Positions 1-64,000 of a stretch of DNA of 64,000 bases are shown here, piece after piece. The position numbers were made by a program, and so were the translations under genes. The stretch is taken from positions 143,253,009 through 143,317,008 of the forward strand of contig NC_134834.1 of the NCBI RefSeq assembly GCF_004210375.1, given 5' to 3'. This DNA is from Tachypleus tridentatus. Its lineage: Eukaryota > Arthropoda > Merostomata > Xiphosura > Limulidae. Position 1 is the first letter of the stretch; every line of letters starts with the position of its first letter. Below the pieces are notes generated by a model. The model saw nothing but the letters and a program-made list of their open reading frames with translations. It was not told where the DNA came from and made no database searches.

Positions 1-729
1 TTTGTTATGCGGCTTTTTACTTGACAACAATTAAACAAAAAAAATGTTGTGGAGCTCTAACAGTACAGTGATGTTTAAACAGTGCAGGTGTTGAAAGATA
101 AACGTACTTAAAATTATTCACTAGCCCACAGATGATCAATTTGTTTACAACGTGTAGCTAAAATATTAAATGGTATTGAGTAGCTTTAAATTTCAAACTT
201 ACAGCTGTTATTGTAAATAGTTGATCCAAAAATCACTCATTACTTAAGTAAAACACAAAATTGCAATAATTAATTGGAATAATCACGATATTGCTGATAT
301 GTTTGTGGGCAGATTTGTTTATGTGACTTCTATTAAATACCCTGCATCCAACAGTGTCATGTACTCACAACTAATTCGCTGTATGAATAAGTTAGAAAAG
401 ATGTTTAAGAATCCGATATAACTTATCAACATTTGACATTAAGCTAACACAATAATTACAAACTAAAAGCAAGTTTGTTGTATAAAGAGACACAAAATCC
501 AGACCTGTCTAGCGTTAAACGTTTTTATCACCTCTTCTTTGTATGGTTAAGTAAGTATTAATAACTCACGGGTAAGAAACACCATCCGAGAAGCTGTTCC
601 CGTACGACCTACATTGTTACTTGCAGGTAGAAATCATGGTTTTAAAATCCACAATGATTATAATTCATATCATGATCTACCTACAATTGTATTTGTCTTC
701 ATTGCATTCTTAAACAACTCTTATTTCAG
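1..729. other. gene-free stretch, no recognised content
   Basis: AT-rich sequence with no long reading frame and no repeat I recognise. A polypyrimidine tract followed by AG at 728-729 could be a splice acceptor for the frame that begins next to it. Confidence 0.4.
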
Positions 730-1343
730 GTTTCCCCAGTTTGTTTCTGGTTCGTGTTTTCACCTTGACCCAACAAAGAATTAGCTTTGCCAGAGGATTA
801 CTTGAAACCAGAACACGAATAAGCGCTGCCCATAGAGCGAACGCACGTGCCCGCTAAATTCATCAGGCTATTCAACAGATTCAAACACAGTTCAGTCTGC
901 CACGCACAGCAGAAGAACTGGACAAAACTCGGTTCGGACAGGGGCGGACTTTTCATAAAGATATCCGACTACCAGGTAACAGTGTTGAAAGCGTCTCTAG
1001 CTGTACAGACCAGACACTGAAATGTAACAGTCTGTTGGTAGGTGAAGCTGTCTTTAAACCAGCTGGTGATCTGGAGCCAGTGGAAACTTCTGAAAGCACT
1101 TCATTCGACTACACATCGTCCATTGTTGTAGCAGCAATCAGTAGCTTTTGTCAGTCATCTCCAAAGTTCAATCAACACAACAGTAAATGTGCTCTAGAGA
1201 ACATTGGACCTCTTAGTTACACTTGCCACTTCCTCATTCTCGCTACAGAGGTCCTCTCCCTCACAACAAGTCTCAGTTCAGTATATCGGAGTAAGAAGGC
1301 CCCCCTTCACAACAAGTCTCAATTCAGTATACCGGAGTACTAA
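730..1343 (+). pseudogene. possible host exon or decayed coding remnant
   Basis: I do not recognise this protein. One frame stays open from 732 to 1343 except for a single TAA at 855-857. The base composition is richer in G+C than its surroundings, and the frame follows a plausible acceptor (pyrimidines, then AG at 728-729). The part before the stop reads like the end of a membrane segment followed by a basic stretch (ending RANARAR). The 162 codons after it are Ser/Thr-rich with scattered Cys and show no motif I can name. It could be a last exon ending at 857 with a fortuitously open 3' UTR, a pseudogene with one nonsense change, or chance. The tail holds a 46-bp imperfect tandem duplication (1261-1306 and 1307-1340), which argues against strong constraint there. 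Confidence 0.25.
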
Positions 1344-1537
1344 ATAAGCAAGGACCGATTTACGATCCATCTCAGCTTTTCTGATAGCCGGACAGAGCTT
1401 TACTCACTCTGACAGTGTTCATACTTCTAAGAATTACTCATTATTCAAGTGCTAATAACACTTTTCAGCAGCTTAAACCTATCTTAAAGATTAAAGAAAT
1501 TAACATTACTGGAAAGTTACTAACACTTCCACAAGTT

Positions 1538-1668
1538 TGTTTGTTTGGAATTAAGCACAAAGTTATACAATGGGCTATCTATGCTCTGCCCACTACTAGT
1601 ATCAAAACCCAGTTTCTAGCTGAGTGAGTCCGGAGACATTCCACTGTGCCACGGGGGAGGAGTGCAAC
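1538..1668 (-). repeat. short tRNA-derived SINE, subfamily 2
   Basis: Read on the minus strand it has a tRNA-like head (cagtgg-type A box region, B box near gggtttcgatacc) followed by a body ending in aagctttgtgcttaattc. The same ~125-bp unit recurs at 4.9 kb and, decayed, in the introns of cuticle genes B and C. Confidence 0.7.
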
Positions 1669-2059
1669 TTTTGTGAGAGGTAGTTCACGTTCAAGTAGTT
1701 TTGAATATCCAAAAAATTGTTATTAATTAATTAGTTGTTTTATGAAAAAAAAAATTAATGCAAGACTGATGATACATTCTGAAGGTCAGCTCCATTCTCA
1801 TTATCTTAACTCGCCATCCTTTTGACTCTACTTTTCAGAATAAAACACAAATATTTTATCACACACACAAAACATTGATAACAATGTAAATTTTAGCCAA
1901 TTCAATCTCAAGTGTTAATCAAGACTGTGGAATTCATGCGGAATAACGTTAATATACTGGATGGATTCGTTGTGCTTGATAGCTGGATAACCCTTAAATA
2001 AAACTATCTGGCTCGTCTCACGTCTCTTAAGCACATGTTAACATTCAGAGTTTTGGTTT

Positions 2060-2140
2060 GTTTATTGTTAAGCACAAAACCATGTGTTCTAAATCTACCG
2101 TGGGTTTCGAAACTTGGTTGTTAGCACTGTAAGCCTTCAA
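2060..2140 (-). repeat. fragment of short tRNA-derived SINE, subfamily 2
   Basis: Shares the gttaagcacaaa start and the ttcgaaacttgg / gttagcactgtaag segments with the copies at 1.54 and 4.9 kb, but is shortened and diverged. Confidence 0.45.
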
Positions 2141-2639
2141 GTTTATTGCTAAACTACTGCGAGTGGCCGAAGTTTTTATCTAAGGATAAGAAATTTGAGC
2201 AAGCATTTTGTGATTTCAAAAAAATATTTCAGATGTAGGTAAAAACCTGATAAAATTCAGGTTCAGGCACTAACTGAATCTCGTGTCCGTAAAACTAGAT
2301 GTGATTAAAAGAAACAAATATTTTTTTATTTATTTCTTTTGGAATTCATATATCGTGCTATGTTGTAAATGGCAGAGCGCATAATTTGTCAAGTAATTCA
2401 TTGAATGCGCACGTTTTACTGTGAAAATTGCAACGTTACGCATCAATGTAGTGTCTAATGGCTAACTGACAGAAACACACTATTGTGAGTGGCTAAAACA
2501 GGTCATCCATCCAGACGGACGTCAGCCGTCTATTGGGGAAATTATCCTTATTGGAGATCACCCAGCAAGCCTGTGTTAGATGTTAATGGGTTTATCAACA
2601 GCCATGGAATATTTATACAAGAAATTTGCACCTTCGAAT

Positions 2640-2850
2640 TAAGAGTCGCGGGTTCAAATCCTCGTCACACCAGTTATGCTTGCTCTTTCAGATGTAGGGG
2701 CGTTATTATGTGACAGTCAATCCCACTGTTCGTTGGTAAAAGAGTAGCCCAAGAGTTGGCGATGGATGGTGATGACTGCTAAATTAGGGACGGCTAGCGC
2801 AGATAGCCCTCGTATAGCTTAGCGCGAAATTCAAATCAAACTAAACCAAA
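2640..2850 (+). repeat. tRNA-Thr-like SINE, subfamily 1, head damaged
   Basis: From the B box (gcgggttcaaatcc) onward this matches the long SINE family of this window: ttcgttggtaaaagagtagc, the gtggtgatgact segment, ctaaattagggacggctagc and a gcgaaattcaaatc end. The tRNA half upstream of the B box is not recognisable. Confidence 0.75.
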
Positions 2851-3698
2851 TCGAATTGAGAACATTCGTGCTTTTAGTACTTTGCTTCACATTTATTACA
2901 TTTCACGTTACTTTTGGATCATGTCAAGAAAAAAACTAACAATTAAACAGGCAAAAAATGTTCAACCAATGCTCCCAGAAAAATACTATTAACAAAAGAG
3001 TTAATCTCATAAAACCATAAAGCTGTCAATTTCTGGTTCAAGTCTGTACACTATACAATAGTCTCTGAAGTTTTTTTTTAGTTAGGTAACTCGGTAATTA
3101 TTTATCTCTGAGCCTTCCTTTAAATTACCTAGCTTTGTAATATTATTATTTGTCGGTTTTCCTTTCAGTAACATATATTTTTAATACTAATTATCTCTGG
3201 AATATTCTTTTAATTAAAAAACTCGACAATTTTGTCTTCGGAATTTCGCATTCATTAACTAACCTTACAGACGAATTTCCTATAAACATTAATAACTTAG
3301 TAATAATAGTTGTTTATTGAGTAAATTTATGCAAATACCAAAGGTTTATATAGCAAGAAGAATCTTTATTATTGGTAACTAATAACAACTATAATAAGGT
3401 ATTAGTTCAAAAGAAAGATTATTTCTGTATTATTTATTGTTAATAAAATCTTAAATATTGCATTTATGGGCAGATTGAAGAACCTAATCAAATTACACAA
3501 GCTGTAATAAAACACGTTTTAACGATGATAACAACTTTGATATATTCATATAAACGTATAAATAATTTCAATATACTTTATGTAATGAATAATAACGTAA
3601 ACTGCGTCCGTAACAAAACCGAAGTTTCGTTTGTCCTTGAGACTAAAGACGACAGATGATAATAAGCTTTAACGAGAGCACCCCTAGCGGAAAGTAAA

Positions 3699-3816
3699 TG
3701 TGTTTTTCTCATAGCAAAGCTACATTGGGCGACCTGCTGAGCCCACCGAGGGGAATCGAACCGCTAACTATAGCGGTATAAATACGGAGACATACCGCTG
3801 AGACTACCGGGGGCAG
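3699..3816 (-). repeat. short tRNA-derived SINE, subfamily 3
   Basis: On the minus strand: tRNA-like head (ccggtagtctcagcggtatg), B-box-like ggttcgattcccc, then ggtgggctcagcaggtcg and an end in ctttgctatgagaaaa. Five more copies lie at 9.96, 10.7, 30.3, 31.3 and 53.8 kb. Confidence 0.75.
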
Positions 3817-4350
3817 AAAGTAAGTACAATCGTTAATTTTCCAGGTAAAATGCTTTGTAAAAACAACAACAGATTAATCAGATGCTTAGTGTGTCGTTGT
3901 TTTCTTTAAATTATGTAATGAATAAAAAGCAACCACCTTGGACTGGCAAATACACTTCTTTGCTGTAATTTCCAACTTATAAAGGCTTCAACATTTAGCC
4001 TATTACTTGCACTTATCTGTCCAACATGGCACAGTTTTAATATAACGTTAACACAAAAAATAAACCCCTAATACTTCTTTTAACTGCGTATAAGAGACAT
4101 CTTTTGCAGCATTGAATATTTTATTCTACAACATCTAATGCTCTAACGTACATATTTAAGTACAATAGTACTAAAAATTAAGGATCGAAATAAAACAAAA
4201 TGGCGACCATAAAAATCGCGTGTTTTAAACCATCTTTAACATGTCTGAATTTTAACAATGACTATTTTACAGTATTGGCTCAGTAAAATTGAAGCTTATC
4301 GTAGTTACAGAACCGCCCAAATATCTATATATGTGTTTACAGAGTGCTTG

Positions 4351-4612
4351 TTTCGAATTTTGCGCAAAGCTACACGAGGGCTATCTGCGCTAGCCATCCC
4401 TAATTTAACAGTGTAAGTCTAGAGAGAAGTCAGCTAGTCATCACTCCCACTGCCAACTTCTGGGCTACTCTTTTACCCACGAGTAATGGTATTAACCGTC
4501 ACATTATAACGTCCCCACGGATGAAAGGGCAAACATGTTTGGTGGGACGGAGATTCGAATCCTCGAAATTCAGATTACGAATCGAGTGCCTTAACCACCT
4601 AGCCATGCCGGA
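4351..4612 (-). repeat. tRNA-Thr-like SINE, subfamily 1
   Basis: Near full-length. The 3' end of the element lies at 4351 (gaattttgcgcaaagctaca) and the tRNA-like head at 4612 (ccatgccggaacc on the plus strand). The anticodon-loop region matches the other copies. Confidence 0.8.
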
Positions 4613-4900
4613 ACCACCCTAAGTGAATAACTAGTAACGTATTTAATTATAAATCACTTTTCAGAGACATGCAGGAAATGGGTTCTATATATATGAATAC
4701 AATGTAATTAAATGTTTCATCTTTGAAATTAATAACTAATTAAATAAAAAAGTTGAACAATCTGTTACATATATAAATATGAGTAGCGAACAATCTAAAC
4801 ACTATCTTCAGATTTCTTCTTTTTTACTGAATGATTTATTTGCTATTTTTACAGTTTTTCGTTGCTTCTTAGTTCTTCGTGGTTGAAAACAAGATAGCGT

Positions 4901-5012
4901 TGTTGTTGCTGTTGTTTTGAATTAAGCACAAAGCTACACAATAAGCTATCTGTGCTCTGCCCACCACGGGTATCGAAACCCGGTTTTTAGTGTTGTAAGT
5001 CCGCAGACATAC
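4901..5012 (-). repeat. short tRNA-derived SINE, subfamily 2
   Basis: Plus strand reads gaattaagcacaaagctaca, then gggtatcgaaacccgg, then gttgtaagtccgcagacata. It is the cleanest copy of this subfamily in the window. Confidence 0.7.
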
Positions 5013-5015
5013 AAG

Positions 5016-7560
5016 ATAGCAAATAGAACTTTCCAAATAGCCTTTGTTCATTTGCCTCTTTAATTCAGAATTTCGCGCCGTTTTACTTTTGAACCAACAG
5101 CCTGGAGCAGTGGTTAGTAAAACGCGGTCGTGGAATCACTGGTAGTCCACACATTCCCTTCAAGTAGTCCGCTAAAGAGTTTCTTAGTTAGAGAAAAGAC
5201 GAGTTTCTACAACCCGCCATCTGTGACCTTAACAACTCTTAAGAGGAACGTGTTAGCATCTGCCATTATAAGTTACATGACGTTTCAATTTCAATTAAAG
5301 TGAGAAAATGTACTCACTACTTGGAAGTTTTCGCGCCTGTTAATTTTTCTTCTGAAGGAAAGAGCCCTTTATTGAGCTTTTTTGCGACGAAACGTTAAGG
5401 TCAGAGGTTAAAAGAAATTCACTCAGAGTTTTCGATTCGGAGAACTAGAGAGTTCTCAGAACTTGCAAATAAAGCAGTTCGTTTATCAATACCATTGGCT
5501 ACTATATATTTATCTGTTGGAAACACGTGTTTCATTTCTCGTAACCCTAAGGTTCAAATAGCAGAAAATGAATACTGAACCTGACCTGAGGCTAGATCTG
5601 AAGAACATCAGAGAACATTACTAAGAACCAGGGGTACCCATTGCACTAAGATATAGAAAGGTATGTTTGTGGTTAATTTTAATATTATAGTCATTTTTAT
5701 GGTTTTTTTGTGTAGATGGTTCGTAAACAAGAGATTGGGGAACTATTGGACAAAACCCATTGGCAACTCTCGGTTTACTTTTATCTGAAAAAAATACTAG
5801 GATTTGTCTGTACTCTTTTTGTTTACAGATAACCCCAAAGTACTAAGCACATTTTGTGGGCAATGAGTTACGAACCTGGAATCCTCCATGAAAATAGTAT
5901 ATCAGTATCTGCAAGTGTAATGATGATGATGTATTTGATAACTTGAAGGTAAATTTCAAGTGAATCAACCATCAAATTACATGTAATTGTCACTGGACGT
6001 CAGTAAATTATTCTTAAATTACTTTGACAATAATAACATAATAATCACTATTTAACAAAAACACGTTTTAGAAATACGTTGAACAAGATGAGATGTTTTA
6101 GATTAATGTTTCCATTACAAAAAAATTGACGTTTCGTGACACTATCAGATTTTACTGACTTCTTTGATTGGTATGTTTATCAAAGCGCAACACCTCGTTT
6201 GTTATGAGGAAAGGAATCCAACTGCATTTCTTCGTTACACAGTACGTTCTAGTACGAAATGTCCCACAAATTCAAGGACAAAACGATGCAGAATTTTAAG
6301 ACACTGCTGTGCACTTTCTAAGATGTCTACGTGTATACCTTGGATATTTTAAAACTTTAACGATTATTATGGTTATGAGATGAAACTATTAATTAACTGT
6401 GAGCTTACTAAAATATACCGTTGGATAAATTGAAAGGTTTAAGGTTTCAGTGGCGATCCTGATTGGAAAATAAAAAGAATAATCTGGATTTATGTTTCAC
6501 TTGTTGTACGGCACTTGCTGGATTACAACACAAAACGCTCTGAATTGAAATACTAATATCGTGTTAAAATGAAGTTTACACTCAGGGTCCAGCAAGAAAT
6601 TATGCTAAAACAAGTTTACACTTAGTACACTGTAAAGAATCATGTTTTACTCGTGAAATGTCCCACATGAATGCCATTTAAAATAATTATATTTCAACTT
6701 CTAAATCTTGTCATTTATTTCTGTGACTTTTCTACGAATAAGAAACTTATGTTAAAGAAACATTCATATTAAACAACGGTTAATTATTTCAGTCTCAATC
6801 TCTCAACTGAGGATATTTAATTGGATCAATAACTCTTATCATTTAGAAATAAAATCTTTTCATTTGAAAATAGACAGACCTAGCATGACAAAAATATTTA
6901 CTTTTAAAAGCTAGTAAAGTTTTGAGCAAATGTAAAACATATTTGTAAATATCATGCACTGTAGTATCAGTTATACTCTTAACGATTTAAGAGTTTGTAG
7001 AAGTCCCAAATATATTGCAAACCATATATGAGTGACCATGGTCATTACAAATATACTTAAACATATATATCTGTTTTCAGTCACACATACATCTGAGCAA
7101 ATTCATTAGGAGTTCTAAGCCTAATCTTAGACATGCTAGGATTGATGCGATTTTGGAAAGATGTTTTACCATATCGTTTTTCTTCAAAAGCTCCATCTTG
7201 CGTTGAGTCATTTGTAAACGGATTAATAATTCTGCATTTGCAGATAATCTTTTATCATCCATTAAGATAAATTACTTTTAAGATGTTTAATATTTGTCCA
7301 GCTCAGGAGTTTAACTCCATCTTGAATTAAGATTGATTATTTCTTAGGAAAGTTAATATTCATCCAGCACCAGATTTTTTCTTCATCTTGAAATAAGTTA
7401 TGACCCTATTTTCATTGAGCTCAACTACTTCTAGCCTGAAAGTAGACCCTTCACAAGTTGTTCGTGTCAAAACAAACAAAAAAAAACGCTAGAAGGTGTT
7501 ATATTTCTAACACATTTCTGTCCGTAGAGCTTCCTCTGTCCATGAACTTCTGAGAAAGTA
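5016..7560. other. gene-free stretch
   Basis: No convincing gene. A 61-codon minus-strand frame at 7077-7262 looks faintly protein-like (Leu/Lys-rich) but has no supporting exon, splice site or recognisable family. Otherwise AT-rich sequence without clear repeats. Confidence 0.4.
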
Positions 7561-7570
7561 AATCAAAATC

Positions 7571-7590
7571 AGAGTATAAGTAGAGGAAGT
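7571..7590 (+). promoter_or_regulatory. second TATA-like block, possible relic promoter
   Basis: A gtataagta followed by gaggaagt resembles the promoter block about 190 bases downstream (gtatataagtaac, then gaggaagtcac). It may be an alternative promoter or the remnant of a duplicated one. It is not supported by anything else. Confidence 0.25.
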
Positions 7591-7763
7591 TGTCTTTAAT
7601 AATACAGGTTTCAGATCATATATCAAGGTAGCATATTGTTGACTGTACTGGCTTTAGAATCTGGGTTAATGACGTGTTCGCTAGCAGGATGAGCATCATC
7701 GGATATACTGAATCTCTTCCTCCAAATGTCAGAGAGCACGTGGTCTGCACTTCCAAGATGTTC

Positions 7764-7795
7764 GTATATAAGTAACAGAAAGAGGAAGTCACTCA
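7764..7795 (+). promoter_or_regulatory. core promoter of the RR cuticle gene
   Basis: TATA box tatataa at 7765-7771, with an initiator-like tcactc at 7789-7794 about 26 bases downstream. The first ATG follows at 7846, leaving a 5' UTR of roughly 55 bases, a layout typical of arthropod cuticle genes. Confidence 0.65.
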
Positions 7796-7845
7796 TATTT
7801 TCTGCTTCTTCTAGACTGTGTTTAGAGTGCCTAAGGGGTATAAAG

Positions 7846-8797
7846 ATGCTTCAAGTGGTAAGTTAGCTTAGTTTATTGGACCTGTGGTATAACCCTTACA
7901 TGTAGCATTTAACTGCTCAACTGGTTGTAATATTCAGTGCGATCTAATATGTTTCATGTGATGTCTCTAAAAGGCGTTTGTAATTTCATGTTTAGAGCCA
8001 AAGCTTTCACAGTATTTATTTAACGTTAAGCAAATAAGATACGAAAGAGTTGAATATTGAGGTTTGTTTAAATGGTATTAGAGTACAATGGGTTTTATTA
8101 ACGTTATTTTCTTTTCCAGTTGATCCTCACGTGTGTGATAGGATCTTCCTGGCAGCAGGAGATTTATCCATACAAGCGTAACGTTCCTGCTAAACCAGAA
8201 GTTTCGTATTATCGTCAGCCAGCGATAGTTCACAAAGTACAAATCGGTTCCGAACTACAAGGTGATTATAAGTTTACCTATGACACTGGAGAAAGTCCTC
8301 TAGGTCAAAGTTACCGCACCGAGACGCGGCTCCCTGACGGGTCAGTAAAGGGATCATATGGTTATCTGGACCAGAACAACAAGCTGAGAATAATAAGGTA
8401 TTTTGCTGGCAAGGAGGGTTTTGTAGCCGAAGGAGACGTGAGCCCTATAAACTCACCACCCCCTGCTCCTCAACCCATTCTACAACATTTGGTTGCCAAT
8501 AAGTCTCCTCAGTATCTTCCACAGCAGCATGTCACCCGTCAACTACCTGATGACGTCTCTCAATACCAGCGTACCTCCAGTCAGCCACCTCGTTCCAATC
8601 TTCAACACCCAATTTATCGTCAACCACCAGATAATACCCCTCAACGTGATTTCGTTCCGGAACCTCAGCTTCATCTGTCTCCACTAAAGACGTTCAAGCC
8701 ACCTCCTCAAAGTTCATACACTGAAGATGATTTTGGCCCACCTTTCATTGACACATCACTTCTCTCGTACAACATTGGTGCCAAACAAAGGGCATAG
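7846..8797 (+). CDS. RR-type cuticle protein (chitin_bind_4)
   Basis: Secreted structural protein expected to bind chitin in the exoskeleton. Two exons: 7846-7857 (ATG CTT CAA GTG, then a GTAAGT donor) and 8120-8797 (after TTTTCCAG), phase 0, 229 aa in all. Residues 1-16 form a signal peptide split by the intron (MLQV/LILTCVIGSSWQ). Residues 52-108 match the extended Rebers-Riddiford consensus: GDYKFTYDTG, then GQSYRTETRLPDGSVKGSYG, YLD, and RIIRYFAGKEGF. The aromatic positions that face chitin in this family (Tyr54, Phe56, Tyr58, Tyr84, Tyr86, Tyr98) are present. Residues 110-229 are a low-complexity tail rich in Pro, Gln, His and Ser with short FKPPPQ/QPP motifs, probably for cross-linking (inference). 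It lies alone on the plus strand beside the minus-strand His/Tyr cuticle cluster. The short first exon inside the signal peptide is the usual cuticle-gene design and is shared with that cluster. Confidence 0.9.
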
Positions 8798-8931
8798 GAG
8801 ACCAAAACAGAATTATATGTTTAGCCATCGCTTAATATTGATGTACGCAAGTTGATTAAAAAATGAGTACGTATTTAATTTTACTAAACTGTTTGATGTT
8901 ATTAAAACAATAACAAGGTACAGCATAAGGG

Positions 8932-9104
8932 GATAATAGCACCATAATTGGATATACGAAAAACCAAAGAGCTCAACCATCGTCACATGATGATCGCACC
9001 ATAATGGAATATATGGTATATTAAAATAGAGCCAGCATCGTCACGTGATAATAGCACCAAAATGGGATATACAGCATATTGCAGTAGACCCACCATCGTC
9101 ACCA
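8932..9104. repeat. 58-bp minisatellite, three units
   Basis: Three adjacent units of 57-58 bases, each beginning gataatagcacca (or gatgatcgcacca) and ending ccatcgtcac. It lies about 135 bases past the stop codon of the RR cuticle gene, so it may be in or just beyond its 3' UTR. Confidence 0.75.
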
Positions 9105-9954
9105 CCTAACACATTTTTAAAACTCCACAGGTTTACGAACAAAAATCCAACCGTGTTTGAAGTAACCCGTCTAGTCTTCTTGAAAATTATAGCTTACCCC
9201 CTCTGTGGACCAATGATACAAATGAGAACTTACAACATTACAAATCGAGTTTCGATATTTCGGCGGACAGAGCATAGATAGTCGATTATATACACTATAT
9301 AATGTGCTCCACAATAAACAAGCTATAGTCACCTTGGTTCTGGAGATTTGCTGTACAAACACGTCTACATATACATTAGAAAGTGGTAAGTTAACCTATA
9401 TCTGTAAAACGTAACTCATTATTTCACTATTAAAGTTTCTTCAGGACCTATTAGTTTTCTTCCAATTCACTGATCCACTTAAATATAAACTGGAACACCG
9501 TCATCGGTAAATCAAACATTGATACACGTGTTTAGAAAGTTTAGATCATATTAAAATAATATCAAACATTCTTGAATTCACATTTTTAAAACAAACCAAA
9601 CCAGCAATGGTAAATAAATAACATTCGTTGAAGAGTAGGTAAACTGTTAAAACCACCTGATTGTTGATAGGATATGTTTACTTATAAAACATATCTTTTC
9701 ATGCTTGTATTTACAACTATTATTTCATCTTATTGTATCAATATACACACCAAACAATATCTGAAAATTTATATTTCAAGCATTATAATTGTGTACAGAG
9801 ACTACGTCAAAGTTCAACATATTAAAATCTTCAAAATGCCATTAATGTCTTTTGATTAAAATTGACATATGAGAACATGTTATCCGTTTGTAGTATCCCA
9901 TGTACTTTTACGTTACTTTCTGCAACAGCATTGTTAATACTGAGGTTTCGTTCC
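9105..9954. other. gene-free stretch
   Basis: Short overlapping frames on both strands only. I see no gene, RNA or clear repeat. Confidence 0.4.
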
Positions 9955-10045
9955 CTGCTGGTGCAGCGGTAAGTTTATGGATTTACAACTCTAAAATCAG
10001 TGGGTTACATATGGCTTTGCTATAAGAAAAAGACACACACACATA
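9955..10045 (+). repeat. short tRNA-derived SINE, subfamily 3, internally deleted
   Basis: Head ggtgcagcggtaagtttatg, then ggatttacaactctaaaatc, then a jump to atggctttgctataagaaaa and an acacac tail. The B-box part is shortened compared with other copies. Confidence 0.65.
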
Positions 10046-10693
10046 CTGCAGTTTTAAATGTCACGCACATGTTCAGATATTCTATCATGTACGGGTCGGC
10101 AAGTTTCTTCTAAATATGTACTACAGCAGCTGCCACTACATAAACTGTGTTCTTACCATGACATTGCTCATGTAGTATATATTTAGTAGCTTTACAGTTA
10201 TTTTCCATATATCGTGTTTCTTTCTTGTGTGTTGAACTTGTTATTAATGATTTAACCATTGATATCATAAATATATATATAAATATATATAGGTGTGACA
10301 GGACTCGTTGGGATAGCTGAACTATTTCATTCTCGTTCATTCATTTATAGTTCCAGCTTCCTCTACACTTGGTGCACTTAAACTAGTTTATCGATATGTG
10401 GTTTAACAAACGTCTTACGGTTTTTAGCAGCTTTAAAAAAAACATTAACTTTAAACGCAGTTTTTCAAAATATGTTTCACTTACGTTCTATAATTTTATA
10501 TTCGATCTAGTTGTGTTTGTAAACACGTAATTAAAAACTATAAAGTCTGAGTGCACAGTTCTTGATTTTCCTATTATTATCAGTCTTACAACGAAATAAA
10601 GGAAATGAAATAAGTATTAGTAAGACACGAGCGTGAGCTTTGATTTTCGAGGTACACATAATAATGTTTTTAATAATTTGAAAATTGTGATTT

Positions 10694-10803
10694 TCTTGTA
10701 GCAAAGCCACATGGGGATATCTACTCAGCCCACCGAGGGGAATCGAACCGCTGATTTTAGCGTTGTAAATCCGGAGACATACCGCTGTACTAGCGGGGGG
10801 CGA
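10694..10803 (-). repeat. short tRNA-derived SINE, subfamily 3
   Basis: Plus strand reads cttgtagcaaagccacatgg, then gcccaccgaggggaatcgaa, then gcgttgtaaatccggagaca and ctagcggggggc. Near full-length, 5' end at 10803. Confidence 0.75.
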
Positions 10804-11845
10804 CTTGAAAAAGTCACAGAAAAATATTTCCACAAATTTCGTGTCTCTTGTAATAAGAACAACGAGTTGGTATAATAATTGATACGAATTATTTATATAC
10901 AACTGTTTGTGCTGTGTTCCAGCACGCCACAATAGACCTAGAAAAAAAAAAACACAGCAAAATATAACTCCTTTAAGATGTATTAAAATACATAATGATC
11001 AACTCTATATAATATAGAATTAAAATCTCATTTTGATCGGTTTTTAAATAGAATTTAAATTATATATTGTTAATTACTGAGTATTTTAATACAATTTAAA
11101 TATTTATACAAGTTTCATTGAATTTCATTTATTAACTACAGTTTATTTGTTCTTAAACAAAAAGTTAAGCATTGGGCTAACAATCTAACTATGTGGTGTC
11201 TAATGGTTGACGAAAAACAGTTTTGAGTGTTTAGGTCTTCAATGGGGGGATACTAAACTGTAACAATGAGCTATATCATACTTGGGATAATTCGAATGGT
11301 TGTTTAATAAGCTAGTGTAGATAATGCTGTGAAACCTACCGTTTATTTCAATATGTAGAGTAACTTACATAATTTATCCAGTGAATGTGTGAAAATAGGA
11401 ACTCTGACCTCTAACAGGTATCTAAGTGAAATAGGTTCTTATTCTGAACACAGACATTAAAGAAAAACAAGTCACACAAATAAACAAATAAAATGTAATC
11501 TTTATTATGTCTATATTTGACTGACCGCATTTTGGTTTGTTTGTGAGTCGAAATCTCTGCTTGAAGGTCATGGAGAAACACGTTCAAACTTTGTTTCTGT
11601 TCTTACTTTGAATGAACCAGAATTATGATTACGCTTGAAAAGACTGAAATCACATAACCTAAAGATATCACAGATCCTGTAGCAGTTTGATATCAGACTG
11701 TTTATGATATTTACTTACATTAAGACAGAACATTACGTAGCTGACTTTCAATAGAGTATAGGCTAATCATTGTGGTATTACCACACGTACTAAATCGTAA
11801 TATTCTAAAAAGAGTGCTAAAAACCGAATTTTGATACAAGAATTA
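10804..11845. other. gene-free stretch
   Basis: AT-rich, no sustained reading frame, no recognised repeat. Confidence 0.4.
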
Positions 11846-12138
11846 GGTTTGGTTTGTTTGTTTTGAATTTCGCGCAAAGCTACACCAGGGCTATCTGCGC
11901 GCTAGCCATTTTTAATTTTGCAGTTTAAGACTAGACGGAAGGCAGTTAGTCATCACCACCCACCGCCAACTCTTGGGGTACTCTTTTTTTTTCCAACATA
12001 TAGTGGGATTGATCGTACCATTATAACGCCCCCACGGTTGAAAAGGGAACATGTTTGGTGAGACAGGGATTCGAATTCGCGACCCTCAGATTACGAGGCG
12101 AGTGTCTTAACCACCTTACATGGCCATGCCGAGTCCAC
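11846..12138 (-). repeat. tRNA-Thr-like SINE, subfamily 1
   Basis: Full-length copy with a (ggttt)n-like 3' tail at 11846. The tRNA head ends near 12138. It carries short internal insertions (a poly-T and a duplicated catggccatg at the head). Confidence 0.8.
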
Positions 12139-14584
12139 AAGATAAGTAACCCATTACGTGGTTTTATGCATAACACCAAGTACAAAAATCCAATCCAGAT
12201 TATTTGTTTGCTTGAAAGTGATCACTCCATATAACAGGTGCACACGGAAGTACAGTTAAATTATTTTCCCTTTATATGTTAAAAACCTGGCCCGAATTTT
12301 TATGTTCGTCTCACTCGTACTAATTTCTCGAGTTTATGAAAAAAAATACAACTACATCAGATTAAACATGAAAAACAAACTAGTCGAAATTTTGTAAAAA
12401 TTGTACATTTAATCCGCCCATCTCTACTTGTTCCCATCCAAACATGCTTATCATGTTGTGTTACAGCATACCTTTTTTTACAAACTATAAGACTAGTTTG
12501 TATTAGCCACACTATAAGATGGAACTTTGCTTAACAATATAACACAAATCCGTGACGACTTAAGAAGAAACAAAACAAAAACAACAACATGAGTTTGTTC
12601 AAGAAGCTTTTGGTTTTTGACAAACATCCGCCAACATTCACCACAAAGCTTATTTTAAACGTTCCTAAGGGAGGGATAGTATATTGTTTTGTCATATAAG
12701 TTCATCTGTCTTCCTCAAAGATAAGACAACCCTCGATATCCTAAAAATCTTATATAAAGGCAATTATAAGTGAAGTCAATATCCAAGATATTATTAGATT
12801 AAGTTACTTGAAATTTAAAATGTAAAAATTTCTTCTTAACATTTCATTTATTCTATTAATATCATAATTTTTGTTTCAGAAGAACTAAACAAAGAATTGA
12901 TTCGAAATCTTTTTTATTACCCTTTCAATGTCAGATCTTTCTGGAATTACAAGTACAGGAACGATTCGAAACGTCTTATTTTTTCAATACTCAACATTTT
13001 TTAACAAAGACGAACAAGGGAATAATTCTAAAAATCTTATTTTTTGTTTCAATTCCCAATTTTTTTATTAGCAAGAATAAACATAAGGACGGTTCCAAAC
13101 ATTTACCTTGCTGTTTCAGTTACTGACCTTTTATAGCAGCATGAGAACAGTTCTAAACATGTTACTTTTGTTTCAATTCCTGATTTTTACAATCAAAATG
13201 AGAAATGGCTCGTTAGAAACGTTTCTATACACAGCTGCATACCGTTTGTACACAAAAAAGTACAAAACATTCAAGAACTTTTCTAATAATATTGCTTTTG
13301 ATTTAATGACAAACAGAACCTAGTGATGCCAAAATATCTTACCTGTGAATAACAAAAAATAAATAATTTAAACGCAGATTTTGTTATTACTGTGGCGATA
13401 CTTTACACATATAATGACTGAGCTTTAAAACCACAAATATGTATTACTTAAAAGAGGGTGAATGAATGTACAAGTTGTTTTTACATCAAGTAATAATGTC
13501 ACAAAAATAAAGTTTTGTTCTAACAATGAAACTGACAGATTGTTTTAAATAAGTAGTTTGCTTTAATTGTTGTAGCCTTTAAAATGGCGTTTTCATTTTG
13601 TTAGTTTTAGTTTAATGTGGTTTGTACGTTTCAACACGTTTCTGAAATTCTAAAATATGCTGTAAATTCAAGTGACAACTAACCTATTTTTTTAATATTT
13701 CAGTTTCAACAAGGGGCGACAGTCATTTTTTCGCTATGAAATAAGGAAATAATTTAAGATGTTTGGAACATTTAAATACATCTGGATTTATTCTACCACT
13801 CGGACATCTAACAGAAATGAAAATCCAAAAACGGATTGAGTAATCCAACAAAAACAAAACATTATAAAGTTAGAGAATAAATAGCAAGAAATCCTGAGTT
13901 TGTTCCCAAGGTTTTGGATTAAAGTTGTGAACAGTTTCCCAAACAAAATAAAAATATGTAAACAAACAACAAAAATAAAATTTATCACGTGGCTTAACTA
14001 ATCAGAATTCCAATCATGCATAAACATGACATGTTATACCATAGAAGAGATAAACCATTGAGAAGTGAAGATACGTGAAATCAAGCGAACAGGGCGATCC
14101 CAAGGGCGACGGGTTTCTGGATTGACTTCTTTTTTTTTTATTTCGCGAATAACGGTAAAAAAAAAGTAGAGCAAAGGTTGGCAGGCTATCAGATTCTTTA
14201 ACCTTCCTTTGTTGAAGTAATCAGAAACCAAATATGGGAAAACGTCTGATGTTGACGTAATGTCCTTTGTTTTTCCGCTCGAGAGACGTTTCCCTTGGCG
14301 GATTAGAGAAGTTGTTTGGCGAGAAGACGTTGTGTCTTGTTCCCAATATATGATCTTTTTAACTTTCAAGACTGGACGTCCTTTGTGTTTTTTATTCCGA
14401 TTAAATAACTCTGTAGTTGAAACTTATCTTAATCAATTAAGTTTAATAAGGCGTTTCGGTAATAGTGAAATAAGGCATCCTTACGCTAAGCTAGCATGTC
14501 TAGAAATTGTTTAGTAGTAATGAACTAGTACATCATAACTATAACGTTAAGCCTCAAACAAAGCTTGCGTGCACAGAATAATCA
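12139..14584. other. gene-free stretch
   Basis: Opposing frames at 14034-14369 (minus) and 14260-14514 (plus) show no family resemblance and overlap, so I do not call them. From 12.9 to 13.3 kb there is a loose alternation of ttctaaacat-like words that may be a very degenerate satellite. Confidence 0.35.
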
Positions 14585-14813
14585 GGCCTGGCATGGTCAG
14601 GTGGGTTAAGGCGTGCGACTCGTAATCCGAGGGTCGCGGGTTCGCATTCCCGTCGCATTCCCAAAAGCCATGGGGGCGTTATAATGTGACGGTAAAAAAG
14701 TAGCTCAAGAGTTGGCGGTGGGTGGTGATGACTAGCTGCCTTCCCTCTAGTCTTATACAGCTAAATTAGGGACGGCTACCACAGATAGCCCTCGTGTAGC
14801 TTTGTGCGAAATT
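14585..14813 (+). repeat. tRNA-Thr-like SINE, subfamily 1
   Basis: Head ggcctggcatggtcaggtgg, anticodon loop actcgtaatc, B box gggttcgcattcc, and a body ending tttgtgcgaaatt plus poly-A. A short stretch of the middle is missing. Confidence 0.8.
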
Positions 14814-16270
14814 AAAAAAAAAAACTACACAGAATAATCTGTTGATAAGAAATGAAAGACGCAAGAATGGAAAACTAAAATATAAACAGAGAAAGTATTT
14901 CACAACAATTAAGTTGTTAACACTCCTACGAAAAGTGGGGCCTAATAGGCCCCAGAGCAACTTGAAAGGTTATTAATATTAGGCTAATAATTTTGTATTT
15001 AAATGAAATTGCCATTTAAATCCATTAATGAATGGATTAACGAGATTCCCACTGTCCGTATCTACTATCTAGCGAAACCACAGCCAGGGGAACGGGCTTG
15101 GAGAAATCAGGACTAGAAACGTCTTTTCGTAGGAGTGTTAATGTACTTTTCTTTCCTGTTCTTCTGGTGTTAAATTATTTAAAGTGTTTATTCAATGAGT
15201 GATAGAGTAACGTTTTGTCAGCATCTCTCACTTCCTTTGTTAAAGTCCGGGTGTTAATAAGACGTAAGCTAAATAAATGAAAGATTCAGAGAGGGTTAGC
15301 CTATATCTTATGACGGCTGGTATGGGTATTAAAACTTTTACTAATAAAGCAGAGAACAACTAATAGAAATGTTAATACCCATACCAGCCGTCCTGAAATA
15401 TATTTTTACTTCAAGTGGGTTTATCGTCAACACGAGAAGGTTAACCTGTTTAATTTAGTTAAAAACTACGATGTTCTGTTATGTTTAACAGAGATTGTTT
15501 CTGTCAATTTGCATATTTCTCATTTACAGCTCAGTACTAGGCTTCACGGTCTATCACACTGGAACTCATGGTTGAAATTCCGCAGACAACCTATTGCGTC
15601 GATTTGCATTAAATTAAAGCAAAACTAACAATTCGTACGTGAATTCCTGCTTTGTACTCACACGAAAAGTAAAATACCTGGGCGTAAATGTTAAAATCAC
15701 ATTAAAATATACATTAATTTTAGTTTAAAATCTATAATGAGGGGACATTTTTAACAAAGAATGTTCTATTTATGCACACATGGCACAAAGAGCGAACTCA
15801 GTTCCGACTGTAGATCACGTACAGGGTAATCTCTCATAGTTCTGATAATATTTATGCAAGTTACAGTATTTTTCAATTTATATCAGTAACCAGGACATTA
15901 ATAACCAAGATAGCGACAGCTTAAACTTAATTGTCTGATTTATATCTAGATCAGGTTCTTAGGTGGTGATAACTACTTCTCAAATTAACATGAGTTGTGT
16001 GAAGGTTGGGATAACAGTTATTAAACATTCGTCTCAACAGAAAGCCTGCGACGAAAATATGTAAGCATTGTTTTAAAAGCCATCTGCCGCGATAACTAGG
16101 CGGTATCGAAATCTGGATTTTAGCGTTGGAAGTTCGTAAACTTTTCGTTGTCTCATCGGGAGACACACGTGAGCATAAGTGCTCAGTACTTAAACCACGA
16201 GTAAGTTTGTCAGTATGCTAGTTACAGATATCCATGTACATTAATACTACAAATATATATGTTTATATCT
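14814..16270. other. gene-free stretch with decayed repeat pieces
   Basis: No gene. It contains PLE end fragments near 15.3-15.4 kb (listed separately) and a worn piece resembling SINE subfamily 2 around 16085-16170. Confidence 0.4.
15312..15440. mobile_element. Penelope-like element end fragments in palindrome
   Basis: Arms 15312-15332 and 15372-15392 are exact 21-base inverted copies (gacggctggtatgggtatta and one further base). The same ggtatgggtatt word begins the PLE terminal pieces at 21.4 and 63.5 kb, and an aagtgggttt...tcgtcaacac end motif follows at about 15411-15434. Old, broken remnant. Confidence 0.5.
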
Positions 16271-16279
16271 GCTTTAAAA

Positions 16280-16440
16280 GAATGTTTGTGTATATAGTAT
16301 CAATATGTTGATATTGGTTTTGGCTGTTACAACGTAACATTCTACGATGTAATACCTACAAGGAAAACATCCTGTAGAAATTACAATATAGTTTCATGGT
16401 GGAATATATCGCTGTTGTCTTTTCTTTCAGTAAACAGTTA
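16280..16440. repeat. 3' flank block shared by the cuticle gene copies
   Basis: Words such as ttgatattggttttggctgt, then aacgtaacattctacgatg, then cctgtagaaat recur downstream of each cuticle copy (about 22.65-22.80, 32.88-33.02 and 59.76-59.89 kb). This shows that duplication units extend at least 0.5 kb past the 3' ends of the genes. Confidence 0.65.
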
Positions 16441-16923
16441 TCTGATAAAATGTCAAGATTTATGCGAACAACAGTTTATGTGGTTATTGTAATACTGTTG
16501 TGAAGAAGAAACAATAATCAAATACGTTAGAACGTAAAATAAACTGACATCAATAGGATTCAGTAAGAGGCTCTTTAATACAAAGCAGTAAAATATAAGT
16601 ACATTTGTATCTTAGAATTACGAATATAATAATACGAGGCAGGCATAACTTAGCAAAGTAAATGATGAAAATATTTCAAACAGATTAAGAAAATGAAATG
16701 ACCACAAACATTTGTCGTTTCTTCGTTTTTTTTATCATTTTTAAACAGTTCTTTACCCAGTCGCACCATCTTTGAGTTAAAGTTAGCTAATAAAGTTATT
16801 ATACATGTTTAAGTCTCTTTGAAATTGTTAGTTAAAGTCCAGTTTCCCAATTACTTTTTGCAGATATGTATAGACAGTGAAAAGTCCAAGGGATTTTAAG
16901 GAATCATGAACAAGTTCACTCGT

Positions 16924-17880
16924 TTAATAAGTAGCAATCAAAGACTTCTGTTCGTCGAGTACTTTCTGTTCCTCGGCTCTATGTTTATGAAGGGCAGCAT
17001 TGTGGTGCAAAGCGGTGTAATAGTGGCCAGGGTGGTAGTAGCCACCGTAGTAATTACCAGGGTAGTAGTAATTAGGGTAATAATAACCATGGTGGTAAGC
17101 AGCAGGATTCTTGGCAATTACTTCAAGCTCACGAGCTTTTTGAAGCTGAAGATCTGGTACTTGTTGTAAGTTGATGTAATGGAGAGCCTGCTGTTGTAGA
17201 GCCTGCAGATAGGCCGGGTCGTGTTGGCCTGCTGGAACGTTGTAGGGGAAGATCCCAGCCAAAGAAACAGTGCAGACACAAGCAAGGATTACCTTGACGG
17301 AAAATACAAAACTGTGTCATTACATAAGATAGAACTTTATTAAAAATATAGAACCATCTATTTCGTAAACGTACTTAAACTACTACGATGTGAGAATGAA
17401 ACATTGGAACTTAATCAAAATGATTAAACATGAACTAATGAAAACAAATGATCTGATTACAAAACACAACCAGTTCTATCAACATGCTCTCACTCCTCTG
17501 TAATGGATTACAACAACTCACTACATACAGAAATAATACAGTTTATACTTTGTTATTTATTGTTAATTTTATCTGTTGCTGGAACCAATCTGTAATGACT
17601 AATCTTTAACACAAGCAGATTAGATCGTCTTTATATGTATATATGAGAAATACGAGGGAATTTATAGTCAACTGCTGTAATTTATATTTAAGAAAAGAGA
17701 CAGAAAGTTGTTTTAAAAGTATGTTTGACAGGTGATACTTCCTTTATTATGAACAACTAGAAAGTTGAATTCAACATTTGAACATAACATGACAAGTTTA
17801 AAACATATATATTGTGGTATCTATAACCGTAATGGTTGCTGAGATCAAAGGGTTTTAACAACACTTACCAATCGCATCAT
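16924..17880 (-). CDS. His/Tyr-rich cuticle protein A
   Basis: Minus-strand gene of two coding exons: 17880-17869 (ATG ATG CGA TTG, then GTAAGT) and 17292-16924 (after ...CAAG), intron 576 bases, phase 0, product 126 aa. Residues 1-16 are a signal peptide (MMRLVILACVCTVSLA). The N-terminal helical part follows (FPYNVPAGQHDPAYLQALQQ, then ALHYINLQQVPDLQLQKARE). Residues 70-96 are a His/Tyr/Gly/Pro repeat (YYYPGNYYGGYYHPGHYY), and a short Glu/Lys tail ends the protein. I infer an extracellular cuticle component; His and Tyr suit quinone or peroxidative cross-linking. No RR domain is visible. It is the shortest intact family member: its C-terminal Lys/Glu helix is about one turn or two shorter than in B, D and E. 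Family identity rests on shared structure with B, D and E, not on a database match. Confidence 0.8.
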
Positions 17881-17976
17881 CTTTGTAGTGATTGTATGCA
17901 AAATCAACAGCTACCTCACTAAGGAAATCTGTACCAACAACAGTACCTCGATACAAACTCTGGAAACTATTCCAGC

Positions 17977-17983
17977 TTTTATA
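17977..17983 (-). promoter_or_regulatory. TATA box of cuticle gene A
   Basis: TATAAAA on the minus strand, about 100 bases upstream of the ATG. The flanks (gagagagTATAAAAGC, then GAATAGTTTCCAGAG, then GTACTGTTGTTGGTAC) are conserved in genes B, D and E, so a shared core promoter and 5' UTR are likely. Confidence 0.75.
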
Positions 17984-18271
17984 CTCTCTCGTTCACGGTC
18001 GTTTCTCAGGAGTAAACGATAAGTGTCCTTCTTAGTTTTGTCATCGAGAGTTATTAAGGAAGATGACCTTGCAGAGGAACCAAACACGTTGATCCTTACG
18101 TCAAAATACACTTTTTGCAAGAACTCCACCCGTGGTTTGTATCTAGAGGAATTTTCACGAATACGCCTTCTGAAATATCCGAGCACACAAACAAAGCTTT
18201 CATCTAAGTTCTCCATTCCATATAGTCGGCACAATGCCAAATATTTTGGGGGTCTCTTGTTCCTTGCTTAG

Positions 18272-18935
18272 CGTATACGATATTATAAAGTAACTTAAAA
18301 TTTTTATCATGTACACTCGAACATCCTACAGGTGTCAGCTTATTACAAAGTAAGTCTTTACAATTGTTTTGCTCGTTTAAAATTTTAAAGGGTTAAACTT
18401 TTGCTTAAAATCACAACAGGAAACCTTAGGTTGTTCTTCAGCTACAATAACATGGTTCACTTTTACTAAAACCTTGAGCAAAACATTTGTGTCTTACACC
18501 TTATACTATAAATGCACTTGTAAACAAACCATGTATTGGTAGTCAAAACATAAAAAACAAGTGTCTTCTTCGACTTCTTGCAAAAGAACTCCTTAACCAT
18601 TTCAATTAATTAATTTCCTTTGAAAGACAAACCCAGAGAATGTGAATACAGACTTGTAGACTTGCATACACAAATGTATCTGCAACGTTACGTGTTATAA
18701 TAATCTCTTGTCTGTTTATCAAACCGAAGTAAAACCTTATATTATACAGTTTGGTTCAGTTGCCTAACTGCTTCAAGCACTTATAATAAAATGTGAGTTG
18801 TAACGCATATTGTTCATCTGGTTAAGGTAAATATCTCATATCTTCACTTGTTATTCTTGATAAGTGGGCCTCTAACACGGTTCTTCCGTAAAAATGATTT
18901 TTACTTAATACCATAGATTTCAAAATAAAACCGAA

Positions 18936-18966
<31 letters not shown>

Positions 18967-19040
18967 TAAATCGTTTTTTTATCTATTTAGCAAAATATAG
19001 GTTATGTTTCAGCACTTCGTACTTTAAAATGGTATATCAG
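18272..19040. other. gene-free stretch with TA microsatellite
   Basis: No gene. A pure (ta)n tract of about 22 bases lies at 18939-18961. Confidence 0.5.
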
Positions 19041-19202
19041 TGCATGATGTATTTTCATAAGAAGACCTACTGCAAACCCTTTAAACATGGTATTTAGTTT
19101 CCATTAGTAAACCTTTGAACATAATATCTCTCCATTACTAGTGACACCCTCCTCCTAGTATCTCTTTATAACTGGTAACAATTTCAACATAATATCTCTT
19201 GA
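19041..19202. repeat. degenerate 34-bp satellite, short array
   Basis: About four to five worn units of the form gaacataatatctctttatc...ggtaac. It is continued after the MITE, at 19663-19790. Confidence 0.55.
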
Positions 19203-19658
19203 TTACACTGTGTAACAAAATTTTTACTTTTTCTTGTTCCTGGGCAGAAAATGTTATTTCCCTATTGCTTATGCCTAAAGTAAATGGAAAAGACCTATTT
19301 TTCTCTTTAAACTTTGCTTTTCTGACCTGGGAGCGTATAACGAAAACATTATGGGAGACTATATTTTAGGGCTGACACGTGAAAGTCGCAAATCTAGAAA
19401 AACTACTCACTTCTAAACATTTTTGAATAACTTCAGTATTGTAAATCTTGATTCATATGTTGTTTTATTCAGACCTTATATAAATGAAAATGTACAAATT
19501 TAAAAATAATGGAAAATAAGTGAATTTCTAAATTTCATTATCCAGGTATCAAAAGCAAAGTTCAAAGAGAATAATGGCCATATTTTCTTACTTTTACAAC
19601 ATAAACAATTAAAAAATAACACTTTCTACAGGAACAACATTTGTGTTGCATAGTGTAA
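19203..19658. mobile_element. MITE with terminal inverted repeats
   Basis: 456 bp bounded by TTACACTGTGTAACA and, inverted, TTACACTATGCAACA (13 of 15 identical), and flanked by the direct repeat TTGA. A second inner inverted pair (ctctttaaactttgctttt near 19299, aaaagcaaagttcaaagag near 19553) lets it fold back. No coding capacity. It interrupts the satellite array, so it inserted after the array formed. Transposase superfamily is unknown to me. Confidence 0.65.
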
Positions 19659-19662
19659 TTGA

Positions 19663-19790
19663 TAACTTTTAATTTCAAGATGGTATTTCTTTTTATCAGC
19701 AATAAATCCTTAAATATGATATCTACTGACAACTATTACGCCCCTGAACATAAATCTCTCGACCACCGTTAAATCCCTGAACATAATGTT
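19663..19790. repeat. degenerate 34-bp satellite, continued
   Basis: Three to four units (ttaaatatgatatctactgac, cctgaacataaatctctcga) after the MITE. The sequence that follows, to about 20.23 kb, is a diverged copy of spacer also seen near 30.4-30.7 and 50.45-50.85 kb. Confidence 0.5.
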
Positions 19791-20377
19791 TTTTCATATA
19801 TGACGGCCACTTGGTTTTTACAAATTTCAAAAATAAATTCTTTAATCAAATTACAAACACATGGAAACTATAGTCATGAATACCACACGATTTTCAATTT
19901 TCTTATAAAGTTTTACAGACAACACTTACGATTCAGATAAGCTCAAAAATGCATCGACTGGATACGGTAGTTATATAAATAATCGTCTCTGTAAATAACG
20001 TTATTCGTTATCAATTGTCATTAGTCCTAGTTTAATAGTTCTGTAAACTAAAACAATTCTATATCAAACAGATATCAAGGTGGATTTAATTTAGTCTTAA
20101 TCCTCGTGTATCTCTTTTTATTATTGTATTAGTCTTAGCAAACTTAGCTAAAAACAGAATAATTTTAGATTTTTATTCTAAAGCAAACAATAAAGCGATC
20201 ATAAAATAAACATGTTTATATTTTTTGTGAGAAAGTTCAGAAGCAATCTGATAGGTTAAATGTTTCATCAAGTACCAAAGTATGAGAAACTACGATATAT
20301 AAAGAAAGGTAGTGATACATTAATAGCCAAGCACCTAAGATATAAAGTAATATATAAGCTGAAAGAGTTTATATCGT

Positions 20378-20550
20378 CTCTATGATGAAAAGTTTGGTTG
20401 TTTAGGATCCTGTCAGACCAAACTTCGTCATCAGGTTAGCAAACCTACATTGTGAATCTGTGAGTTCATCAAAAAAAATTTTCTCATCCCAAACGAGCCG
20501 TTTCTACCTTTATATTTTTCTCTACAAGTGGGTTTTCTCGACATCACTGA
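20378..20550. mobile_element. Penelope-like element terminal fragment
   Basis: It contains ttctcatcccaaacgagccg and acaagtgggttttctcgaca, both also present at the ends of the PLE at 25.5-26.5 kb. An imperfect hairpin (gatgaaaagtttggt ... accaaacttcgtcatc) lies at its left. Broken remnant. Confidence 0.55.
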
Positions 20551-22361
20551 TTGTGAGTTCATAATGTGCTTAATAATCACTGAAGAACGTCATCTACACT
20601 CTGTAACCTTGGTGACACCATACCAGTGATGATTAAATCTTATTATTGTATCCCGAACATTGTGGCTTGTTGTTTCTGAGCATCTGATTCCCCTATAAGC
20701 TATCAGTGTTGTAATAGGAACAACTGCGTGTGATTAGGCTTTTCTCTGATTTCCACTTAAATGTTTAAAACCAATAAGAAGACGGGTATCTGCTAGATTC
20801 AAGTAGTCTACAAGGAAAAGACTGGTTCTGTTATTGATTTTAGTACCGTAGAATATGTGGCTAACATATTAACATTTGTTCTCTTTATTCTCAGAAGAAA
20901 CAGTTAGATACGTTTAGCTAAGAGCAAATCTTAGGAGGAAATAAAGTGTGGAATCACGACTACGTCCACAAAGCCTACCTCACCTGGATTCTTTTGTTAG
21001 CTTCTCGATATCGGTCGGATTTGTTTTTCTTGTTATTATTATTATTCCTTCATTTCTCTATACAGAAACATGACCTTTACTTTTGTTTTCTTTACCAAAA
21101 GCAATATCTTTAATTTTCATGTTAATTTTCTCGTTGAAGATAGTGAAGTATAAGTGTGACCTGAAAGTGGATAAATATTTAATAAGACTATTGTGGAGTG
21201 ATTACGGGCACAAGATAATGTTTGTGTTACTAATAATGAGACGGATTGTAACTCTATGAAGAAGAAGTGGCAGAACTGACAAAATAAGCAGGAAATATTT
21301 CTTAAAACATCTATACGAATATACTGTTATTAGTCTACATCCGTACAAAAGTGCTTCATACTAAACTTCTAAATGTAAAGTAGCTTTTATTTATTGTTCG
21401 TCGTTAAAGAAAACTTTCCTACGAAGTTATTTAAAGACGAATGGTATGGGTATTGAAACTTTAATTAAAATAAAGTACATAACAACGTTTCGGCCTGAAA
21501 ACGACCTAAAAATATTTTTTTCCTTTACTTGGTTTCTCCTTATCATGAATTTCCTACGAAGACGTTTGCAATATATAACTTAAACGTGTAATAACATATA
21601 TAAATATGAAATAGGAGTTACCTGATAGATTTAATGAACGTTTGTACATGTACGTCTGGTCTGTTTGTGCTTATTCATATTTCATGGTTGTTCATCACTC
21701 TGTCAAGGTTCAATTACAGTTATGAAAACAAATAATGCAATTTTATGCCAGAATTTGTAGTCTTAAACCATGAATCAACATTAGAAACCTGCAAAGATGG
21801 ACACAAGCCTTCTGTGCATGATCTGTTAACAACTGAGAAACCCCCACGTAAAACCAAATTGTAAAAAAGATTGATGTAGAGTACAAATAAGTACACCATA
21901 AAGTATCCACAGCTCTTCAACAAGCACTAACCTATTTTGCTACGAATAAACTTATTTCAGGTTTTAATATTTACTAATATCTGTACATGAAAACGTTTCA
22001 TTTGACTTCACGCATCAGAAATAACGAACTAACTTGATAAAATGTGTTTAGCTCTGTAATACGTACCTTATCCATGTGAAAACTGTAATACATACCTTAT
22101 CCATGTAAAAACTAAATAAATGAAATATTACATGCAGAGAAAAAATATTATTTTTCACAAGATTGAACTTAAACATATTTCATAAACGATCTTTAGTTAG
22201 TGATTAGGGCAAGAATTTGTTATATTTATGCTAGAGAATATAGGAAGTTACTGATAATACTCGTAGGCCGTTTCGTTATCTATGTCATATTGTTGGTAGT
22301 TCACACACTTCTAAAGTTCAACTGACTGGTACTGAAAACACACCAGCTTACGACTAGTTTT
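20551..22361. other. gene-free stretch
   Basis: No gene. It contains an old PLE end fragment near 21.44-21.51 kb (ggtatgggtatt, later acaacgtttcggcc) and a 27-base two-unit tandem repeat near 22.06-22.11 kb (gtaatacataccttatccat). Confidence 0.4.
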
Positions 22362-22627
22362 GGGCCTGGCATGGCCTAGCGCGTTAAGGCGTGTGTTTCG
22401 TAATCTGAGGGTCGCGGGTTCGCACCCGAGTCGCGCCAAATATGCTCGCCTTCCCAGACTCGGGAGCGTTATAATGTGACGGTCAATCCCACTATTCGTT
22501 GGTAAAAGAGTAGCCCAAGAGTTGACGGTGGGTGGTGATGACTAGCTGCCTTCCCTCTAGTCTTACACTGCTAAATTAGGGACGGCTAGCACAGATAGCC
22601 CTCGAGTTGCTTTGTGCGAAATATCAA
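22362..22627 (+). repeat. tRNA-Thr-like SINE, subfamily 1, with target duplication
   Basis: Full-length copy (ggcctggcatggcctagcgc ... tttgtgcgaaat). Flanked by acgactagttt (22350-22360) and acgattagttt (about 22632-22642), a probable 11-bp target duplication with one difference. It lies in the shared 3' flank of gene B; the equivalent flanks at 32.9 and 59.8 kb lack it. Confidence 0.85.
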
Positions 22628-23359
22628 AACAAACGATTAGTTTCAAGCTATGTCTGCATGAAGCTGGTATTGATAGTTTTATATTGGTTTTAGCTGTTGC
22701 CAAGTAATATTCTATGACGTAACAAGTGTAAAGAAATGTCCTACAGAAATGATATAACTTTAAGAAATCAACATCTTTGTTGTTGCTGTTCCTGTTTTTT
22801 TCCCTCAGTAAAAAAATATGTGTTAAACATTCAAATTATTTGTGTGAACAGCAGTTCACACAATTGTTGAAAAACTGTCGTGTGGTTGAATAATAATAAA
22901 CAAATATGATAAAATACATAAATAACACACTTAAAAAAGTTTCATTAAAAGTGTTTAATATAAAACAGTAATAAGATACCTGTACATTTGTCGTCATAGT
23001 ATAAGTAAAATGACATGAGACAGACAGAATCTAACAAAGTGAATATATAAAAATAATTTCACGCAGTTAGACAATTAGAAACATCAATATAATATTGTAG
23101 CATTGTTGTTTGTTTATCTTTTTAATAATTTCAAGCAGTGACTTATACAGTATTTTAAAATATTTCACATTTCCATGTAAGGTTATTGTAATACAAGTAA
23201 GAGACGAAATTTGTTCTTTTGTCCTAAAGAAGTTATCTTGAAATTATTAGTAAAGTTATAAAGGCCATGACTTAGCTGGATCTAGATAGTGAGAGTTGAA
23301 ATGTTAAGAGAATCAAGAACAAATGAATGTCAAAAACACGACAGAACCGATAATTGGGT

Positions 23360-24497
23360 TTAATGACTTGCTATCAGGTCCTTCTCAGCCTCGAGGACTT
23401 TCTGTCGTTCCTTCAGAACCTTCTGCTCATCCATATTATGTTTACGAAGAGCAGCATGGTGGTGTAAGGCGGAGTAATAGTAACCAGGGTGGTAGTAACC
23501 ACCGTAGTGATGACCAGGATAATAGTAACCAGGGTGATAGTAACCATGGTAATAAGCAGTAGGATTCTTGGCAATTACTTGAAGTTCACGAGCTCTATGA
23601 AGCTGAAGATCAGGTACCTGTTGTAGGTTGATGTAATGGAGAGCCTGTTGTTGTAGAGCCTGCAGGTAGGCAGGATCATGTTGGCCTGCTGGAACGTTGT
23701 AGGGGAAGATACCGGCCAAAGAAACAGTGCAGACACAAACAAGAATTACCTTGATAAAAAATACAAAAGTGTGTAATTACATAAAGATAGAACTTTATTA
23801 AAATTGTAGAACCATCTATTCTGTAAACATACATAAACTACTCCCAGTGAAAATAAAACATTAGAACTTAAATAATCAAACATAAACTTAAATATAGGGA
23901 AGAAAACAGTAATATTTGTACGTTAAACTGTAGCTAGAAGTTTAGAGTAATGTTTATTGTTAAGCACAAAGCTACACGAAGGATTATCTGTGTTGTGTCA
24001 AAACCTGGTTTCTACTTGTATAAGAGGACTTTAGAAACTGAAACTATTTTCTATTTGATTTGTTCAAACACAACAGTGTGAATATTAAAACTGTGACACA
24101 GTCTCATTTCAAAATGTTCCTTTGCAACAGGTTCATGCAATTTATTATAAACAGAAGGAACACTGTTCTTCATAATTGTGTTTATTGGTAGAGTGAAGGA
24201 GCCTATAGTGGCTTGTGTTTAACTACATAAGTAAATTAGATCAATTTTATATTTAAAAGTATTACAAATACGATGGAGTTTAAAGTGAACTGTTGCTGTC
24301 TTTATTTAGTAGTAAATCAAACATATGTCTTGAAATTCTGTGTACTAGATGCTATTCTCTCTTAACATGAACACCAGGAAAGGTGAATTAAACATTTGAA
24401 CACAATACGAAAAGTTTAAAACATGCACATTATCATATTTATAACAGTAATTGTTGCTGGATCAGAGAGTTTTAATAACACTTACCAATTGCATCAT
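23360..24497 (-). CDS. His/Tyr-rich cuticle protein B
   Basis: Two coding exons on the minus strand: 24497-24486 (ATG ATG CAA TTG, then GTAAGT) and 23749-23360, intron 736 bases, product 133 aa. Signal peptide residues 1-16 (MMQLVILVCVCTVSLA). Residues 17-65 are a Gln/Leu-rich helical part with the family signature FPYNVPAGQHDPAYLQ and INLQQVPDLQLHRARELQVI. Residues 69-96 are the His/Tyr repeat (YYHGYYHPGYYYPGHHYGG and on). Residues 97-133 form a charged Lys/Glu helix ending LIASH. It encodes a secreted, probably cuticular, structural protein (inference). It is closest to pseudogene C in exon and intron, and differs from A by a longer C-terminal helix. The intron carries an old SINE fragment also present in C. 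Confidence 0.8.
23945..24030 (-). repeat. old SINE subfamily 2 fragment in the intron of gene B
   Basis: Plus strand reads ttattgttaagcacaaagct, then aaaacctggtttctac. The same fragment at the same place in copy C (34180-34272) shows it predates the split of B and C. Confidence 0.55.
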
Positions 24498-24593
24498 CTT
24501 TGTAGCGATTGTATGTAGAATCAACAGCTACCTTACTAAGGAAATCTGTACCAACAACAGTACCTCGATACACAATCTGGAAACTATTCTTAC

Positions 24594-24600
24594 TTTTATA
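24594..24600 (-). promoter_or_regulatory. TATA box of cuticle gene B
   Basis: TATAAAA on the minus strand in the conserved family promoter block, about 100 bases upstream of the ATG at 24497. Confidence 0.75.
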
Positions 24601-24855
24601 CTATCTTCTTCATGGTCGTTTCTCAGGAGTAAACCATAGATGTCCTTCCTAACTTTGTTCCAGAACGTTAGTAAGAAAGGTGACCTTGCAGAGAAACCAA
24701 ACACATTTTTTGCAAGACTCCACCCTTGGCCTGTACCTCGAGGAAGTTTCACGAACAAAACTATTGAAATACTAGAACACCCAAATAAATATTTAATGTA
24801 GCTTATGAAAGGCATATAGTCGTCATTAACCTAAATGTCTTTGTGGCTCAGATTC

Positions 24856-25019
24856 GAGACATCGTATGTACAATGTTATAACGTAAGTTAGGTTATTCCT
24901 CATGTAATCCAGCACAACCTCTTGTTGTCATAATATTAAAATCTTTAATTTTGGTTGTGAAACATGAAGATTTTTATAAATAATAACATTCAATCACTTA
25001 CCATCTCAGACCGTCAGCA
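24856..25019. repeat. upstream block duplicated at 34.52 kb
   Basis: Nearly identical to 34517-34677 (gagacatcgtatgtacaatg, then ccagcacaacctcttgttg, then cacttaccatctcagaccg). In the 34-kb copy this block directly abuts intron sequence, marking the deletion that removed exon 1 and the promoter of pseudogene C. Confidence 0.8.
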
Positions 25020-25364
25020 AGCAGCTCACCAAAAAACCACAAAATAAAATAATTTCTTGACCAATAACACTCGGAAAAATTATTGCATTGAAATATATAA
25101 GGTTATGTCTTTGAAACAACACTCAACTTATATTCAACGTTTTACGTTATGTCATAATGGATAACAATGCGAAGCTCAAATCTAACGATGTAAAGCGACA
25201 TCTTGGTAAACAACATTGGGAAACACGCGACCTGAATACGTAGTTGTAGTTTTCGTATTTGACTTTTTATGTGATTGAAATACTGGTGTAAAACTACAAG
25301 AATTCTAGATTGTTTTTCAACAAACCATAAAATGGTTCACTTTTACTTGAATTCTAAGTTACAT

Positions 25365-25503
25365 TTATCCGTGATGACGAGAAAACCCACTTGTAGAGAA
25401 AAATATATATGTAAAAACGGCTCGTTTGGGTTGAGAAAATTCTATGTAGAGGAACGAACAACGTTTCGACCTTCTTCAGTCATGAACTGAACGTCATGTA
25501 ACT
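25365..25503 (-). mobile_element. Penelope-like element terminal repeat fragment
   Basis: Same words as the neighbouring PLE: gacgagaaaacccacttgta, acggctcgtttgggttgaga, acaacgtttcgaccttcttc. The hammerhead motif is degenerate here. The neighbouring PLE at 25516 is inserted only 12 bases to the right. Confidence 0.6.
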
Positions 25504-25570
25504 AGAACTGTAACTTTTTTATATGCAAAAACGGCTCGTTTGGGTTGAGAAAATATTTTACATAGAAGAG

Positions 25571-25612
25571 CGAACAACGTTTCGACCTTCTTCGGTCATC
25601 GTCAGGTTCACA
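25571..25612 (-). ncRNA. hammerhead ribozyme motif in PLE left terminal repeat
   Basis: On the minus strand: GAAC, CTGACGA, GACC-loop-GGTC, GAAAC, GTT, GTTC. The CUGANGA and GAAA core boxes are both present, and GAAC/GTTC can pair as stem I next to them. Minimal hammerheads are known in PLE terminal repeats of animals (Cervera and De la Pena, from memory). Confidence 0.7.
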
Positions 25613-26421
25613 AAGAAAGAGGTAACTGACCGGAAGCTGACCACATGTTTGAAAGGGGTTGTGTAACTGTGTGTCGAAATGTAGAGGGCGGTATTAGATG
25701 TTTGAATATATAATTTTATTTATTTTATTATATTAATATAGGTATAATCAATAAGTTTCCTCCACAAACCGTAGAAAACATTATACGCACACACCTAGAC
25801 AAAAAGCAAAATCAACCACCAACTAAAGTAAATACAGCTCACGAATCAAAAAACCACGAAACCATATACTGCTGTATACCATATATTCCTGACATCAGCA
25901 AACAAATAACCAACATTTGGCAAAAATTAGTAACAAAATATGACATTCCAGTTAATACCAAATTTATTCAAAAACCAGGCACAAAACTGAGGTCTATACT
26001 ATGTAAAAACTACACTGACAAACACAACACCAACATTATTTATAAAATACAATGTGATAACTGCCACGACTTCTATATTGGAGAAACAAGTAGGAAAATG
26101 GAAACCAGATTCAAAGAACATAAAAAGTCACCTTCACACGTTTTCGAACACTGCAAGTCAAATAAACACAACATAACCATAGAAAACACTCAAATACTAA
26201 ATAAAGAAACAAACATAAACAAACGCAAAATCAAAGAAGCCTTACTTATACAACAACTTAAACCCAAAATAAACCAATATAAAGGAACACCTTTATACCT
26301 ATATTAATATAATAAAATTATATATTCAAACATCTAATACCGCCCTCTACATTTCGACACACAGTTACACAACCCCTTTCAAACATGTGGTCAGCTTCCG
26401 GTCAGTTACCTCTTTCTTTGT

Positions 26422-26460
26422 GAACCTGACGATGACCGAAGAAGGTCGAAACGTTGTTCG
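26422..26460 (+). ncRNA. hammerhead ribozyme motif in PLE right terminal repeat
   Basis: Core CTGACGA at 26426-26432, stem II GACC/GGTC with loop gaagaa, GAAAC at 26448-26452, cleavage triplet GTT just after, and GAAC/GTTC as stem I. Stem III is only ACGT, which is self-complementary, so the fold fits the dimer-type minimal hammerhead. One extra T lies between the core and stem II. Confidence 0.75.
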
Positions 26461-26739
26461 CTCTTCTATGTAAAATATTTTCTCAACCCAAACGAGCCGT
26501 TTTTGCATATAAATTTCTCAACAAGTGGGTTTCTCGACATCACTGATTAGAACTGTAACTCTTAATATCTGGACCTACAAATATAAAGTTAAAATGATTG
26601 ATTTCAAGATAACATAAAAATAAATTTAAACCCACAAGTATATCTTTACTATCAACTAACCAATCATAAGTTATGTTTAAACACTTTGAACTTTAAAATG
26701 TGATGTTTGTAACTGATGTATTTATATAACATATTTGAT

Positions 26740-27465
26740 TCTCGAACATTTAAACCATTTTGAACATGCCTTTTATTCAATACTGGTAAATTACTGAACA
26801 TAGTTTGTCTTCATCAAAGGTAAACCCTTGAAACCTACTATTTCTTTATCAGTATTAACTAAATAAACACAGTATATTTTTATTATCGGTGACTACTTGA
26901 ATATAAAATCTCAGTTTCGTAAGTCACGCTTTAAACAGGTCATCTTTTTATCAACAGTGCTTTATTCAATATATTAACTCTTCATAACTAGCAACACTTT
27001 AAATATACTATCTCTTTATCACAGCAACCATTCGAACAAAGCATCTCTTTACAACCGATAACTCTCTGAACATAGTATCTCTTTATCACTCGTGACCCTT
27101 CATATATATAGCATCTTTTTGTCACTGGTAACCCATAAAGCATTGTGTTGCTTTATTAGCGGCAACTCAGTGAACTTAGTATCTCTTTACCAGTGATAAT
27201 CATTAAACACTATATGTCCCTCTTAATGATAACCATTTGAACAAAATGTCTTTTGATCACTGTTAGCTAACCCTTTAAACATAGTATCTCTTTTATCACT
27301 AGAAACCCTATCATCATTGCTTTTCATTATCATCTGTTTACCAATGGTAACTTTCTAGACATAGTATCTGTACATCACTGGTGACTGTTGTACACAGTAT
27401 CTCTATACAACTAGCATCACTTTCAATGCAGTATCTCATAGTCACTGATAACGCTTTGAATATAG
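26740..27465. repeat. degenerate 34-bp satellite array
   Basis: About twenty worn units with the consensus gaacatagtatctctttatc followed by actggtaaccctt. Unit length is about 33-36 bases. The array is interrupted by the LTR that follows, and resumes at 28148. Confidence 0.8.
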
Positions 27466-28147
27466 CATCAACGATTTCAATATAAATGGACTGGGATTAT
27501 TTTAGAGTAGGTGTCTGTATCTTGTTGGCGATAACATCGGACCATAAATGGCCAGCACACAATACGCTTGTTTTAAAATAATATATGTATTTTAAACAAG
27601 TCAAACGCATATACAAAAATTCTTTGCACTGCAGCATATCACTGTTGTATCTTAAACTAAATAATTCTCGTTTCTTATCAAAAGTCTACACTTGTAACGA
27701 GACAAATCATTCTCCTGATGTCTGTTCAACTGTGAAATTCACTTTAAAATATCGTCTCTTACGTCTAAACTAATAAACACGCAGTCTAACTTCACTTTCT
27801 CTAGTTTTTGTGACTTAAGTAAACTTAACTCCATTTATTAGTTAACTATGTAAATACATGCCCAAATGAAGCCACGAACTTTCAACAATCTACCAGATAC
27901 TACAATGTAACATTACTCAACGAGTAAAGTCGAGTAGCCTGACGTCAATAATATAACAAAATCCAAGTACAATTATTAAAGTACATGAACAACGCACGAC
28001 TCATTTAAAGCTACGTATAGAAACTATTACTTTTACAATGATTAGCTTTTAACACTTTTGTTATGAAAACTAAATAATCATTAAATATTAAATCACTGAA
28101 TGAAATATCTAATGACTCGTGCCCTAAAGAGTCTTGTGAATCCAACA
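27466..28147 (-). mobile_element. old solo LTR, Gypsy-type element
   Basis: Matches the 816-bp LTR at 49074-49889 along its length (ggattattttaga near the left, cgcacgactcat in the middle, atccaaca at the right end). No internal region. Flanked on both sides by the same satellite (tatag before, catag after, a likely worn 5-bp target repeat). Old fossil. Confidence 0.7.
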
Positions 28148-28430
28148 CATAGTATCATTTCATCACTGGTAAATTCATTGAATATAGTATCTCTTTATCA
28201 AAGGTGCATAACCCATAGAATATTCTTACCATTTACAAATGGTAACTCCTTGAACACAGTATCTCTTGATCACTGGTAACCTTTTGAACACAATATTTTG
28301 TTCTCAACAATAAATCCCTAAATATGGTATCTCCTGGCAGCCACTAAACACAGGAACATAAGTCTCTCTATCAATATTAAATCCATGAATTTAATGTCCT
28401 TCCATATAGGATCGTTTGATTTTTGCAAAT
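28148..28430. repeat. degenerate 34-bp satellite array, continued
   Basis: Seven or so units (gaatatagtatctctttatc, gaacacagtatctcttgatc) to the right of the solo LTR, followed by spacer shared with 50.4 kb. Confidence 0.7.
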
Positions 28431-28575
28431 TTTCCACTATTCGTTAGCAAAAGAATAGCCCAAGAGTTGGCGGTAGGTGGTGATGAATGGCTGCATTTCT
28501 TCTAATCTTACATGCTAAATTAGGGACGGCTAGCGCAGATAGCCCTGGTGTAGCTTTGCGTGAAATTCAAAATAG
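28431..28575 (+). repeat. tRNA-Thr-like SINE, subfamily 1, 5'-truncated
   Basis: Only the body is present: ccactattcgttagcaaaag to ctttgcgtgaaattcaaa. The tRNA head is missing. Confidence 0.75.
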
Positions 28576-28883
28576 TATTATTCGATCATGTTCTACGCCA
28601 GCAAGTGAACTGTTCACCTAACGCCACCTGCAATAATTCATATCAATCGGCTTCTGTCCGCGTGACTTCACCAGCTTCATTCAACGAAACAAACCACAAG
28701 CACTCGTCTTCCCGGATCGAACTCTATAGTTCCACGAGGGAGGTCTACTCCTTCAGGCTAAAACACTCGAGTATATTTAATATCTATGTCTCACTTGGCA
28801 CTCGAACCCACTCACCATGGGAAGTATTCTTCATACCCTTGTACGCTTCACTAACTCAACAATACACGCAGTTCATTAAATAT
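28576..28883. other. unassigned sequence with higher G+C
   Basis: About 300 bases of more balanced composition between two SINE copies, open in one frame on the plus strand from 28560 to 28925. I do not recognise the translation. It may be part of an unidentified mobile element carried in with the SINEs. Confidence 0.3.
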
Positions 28884-29261
28884 GGGCCCGGCATGGCCAG
28901 GCGGGTTAAGGCGTTCGACTCGTAATCTGAAGGTCGCGGGTTCGAATCCCGGTCGTACCAGTCATGCTCGCCCTTTCAGCCGTGGGAGAGTTATAATGTT
29001 ACGGTCAATTCCACTATTCGTTGGTAAACGAGTAGCCCAAGAATTGGCGGTGGGTGTGATGACTAGCTGTGTTGCAGCTAGTCATCACCAACTACCGCCA
29101 ACTCCTTGACTACGCTGTTAACAACGAATAGTGGGTTTGACCGTCACATTATAACGCGCCCACAATTACAAGGCGAGCATGTTTGGTGTTACAGGGATTC
29201 GAACCTGCTACCCTCAGATTACGAGTCGAGCGCCTTGACCACCTGTACATGCTGAGCCTCC
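28884..29261. repeat. tail-to-tail inverted pair of SINEs
   Basis: A plus-strand SINE runs from its tRNA head (gggcccggcatggccaggcg, 28884) to about 29070. Directly after it a minus-strand copy runs from about 29075 to its own head at 29261. Both lose the 3' part and meet at gatgactagctg / cagctagtcatc. Together they form a ~190-bp-arm imperfect hairpin. Confidence 0.85.
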
Positions 29262-29279
29262 ATCGAAAAAGATAGGCAC

Positions 29280-29610
29280 ACTTTCTCACTTTGTTAAAGC
29301 TGTTACACCCTCACAAGCCGCTGCCAACTACATTGTTGTCAACGGCTGCTCCCTCGAATACCACCACTTTAAGGCTGAGAAACCTCACCGGAAATCTCGC
29401 CCACGCTTTACGCCTACCATCTCCTGAAGCCCTAAACCAACACCCGCTGCCTATCATAAAAAAAGGAAAGACCAAGAAACAAAACCAACTCCCATACCAG
29501 AACAACAGGAGCAGTCTACTCAAAGAATTACAACAAGAAGAAAGAAATGCACACAAGCTCAACTGCCAGCCCAACCCACAACCATAGATGCTTCACAATA
29601 AAACAGTCAT
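29280..29610 (+). mobile_element. possible LINE ORF1 fragment
   Basis: Frame reading HFVKAVTPSQAAANYIVVNG then LEYHHFKAEK and a Lys/Gln/Thr-rich part. It resembles the gag-like ORF1 region of Jockey-type LINEs just before their zinc knuckles, but no knuckle follows. Weak call. Confidence 0.3.
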
Positions 29611-30256
29611 CTGTAGAAACTTACCCCCTTCCCGCCAACACACCATTCATCTCACAAGTATCGAACGTAGCATTGATCACGTCTTATTCTTCGAAACATC
29701 GTTCAGTGAATTTCCACCTTGACAGATTTTAAAAACAAAACATTCATCTGTATGATGACTACAGTTCTTAAATTACTTTCCTTCTTCATCAAGTTAATGT
29801 TTCAGGGCAATATCTGATAACATTGGACCCAGGTAATGAAATTGGGGTTTCTTAGGGTTCTTTTTTCCTTTACATAAAAATCTTCACATAAGATCTACAG
29901 ATCCCCTGCCGCCCTGAAGTCTCACTATGGTCGTTGATTTTGTGTTCTTGTGATGAAAACCTTCATCACTTTCGCTTTGTTTCCCTAATAAACTTTTATT
30001 TCATCCCAGCGTTAACATTTTTTTAGAATGATGACCTTTAACATTAAGCCCACCAAGGCACTTAACTCGTGTGTGAGGCGAAGAGAAAGAACATTTCTGA
30101 GAGTTTCCAGTTATATCTGCCCTTGAGCTTTGACTTGGGGTCAGATTATGTTAATCAGAAATACTTACCACGTTCTCTGCCTCGGTATGCAAATTTCCAA
30201 AACAAACTTTTCTATTATATTACAAAAACGTAGAAAGTATGGACACTAATATAAAT
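29611..30256. other. gene-free stretch
   Basis: No gene or clear repeat recognised. Confidence 0.4.
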
Positions 30257-30374
30257 GCACCCTTGCTAGTGCAGCGGTTAGTCTACGGGTTTACAACGCT
30301 AAAATCAGCGGTTCGATTCCCTCAGTGGGCTCAGAAGATAGTTCGATGTGGCTTTGCAATAAAAAAAACACACA
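30257..30374 (+). repeat. short tRNA-derived SINE, subfamily 3
   Basis: ttgctagtgcagcggttagt, then tttacaacgctaaaatcagc, then ggttcgattccctcagtggg, then atgtggctttgcaataaaaa with an acacac tail. Confidence 0.75.
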
Positions 30375-30379
30375 CACGG

Positions 30380-32210
30380 ATATAACATGTTTTTATAATT
30401 CTCTTATCAAATATCATAAACAACACTTACTATTAAGATAAACTTCAGATATGAATAAAATAGTCATATAAGTACTGTTTTCAGTAAACAACACAATTTA
30501 CTATTTATCGTAATTTGTCCAGTTCAACAACCGCATAAACTTAAAAATTTATATATCAAATAAATATGAAACCATACTTCATTAACTGTCAACACTCCTG
30601 TATTTGTTTTTATCTTTGTAGTAGTCTTACCAAACGTAACCATAACAAGAATATTTGTTGTTCCATTTTATTCGATAAAACGACAAAACACTCATAAAAT
30701 GTTTATCGTTTTATGATGGAGCTAAGGAGCAGCTAATACAAAATATCAAAGTAAGAGAGACTGAAATATCCATGCAAATGTGGTGATATATTAATATTCA
30801 ATGGTTGTGGTCCTCCTAGAGATAAAAAAGGAATATATCTTTGTCTTAAAACTTTTAGTTATATGTATGAATGACATCTTAGGAGGAAAAGATGCTGAAA
30901 ATGCGTCGTCTATTGAAAAAAGGATGGTCAAGAGTCAAAAGCTAATTATGAATTCAGCAATTTGCGGATTCAGTTCTTTTGAAGCAGAAGCTTAATGGTA
31001 TCTTTGATGACATCATGTGCTACACAAATGACAGTAGAATCCCACTACTGAAGGGTAACAGTTGATAATTAACACGATTGAGTGGCTTTCTTTCCTCTCC
31101 TCAGTGAGCTCAGAAGTAGGATAACCTTCCTGGTTATCAACTTTGTTACATTAATATTATTAAACAAACAAAGTAACGCTGTCCAGCTTCAGTTAGATTT
31201 AAATGGCCATGAAACACACTGTGGTTTTTGTTTTATAACAACGTTGTGTATTGTACAGCTTATTGATTAATATCGTTTCTCTGTTAGGTATGTATATGGG
31301 CATATTTTCTTATAGCAAACCACATCGGGCAATCTGCTGAGCCCACCGAGGGGAATCAAACCCCTGATCTTAGCGTTGTAAATCCGTAGACTTACCGCTG
31401 TACTAGCGGGGGGCTCTCTTTTAGGAGAGTACAAAGTATTCGTTTGGAACAATGACCATAAAGATTATTTCTTGAAGTAACTTGTTACCGTTTCGTTAGC
31501 TATGTCAAAATTATTTGTACCTTCAGTGTTAACCATTGTTTTTCTTACCTTTTCTCATGCTGTAATTTTTAATTTTCACGTTGGCGCCTTGAACGGCAGA
31601 TGAATACGAAAGTGGAAAGATATGAAAATGAATTATTATGTAGTAAAACAATTGTTGAGTGATTACTGGAAATTCAGTGGACTTACTGTTACTGAGGACG
31701 AGATGGATTGTAACTCATTGGAGGAAAAGAAGTTACAAAGCAGACGGAATAAACAGGAAGTATCTGTTTAAGCGTCGCTGCTGATTTTCTACTGTGTATT
31801 TTACTGACTACTTCATAACAGATGTATTTCATATTAACCAACTGATGTTTCTTTGTTTGTGTTGTTCATAATTCTCAAATACGCTATATGACTCAACGAA
31901 TAGTCCAAGAGCTCATATTACTAAAATATAAAGTTTCGCTACTTATGGTAGGCAGAACACACACAGCTCATTGTGAAATTTTATGCTACGTTTGATCATG
32001 AAATAAGGTACTAATTTACTATTTTGTTTTTCCTGAAATATTTAAAATTATACTGGAGTTGGTATAAAAAATTACCTGTGTATTTGTAGCTACATGGACT
32101 TCACACTTATTATTTACTGTTCTAAGCTTCAGTTGCTATTGAAAAAAGTAGGCAGTTTGATACAATGACAGTTAACATCAATAAATGTAAAACTACAATA
32201 TCTTGGTGGG
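30380..32210. repeat. spacer block duplicated at 50.45-51.9 kb
   Basis: Long diverged similarity to 50.45-51.90 kb: gtttttatctttgtagtagt, cgttttatgatggag, tctttgatgacat, aaatgacagtagaatcccac, aaatatttaaaattatact and tacatggacttcacactt appear in the same order in both. It contains a SINE (31303-31413) absent from the other copy. Confidence 0.75.
31303..31413 (-). repeat. short tRNA-derived SINE, subfamily 3
   Basis: Plus strand: cttatagcaaaccacatcgg, then gcccaccgaggggaatcaaa, then agcgttgtaaatccgtagac, ctagcggggggc. Confidence 0.75.
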
Positions 32211-32259
32211 ATTCTCGTGTGGGTTCTAAATCCCATTGGCTGGCGTAAAAGTTTTACAT

Positions 32260-32430
32260 ATTTCATCAGGGCCTTCTCCACTTTCTGTTGCTCTGCTAGA
32301 ACCTACAGTTCATCTAAACTGTGTTTGTGGTGCAGGGTGGTAGTAACCAGGGTGGTACTCAGCAAGGTTCTTAGCAATTACCTCAAGCTCACGAGATCTA
32401 TGAAGCTACAAATCGACACCTATTGTTGAC
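32260..32430 (-). pseudogene. decayed copy of a His/Tyr-rich cuticle gene
   Basis: Fragments of exon 2 in the right order on the minus strand: the Lys/Glu tail (cagggccttctccactttctg against tcaggtccttctcagcctcg in B), a shortened repeat part (tggtagtaaccagggtggta) and the helical part (ttagcaattacctcaagctc, then acgagatctatgaagct). Most of the His/Tyr repeat is deleted, and nothing like exon 1 is found. It lies only 1.1 kb from pseudogene C. Confidence 0.65.
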
Positions 32431-32509
32431 TAATGTGATCACGTGAAGTATACATAACTAAACAATCAGTGTCCTATTTCGTCAAGTACAAACGTATTGT
32501 GAACTTTCT

Positions 32510-33030
32510 TTCAACACAATGACGTGGTTGAAGTATTTTTAGGTGGTTGCGTTTCATTTTACATCATATACTTAAAGAATTTTTGCCTTTGGAATCATGG
32601 ATATTTGGACTCTTAAACACTGAGGTAATGGTATACAAAACATACAGTGATATATTTCGAAAGATGAAGATCAGACTCATCAACGACCTGAGGCTTGGAT
32701 TAGACTAAGAATTTATAGCTTTATGTCTGAGAATATCAACACTTAACAGCAATAAACCTAAACTTAATTGTTTCACTATCTATATCATGTTGTTGATTGT
32801 TGACAAACTTTGATGATTAAATTGATTAGCACTGACAACACACGAGTTCAGAACCAGCGTGACAACATATTTCTATAAAGCTAGTTCGATGTTTTTATAT
32901 GGGTTTCATATATTATAACGTGACATTATTCACTGATGTAGAGTTTGTAAAAAAAACGTCTATAAATATGATGACACAACCCTCTGATAACAGCTTTCTT
33001 GGTAGTTTATTTGTTTCAGTAAACAGTTAT
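32510..33030. repeat. shared 3' flank of the cuticle copies
   Basis: Diverged counterpart of about 52.13-52.25 kb (gacgtggttgaagtat, ggaatcatgga) and of about 59.34-59.89 kb (atatttcgaaagat, tatctatatcat). The three flanks keep the same order of conserved words. Confidence 0.65.
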
Positions 33031-33564
33031 ATGTCAACATTTGACAAGATTTATATGAACATTAAATTACACAACTATTTATATGGTATTCTGCAGTAAA
33101 AGAACAACAATCAGGTATCTTTAGATTATAGAAAGAACGGTGTTTGAGTATCTGTAGAAGATGGTTTAATACAAAACAGATATCAGTAGCCTTTTCTTCA
33201 AAGTAAAACTACGATAACGAAAGCTGGAGAGAATGTAGCGAAGTAAATACGGAAGGTTATTTCATGAGACTCAAGAAATTAGAATCACCAGAAAAACATT
33301 TTAAAAATATTCACAGTTGGCCTTTTGATTATTTTCATGTAGTAGATATTCCAGTGTTTTAAAACATGTTACATGTGCAAGTTACTTAAATATAAGTAAG
33401 AAGTGAATTCTTGAAAGTTGTCTCGAAGTTGTTAATTAAAGTTGAATGTCATTCATCAGTCACTTTATAAAAGTATATCTAGATGGTGAAAGCTGAAAGA
33501 AAAACATTTTAAGAGAATCAAGAACAAATGAATGTCAAAAACACGACAGAACCAATAATTGGGT

Positions 33565-33954
33565 TTAATGACTTGCTATCAGGTCCTTCTCAGCCTCGAG
33601 GACTTTCTGTCGTTCCTTCAGAACCTTCTGCTTATCCATATTATGTTTACAAAGAGCAGCAAGGTGGTGTAAAGCGGAGTAATAGTAACCAGGATGGTAG
33701 TAACCACCGTAGTGATGACCAGGATAACAGTAACCAGGGTGATAGTAACTATGGTGATAAGCAATAGGATTCTTGGCAATTACTTGAAGTTCACGAGCTC
33801 CATGAAGCTGAAGATCAGGTACCTGTTGTAGGTTGATGTAATAAAGAGCCTGTTGTTGTAGAGCCTGCGGGTAGGCAGGATCATGTTAGCCTGCTGGAAC
33901 GTTGTAGGGGAAGATACCGGCCAAAGAAACAGTGCAGATACAAACAAGAATTAC
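33565..33954 (-). pseudogene. cuticle gene copy C: intact-length exon 2, no exon 1
   Basis: Exon 2 is exactly as long as in gene B (390 bases, stop codon included) and clearly its closest relative. Codon 23 of the exon is TAA (33886-33888) where B has CAA (Gln of PAGQHD). The rest of the frame remains open, including the His/Tyr repeat and a C-terminal helix; one repeat Tyr is Cys. The intron follows for about 520 bases, then sequence jumps at about 34516 to a block that in B lies 360 bases upstream of exon 1. A deletion of roughly 500 bases has therefore taken exon 1, the TATA box and the 5' UTR. Not expressible as a family member. Confidence 0.85.
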
Positions 33955-34179
33955 CTTGATAAAAAATACAAAACTGTATCATTACATAAAGATAGAACTT
34001 TATAAAGCAGTGTTTTATGGGCAGCTTAGAACCATCTATTTTGTAAATATAGATAAAATACTATAATGTGAGAACAAAATAGTGGAACTTAAACAATGAA
34101 ACATAAACTTAAAGATATGGAAAAGAAACAGTAACATTTATATGTTAAACATTAGCTGGAATTTTAGAGTACATTAGTT

Positions 34180-34272
34180 GTTTATTGTTAAGCACAAAGC
34201 TACACAAAGGATTATCTGTGGTTTGTCAACCACAAGTATCAAAACCCGGTTTCTAGCTATATAAGAGGACTT
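34180..34272 (-). repeat. old SINE subfamily 2 fragment in the intron of copy C
   Basis: Orthologous in position to the fragment in gene B: gttaagcacaaagctacaca, then tatcaaaacccggtttctag. Confidence 0.6.
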
Positions 34273-35025
34273 CTGAAACTGAAACTAATTCCTATTTACA
34301 TTCATAACCAAACAAAACCGCTTCTATTAACATATTGCAGTTTCTTCTTAAGAGATTCCAACAAATCATTATGGACAGAAATAAGTTATGTTGACTTCAT
34401 ATGTATACATATTACAGATGGGAGGGAGTTACAAGTAAACTATTACTATCTTTATTTAGTAGTAAATCAAAACTTTGTGTTGAAAATATGTTTAATATAT
34501 GATATGTAGTGTTATGAGACATCGTGTGTACAATGTTATAACGTAAGTTAGGTTATTCCTCATGTAATCCAGCACAACCTCTTGTTGTCATAATATTAAA
34601 ATCTTTAATTTTGGTTGTGAAACAGGAAGATTTTTATAAATAATAACATTCAATCACTTACCATCTCAGACCGTCAACAACAAGGTTAAGAAGATCACCA
34701 CATCAAACTTGACACTGGGGAAAAAAAATAATGCATTGAAATAAATAACTTTATGTCTTAGAAACAACGCTTAGCAACTTACCACTTTAAATATTCGGCA
34801 TATAACGTTTTGTTATGATAGATAACATACATGATAGATATGGCAATGTCTAGATAAATAACACTGGGAATCTTACCACCTGGAAACTTAGTAATAGTTA
34901 TCGTGTGTGATTTTTCAGGGGTTAATATATTGCTGTAGAACTGCAACAAGAAAGTCTAGGTTATTGATGTTTCAACAAAAGATGATATAACTGACTTTTA
35001 CTTGAAATATGTGTATAACATTAGT

Positions 35026-35255
35026 TTGTTTCTTGTTTGAATTTCACTCAAAGCTACATGAAGGCTATCTGCGCTAGTCGTCCCTAATTTAGCCAATTCT
35101 TGGGCTACTCTTTTACCAACGAATAGTGGGATTGACCGTCACATTATAACGCCTCCACAACTGAATGGGCGAGCATGTTTGGTGTGACGGGAATTCGAAC
35201 CCTCGACCCTCAGATTACGAGTCGAATGCCTTAATCACCTGGCCATGCCGGGCCT
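35026..35255 (-). repeat. tRNA-Thr-like SINE, subfamily 1, internal deletion
   Basis: Ends gccatgccgggcc at 35255 (head) and gtttgaatttcactcaaagc at the left. About 50 bases of the body (the gtaagactagagg part) are missing. Confidence 0.8.
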
Positions 35256-35779
35256 ACATAATATTAGTATTTCACATCTTGTTATATAAATATATTGATA
35301 AATACATCTTTTAGATGTGTTATAAATACACAAAGAAGTACGTGATTTATATAATATTATACAAAAGACACACCTCAAGCACTTCGATACAGAGTTGTTT
35401 ATATCTGAAACGTTACAATTTACGATATCATATTTTCATTATTTTCGTTATTGTTAATCAACCTATGGTAAATTACAGTTTACTATAATACCACAACTCC
35501 TTCAAGTTTATTTTAGCTTTACCAGTCAAATGTCATCTTCAAGAAGTACTGTTTGTTTACTGAAACTGAAATCACATATCTAGAATTGTATTTCTTAAAT
35601 CTTTGGGCCTAATAATGTATATTGTTTTATGTCGTTTCTAAATTGACACTGAGCAAGAACAAGTTCTCCTACTTAAAATTATGTATTTCAAAATAACAGA
35701 TGAAATACAGTTAAACATATAAATACACTTTTTCAATCAAAACATATCAAATTTTAAAATGTTATGTTGGTACTCGACA

Positions 35780-36978
35780 TATTTAAATAACATATTTTAT
35801 TCTGGAACACATAAACCGTCTTGAACATGTTATTATAGAATACAGGTAAATTACTGAATATAGTATCACTTTATTACTGAAAACATCTTTATCATAGAGT
35901 CACTTTACCACCAGTTAACCACATCAATCTTTATCACTAGTAACCTATTATACATGGTATATCTTTATCACCGGTATATTTTTGAAATTAGTATTTCTTT
36001 ATCATTAGTAATCCATTGAATTGGCAATGTTAACAATGGTAACCTCTTGAACATAGCGTCTCTTTATTGATGGTAACTCATTAAACAGAGTATGTCTTTA
36101 TCCCTGGTAATGCACTTAACATATTATATCTTTATCATTGGTAACCAACAGAATATAGTATCTCTTTATCATTGGTAAACCCCTGATACAAAGTACATTT
36201 TTATTACTAATAACCAACTGACTATTCTATATCTTTATTACCTGTAACCCTTTGATATTGTTACCTCTTTTCACTGTTATCACTTCGAATATCATATCTA
36301 TTTATCACTATAAACCCATTGAATATACTATCTATTTATCAATGGTAACCCTTGGAAACATAGCATATCTTCATCACTGGTAACTCATTGTATATAAAAT
36401 CTATTTATTATTGGTAACACTTTGAGCTTCCCTCCACCACTGGTATTTCATTGAATATAATACCTATTTGTCAATGGTAACAGTTTGAACACAGAATCTC
36501 TTTAGCACCGATAATCATTTCAACATGGTATATCTTTGTCACAGGTAACAACTGAACATTATACTTTTATATCACTGTGTTCTTTACAATCAATAACCCT
36601 TTATATACAGTTTTCCTTTTCACTTATGACTGTTCTAACGTAGTACCTCGTTATCACTGTTAACCAATTGAACAATGTTTCGCTCCATCACCACAAACTC
36701 ATTGAACGTAGTATCTACTTATAACTGTTAACATTGTATACCTCTATCAGTTGTAACCATTTGAACACAGTATCTTTTGATCCCTGTTAACCCTTTAAAA
36801 AATTATCTCTTTATCACTGGAAACCCTTTCATTATAGTAGTTCATTATAATCTATTTATTAATAACGTTCTGAACATAGTATCTGTATATCACTGGTAAC
36901 CATTGAACACAGTATATCTTTATAACTGGTAACCCTGTCAATATAGTATCTCTGTCACTAGTGATACTTTTAATATAG
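35780..36978. repeat. degenerate 34-bp satellite array, longest copy
   Basis: About 35 units with consensus gaacatagtatctctttatc + actggtaacccatt, unit length 31-36 bases. No reading frame spans it. It ends against a partial LTR at 36979, the same junction (aatatagcatca) as at 27466. Confidence 0.85.
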
Positions 36979-37363
36979 CATCAAAGTTTTAGTATAAGTA
37001 TGTTAGGATTATTTTACGGTAGGTGTCTGTAACTTGTAAGGATAAAATCAGACTATAAACGGCCAGCACAAAGATACTTGTTTCAAAATAACATATATTT
37101 AAAACAAGTCAAACGTGTGTATAAAATTTTTTTGCACTATAGGACACCACAATTGTATCTTAAATTCTAAATAATTATCTTTTCTTGTCAAAGTCTACAC
37201 CTTTTAACAAGACAAGTTATTCTCCTTATTTCTGTTAAACTGTAAGACTCACTTTACATTATCGCTCATTATGACTAAAGTAACAATAAAGCTATCTAAC
37301 TTCACTTTCACTAACTTAGCATTTTCTGGCTTAAGTTTACTTAAGTTATTTTATTGTTTACCA
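36979..37363 (-). mobile_element. partial old LTR, Gypsy-type element
   Basis: Left ~385 bases of the same LTR as at 27466 and 49074 (ggattattttacggtagg, then acaagtcaaacg, then tcttttcttgtcaaag). It is cut off at about 37363 where PLE sequence begins. Old fossil. Confidence 0.65.
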
Positions 37364-40300
37364 CAGTTGTGTCATCTTCAAGTAATTAATTGTCTCTTTT
37401 TTCGTCAAAGTGCACAAATAATTTTACAATTTTTTTGATAGATTGTTTAGACAGAGTATTCATGGTGAAACTTTGTAGAATAAACGGCAACTGTCTGTTG
37501 TGGAGACACAAGTGTAGAGGACGACGTTTCGAAAGTCTTCCGCTTTTTGTTTTCAAGTCAGTGTGTGTCAACGCTTTGAACTTGGCAGGGATTTAGTTTA
37601 GAGAGAGGGAAGTCTGAGGAATTCTCTATCCAACAGGGGGGTCAGGAATGTTGTGGTTCCTCTTCATACCCGCTCATGGAAGTTTATTTACTTTTACATG
37701 GAAGTTTTCCTGTAATTTGATTTTGCTTGTTTAAGATGATGAAGTTAGATGGGGCGTTATAAAAATGACGGGTGAGAAAGGGGGAATGAGATAAAGGCAG
37801 CACAAGGGAAGTAGTAAGCCAGGAGCCCGCAGTCTGATGATCCAATGAGATATCAACTTAAAACGGCCCGATTCAGGAAACGGGAGCGCCCCGGAAAAAC
37901 CCACTTTCACAGGACAGGTGCTGAAAGTTTTACTTGTCCTGTGCCCCGATCTGAAAAAAAAAATAGATATAAATACAAGCATATATTCACCTTATTTGGG
38001 ATTATGTATTTTGTTAAGTGATTTATAATTGTTGAAATATGTTATATGGTGAAACGTATTTTATGGGTACACTGGTTAATTTACATAATGACGCAGTTAG
38101 TTAATTTCTATGTTTTGCTTTTAAGTAATGTTTGTATGATATTTCTGTGAGCCTGTTTCTAAGGGTGGGTAGGTTACTGATTTTGTGTACATAGTTGACA
38201 GGTGTGTATGTTGGTAGTCTGGTTGCTGCTCTTAATAGTTTATTTTGTTGTATTTGAATCTTCTGTAGTGCGTTGTTAGACATATTGTATGTGAATTGAC
38301 ATCTATATTCTATTAACGGACGGATGTAAGACTTGTATATTTGAATGATGGTTTCTGATGAACAGTTTGAATGTTTGGTAGATATGGTCATTCAACGTAT
38401 AAATGTATGTTGTTAACGTGTTTTTTCCATGTTAATCTTGAGTCGAAAGTGATGCCAAGGAATGTGATGTGCTTGCTAATGATGATAGGCATATTGCCGA
38501 GTGAGATGTTCACTTTTTCTAGTGTTTTTTGTGTCTTTTTAATTTCCTATAAAAAGTGATTGCTTGCGTTTTTGTGAGGTTTTAAAACCCCTCTCCACTT
38601 GTTGCTCCAGCTCACGACAGTATTCAGTGTTTCCTGAACGTAAGACATGGCCATTAGTGGATTTCTAGAAATACTCCAAATAGCAATGTCGTCAACGTAT
38701 TGTGAATTGTAAGTGTAAATTAGACTAGGAAAAGGTATATCACTAACAAAAATAATGTAAAGGAGTGACGAAAGGACGGATCATTGAGACACTCCTGCAG
38801 TTATTTGAAAGATTTTGATAAGTTTTTGTTGACTCTTACTTGAGTTGTTCTATCTGTTAGGAAGTTTGATATCCGAATGATAATACTTTGATTTACTTTC
38901 AAGTTAATTAATTCATACTTAATGGTGTTATGCCAAACACTGTCAAATGCTTTTTTAACATCTAAAAATACGCTTATGGTTACCTGATATTATTGAATGC
39001 TTTGTAAACTGATTCAGTGATTCGTGTGAGGTGATCTATTGTTTTTCTGTTTTTCCTGGAAGCGTTTTGAGATTCGGGTAAGATGTTATTTATTTTGCAG
39101 ATATGAAGGAGACGATTTGAAATTATTTTCTTCACCAGTTTAACAAGACAACTTAACAGACTGATGGGACGGAAGTTGTCAGGATTAGTCCTGTTTGTTT
39201 GTTTCTTTTGAATCGTGGTGATGATAGCTTTTTTTCAAGTGTCGGGTTGTTAGTGTTGTTAGTGAGAGATTCATGATATTTGTGAGATGTTGTAACAGGA
39301 GACTAGAACCTTTTTTGAGAATAATATTTGGTATTTGGCTATGTTCGGGGGAAGTGTTTTTCAAGTTTTTAATGTTAATTTTGAGTTCAGCGGTGGTGAT
39401 TTTTCTATTGATTGAACTAGAATAGCTGTTTAGTGTGTTGTGTATCAAAGTCAACAGAGTTTAGGTCACTTCAATGTGTGTGTAGGTGTTGACGGTCTTT
39501 TATAGTGTCCTGGTAGATTGTGGAGAGCATGTTATGACTGGTTGGATTATCACTGTTTCTGATTGGAGGAGAGTTTTCCTGTAAATTCAACCAATGGCAG
39601 CCACAGGTTACTCACCTTTAATCCGGAATCTCTGTTAAATGAAGGTCTAATAGTGTTAATATAAAATTATTCTTTGATTTTTCTTGTCATCCAGAATATG
39701 TCTATGTCGATTATTCTAGTTTTCTCTCAGTTTATTCTGTGTACAGTTGACGTGACGTGCTCTGCAATGGCTGAATTTTGTGTTTTCACAAGTCTTGTAT
39801 TATCTTGTACTATCTTTATGTTATTTTATTCTTGTTGCTAGTTTTCTTCCCGTTTCTCCAATGTACGTGTCGTTGCAGGAACACGGAATTTTATATATGA
39901 CGTTTTTGAGATTCTCTTTGGTAGGTCGCTATTTGTTTTTTACCAGAATGGACCTTAAGGTATTGTAGGATTTCAACCAGATTTCTATGTTGAATTTTAT
40001 GGCTATGTGTTTGAGTTTTTCACTGAAATGTTGTAGGTATGGTAGGTAAATGGTGGTAGTGGTGGTGACTTTCTGATATTTTCTTTCTGTCATGGTCTTC
40101 TTCAAGAAGTTTTGTGATGAAGGAGAAGGTGTAACCATTCTGTTTCAAACTCTCTACGATCTTTTGGCGTTCTGCATTGATGAATATCTTATCGCAAATG
40201 TTTTCTGCTCTCTTGTTTAGACATTGGATGATACCACGTTTTATCGAGGTTGGATGAAAGGACTGAATTGCAGGTATCTGTCCGCGGGTGGATTTTATGT

Positions 40301-41880
40301 ATACAGTTGTGGTTATTTCTCTTGCTTGTTTGCTGATGAGTATACCGAGAAACGATAGACTGTTTTGTTCCTCTATTTTCGTAGTAAAGTAGATTCTTTT
40401 GTCTACGGAACTGAGATGTTTTAAGAGGACTAGTAAGTTTTCATGACCGTGGGACCAAATAACGAAGGTGTCGTCGACATAATGTCTGTAGAAACTTAGT
40501 TTTATAGGCGTGGATGAAAGGGCTTTTTCTTCAAAGTCTTCCATAAAAATGTCTGCTAGGATTGAAGAGAGTGGTGATCCCATACTCGTAGCTAGACTAT
40601 CTGTTTGTTCGTAGAATTCCTCGTTTTATTGGAAATAGGTTGATTGTAGAGAAATAGTTGTTAGTTCCATTATGACGTCTATTTTCATATCTGTTCTGTG
40701 TGGTAGAGAGCTGTCATTTAGCAGTAGTTGTCTGGTGACGTGAAGAGTTTCGGAGGTTGGAACATTGGTAAATAGACTTGTGACGTCAAAACTGACCATA
40801 ATATCCTGGGATATCCGAGTTGTCCTATAAAATCTGTCGAGTTTTGAACGTGATGTTCAGTGTTTTCTCGTAGTGGAGATAAGATAGGTACTGGGAAAGT
40901 AGCCAGTTGATGACAAGGTGAGTTTTGAACACTCACGATAGGCCTTAGAGGTATACGAGTATTAGGGTTGTATACCTTAGGTAGTCCGTAGAACTGAGAA
41001 GGGAAATTTTGGCTAGTTTTTCGTTGATCAAGTCTTGTTTCTTTAGTTTGTTCAGCGTTCTATTGATGAGTCTTTCTGTCTCTTCTGTAGGATCAATGTT
41101 GAGCTTTTTATATTAGTAACTGTTTGGTCTTTGTGTCATAATCCTTAACGTCTACGGTGACTATACTCTTTCCTTTGTCTGCTGGTAGAATCTTGATGTT
41201 ATTGTCTCGTTTTAGACGATTCAGTGAGCTACATTCATGTCTAGTGATGTTCGGTTTGGTTTTTTGGCCTTTCTGAGGATGGTGTAAGTTTGGTGTCTGA
41301 ATTGTTCAGCCACAGGTTTCGGGAAGCTTTGTGCAGCAGATTCTAAGATTGCAGCTATGTCAACAGTTAGAACTTTGCCAGGTTGGATGGCGAAGTTTAG
41401 ACCTAGGTTAAGGATCTTATTTTCTGTAGCACTTAGTACTCTCGACCCGTAATTATGAACTATGTTTATAGACGTAGGAGTATCTATTTTAATCAGTTTG
41501 TTGAATTTTTTAACTTTTTTTTCTTGATATTTTCTAGATTAGCTGTACAAATTGACAAGATATCAACCCCTTAAAGCTAATTACTTGCACGCCGACTAAC
41601 AATCACGTTTTTCTTTTTAATAACTAACTTTTTCTGACTGAATTTAACTTTACTTTTGTTCACTTGGTCACCTATATTGTCCAATGAATGAATGTCTGTC
41701 GGTGTTTGGGTAAAAAAAGGGTAAGGTTCTCTATGACCTCTTCCTCCTCCCCGTACTCATGTTCTTGACGGATTGGTATTTATAACTGTAGAACTGAATA
41801 TTATTTTGATCATTTTCAGGGCAATGTCCATGTATTGTGGCTCATATATAGTGATTATTTTATTCTATCAGCAGAATGTC
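37364..41880 (-). mobile_element. Penelope-like element, broken, split by a LINE
   Basis: Minus-strand PLE in two parts, 39572-41880 and about 37364-37715. The right part carries, in order, the N-terminal region (NNIKILPADKGKSIVTVDVK), the RT palm pieces (FYGLPKVYNP; SLATSMGSPLSSILADIFME; YRHYVDDTFVIW) and then the GIY-YIG endonuclease part (VIYKIPCSCNDTYIGETGRK). The left part holds a terminal-repeat-like piece with an acgtttcgaaagtc word. It is an old copy with several disabling changes, not autonomous. It abuts the partial LTR on its left and an AT-rich microsatellite on its right. Confidence 0.8.
37716..39571 (-). mobile_element. 5'-truncated LINE nested in the PLE
   Basis: Bounded by the exact 13-bp direct repeat agttttcctgtaa (37703-37715 and 39572-39584). 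Minus-strand translation, in pieces, shows a non-LTR reverse transcriptase: TTAELKINIKNLKNTSPEHS, IPNIILKKGS, the NFRPISLL-type motif, VFLDVKKAFDSVW, a YVDDIAIWS box and the C-terminal IYKSYIRPLIEYRCQFTYNM. The endonuclease and ORF1 are missing. Several frameshifts and stops. The 3' UTR includes a short hairpin at about 37902-37940 (cacaggacag ... cttgtcctgtg). Clade probably Jockey or a relative. Confidence 0.8.
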
Positions 41881-42365
41881 AAGTTTGTTGGTGGCATTTT
41901 TTTTATTGTTTAACACATATATATATATATACATATGTATATATATTTTTATTATTCTTTATTATTATTATTATTTTTATTATTTAATATATATATATTT
42001 TTATTTAAAATATAAGTTAACTGGGGAGAGATATTTAGGACTAGCTTCATCATGTATGAGGTACCTGTCTAGTTCTCATAGTAATTCGTTTTTCATCCAA
42101 TTCTTATTAAAGTACATTGTTGTACAATGTAGGAGTCTATCTGGTATAGTTGGTATGTTCGAGTATTTGTGAATGAGCTGGGATGATATAGTTCTTGGAA
42201 CTCTGTATACAGTTGTGAGGAGTGTGTTTTGGATTGTTTGTAGTTTGGTTTTAATTATTTTATTGCTTACAGTTATCCATGCTGGAGCTGCATAATCTAT
42301 TACAGGTCTAATATATGTTTTATAGATTTTTAGTATGTTATCTGTAGATGTTCCACATATTGTCC
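41881..42365 (-). mobile_element. LINE 3' end with AT-rich microsatellite tail
   Basis: Minus-strand frame 42402-42076 reads as the C-terminus of a non-LTR RT (ILKIYKTYIRPVIDYAAPAW, then NIPTIPDRLL), continued after a stop by YLIHDEASPKYLSPVN. The tail at 41915-42010 is a mixed ta/att microsatellite. A related but different LINE from the one at 37.7 kb. Confidence 0.75.
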
Positions 42366-42477
42366 AACTGGTTTGGTTTGGTTTGTTTTGAATTTCGCGC
42401 AAAGCTACGCTAGGGCCATCTGTGTTAGCCGTCCCTAATTTAGCAGTGTAAAACTAGAGGGAAGGCAACTGATGCCT
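42366..42477 (-). repeat. tRNA-Thr-like SINE fragment, subfamily 1
   Basis: 3' part only: ggtttgttttgaatttcgcg to actagagggaaggcaact. It joins the LINE 3' end to LTR sequence. Confidence 0.75.
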
Positions 42478-42704
42478 CTATCTACACACTACAAGACGCC
42501 ATGTTGTAACAATACTCAACAAGAAAAATACTGGTTTCGAATAACGTGACGTAATAAAAGCCAGCTATAAAAAATGACTGTATACCCAACGCTTGACTCA
42601 TGCAGAGTTGTGTAACGAAACCTGTCATAACTATCACTCTTAAAATAACTAACTTTTAACACCCTTGATATTAAAAGTAATTAATATTTGAATGTGATTT
42701 TTGT

Positions 42705-43557
42705 ATGAGAAAAAGAAAGTTAAGCCTAAATAGTGAAACTCCATTAAGAAGGACTGTGTCCATTTCGTTAGAGGGGGAGACAGTGAATCTTGTTGAGAAT
42801 AGTGAGCTTGATTTAAATATGGGGGAGGCAGATATGAAGTGGCTTAAGACAAAAGTTACTGAAATTTTGTCAAGACTTGATGACTTTCACTTAATTAAAG
42901 TAAAGGTCGAAGAATTAGTGACTTCCTTTCAATATTATTCAGAGAAGGTAGAAACTATGAGTGAGGATATCACAACTTTGAGAGCTGAAGTTAAGGAGTG
43001 TAAACAGGAAAATAAAACATTAAAGCATGAAAATGAAGAATTGTGGAAGGAGATGGCAAGTTTTCGGAGGAAGATGTGTGAAGCGGAACAATATTCTTAT
43101 AACTATAATGTTTTGATTGGAGGTATTCAGAGAAGCCTAATGAGAATTTGCAAGAAGTTGTTGAGAAGATTACAACTACTTTTGGGGTTGACTGTGCTCC
43201 TACAGATATTGACACTGTTCATCGTATAGGAAAGAAAACAACTGAAAATAAGAGTCCGAGACAGATTGTTGTTAAGTTTTGTCGTAAGCAAATTAAATTT
43301 GATCTGCTTAAACTTAAGAAAACTAAATTTCGCTCTCTTAATACTAATGATATTAAGGTCTGTAATGAATCTTATCCAGTTTATGTTAACGAACATCTCT
43401 CCCCATATTATCGTGATATTTTCATGCAAGCAAAACGAAAACAGAAAGATCTTGGCTATAAATTTCTTTGGGTATCGAATGGTAATATTCTTATTAGGAA
43501 ATCAGAAACTACTCAGCCCATTGTTTTACGTTGCTTGATTGATCTTAATAATTTATA
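42705..43557 (+). pseudogene. LINE ORF1 protein, one frameshift
   Basis: An N-terminal part of about 50 residues, a coiled coil (residues about 50-130, heptad-like Leu with EDITTLRAEVKECKQENKTL), then a basic RNA-binding region continuing in another frame after a single-base shift near 43127 (EVVEKITTTFGVD, DTVHRIGKKTTENKSPRQIV). It ends at 43557. This layout of coiled coil followed by an RRM-like domain is that of L1-type and CR1-group ORF1 proteins. Confidence 0.7.
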
Positions 43558-43565
43558 AATACTGC

Positions 43566-46424
43566 AATGGCTGATGATTTTGATGATATTGTTGGTGTTA
43601 CACCAACTTTGTCTTCTCTTTCTGATTTACCAAATGTTTTTCTGTTGGTCATTTAAATTTAATACATGTTAATATTCGAAGTCTTACTCAAAATTTTGAC
43701 CAATTTCTTGTTTTTTTACAATCAAGCGTTGTTAAATTTCATATAATAGCTTTTTCTGAAACTTGGTTTGTTGAGGATGGATTTGTTTCCTTTTCGATTC
43801 CAGGTTACTCCTTTTATTCTTCATCTTCTAGTCTAAATAAGGCTAGTGGAGTGGCAGTTTTGTTAAATTTGAGATACTGACTATGATAAAAGAAGTACAG
43901 TACATTAAGTCTGATGCTTTAATTTTATTTTGTATGATTCAAAATAAGAAATTTAATCTCTTTGTTGTTTATCGATCTCCTAGATTGCCTGTATTGAAAT
44001 TTATTGATGAGCTTTCATTAGAATTGAATTTATACAAATATGATATTAATATACTTGTTGGTGATTTTAATATAGATGTTTTGGCATTTGATGATGTTTG
44101 TTATAAGAATGCATATTTTAAGTTTTGTCTGAGAACAATCTTCGTATTATTATTTCTTCTCCTACACGGATAACCAATGTTACTAATTCTTGTATTGATC
44201 ATTTTTAATTAGTGGAAATACTGTTAAAATTGTTATTCTTATATTGTTGAGAGTTTTTTGACCGATCATTTTCCAATTGTTTTATGTATAGACATTTTAT
44301 CGGATCTAAAACATGTCTCAAATGTTCAAAAGATTAAGTTTAATGAATTGAGTTCTTGTTTGAATTTTTCAGATTGGTCCTGTGTTATGAATTGTTCTGA
44401 TGTTAATGTTGCTTATGATAATTTTGCTGAAGTGTTAACTGATTGTATTCAAAGTTGTACTACTACTGTTTCTGTGTCACGAAAGTTTAGAAAAATTAAG
44501 CCATGGATTACCAGTGAATTGGTTTTGTTAATGATTAAAAGAGATAAGTTAAAAAGAAAGTACATCAATTTCCTGATGATATTTATCTAAAGATTAGATT
44601 TAAGTGTTTAAGGAATTATATTGTTAGCTTGACCCGTAAGACTAAATGGACTTATTATCATAACCTGTTTAAGAATGCTAAAACTATTAAACAGAATTGG
44701 AATATTGTTAACTCTATTATTGATGTTAAAAAAAAAAATAAGAAATTTTGTAATTTTGGTACTACTGATTTATCTGATTTGAATTATTTTTTTGTTAATG
44801 TTGCTAAATCTACTTGCTCCAATCCTAAATTTTGTTCTCAGGGCATGCCTCCTGCTCCTTCTTCTTCTTGTTATCTATATCCTGTTACTGTATCTGAAAC
44901 TATGAATAATATTTTCTCCTTATCAAATTCAGCTTCTAATGGTGTAGATGGTGTTTCGGTTAAGATTTTGAAAGCTAATGCTAATCTTTTTGCACCAATT
45001 TTGACTTTTTTTAATTAATTTATCTTTTACTCAAGGGAAGTTTCCTAATGCTTTAAAGTTATCATTGGTCATTCCTATTTATAAATCTGGTAATATTTCT
45101 GATTTTACGAATTATAGACCTATTTCCTTATTAATACATTTCTCTAAACTATTTGAAAAATCTATGAAGATTAGAATTTTATCATTTCTTGATAGACATT
45201 CAGTTTTGTCTCCTTCTCAATTTGGCTTTCGGCCTGGGCTTGGAACGGAGGTTGCTGTTGCTAAACTTGTGGGAAGTATTACAGAAGCTTTGGATTCTGA
45301 TCTTCATCCAATTGCTGTTTTTCTTGACTTAGCCAAAGCTTTTGATTCTGTTAATCATAAAATATTGTTAAATAAATTATCTTATTATGGTTTTAGAGGC
45401 ATTGTTTTTGATTGGTTTTTTCTTACTTTCACAATAGAAAGCAATCGGTTTGTATCCATAATAATTATAGTGATTGGCTTACAATTAATGTTGGAGTACC
45501 ACAAGGTTCTGTTCTGGGCCCTTTATTATTTCTCATTTATATAAATGATATTCTTTACCAACAGTTTTTGGAGATATCCAAGCCTATGCCGATGATATTG
45601 CTGTTGTTTATAGTAAGCCAAATCTAATTAATGAAGCCATTATTTCTAGTGATCTTAATAAAATTAAAATTGGCTTTTCTGTAATGACTTATCCTTAAAT
45701 ATATCTAAATCTTTTCTTCTTCAGTTTAACCTTTATGGTGTCATTCCAGCTTTTCCTTCTATTTTTTATCATTCTAGTGATTGTTATACTTACTCTAATT
45801 GTAAGTGTCCCAAATTGACTCAAGTTTCCTCTGTTAAATATTTAGGAATTATTTTAGATCGAAAATTAAATTGGCAATTTCATATTAATTCTTTAGTTAA
45901 TAAATTAAAATATAGTTCTATGCTAATTTTGAACTTAGTCATTGTGCTCCTTATCATATTTTGTTAAGTGTATATTATGCTCTCTTTCAATCTTTCTTAC
46001 AATATTGTATTTCAATTTGGGGTGGCACATATAAGACTTTTTTAATTCCTATTCACAAGTTGCAAAAAAGTGTTTTCTCTCTTATTTTTACTCATAGGCT
46101 TGATACCGATTTCAGTAAATTTAACTCCCCTCTTTCATATGATAAACTTTATTTATATTTTTTAGCTTTATCTACATTGCATGTTTCTTTTAATAGGCCT
46201 TTTAAAGTCACTTCATATTTTACACGACTTCAATCTTTTTTTCCAATTAATGTACCCACACCACGTAAAACAGTTACACTTCATCAATATCTTTATTTGG
46301 CACCTCGTATTCATAATTTTATTCCTTATAGTATAAGATCTTCTATTAATCGTGTTAATCAAAAGAAATACTTAAAACAATGGATCTTAAATACTGATGA
46401 CAATATTCTGGGAACTTTATATTG
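43566..46424 (+). pseudogene. LINE ORF2: endonuclease and reverse transcriptase
   Basis: Starts MADDFDDIVGVTPTLSSLSD at 43566 and shifts frame near 43655. Endonuclease motifs: HVNIRSLTQNFDQF, IIAFSETWF, VYRSP, INILVGDFNIDV. RT motifs: [57 protein letters not shown], and [10 protein letters not shown] near 45582-45611. C-terminal domain SIWGGTYKTFLIPIHKLQKS, HRLDTDFSKF, ending NILGTLY at 46424. There are roughly half a dozen frameshifts and stops, so it is inactive. Clade within the CR1/L2/Jockey-like group, not decided. No ribonuclease H seen. Confidence 0.8.
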
Positions 46425-49400
46425 ATTTTGTAAGTTTTGATTTTACTTTATTATGTGTTTAACCATCACAGGACGAGTTAACTCTTTGTTGATGGTTTTA
46501 TATTGATATTTGATTTTTTGTGTCTAATTTATTGCTTAATAAATTTATTATTATTATTATTATTATTATATTTAAGTATTAAATAGCTAAAAAAAATAAA
46601 TAATTACTCTTATACTAAATAGTTTCATTTATCCAACAAATAGCCCTTCTACAAGAAAAATACAAAATTTATTTACATACATGTTGTAAACATGTAGAGC
46701 TCGTTTACTGGTCTCTCTTTGCAAAAAAAAATAAAATTGGTAGAGCTTTAGATTGACAGGATCTCTGGATTTCATCTTTAACTTTTGTTTCCTTTGGCTG
46801 TTTTGTTTTTTTTCAAATCTTTCAATTTTCATTTATGCTTACTTCATTATACGCCTTATCTCCACACAATGGTCTTAAGTCTAATAGGTCTTCAACTTCT
46901 ATAACGAATTCATCATCTTTTGATTCTACTATGTCCCATCTATAACCTCAATAGTTGCACACGTTATGTCTTCTTCTATCTCGAAGTACCTCTTTAACAA
47001 ATTGTCATGTAAATCTTTATCGTCCATCCGTTTTCAACTTATAGTGCATTCTGCGGATAACTTTTTATACTTTGAAAGATCCTTTCCACTTTCTCACAAG
47101 ATTGCTGTTGGCTGTGAGAAGCAGAGCTAAAATCTTAAAATGTCGATCATTGACCTTCGTATTATATAAGAACTTTTTACCTCCTTTGATATGTTTAACT
47201 TCACCAGTAGAACTATTTTGAGGGTTCTGGCTCAATACTCCTTTCCAGTCCTCTGTTTTTAAAGTATCTGTCTGTTTTGTATTGTGCTCGACTTTGTCTC
47301 AGCCACTGTTCTGAAGTTTCTGCAGTGAAGTGTCTTTCTTCTGCACTTTCTTCAGTTCCAGTAGACTTTCATTCAGGATGTTAATCGCTTATACTTGCAA
47401 TAGCTTGATATTACTAGCTTGTTTTCCTTCCACCGAGTTTTTGTAGCGACTGCACGTGCTTTATCTATCTTCTAGTTCCTCCAAATTCCAACTACCTAGT
47501 ATATTTCCAATCACCCAGTCACATAATGGTCCTTTCATATAGATGGCCTCAAGGTCTACCATGTAGTGAGAAGTATCCATATTTATTTTTGTTATGAGAG
47601 ACTTTCTCACTGTCCCATTAATTATCATACACGGGTGTACCTTTCCTGTCATCTGATCATTAGATACTAGATTGGTTCTCACTGCTGCACCATTGCAGCC
47701 TGTGTTTCATAGGACCTACACTTTCTTGTTCATGATATAGCCTTTTCCTACTGGCATATTATGATTTGTTGTAACACTTATGACGTTTATCACATATTTT
47801 AATCACAACTGGCACTATTGATCTATTTATTAACTTCAACTAACCATTAGTAATGCACTGCGGATAACTTTGTGGTTAGCGTAATACGTTTTTTTTTATT
47901 CTATTTCTTCTTGCACTCACATCCATGGTCATAGTTACTCCTTTATTTCTTGCCAGCAACATCTTTATAGATAGCTACAGTTGGTCTATGTTGACATTTC
48001 TGCTGTTTTTGTTGGTAGTGGACTTGGATTCCTTTAAAATGTGTCTAATTTTATAACAAATACAGCATCTCTTCTCCTTTCTATCTGTGAGCCTTCTGTC
48101 ACCTTTGTTAGACTGCTGCTACTTCTCAGCCATCACTGGTTTAAATTTCAACTGTTCTTCTTGGACTTGTCAGTTATACTCCCTCAATGGGCTTCCATAC
48201 ACTGTTCTGCTACCTTGATCATCTCGTCCACCTCTATTGATGTGTTCTCTTTTAGGAAGACTGAAATGTCATTTGAGCTCGTGATCATTTATTAGTAGAT
48301 CTGTCAGTCCTTCTAAAGTATTTTCACATTTAGCTATGTCCGTCTATATTTGAAGTATCGCTGTAGTTGTGCCTCAAACTAAAATACAGTTTCTCTAGTG
48401 TCAGGTTTAACTTTTTTCACTTTGATGAAAACCTTCGTAACTAAGTTCATAGTGTGTCAACAAGACCCCTTTTAACTTGTCATAGTGTATGACTTCTTCT
48501 GGCATCATGCCTGTATGCACTCGTAAGCCTTTTCCTGAGAGAATGGGCTGAGACAGACTGTCCAGTCACCTTCTTCCCAGTTTTAATTTTAGACAAATTT
48601 TTCACCTGTCTGCAGGATAGAAGCCATATCATCTTTCCGTTCATCAGATTTAAGCACTTCGGGTCAACTAGCTCTAATCCTATTGTCATTTGTGGATCTT
48701 TCTTTTCATGAAGCTTGAGTTTTGCAATCTTAACTTGTGTTCTTTTTCTCTCCATTTCTAGTCTCTCTTCTCTCTTCCTTTTTCTAATTTTCTTATCCTT
48801 TCTATATTATTTTTCAGTCTTTCTCTTTCCTTTTCCTCTTTTAATTTTTGTTTCTCTCTTCTCTCTCCAGTTTTTGTTATTTTTAAACAAACTTTCATAG
48901 TTCTCCATCTCTTAACCCAAGGTGCTCCATTTATCAAAATCTGTTGACATGGTTAAAAAGAGTAGTTGCGAATTTCAATATTTTCGCCATCACTGTAACT
49001 GTATCCCCTTCTGCTGTCGTTTATCTTCTTCTATTGTTATTTACCACTGTACAATCCTGTCACGGACGCCAGATGTCAGAGTTTTAGTATCAATGGGCTA
49101 GGATTATTTTACAGTAAGCGATAAATTGGAACAACAAACGAACAGCACACAATCCAATTATTTTGAAATAATATATATATTTAAAAACAAATCAAAAATA
49201 AGTAAAAAATTAATCCCACTACAGGATATCACAATTGTCTCTAAATAATTATCTTTTCTTTTTAAATGTCCAATTCACAGGACAAATTATTTTTCTCCAA
49301 TCTTTTTCTTACTATAAAATTTGTTATGAATTCACTGACGCTATTCCGTGAATTACCACTTGTGTATCAGAACTTTCAATAACTATCTGTTTATTCGAGA

Positions 49401-49889
49401 AAGTTAAAACAGACGAGTTTCAGTTACTTTAGAAGAATCTTCGAAAAGATAAATTGTTCTCCTTATCTCTATTAAACTGTGAAACTCACTTTAAAGTTTC
49501 GCCATAACAGCTAAACTTTCAATCGCTAGTGACTCATTAGTTACCTGCGTAAATACTATGCCCAATGGAGACCTCGAACTTTCTACACACGACAAGACGC
49601 TGTAAAGTTACAATACTCAACGAGAAGAATACCTAATATTCGAGTAACGTGAGTCAGCAATATAAGAAAAAGCAAGTACAAAAATTAAACTGCATAAACA
49701 ACGCACGACTCATACAGAGTTATGTAACAAAAATATTGCTTTTAAAATAATTAACTTTGACACTTTTTTTTTTTATAAAAACTAAATAACCATTAAATAT
49801 AAAATCACTAAATGAAATATCTAATAACTCATACAGTAAACTTGAAATACCTAATAACTCGCACAGTAAACAGTCTTGTATATCCAACA

Positions 49890-50440
49890 TATAATATCAC
49901 TTCATCATTGGTAACTCATTGTTTGTTTGTTTGTTTTTTTAATTTCGCGCAAAGCTATACAAGGGCTATCTGCGCTAGTTGTCCCTAATTTTGCATTATA
50001 AGACTCGAGGAAAGGCAACTAGTCATCATCACCCACCGCCAACTCTTGAGCTACTTGTTCATCAACGAATACTGGGATTGACCATCACATTTTAACGCTC
50101 TTACGGTTGAAATGGCGAGCACGTTTGGTGTGACAGTAATTCGAACCCGCGACCCTCAGATTATGAGTCGAGTGCCCAATTCACCTGGCCATATCAGGCC
50201 AGGTAACTCATTGAATATAGTATCACTTTATCAAAGGTATATAATTCATGGAATATACTGTGTATTTATCATCAGTAACCCCTTGAACAAAGTATCACTG
50301 GTAACCTTTAGAACACAATATTTTGTTCTCAACAATAAACCCTTAATATTGTATCTCCAGGCAGCTGCTAAACCCAGGATCATAAGTCTCTCTATCAGCA
50401 TTAAATCCCTGAATTTAATGTTCTTCCATACATGATCGTT
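49890..50440. repeat. degenerate 34-bp satellite array with SINE inside
   Basis: Same satellite as at 26.7, 28.1 and 35.8 kb, right of the LTR as at 28148. A SINE (49922-50201) interrupts it. The units after the SINE (gaatatagtatcactttatc, cccttgaacaaagtatcac) lead into the shared spacer (gaatttaatgttcttccata). Confidence 0.75.
49922..50201 (-). repeat. tRNA-Thr-like SINE, subfamily 1, 12-bp target duplication
   Basis: Flanked by exact ggtaactcattg at 49910-49921 and 50202-50213. Full length: (gttt)n tail at the left, tRNA head at the right (gcccaattcacctggccata). It inserted into one satellite unit. Confidence 0.9.
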
Positions 50441-51900
50441 TGGGTTTTGCAACTTTCCCAAGGAAACTTCTCGATTAAGTTACCAGCATGTTTAAACTAC
50501 AGTTACGAATATCACACGCTTTTTGGATTTTTCTTATCAAGTTTTGTAGACAACGTTTTCGATTCAGATAATCTTTATAAATGAATCAACTGAATAAAAT
50601 AATAATATAAGTAATGTTTTCAGTAAACAACATTATTAGCTATTTGTCTTAAATATTATTACTTAAAGATTTATATATCAAATAAATATCAAACTGTATT
50701 TCATTAAGTCTCAACACTTCTGTGTTTGTTTTTATCTTTGTAGTAGTCTTAGCAAACTGAATCAAAACCAGAATATTTGTTTTTCCATTATATTCGATGA
50801 AACGAACGAAACGCTGGTAAAATAAACATGTTCATCGTTTTATGATGGAGTTCAGGAGCAGTTAAATCAGATATATGTTCCACCAAATACCAAAGTAAGA
50901 GAGACTGAAATATACATACAAATGTAATGATATATTAATACTTAATGGTCGTGGTCTTCCTAGAGACATATCATTGTCTGAAACTGGTATTTTTAGTTAT
51001 CTATATGAATTAAATTTTAGATGGATAAGATGCTGTAAGGACATCGTCTATAGAACAAAGGATGGTCACGAGCCCAGCAAAACCTAGTTGTGATTTTAGA
51101 GATTCGTGGATTTGTCTTGTTGGGGCAGAAACTCAATTGTATCTTTGATGACATAATGTGCGACACAAATGACAGTAGAATCCCACCACTGAAGGCTAAC
51201 AGTTGGCGATGAACACGATTTAGTAACTTTCTTTTCTCTGGTCTATGTGAAAAGATATGAAAATGGATTAATATTTAGTAAAACGAGTGCCGTAGATTTG
51301 GTGTTACAAAAGATGAGACGGAATGCAACTCATTGGAGAAAAGTAAGTGACATAGCAGACGGAATAAACATCACTACTGATTTGCTAGTGTGTTTTTTAC
51401 TGACTTTATCTGAATATTCTTTATTAAAATTTTGAATGTAAACTTTCCTTTGTTAGTATTGTTAACAATTCTCAAATACCCCAGAGGACTCAACAAATAA
51501 TCCCACGGTTCACATTGGTAAAAATCTTGATTTGATACCCGTGGTATACAGGTATAAATAATCCATTGTGTGTATGTTTTTAGCTACGTTTATCCATGAA
51601 GTAAGGTAATAACTTACTATTTTTGTTTTTCCTGAAATATTTAAAATTATACTAGAGTTGGTATAAAAGACTACCTGTGTATTTGTAGTTACATGGACTT
51701 CACACTTAATATTTACTGTTCCAAGCTAATGAAGCTGTTGCAAAACGTAAGCAGTTTGGTACAAGGACAGCTGACATAAATAAATGTTAAAAAACAATAT
51801 CGTGGTGGGGTCTCAAGTGTTGCAAAACGTAAGCAGTTTGGTACAAAGACAGTTTACATTAATAAATGTTAAAAAACAATATCGTGGTGGGGTCTCAAAT
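50441..51900. repeat. spacer block duplicated at 30.4-32.2 kb
   Basis: Diverged counterpart of 30.38-32.21 kb in the same order. An additional worn copy of its left part lies near 19.8-20.25 kb. No gene in it. Confidence 0.75.
51737..51900. repeat. 82-bp tandem duplication
   Basis: Two adjacent copies of gttgcaaaacgtaagcagtt ... gtggtggggtctcaa, starting at 51737 and 51819, with few differences. The equivalent place at about 32.15 kb has one copy, so the duplication is younger than the spacer duplication. Confidence 0.85.
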
Positions 51901-52994
51901 GAGCTATAAACCTCCTTGTACAATCTAAAATGTTTACGTTCACCAGGATCCACATCTAAAAAAACTGCAACGTCCCTAAAGTACCTAGTTTTCAAACTTG
52001 GAATAAAATAAACAAACGTTTGAAATTTTAATGTGGTCACGTGTACACTGATACTTGAAAACACATAAATATTAGCAATTAGTGAAATATCTCGGCAAGT
52101 TAAACTTATAATGAGCTTCCTTTTGACAGCATGACGTGGTTGAAGTATATCTATATGGTTACTCCATATATCAGACATAGTACCTGTACTTAACAAAGAA
52201 TGTTTGCCTATGGAATCATGGATTTTCACTTGTACATACTGAGTTAATGAAATAAGAAACGTAATATCTTACTTATTACCATTTTTTTCTCCTTAGAAAT
52301 AACTTTCAACCGATGAACACATTTACTGACCACAAATTAAGTCAATGTAACCAATACCATATATTATATTTCTTGAAGTCACTTTTTTTTTTCTTCTTTT
52401 TGTGGTTGGAATGATTTATTTCGTTTACCCTTGCGCCGAAATTAACTATATTTAATTTCTATACTTATTTTTTTCGTTTTATCCAACTTGCAATTCTTAA
52501 TTTTATACTGCCACATTGTAGTTCTTTGATATTACAAATATAAGGATATTTCGTATAGAAATGTTAATTCAATTTTCTCAATAACACAATCTTTGCCCTT
52601 TCAATAAACAATACAAAACAGTAAAATATATGTACATTTGTCTTTAAACATATGAACAGTAATATAAGGCAGACGATATGTAGCTGGGTAAATACACGAA
52701 ATTATTTTATGCGAATTAAGAAAATAGAATCACCAGTAAACATACTGTAACAAATTTGTTTCTTCATCTTTTATTAATTTCATGCAGTAACTTGAAACAT
52801 TTCGAAATTACATGTAAAGATGTTTTAAATATAAGTAAAGAGCGAATTTTCTTCTTTATTGTTTCAAAATCCTTCAGAAATTGTTAATTATAGCGAAAAC
52901 AACAAACATTTGTAAAAGTATCTGTAAAACTGTTGTAACCTTGAAGAACAAAATATTTGAGTATCAGTATAAAAATATAACCGGGTCATTAGGT

Positions 52995-54341
52995 TTAATG
53001 GCTGGCAATCAGGGTCTTCTCTGCTTCGAGGACTTTCTCTCGTTCCTTCAGACTCTTCTGCTCATCCAAACTGTGTTGATGAAGGGCAGCACTGTGGTGC
53101 AAAGCGGAGTAATAGTGGCCAGGGTGGTAGTAACCACCGTAGTAATTACCAGGGTAGTAGTAATTTGGGTGATAGTAACCAGGGTTGTAGTAACCGGGAT
53201 AATAGTGACGAGCCTGTTTAGCAGCACGCTCCTCTACTTTAAGCTCCTCAGCTTTATGTTTCTCGAGATCCGATACTTGTTGTTGGTTGATGTAATTCAG
53301 AGCTTCCTGTTGCAGGTTCTGCAGAAAGGCCGGATCGTGTTTACCTTCTGGAACGTTGAAGGGGAAGACTTCGGCCAAAGCAACAACGCAGAGACAAGCA
53401 AGGATTGCCTTAGTTAAAAATACAAAACTGTATCGTTACAAAGCTTCATTTAAAAACGTTATTTTAAAATCAATTTCCGAACCTATAAATATACATAAAG
53501 TATTACAATCAATGAGAAAATCAATTGTTGTAAATTTATGAAAATGATGAAACGCTAACCAAACTGTTGAGAAAGTCAACATTATAATTTATAGCGTTAA
53601 TTAACACAGCGATTCATTTAGTATGTAACAATTAATATCAGAACATTTTAAAGATAGAAATTCCATGCGTCTGGATATATATTCAAATAAATTATTCAGC
53701 ATGATATGAAATAATAAACAATAAGTTATGTTTTTAAAATCAAGTGTTTGTTTTGTGTTTTTTCTTAGAGCAAAGCCACAAAGGGCTATCTGCTCAGCCC
53801 ACCGAGGAGAATCGAACCTCTGATTTTAGCGTTGTAAATCTGGAGACATACCGCTGTACTAGCGTGGGTGGGCTTTAAAATCAAACCACTATCATGTTCA
53901 GCTCAGACTCTTACATAATGAAGAAGGGTGACATATTGTTTAATACATAAAACCGTAATAAAAAACAGTAAAATGTATCATAAGTAATCTCGTAATATGT
54001 CACTAACATTCCATGGAATTAATCAATATTTAATAATATTTATCCAGCCAAGTAAATTATAACGTCTTTCTGTGTATTTATATCTATATATCTATATTTA
54101 ATATCTAGATATATATATATGTTAATAATTCGATTGAAATTTTAAGTGCAGAAAATGAAACAAAGCTGTCGTTGAAAATAAGTTTAAAAAATGATACTTT
54201 CTATTAACTTGAGAAACGGGAAAGTTGAATTTAACATTTGGATATAATATTTCAAGTTCAAAACATTTAAAAATGTTTAATTTTAAACAAGAATGACTGC
54301 CGCGATCAAAGAGTTTAAACAACGCTTACCAATCGCATCAT
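52995..54341 (-). CDS. His/Tyr-rich cuticle protein D
   Basis: Coding exons 54341-54330 (ATG ATG CGA TTG, then GTAAGC) and 53408-52995, intron 921 bases, product 141 aa. Residues 1-16 signal peptide (MMRLAILACLCVVALA). Residues 30-68 helical, Gln/Glu/Lys-rich (DPAFLQNLQQEALNYINQQQ, then VSDLEKHKAEELKVEERAAK). Residues 72-104 His/Tyr/Pro/Gly repeat (HYYPGYYNPGYYHPNYYYPG and on). Residues 106-141 a charged helix (DEQKSLKEREKVLEAEKTLI). Secreted, probably cuticular (inference). D and E form a subfamily with FPFNVPEGKHDP and an added VEERAAKQAR stretch before the repeat. A possible polyadenylation signal AATAAA (minus) lies at 52860-52855, about 135 bases past the stop. The intron holds a recent SINE absent from E. 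Confidence 0.82.
53744..53873 (-). repeat. short SINE, subfamily 3, inserted in the intron of gene D
   Basis: 130 bp flanked by exact tttaaaatcaa (53733-53743 and 53874-53884). The empty site is preserved in gene E near 61190-61204 (tttttttaaaatcaaaccag). Direct before-and-after evidence of one insertion. Confidence 0.93.
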
Positions 54342-54437
54342 CTTTATATTGATTGTATGTAGAATCAACAGCTGTCTTACTAAGGAACTCTGTACCAACA
54401 ACAGTACCTCGATACACACTCTGGAAACTATTCTGGC

Positions 54438-54444
54438 TTTTATA
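54438..54444 (-). promoter_or_regulatory. TATA box of cuticle gene D
   Basis: TATAAAA on the minus strand within the conserved promoter block, about 100 bases upstream of the ATG. Confidence 0.75.
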
Positions 54445-54544
54445 CTCTCTTCTTCATGGTCGTTTCTCAAAAGTAAACCATAGATGTCCTTCCTAGCTTT
54501 GTTACCGAGGGTCACTAAGGAAGATGGCCTTGCAGAAGAACCAA

Positions 54545-56584
54545 GCATCTCGATCCTACGTTATCCTATCAATTTTTTTCTTTCCCACGTCTCCACCCAT
54601 GCCCTGTACCTGTTGGAATTTTCTTAAATACACCTCCTGAAATATCAGAGCGCATTAGATATAGTTTAGCCTGAGGTTCTAGTAGCCACATGTATTTAAA
54701 ATAAATTTTGCTAATTAGTTTAAAGTAGATGGGTTAAGCACAAAAAAGATTTTCCTTGATTGGTGATTCTAACACTACATCATTAAACTTCTGCGCTTCT
54801 TTTACAGATCTCCTTGAACTGGACCAATAATAGGTGGTGAACCTATGAACACGATATTTTTTTAAGTCAGTGTTAAACCTAATTTGTTTTTATCTTCTGT
54901 CATTTACTTTTGCAGATTTGCAAAGCAAACTGTGTAGTCACTATGTAACACACATGAATTGGGTTAAGACTGTCACTTTTTGCTTTCTTTACGAATGTTT
55001 TAAACCAAACTTGTAGACAACGTTCACTATTCACATAACTTGAACATCTTATTTTAAGTCCCTCGGAACTTATGTACAAATTTGTGTGAGTTTTACCGCG
55101 TGTCGTTTCGTATATTCAATTTGTTTGTATTTTTATATTTGTATATACGAATATACATGCTTTATTTAGTCCCAAGCTTTAGTTTTATTCTTATGTATGG
55201 TAAAATTACTTCATTTTTCTTCAATATATCATATGTATCTCTGTAAGTCTGTATAATAACATATATAATAATTGTTTTAGAAAAGAAGCAAAAAATGAGC
55301 AAGTAAATTAACTTACACGTTAAGGGTGTTTTGAACTGAAAACAAATAACATTTTTACCTTTTGGCTGTTATTTAATCTAATGTTTAATATATCGACATC
55401 TACTGTAGACTTACTATATCATTCTTTGATGTATCAATCGCTTTTTAACCCTCTCTATACATATGAATACTTTTAAATGTATAAACTCATGTACTGATAA
55501 CCAAACGCTGGGAAACTCATTGCTTTAAACAGACAATATAAAATCCCGCCTTGGTGCACAACATTGGACAATACATCCACTTTAAAATATCTATCATATG
55601 ATGTCATGCCTTAATGTAAAAGTTTGGAAGCTCAATAACTTGAAACGTACAATACAAAGTAATGTCTTAATGAACAATTCTAGGTGATACACCCGCTTTA
55701 AAATATTAAACACATAAACTTATGTCTTGAACAAACATGCGGGAAACTCACCAAATCTAAAACAACCACATCATGTTCTCAAGAATGCATTTGCGAACAA
55801 AATAGGTTCAAGTATTGTTAACAAGCATAAAAAATTTGAAAATTCAATAATTTTGTGTAAAGGCCCACATCAATATTTTATAGACACATTTGTGCGCGTG
55901 CGCATATAAATTTAATGAGAATTTTTCATCTTATAATTTTAACTTTATTTTTATTTTTGTAATCTAACGAAAGTTAAAACTTTCGTTTTACAGTTTAATA
56001 TAATATCCTAATCCTTTAATATGCTTTGAAATTTTAGTAATAAAATACACGTGTACTGTAATGAATGTCATTCATTTTTTGATAACTAAATTTGGGAGAT
56101 TTAAAATGGTTTTCACGGGTGTGGGTCTCTAAATACCGTTAGAATTAAGTTACATTTAAGCTGGCTTGAGTAACATATTTTTGCTTTAAATTATCAGTTT
56201 CAATATAAAATCACGGACACTTCTACACATATAATTAAGCTTTTGTTCTTAAGTTAAAATGATATATTAAAATTCCAGTCAAATATAAGGGTAATATTAA
56301 GACTATACAGAGCATCTTATATCCAAGATCCGAAACACATTAACGTTATTATAAAATTCGAAATTCATTATTAAGTTAAATATATGAAATCCTGAACAAG
56401 ATATATCTTAGCCAAAGATATTCTTTTAATATAATAACATTTTTATCAACGTTTGGTCCTTGAACATAATGTCTTTCGATATAGAATCACTTAGGTTTAC
56501 AAATTTATAAAACAAACCTTTCATCCAAGTTACCATGAGAAACCACAGTCAAGTCGTTTTAAGAATGAAGTTTAGTAGACGAGA
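54545..56584. other. gene-free stretch
   Basis: Left ~350 bases are diverged counterparts of the sequence upstream of gene E (tgtacctgttggaattttc, acagatctcc, aacctatgaa). The rest is AT-rich without a gene. A few words (ccttgaacataatgtctttc near 56459) may be isolated satellite units. Confidence 0.45.
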
Positions 56585-56768
56585 CCCAGCTTGTCATCAC
56601 CACCCATCGCCAACACTTGAGATACTCTTTTATCAACGAATAATGGGATTGACCGTCACTTTATAACGCTCCCATGGCTGAAATGGCGATAATGTTTGGT
56701 GTGATGGAGATTCGAACCCGCGACACTCAGATTAGAGTCGAGTGCCTTAACCACTTGGTCATGCTAGA
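56585..56768 (-). repeat. tRNA-Thr-like SINE, subfamily 1, 3'-truncated
   Basis: Head at the right (attagagtcgagtgccttaa, ccacttggtcatgctaga) and body as far as gcttgtcatcaccacccatc. The 3' end of the element is missing. Confidence 0.75.
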
Positions 56769-58745
56769 CACTTACAAATGTAGTAATTCCTTAGTATTTA
56801 GTCATGGTTGAAATAATATAGTGAACTTAGAGATGTAGTGATTCACTAATGCTCAACCACTGCAGTCCTTTTCAGGAGTCAAAGTATTAAACAATTATCT
56901 AACGCTGAAGGTGTTAGTTATCTTAGGTCTGTGAATATTGTTTTACATGGATAGGATGATGTTAGTGCATCCTCTGCTGAGTCAGGAGCTTTGAAGAGTC
57001 AACCCTATGCCACTGGTGAGGGTCAAAGTGTGCAAGGCATGACGTTCTATAGAGCGCCATCCAACATGATTTTGCACGTTTGATGTTAGTTACCAACTAT
57101 TCATTTAACTCTAAACTGCTAATTTAGCAAATGTTCGTGGTAGAGCAGACAAAGTACCAAGAAAATGGGCAGAGACAACAAAATACATTAGATGTGTATT
57201 TCGGCGATTCTAAAGACTACGTAAATACAAACTTTACGATATACAAAAGTATCAATATTCTTCAGACTGGCTAATATCTGATTGTTCATGTACAGCAAAC
57301 TTTACTTGCCAAACATCGTGTAAATACACGTAGTAAATACGGAATTGTATTTAATATTCTTTCTCCAATACGAAATCGGACCAAAAAAAAATCAATCCTG
57401 CGTCCATTCGATCAATCAAATCAGAAATAGGAAGAGCCTATCGTCTTTTCTCTAAGTTTGTGTGGACATTCTGACACAAATATGGATAAAAGCACTGTCC
57501 AGCTTTTTATAGATTCAACTGGCCACAGGATGAATTATGTTTTTTGTTTCTTAACCAGTAACTCACTTATCACTTTTTTCTCCTTAAAAATAACTTTTAT
57601 CCGATAAGAATATTTACTGAGTACAAAGTAAGTAACTGTATCCACGACCACATAGCCTGTTTCTCAAAGTAACCTTTAATTCTTTCGAGTTCCTTCTATT
57701 TTCAGATTGTTATGTTGTTTTGTTTAATCTGTGCGTCAAAATAAGCAATTTTTATTGTTATCATCATTTTTGTTTCGTTTTATCCATCTTATAATACTTA
57801 ATTTTCGTGTCACCATCTTTTCTTGCTAGTCTCCAATGGTACAACAATAAGTCTGAAGGCTTTTAGCACAAGTAATGTTTTGTGCTGAACAACAAATAAA
57901 GAAATAAAAAACACAAGAATGTCAAAATGTATGAAAACGATTAAATATTTAATAAGGCAACTACATAAAACATGATAATTTTTGTTACTGTTACTGTTGA
58001 AGAGACAGACGGTAATTTACTGGATAAAAAGTGTGATAGTGGACGAAATACATAGGAAATACTCCTTTGGTCATCGCTAATGATTTTCTATTATACTTAC
58101 TGTTGACTACATCCATACACAAGTGTTTCATATTAAGTTAATGGGTGTAAAATTGACTTTTCTAGTTGTTTTCATCAATTTGAAAGAATACCTTCACACA
58201 TTGGTTGCAAATCACTCATTGACCAATAACATGGTCTGCTTTAATTGATTCGTAAATAACTGATAAAATCAATCCAAGAACCCTACAGTTTGTTGCAGAG
58301 GGTTTCTAAGCATGATTAATGTGTATACCTTCCGTTTATCTAGGTTCTCCTTCTCAATACGTTACCGATGAGTTTTGGAATAAAGAGATCATTGAAGCGA
58401 GAACTTCTCCAGTGAAAACGATTAGGGTAAGGGTCTCCCTAGCGTTGGTTGCGATATTACATTTTTTTCTTGTAGCCTCGAGAACGTCCTTGAAAGGTTT
58501 CTTCTGTCCACATCTTGTCCGGTGACCTTCGATTAGTTTTGAGTACCCTAAGGAAGACGTCTAGGCGTGGTTTCTTTTCACACATCAGCAACCACAAGTT
58601 AAATAGCAGAACAGGATCCTTCATCCAATGGTAAGGGATTCGATACAATCAGGGATCCCTGGTCTGCTGCAGCCTTCACGACCACTGAGAAAAAAACCCT
58701 TTAGCGGCTAATCCGGCGTGTAAAATATACACACGTCTTTCATGT
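56769..58745. other. gene-free stretch
   Basis: No gene recognised. Short frames near 58.3-58.65 kb lie on both strands and have no family resemblance. Confidence 0.4.
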
Positions 58746-58915
58746 CTGAAAGTGCAAATAATAAAAGTGGAACACACGAAATCACAAATAGGCAGACAGA
58801 CTGACATGTCCACAACTTTCAAGCATTTCAGGAAAAACGAAAAAGCTGTGGACATGTCAGTCTGTCTGCCTATTTGTGATTTCGTGTGTTCCACTTTTAT
58901 TATTTGCACTTTCAG
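58746..58915. repeat. perfect 69-bp inverted repeat with 32-bp spacer
   Basis: Arms 58746-58814 and 58847-58915 are exact reverse complements (ctgaaagtgcaaataataaa at the left edge, its inverse at the right). Pairing continues inward with one mismatch. No coding capacity and no clear target duplication. It could be a fold-back MITE, an inverted duplication or a hairpin RNA gene. Confidence 0.9.
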
Positions 58916-60310
58916 TCTTTATTTGTAGTTGAAAAAGTGCGCATGGACTCGTAGATTTTAACCTCGATAAACATTAAAAACCCGCCAATTTTCTTCTGGG
59001 GTTCTAAGGTGGTCTAGAAAACACCCTTTCCCAATTTCCACCTCCCAAAGTCAGTTGAGAAGCTTGAATGTACTTAAACTACCTGGTTTCGCAGTTTGAA
59101 ATTAACTCATACTTTAAATTTTAATCTCACAATATAGAAAATAACTGAGTGTGCATTAAGTTACATAAAACTACTTATTAGTCAAAGCTCATAACGAGTT
59201 ATATTTATATTTCCATCGCGAGTATCAAAACCCTATTTTTCGAGTGGTGAACCTGTGGAATTACGATGAACCGCTGAAGGCACACCAATAGTCAATGATC
59301 TACTTTAACAAATACAAACTTACTACAAACTCACTTTCAATAATATGTTGACTTGGAAGTATTTTTACGTGAAAAATTATCCTTTCATTTCACGAATTAG
59401 ACTTAACAAATTTTCTCATATATATATATATATGTTTACATTTGGAATAGTAGAGTTTCACCTGTAAAAACTTAACTAATAAAGTGCCAAATGTACTACA
59501 CAATAATATATTTCGAAAGATAAAGGTTAAACGTATTTCATCAACGATCCATGTCTGGTTAGTATAACAAAGAATTCATGATTTGTGTGCTTGAGAATAT
59601 AAGAAGTTTTCAACATTATTAGAAGTTACTGAAAATAGGCTTAAGCTTAACTGTTTCATTATCTATATCATAAGGTTGGTATTTGATATACTTTGAAAGT
59701 TAAGATGACTAGTATTGAAAACTCATGTTTTAGGAGTAGTTTTAAATTGTGTTTGTAGGAAGCTAGTATCGATATTATTATATCCGTTTTAGCTGTTGTA
59801 ACGTAGCATTTTTTGAGGTAGCAATCTTAAACAAATTCCATATAGAAATGATAATACAGTTTTCTCAAAAACACCATCTTTGTCCTTTCAATAAACAATA
59901 TCTTGTTAAATGTTGCCAAAGTTCCTGAGAGCAATACTTCATAAATCAATTGAAATGGCGTTGTACAAAACAATCACAATAATCAAGCACGGAAGAAAAT
60001 AGAAAGAATGGCTTAAAATAGTTTTGAAAAACGTTTTTAATACAAAACAGTAAGCTATCTGTACATTTGTCTCTGAGAGTTATGAATATGATAACACAGA
60101 CAGACAACATGTAGCTAAGTAAATACATGAAATTATTTCACAAGACTTAAGCAAAGGGATTCACCAGTAAAATAAAACTGTACCAAAATTGTTTGTTCAC
60201 TTTTTATTAATTTCAAGCAGTAAATTATCCAGTCTTTCAAAACACGTTGCATTTACAAGTAGAGAGCGAATTGTGTTCTTTCATGTTTGAAAATCCTTTA
60301 GAAATTGTTA
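58916..60310. other. gene-free stretch including shared 3' flank of gene E
   Basis: 59.34-59.89 kb matches, diverged, the flanks of copies B, C and D (tttcattatctatatcata, ccgttttagctgttgtaacg). 59.9-60.31 kb aligns at about three quarters identity by eye with 52.6-52.89 kb. Confidence 0.55.
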
Positions 60311-60418
60311 GTTAAAGCGAAAACAACAAACATTTGTAAAAGTATCTGTAAAACTGTTGTAACCTTGAAGAACAAAATATTTGAGTATCAATATAAAAAT
60401 ATAACCGGGTCATTAGGT

Positions 60419-61658
60419 TTAATGGCTGGCAATCAGGGTCTTCTCTGCTTCGAGGACTTTCTCTCGTTCCTTCAGAGCCTTCTGCTCATCCAAACTGTGT
60501 TGATGAAGGGCAGCATTGTGGTGCAAAGCGGAGTAATAGTGGCCAGGGTGGTAGTAACCACCGTAGTAATTACCAGGGTAGTAGTGATTTGGGTGGTAGT
60601 AACCAGGGTTGTAGTAGCCGGGATGATAGTAACCAGGATGATAATAACCAGGGTAATAGTGACGAGCCTGTTTAGCAGCACGCTCCTCTACTTTAAGCTC
60701 CTCAGCTTTATGTTTCTCGAGATCCGATACTTGTTGTTGGTTGATGTAATTCAGAGCTTCCTGTTGCAGGTTCTGCAGAAAGGCCGGATCGTGTTTACCT
60801 TCTGGAACGTTGAAGGGGAAGACTTCGGCCAAAGCAACAACGCAGAGACAAGCAAGGATTGCCTTAGTTAAAAATACAAAACTGTATCGTTACAAAGCTT
60901 CATTTAAAAAACGTTATTTTAAAAATCAATTTCCGAACCTATAAATATACATAAAGTATTACAATCAATGAGAAAATCAATTGTTGTAAATTTATGAAAA
61001 TGATGAAACGCTAACCAAACTGTTGAGAAAATCAACATTAGAATTTATAACGTTAATTAACACAGCGATTTGTTTAGTATGTAACAATTAATATCAGAAC
61101 ATTTTAAAGATAGAAATTCCATTCGTTTGGATATATATTCAAATGAATTATTCAGCATGATATGAAATAATAAACAATAAGTTAAGTTTTTTTAAAATCA
61201 AACCAGTATCATGTTCAGCTCAGACTCTTACATAATGAAGAAGGGTGACATATTGTTTAATACACAAAACCGTAATAAAAAACAGTAAAATGTATCATAA
61301 GTAATCTCGTAATATGTCACTAACATTCCATGGAATTAATCAATATTTAATAATATTTATCCAGCCAAGTAAAGTATAACATCTTTCTGTGTATTTATAT
61401 CTATATATCTATATTTAATATCTAGATATATATATATGTTAATAATTCGATTGAAATTTTAAGTGCAGAAAATGAAACAAAGCTGTCGTTTAAAATAAGT
61501 TTAAAAAATAATACTTTCTATTAACTTGAGAAACGGGAAAGTTGAATTTAACATTTGGATAAAATATTACAAGTTCAAAACATTTAAAAATGTTTAATTT
61601 TAAACAATAATGACTGCCGCGATCAAAGAGTTTTAACAACACTTACCAATCGCATCAT
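60419..61658 (-). CDS. His/Tyr-rich cuticle protein E
   Basis: Coding exons 61658-61647 (ATG ATG CGA TTG, then GTAAGT) and 60862-60419, intron 784 bases, product 151 aa. Same signal peptide, helical part and C-terminal helix as D, with only a few amino-acid differences. The His/Tyr repeat is ten residues longer (extra PGYYHPGYYH-type units, residues about 72-114). Secreted, probably cuticular structural protein (inference). Exon 1, intron, exon 2 and near flanks are almost identical to D over about 1.65 kb, far closer than the sequence on either side, so the two have been homogenised recently. Confidence 0.82.
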
Positions 61659-61754
61659 CTTTATATTGATTGTATGTAGAATCAACAGCTACCTTACTAA
61701 GGAAATCTGTACCAACAACAGTACCTCGATACACACTCTGGAAACTATTCTGGC

Positions 61755-61761
61755 TTTTATA
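61755..61761 (-). promoter_or_regulatory. TATA box of cuticle gene E
   Basis: TATAAAA on the minus strand in the conserved family block, about 100 bases upstream of the ATG. Confidence 0.75.
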
Positions 61762-62459
61762 CTCTCTTCTTCATGGTCGTTTCTCAAAAGTAAACCAAAG
61801 ATGTCCTTCCTAACTTTGTCACCGAGGGTCACTAAGCAAGATGGCCTTGCAGAAGAACCAAACATTTTGATTCTACGTCATCCTACCCCCTCCCTCCTAG
61901 GGCTCCACCCATGGCCTGTACCTGTTGGAATTTTCATGAAGACGCCTTCTGAAATATCAGAGCATATTAGCGATAGCCTAAGGTTCTAGAAGCCATGCAT
62001 ATTGATGTAAATTTTGTTAATTTGTTTGATCTGGATATCTGAGGCTCAGAATTGGTTTTGTTTTTCTTTTCTTGGCGACTCTAAAACTACGTCACTAAAC
62101 TTCCATTTTCATTTAACAGATCTCCCTAGACTGGTCCATGGATTAAACCTATGAAGACGATATTCTTTAAATTAAAGCTGAACCTAGACCTCTTTTTTCA
62201 CCTGCTTTTTTATGAATGTTTTTAAACGAAACATGTAAACAACGTTCATTGTTCACATAATTTAAAATCTCCTTATTTTAAGACTCTTGTAACATATGCA
62301 AATGTCAGTGTGAATTTTACTGTGTATTATTTCATGTATCAATTTGTTTGTATTTTTAAATTTTGTAAATTAATATACACACTGTATTTAGTCCCAAGTT
62401 TTAGTTTGACTTTTATTGTTATGTATGGTAAAATTACTTCACTTCTTCATCAGTATTGT

Positions 62460-62731
62460 CTGTTTTTTAAATTTCGCGCAAAGCTACATGAGGGCTATTT
62501 GCGCTAGCCGTCCTTAATTTAGCAGTGTAAGACTAGAGGGAAGGCAGCTAGTCATCACCACCCACCGCCAACTCTTGGGCTACTATTTTATCAACGAATA
62601 GTGGGAATGACCGTCACTTTATAAAGCCCCCACGGCTGGGAGGGCGAGCATGTTTGGCGCGATTCGGGCGCGAACCCGCGACCCTCAGATTACGAAGCGC
62701 ACGCCTTAACGCGCTAGGCCATGCCAGGCCC
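62460..62731 (-). repeat. tRNA-Thr-like SINE, subfamily 1
   Basis: Full-length: aaatttcgcgcaaagctaca at the left, tRNA head at the right (acgccttaacgcgctaggcc). Closest in its head to the copy at 22362 (both carry gcgcta/tagcgc). Confidence 0.85.
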
Positions 62732-63525
62732 TACGCAACTACGGAGAAAATTGGATTGCGAGTTACGCTACTCAAGTGATTTAACCTGTCAGAAAATTGG
62801 TTAAACTTTTCTTTTTCGCATATCCGTCAAAATTTATCTACCATAAAAGTTTCAAATACTATGTGTCATAATATAAAAATGCTTCTTCGTTTTTTTCAGA
62901 ATTTTAGTTATGGTATTAGGATGTTCAATATTAATATATGACTAACAATAAACCATAATATTGGTTAATTAAAATAAATCTACAAAACAAACAATTCCTC
63001 AAACTTGCTAAACATAACAACTTAAGAAATTTCAGATTATAACAATAGACACCAGAGTACATCCATATTTTCTTATTTTGTATTTATCCATCTCTCTGCC
63101 ACGTATTCAGGAAACCTTTTTTAAAAGTTTTTATTTAGCATAGTTTCTTGTTTTAGTCGGAACCACGCCTTCATCTCATGAGACGTCTCACATTTCTTTC
63201 AATGTTTAGGGAGAAGCGATTTAAGAATAGCTTCGAATTATTTATTTTCTTGTTAAACTGCACCTAGATGGCCTTGCAGTCCGGAGTTTCAAATGGCATA
63301 CTTTCAGTCCCTTCCTAATCACAATGGAAAACTTGTTAGTTTGGCAAGTACAATACCACTTCGTTGTTGGACAAGAGCATTTTAACAAAAAGGAACCGTT
63401 CTTGTGTTTTAGCTGAACTAACAGAAAAATGCATTATAATATATGTTCGTACTGGTGGTTATTAGTCTATTTCACATATGACGTTTGGTTTTAATCTTAT
63501 TTAAACTGTAGTTAAAATTGTATCT
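62732..63525. other. gene-free stretch
   Basis: AT-rich, nothing recognised. Confidence 0.4.
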
Positions 63526-63635
63526 CAAAACGGCTAGTATGGGTATTCATGCTTTTACTAATAAAGCAGAGAGCAACGTTTCGACCTTCCTAGGTCACCT
63601 TCAGGTTTACAAAGAGTTCAAATTACTAACTGTAT
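63526..63635 (-). mobile_element. Penelope-like terminal repeat fragment with hammerhead motif
   Basis: Plus strand reads ctagtatgggtattcatgct, then aataaagcagagagcaacg, then tttcgaccttcctaggtcac. On the minus strand 63608-63571 gives CTGAAGG, GACC/GGTC, GAAAC, GTT. The core differs from CUGANGA at one place and stem I (AAAC against GCTC) no longer pairs well, so this hammerhead is probably dead. The subfamily differs from the PLE at 25.5 kb. Confidence 0.65.
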
Positions 63636-64000
63636 GACTAATGACATATTATAATACTATTTTTGCACGATGCAATTATTTAACACAGCAGTTTAGCTTA
63701 TAATTATTTTATAATTACGATATTTTTATATTGCATAACATTGAAAGATTCCAATAAAAATATAAAAAGGAGAGTCAGTTATTACATCTTTTGTATTGAG
63801 ACCGAAAATAAATTTGAAATTAAAATGAAGAATTTAAATTTTACCCATTCTAAACATAATTTAGGAAATAAAAACTTTGGAAAAGAATTAAATTCACAAA
63901 GTAGGTTTCCAATTACAATTTTTTTTTATTATCTTTACATACAATCTCGACATTTTTTTGTTTCGTTAGAGTGAAACACAGTTGCTTCTACATGGGTACT
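63636..64000. other. gene-free stretch
   Basis: AT-rich. A 77-codon Lys/Asn-rich frame at 63741-63974 looks like low-complexity chance. Confidence 0.35.

Follow-up and report, generated by a model that had tools for sequence, protein, structure and literature searches.

Introduction

Among arthropods whose genomes are complete, no other cuticular protein family comes close in size to the proteins with the Rebers and Riddiford (RR) domain (CPR, PF00379), as stated in a passage of PMC4244043. According to excerpts of PMC2259329, the first exons of RR cuticle genes in Anopheles have a median and mode of 12 nt, and the signal peptide region is interrupted in 86% of the intron-bearing genes. Short, repeat-rich, secreted proteins without RR also occur, in the CPLC-type families and CPLX named in part of PMC5395146. 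A section of PMC8062583 describes how laccase2, together with N-acyl dopamines, cross-links a His-rich RR-2 protein from the cuticle of moth scales into films in vitro. In horseshoe crabs, transglutaminase-cross-linked cuticle proteins and caraxin are reported in an excerpt of PMC2956697.

Here we analyse a tandem gene family in a stretch of 64,000 nucleotides (the window) from Tachypleus tridentatus. The Coagulin family marks the genome as that of a horseshoe crab. Judging from gene layout, genomic neighbourhood and composition, the genes are likely to encode structural proteins secreted into the horseshoe crab exoskeleton, a non-RR family of the cuticular matrix.

Gene models

The minus strand of the window carries four open genes (W1, W2, W5 and W6) and two dead copies (W3 and W4). 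Gene models and the analysis of the disrupted copies agree in this with the initial annotation, which had counted four intact and two dead copies on one strand. The open genes, modelled from the sequence, are as follows:

17869..17880, minus strand: W1 exon 1 (MMRL), donor GTAAG
16924..17292, minus strand: W1 exon 2 including the stop; spliced protein of 126 aa
17976..17983, minus strand: W1 TATA box (TATAAAAG)
24486..24497, minus strand: W2 exon 1 (MMQL)
23360..23749, minus strand: W2 exon 2; spliced protein of 133 aa
24593..24600, minus strand: W2 TATA box
54330..54341, minus strand: W5 exon 1 (MMRL)
52995..53408, minus strand: W5 exon 2; spliced protein of 141 aa
54437..54444, minus strand: W5 TATA box
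61647..61658, minus strand: W6 exon 1 (MMRL)
60419..60862, minus strand: W6 exon 2; spliced protein of 151 aa
61754..61761, minus strand: W6 TATA box

With W1 as query against the 2.17 Gb genome, the other three open copies were recovered at E values of 6e-61, 2.6e-41 and 2.2e-27, a mutual similarity far above chance. Their introns (576 bp in W1, 736 in W2, 921 in W5 and 784 in W6) are phase 0 and GT..AG, with all four donors starting GTAAG and all four acceptors finishing AAG, and each lies within the likely signal peptide. The distance from the ATG to the upstream TATA box is 96 bp in every case. Because exon 1, the splice sites and the TATA spacing are conserved in the four window copies, and because two paralogues on another chromosome share a similar design, we predict that the 12-base exon is spliced to exon 2. 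The proposal of a 12-base first exon followed by an intron inside the signal peptide thus agrees, by sequence conservation, with all four window genes.

This layout is an ordinary one for cuticle genes. The TATA box TATAAAAG lies upstream of all six open genes (the four in the window and the two paralogues), and in all six models a short first exon is followed by an intron that interrupts the signal peptide region, taking the excerpts of PMC2259329 as the yardstick. An RR cuticle gene adjoins the cluster, and it too has a candidate 12-base first exon:

7846..7857, plus strand: RR cuticle gene, candidate exon 1 (MLQV), 12 bases
8120..8797, plus strand: RR cuticle gene, exon 2, containing Chitin_bind_4 (E 2.6e-12 for the neighbour taken as 8102-8797)

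The 12-base exon is therefore ruled out as a hallmark of the family, since it is usual in the mosquito RR genes of that source and has a candidate counterpart in the neighbouring gene; the description of the four-codon exon as an unusual design did not stand. Among 100 listed sites of the combined TATA-plus-four-codon-exon pattern, three lie within 2.5 kb upstream of an RR domain, against 0.014 expected, one of the three having helped to define the pattern.

A second motif, GACCATG..GTATAAAAG, was found at 21 sites genome-wide, compared with 18 for a backwards control. Eight fall in the two family loci and a probable haplotig described below (three window copies, three haplotig copies, the paralogue C6a and the RR gene on C6), and 13 lie elsewhere. 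Downstream of four of those 13 we saw no cuticle-like gene. Given the control count and these four sites, the motif is ruled out as a general cuticle promoter code.

Protein segments and family searches

The mature window proteins have 110-135 aa, lack cysteine and contain 21.6-24.8% His plus Tyr. Their N-terminus is hydrophobic and has, judged by eye, a small-x-Ala site. A Gln-rich segment is followed by a His/Tyr/Pro/Gly repeat and then by a Lys/Glu-rich segment; the NVP-[AE]-G-[QK]-HDPA motif noted earlier is present in all four window open proteins. The repeat holds neither Gln nor Lys, while the flanks of the window copies carry both, and its length differs by 10 residues between W5 and W6. 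Mean helix propensity is 1.09-1.20 in the flanks and, in the window copies, 0.73-0.79 in the repeat (segment means, with segments cut by a simple script), and the flanking segments are probably helical. Their computed hydrophobic moments are low (0.09-0.26), so strongly amphipathic helices receive no support.

None of the six open proteins (W1, W2, W5, W6, C6a and C6b) matched PF00379 (Chitin_bind_4) at E up to 10, and neither an RR nor another chitin-binding domain was found in them, in agreement with the claim that the family lacks an RR domain. In Pfam, nothing passed the cut-off for any of the six, the best being DUF4766, whose 15.4 bits fall short of its cut-off of 27; NCBIfam gave nothing over cut-off for the three proteins scanned. 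The initial annotation had likewise been unable to assign a named cuticle family. A PDB search by sequence returned no relative (best E 1.4 and 2.6). In view of these results, a cuticle function is argued from context.

Paralogues and RR neighbours on a second chromosome

Two diverged paralogues, C6a and C6b, lie on another chromosome (C6). They keep both flanks and lack the His/Tyr/Pro/Gly repeat, so that the core conserved across the family is formed by the flanks, with the repeat as a variable insert. Gln makes up 24% of these proteins overall. Each has one Lys (1.0%), outside the analysed segments, so self-cross-linking between Gln and Lys would hardly apply to them.

At both loci, family genes and RR genes stand tail to tail. 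The nearer C6 RR protein is 44% identical to the window RR protein over residues 5-230 of 231 (E 4e-49). Family genes and RR gene have a similar gene skeleton and, on C6, also a common core promoter motif. When the N-terminal segment was compared with RR proteins to see whether it might descend from one (nine comparisons), the number of shuffles per 1000 that scored at least as high as the real sequence was 7, 29, 89, 129, 368, 382, 388, 389 and 434; no such descent is claimed here.

A probable cuticle-type family and its alternatives

Gene layout, an RR gene beside both loci and composition support the part of the initial annotation that saw cuticle-type secreted proteins without RR; the unusual standing of the four-codon exon has no such support. 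The family resembles CPR genes in its 12-base signal-peptide exon and TATA box (excerpts of PMC2259329), in its tandem clustering, as in a spider case described in part of PMC10810088, and in its RR neighbours, but its six open proteins have no Chitin_bind_4 match. It resembles the CPLC-type families and CPLX in being short, repeat-rich, predicted to be secreted and without RR, and differs in its conserved NVP-x-G flanks, the insect families having been compared by description only. Like the moth-scale proteins, it has a His-rich stretch that could take quinone cross-links; those, however, are RR-2, and the one tested in the section of PMC8062583 has 45% His, whereas the present proteins have 8.8-11.1% His and 12.8-15.5% Tyr and no RR.

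The genes could possibly encode Limulus or Tachypleus cuticle proteins that have already been sequenced, transglutaminase substrates including caraxin among them, which would be compatible with the cuticle reading; the initial annotation had raised the transglutaminase substrates as a lead. The family shares with these substrates a horseshoe crab origin, a cuticle-type character and the presence of Gln and Lys (compared by description only), and the report of such proteins in PMC2956697 counts in favour. A 2003 Limulus cuticle study by Ditzel reportedly found proteins of 7-16 kDa with 13.5-35.4% Tyr, values that the 11-16 kDa and up to 15.5% Tyr of the present family overlap. Yet the proteins that transglutaminase aggregates in horseshoe crabs are described as RR-2 in part of PMC5395146, while this family is non-RR. 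Six peptide strings of the family were absent from the literature searched, a set that does not include the primary papers (Ditzel 2003, Iijima 2005, Matsuda 2007).

It is unlikely that these are His/Tyr-rich secreted proteins of another product (egg envelope, adhesive, gut lining or haemocyte granule) with an RR gene nearby by chance. His/Tyr/Gly/Pro repeats are also found in non-cuticular extracellular materials, and the proteins have neither a chitin-binding domain nor a family match over cut-off; but the RR linkage recurs at two separate loci, with a gene skeleton like that of the RR gene and, on C6, the shared core promoter motif.

If the family is cuticular, epidermal cells would secrete the proteins into the cuticle around the moult, and the flanks, probably helical, may associate with one another or with other matrix proteins. 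The His/Tyr repeat could be cross-linked by quinones or via tyrosine, and the Gln and Lys of the flanks would be available to transglutaminase. A fuller scenario, which we regard as distinctly doubtful, is that a family of the horseshoe crab lineage originated next to an RR gene, with the cuticle promoter and signal exon retained and now enclosing an unrelated body. Three cross-linking chemistries would then sit in separate blocks of one small protein (Gln-rich, a His/Tyr repeat growing and shrinking by units, and Lys/Glu), and the Lys-bearing window proteins on C10 would complement the Gln-rich, almost Lys-free C6 proteins as partners for transglutaminase.

With its separate cross-link blocks and repeat-less paralogues, such a conserved non-RR family would offer a natural comparison for what the His/Tyr repeat contributes to cuticle. 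Cuticle annotation based on RR or Pfam would overlook such a gene family.

A near-identical second cluster

Part of the cluster was found again 15 Mb away, on a contig of about 99% identity between two 500-N gaps. Homology starts exactly at one gap, and the other coincides with the contig end. The main blocks match at 98.9-99.5% identity, and the tail, which carries indels, at 98.2-99.7%. This second cluster is probably a misplaced haplotype (haplotig); a genuine second locus is disfavoured because of the 500-N gaps at the start of the homology and at the contig end and because of these identities, though a recent segmental duplication is conceivable.

Dead copies and selection

The two dead copies are:

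33565..33954, minus strand: W4 dead copy, exon 2 with an in-frame TAA
32270..32439, minus strand: W3 dead-copy remnant, two stops and a frame change

In W4, the stretch that holds the promoter and exon 1 in its sister W2 is missing, with a jump in the homology from 34516 to 34505. Across 31000-37500, the patterns tried for exon 1 and the TATA box gave no match. That the family consists mainly of decaying or unexpressed duplicates is highly improbable: dead copies make up two of the six in the window and a 2-bp deletion shifts the last codons in one copy (probable alternative haplotype), but TATA boxes and splice sites are present in all six open copies, four in the window and two on C6, and pairwise dN/dS is 0.06-0.46 across the 15 pairs computed. 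The values of 0.20 for W1-W2 and 0.06 for C6a-C6b are counted as purifying selection.

A family of His/Tyr-rich proteins on the minus strand

On the sequence, the window carries a real gene family, which is of cuticle type by its layout, neighbours and composition. We found six relatives of exon 2, all on the minus strand, in agreement with the four intact and two dead copies proposed in the initial annotation. All four open copies (W1, W2, W5 and W6) begin with a 12-base exon 1, ATGATGC[GA]ATTG, followed by GTAAG (at 17880, 24497, 54341 and 61658). Their phase 0 introns measure 576, 736, 921 and 784 bp and the spliced proteins 126, 133, 141 and 151 aa, respectively. In each open gene a TATAAAAG box ends 96 bp before the ATG, and the first 500 bp past the stop codon contain one or more copies of AATAAA or ATTAAA. 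Of the disabled copies, W4 is missing the promoter/exon 1 stretch and is interrupted by an in-frame TAA; W3 is a remnant inside 32270-32439 that shows a frame change and two stops. The family proteins contain no RR domain, as had also been claimed, and gave no match in the family libraries searched.

By their divergence, W5 and W6 are recent duplicates: their introns are 97.4% identical over 782 aligned bases and their coding sequences differ at seven positions. The W1/W2 split is older (dS 0.50). Long open frames run antisense to exon 2 of W5 and W6 (52839-53417 and 60302-60871, both plus strand) and are most likely shadows of the composition of the coding strand.

Paralogues and RR genes on C6

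We searched the 2.17 Gb assembly (205 contigs), in which match counts are lower bounds. It contains at least 19 matches to the Coagulin family PF02035 (best E 1.5e-25), which had none in 14 control genomes; the control is weak, since the arthropod family PF00379 also had none in those 14. Coagulogen is a clotting protein of horseshoe crabs (PMC2956697). It is not known from other animals. A W1 query revealed at least 13 matching stretches: six in the window (W1, W2, W4, W5 and W6, the last split in two), five in a C10 region 15 Mb away and two on C6. A mature C6b query with E up to 10 revealed no loci beyond those found with W1. Each of the two C6 paralogues, C6a and C6b, has a TATAAAAG box and a first exon of four codons; their introns measure 317 and 327 bp, and the products, 112 aa each, start MLRL and MFRL. 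The C6 proteins keep F-P-Y-N-V-P-x-G and both flanking segments and are without the His/Tyr/Pro/Gly repeat.

The family cluster adjoins an RR cuticle gene:

Window 8102-8797, plus strand: RR cuticle gene, Chitin_bind_4, E 2.6e-12
Window 7846, plus strand: candidate exon 1 of this gene, ATGCTTCAAGTG, 12 bases, donor GTAAG

On C6, the paralogue pair (plus strand) is followed by minus-strand RR domains at 152330274 and 152338501. The first matches the window RR protein with 44% identity (E 4e-49, residues 5-230 of 231), the second with 39% identity (E 1.5e-29). Because both loci have family genes and an RR gene arranged tail to tail, the C10 and C6 loci look as expected of paralogous blocks. Three whole-genome duplications are reported for horseshoe crabs (PMC7815833), and the two blocks may stem from one of them. 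Between C10 and C6 family members dS is 1.2-2.0, near saturation, and it is 2.5 for the RR gene pair.

Pairwise, tree-free Nei-Gojobori estimates for the 15 pairs from six open genes gave dN/dS of 0.06-0.46, consistent with constraint on the protein; the W5-W6 value of 0.34 comes from 7 differences.

First exon and promoter

The 12-base first exon, initially regarded as an unusual design, is ordinary for cuticle genes. The candidate exon of the neighbouring RR gene is also 12 bases long, and in Anopheles gambiae, according to PMC2259329, RR first exons span 3-36 nt with median and mode both 12, and 86% of RR genes with introns are interrupted in the signal peptide region.

We scanned the genome for TATAAAAG-N67..97-ATG-N9-GTAAG, with a gap range derived from the family genes and the adjacent RR genes, and found 303 sites versus 218 for the backwards control. 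RR proximity was counted for the 100 of these sites listed (contigs C1-C6, C6a and C6b included), against 53 listed RR domains there; the RR list came from 150 of 299 candidates scored and lacks the window RR gene. Three listed sites fall within 2.5 kb upstream of an RR domain versus 0.014 expected, or two when leaving out the C6 RR gene, which helped set the gap. Three were reached in 0 of 5000 random placements, for which some contig sizes were approximations. Within 5 kb the count was four versus 0.028 expected. Most listed sites therefore lie away from listed RR domains.

The nearer C6 RR gene, at 152330274, has MLRL as its candidate exon 1 and a promoter resembling that of C6a. This gene, C6a and three of the four window promoters carry a second element, GACCATG-N7..9-GTATAAAAG:

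Window 24593-24617: GACCATG-N7..9-GTATAAAAG
Window 54437-54461: same element
Window 61754-61778: same element
C6:152320067-152320089: same element
C6:152330895-152330917: same element

The element had no match in the C6b promoter, and its genome-wide frequency was not above control. Similar promoter-like stretches with GACCATG..GTATAAAAG occur 67 kb apart on C9 (159822000-159825000 and 159889700-159892500); downstream on the promoter's strand, all open frames in the stretch read stay below 50 aa.

Composition and possible cross-linking

Mature proteins were predicted by cutting after residue 16, a site picked by eye, and divided into three blocks with a simple script. The predicted mature window proteins have 110-135 aa, 12.8-15.9 kDa, pI 6.25-8.12, no Cys, 8.8-11.1% His and 12.8-15.5% Tyr; those of C6 have 96 aa, 24% Gln and 5-6% Tyr. 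In the window copies 13-18 Tyr and 4-8 His fall in the repeat block, from which Gln, Lys and Glu are all absent; by the script-cut blocks Gln and Lys are confined to the flanks. This separation suggests two functions, in which the flanks would mediate association and the repeat would undergo oxidative or quinone cross-linking. Such chemistry is plausible by analogy, because a His-rich moth-scale cuticular protein was cross-linked into films via laccase2 with N-acetyldopamine or N-beta-alanyldopamine, as PMC8062583 describes. PMC5395146 identified no His-, Tyr- or Gln-bearing peptide that was consistently absent, so on that account even that insect offers no established cross-link sites. For horseshoe crab cuticle proteins, PMC2956697 and PMC2573874 report cross-linking by transglutaminase; according to PMC5395146, the proteins treated with this enzyme in the 2005 study were RR-2.

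A probable second haplotype of the region

The C10 region 15 Mb away probably represents the other haplotype, misplaced in the scaffold:

C10:128363816-128417474: probable haplotig contig, with a 500-N gap directly before its start and another at its end
Window 42690-46567: insertion with reverse-transcriptase-like ORFs (by eye) and a TTA-rich end; empty site in the haplotig

Starting at its first base, the haplotig aligns to the window from 27066 onward and to the right flank, with 98.9-99.5% identity in the main blocks and 98.2-99.7%, with indels, in the tail. It lacks W1, W2 and the RR gene, and shares the TAA of the dead copy with the window. The haplotig has three long-type genes versus two in the window; the third (C10:128400664-128401212) carries a 2-bp deletion near its end that shifts the last codons and could be either genuine or an artefact of the assembly. 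The insertion is, by appearance, a LINE. Two further window ORFs, at 25714-26307 (plus strand) and 40020-40625 (minus strand), resemble a GIY-YIG endonuclease and a reverse transcriptase and are perhaps Penelope-like elements.
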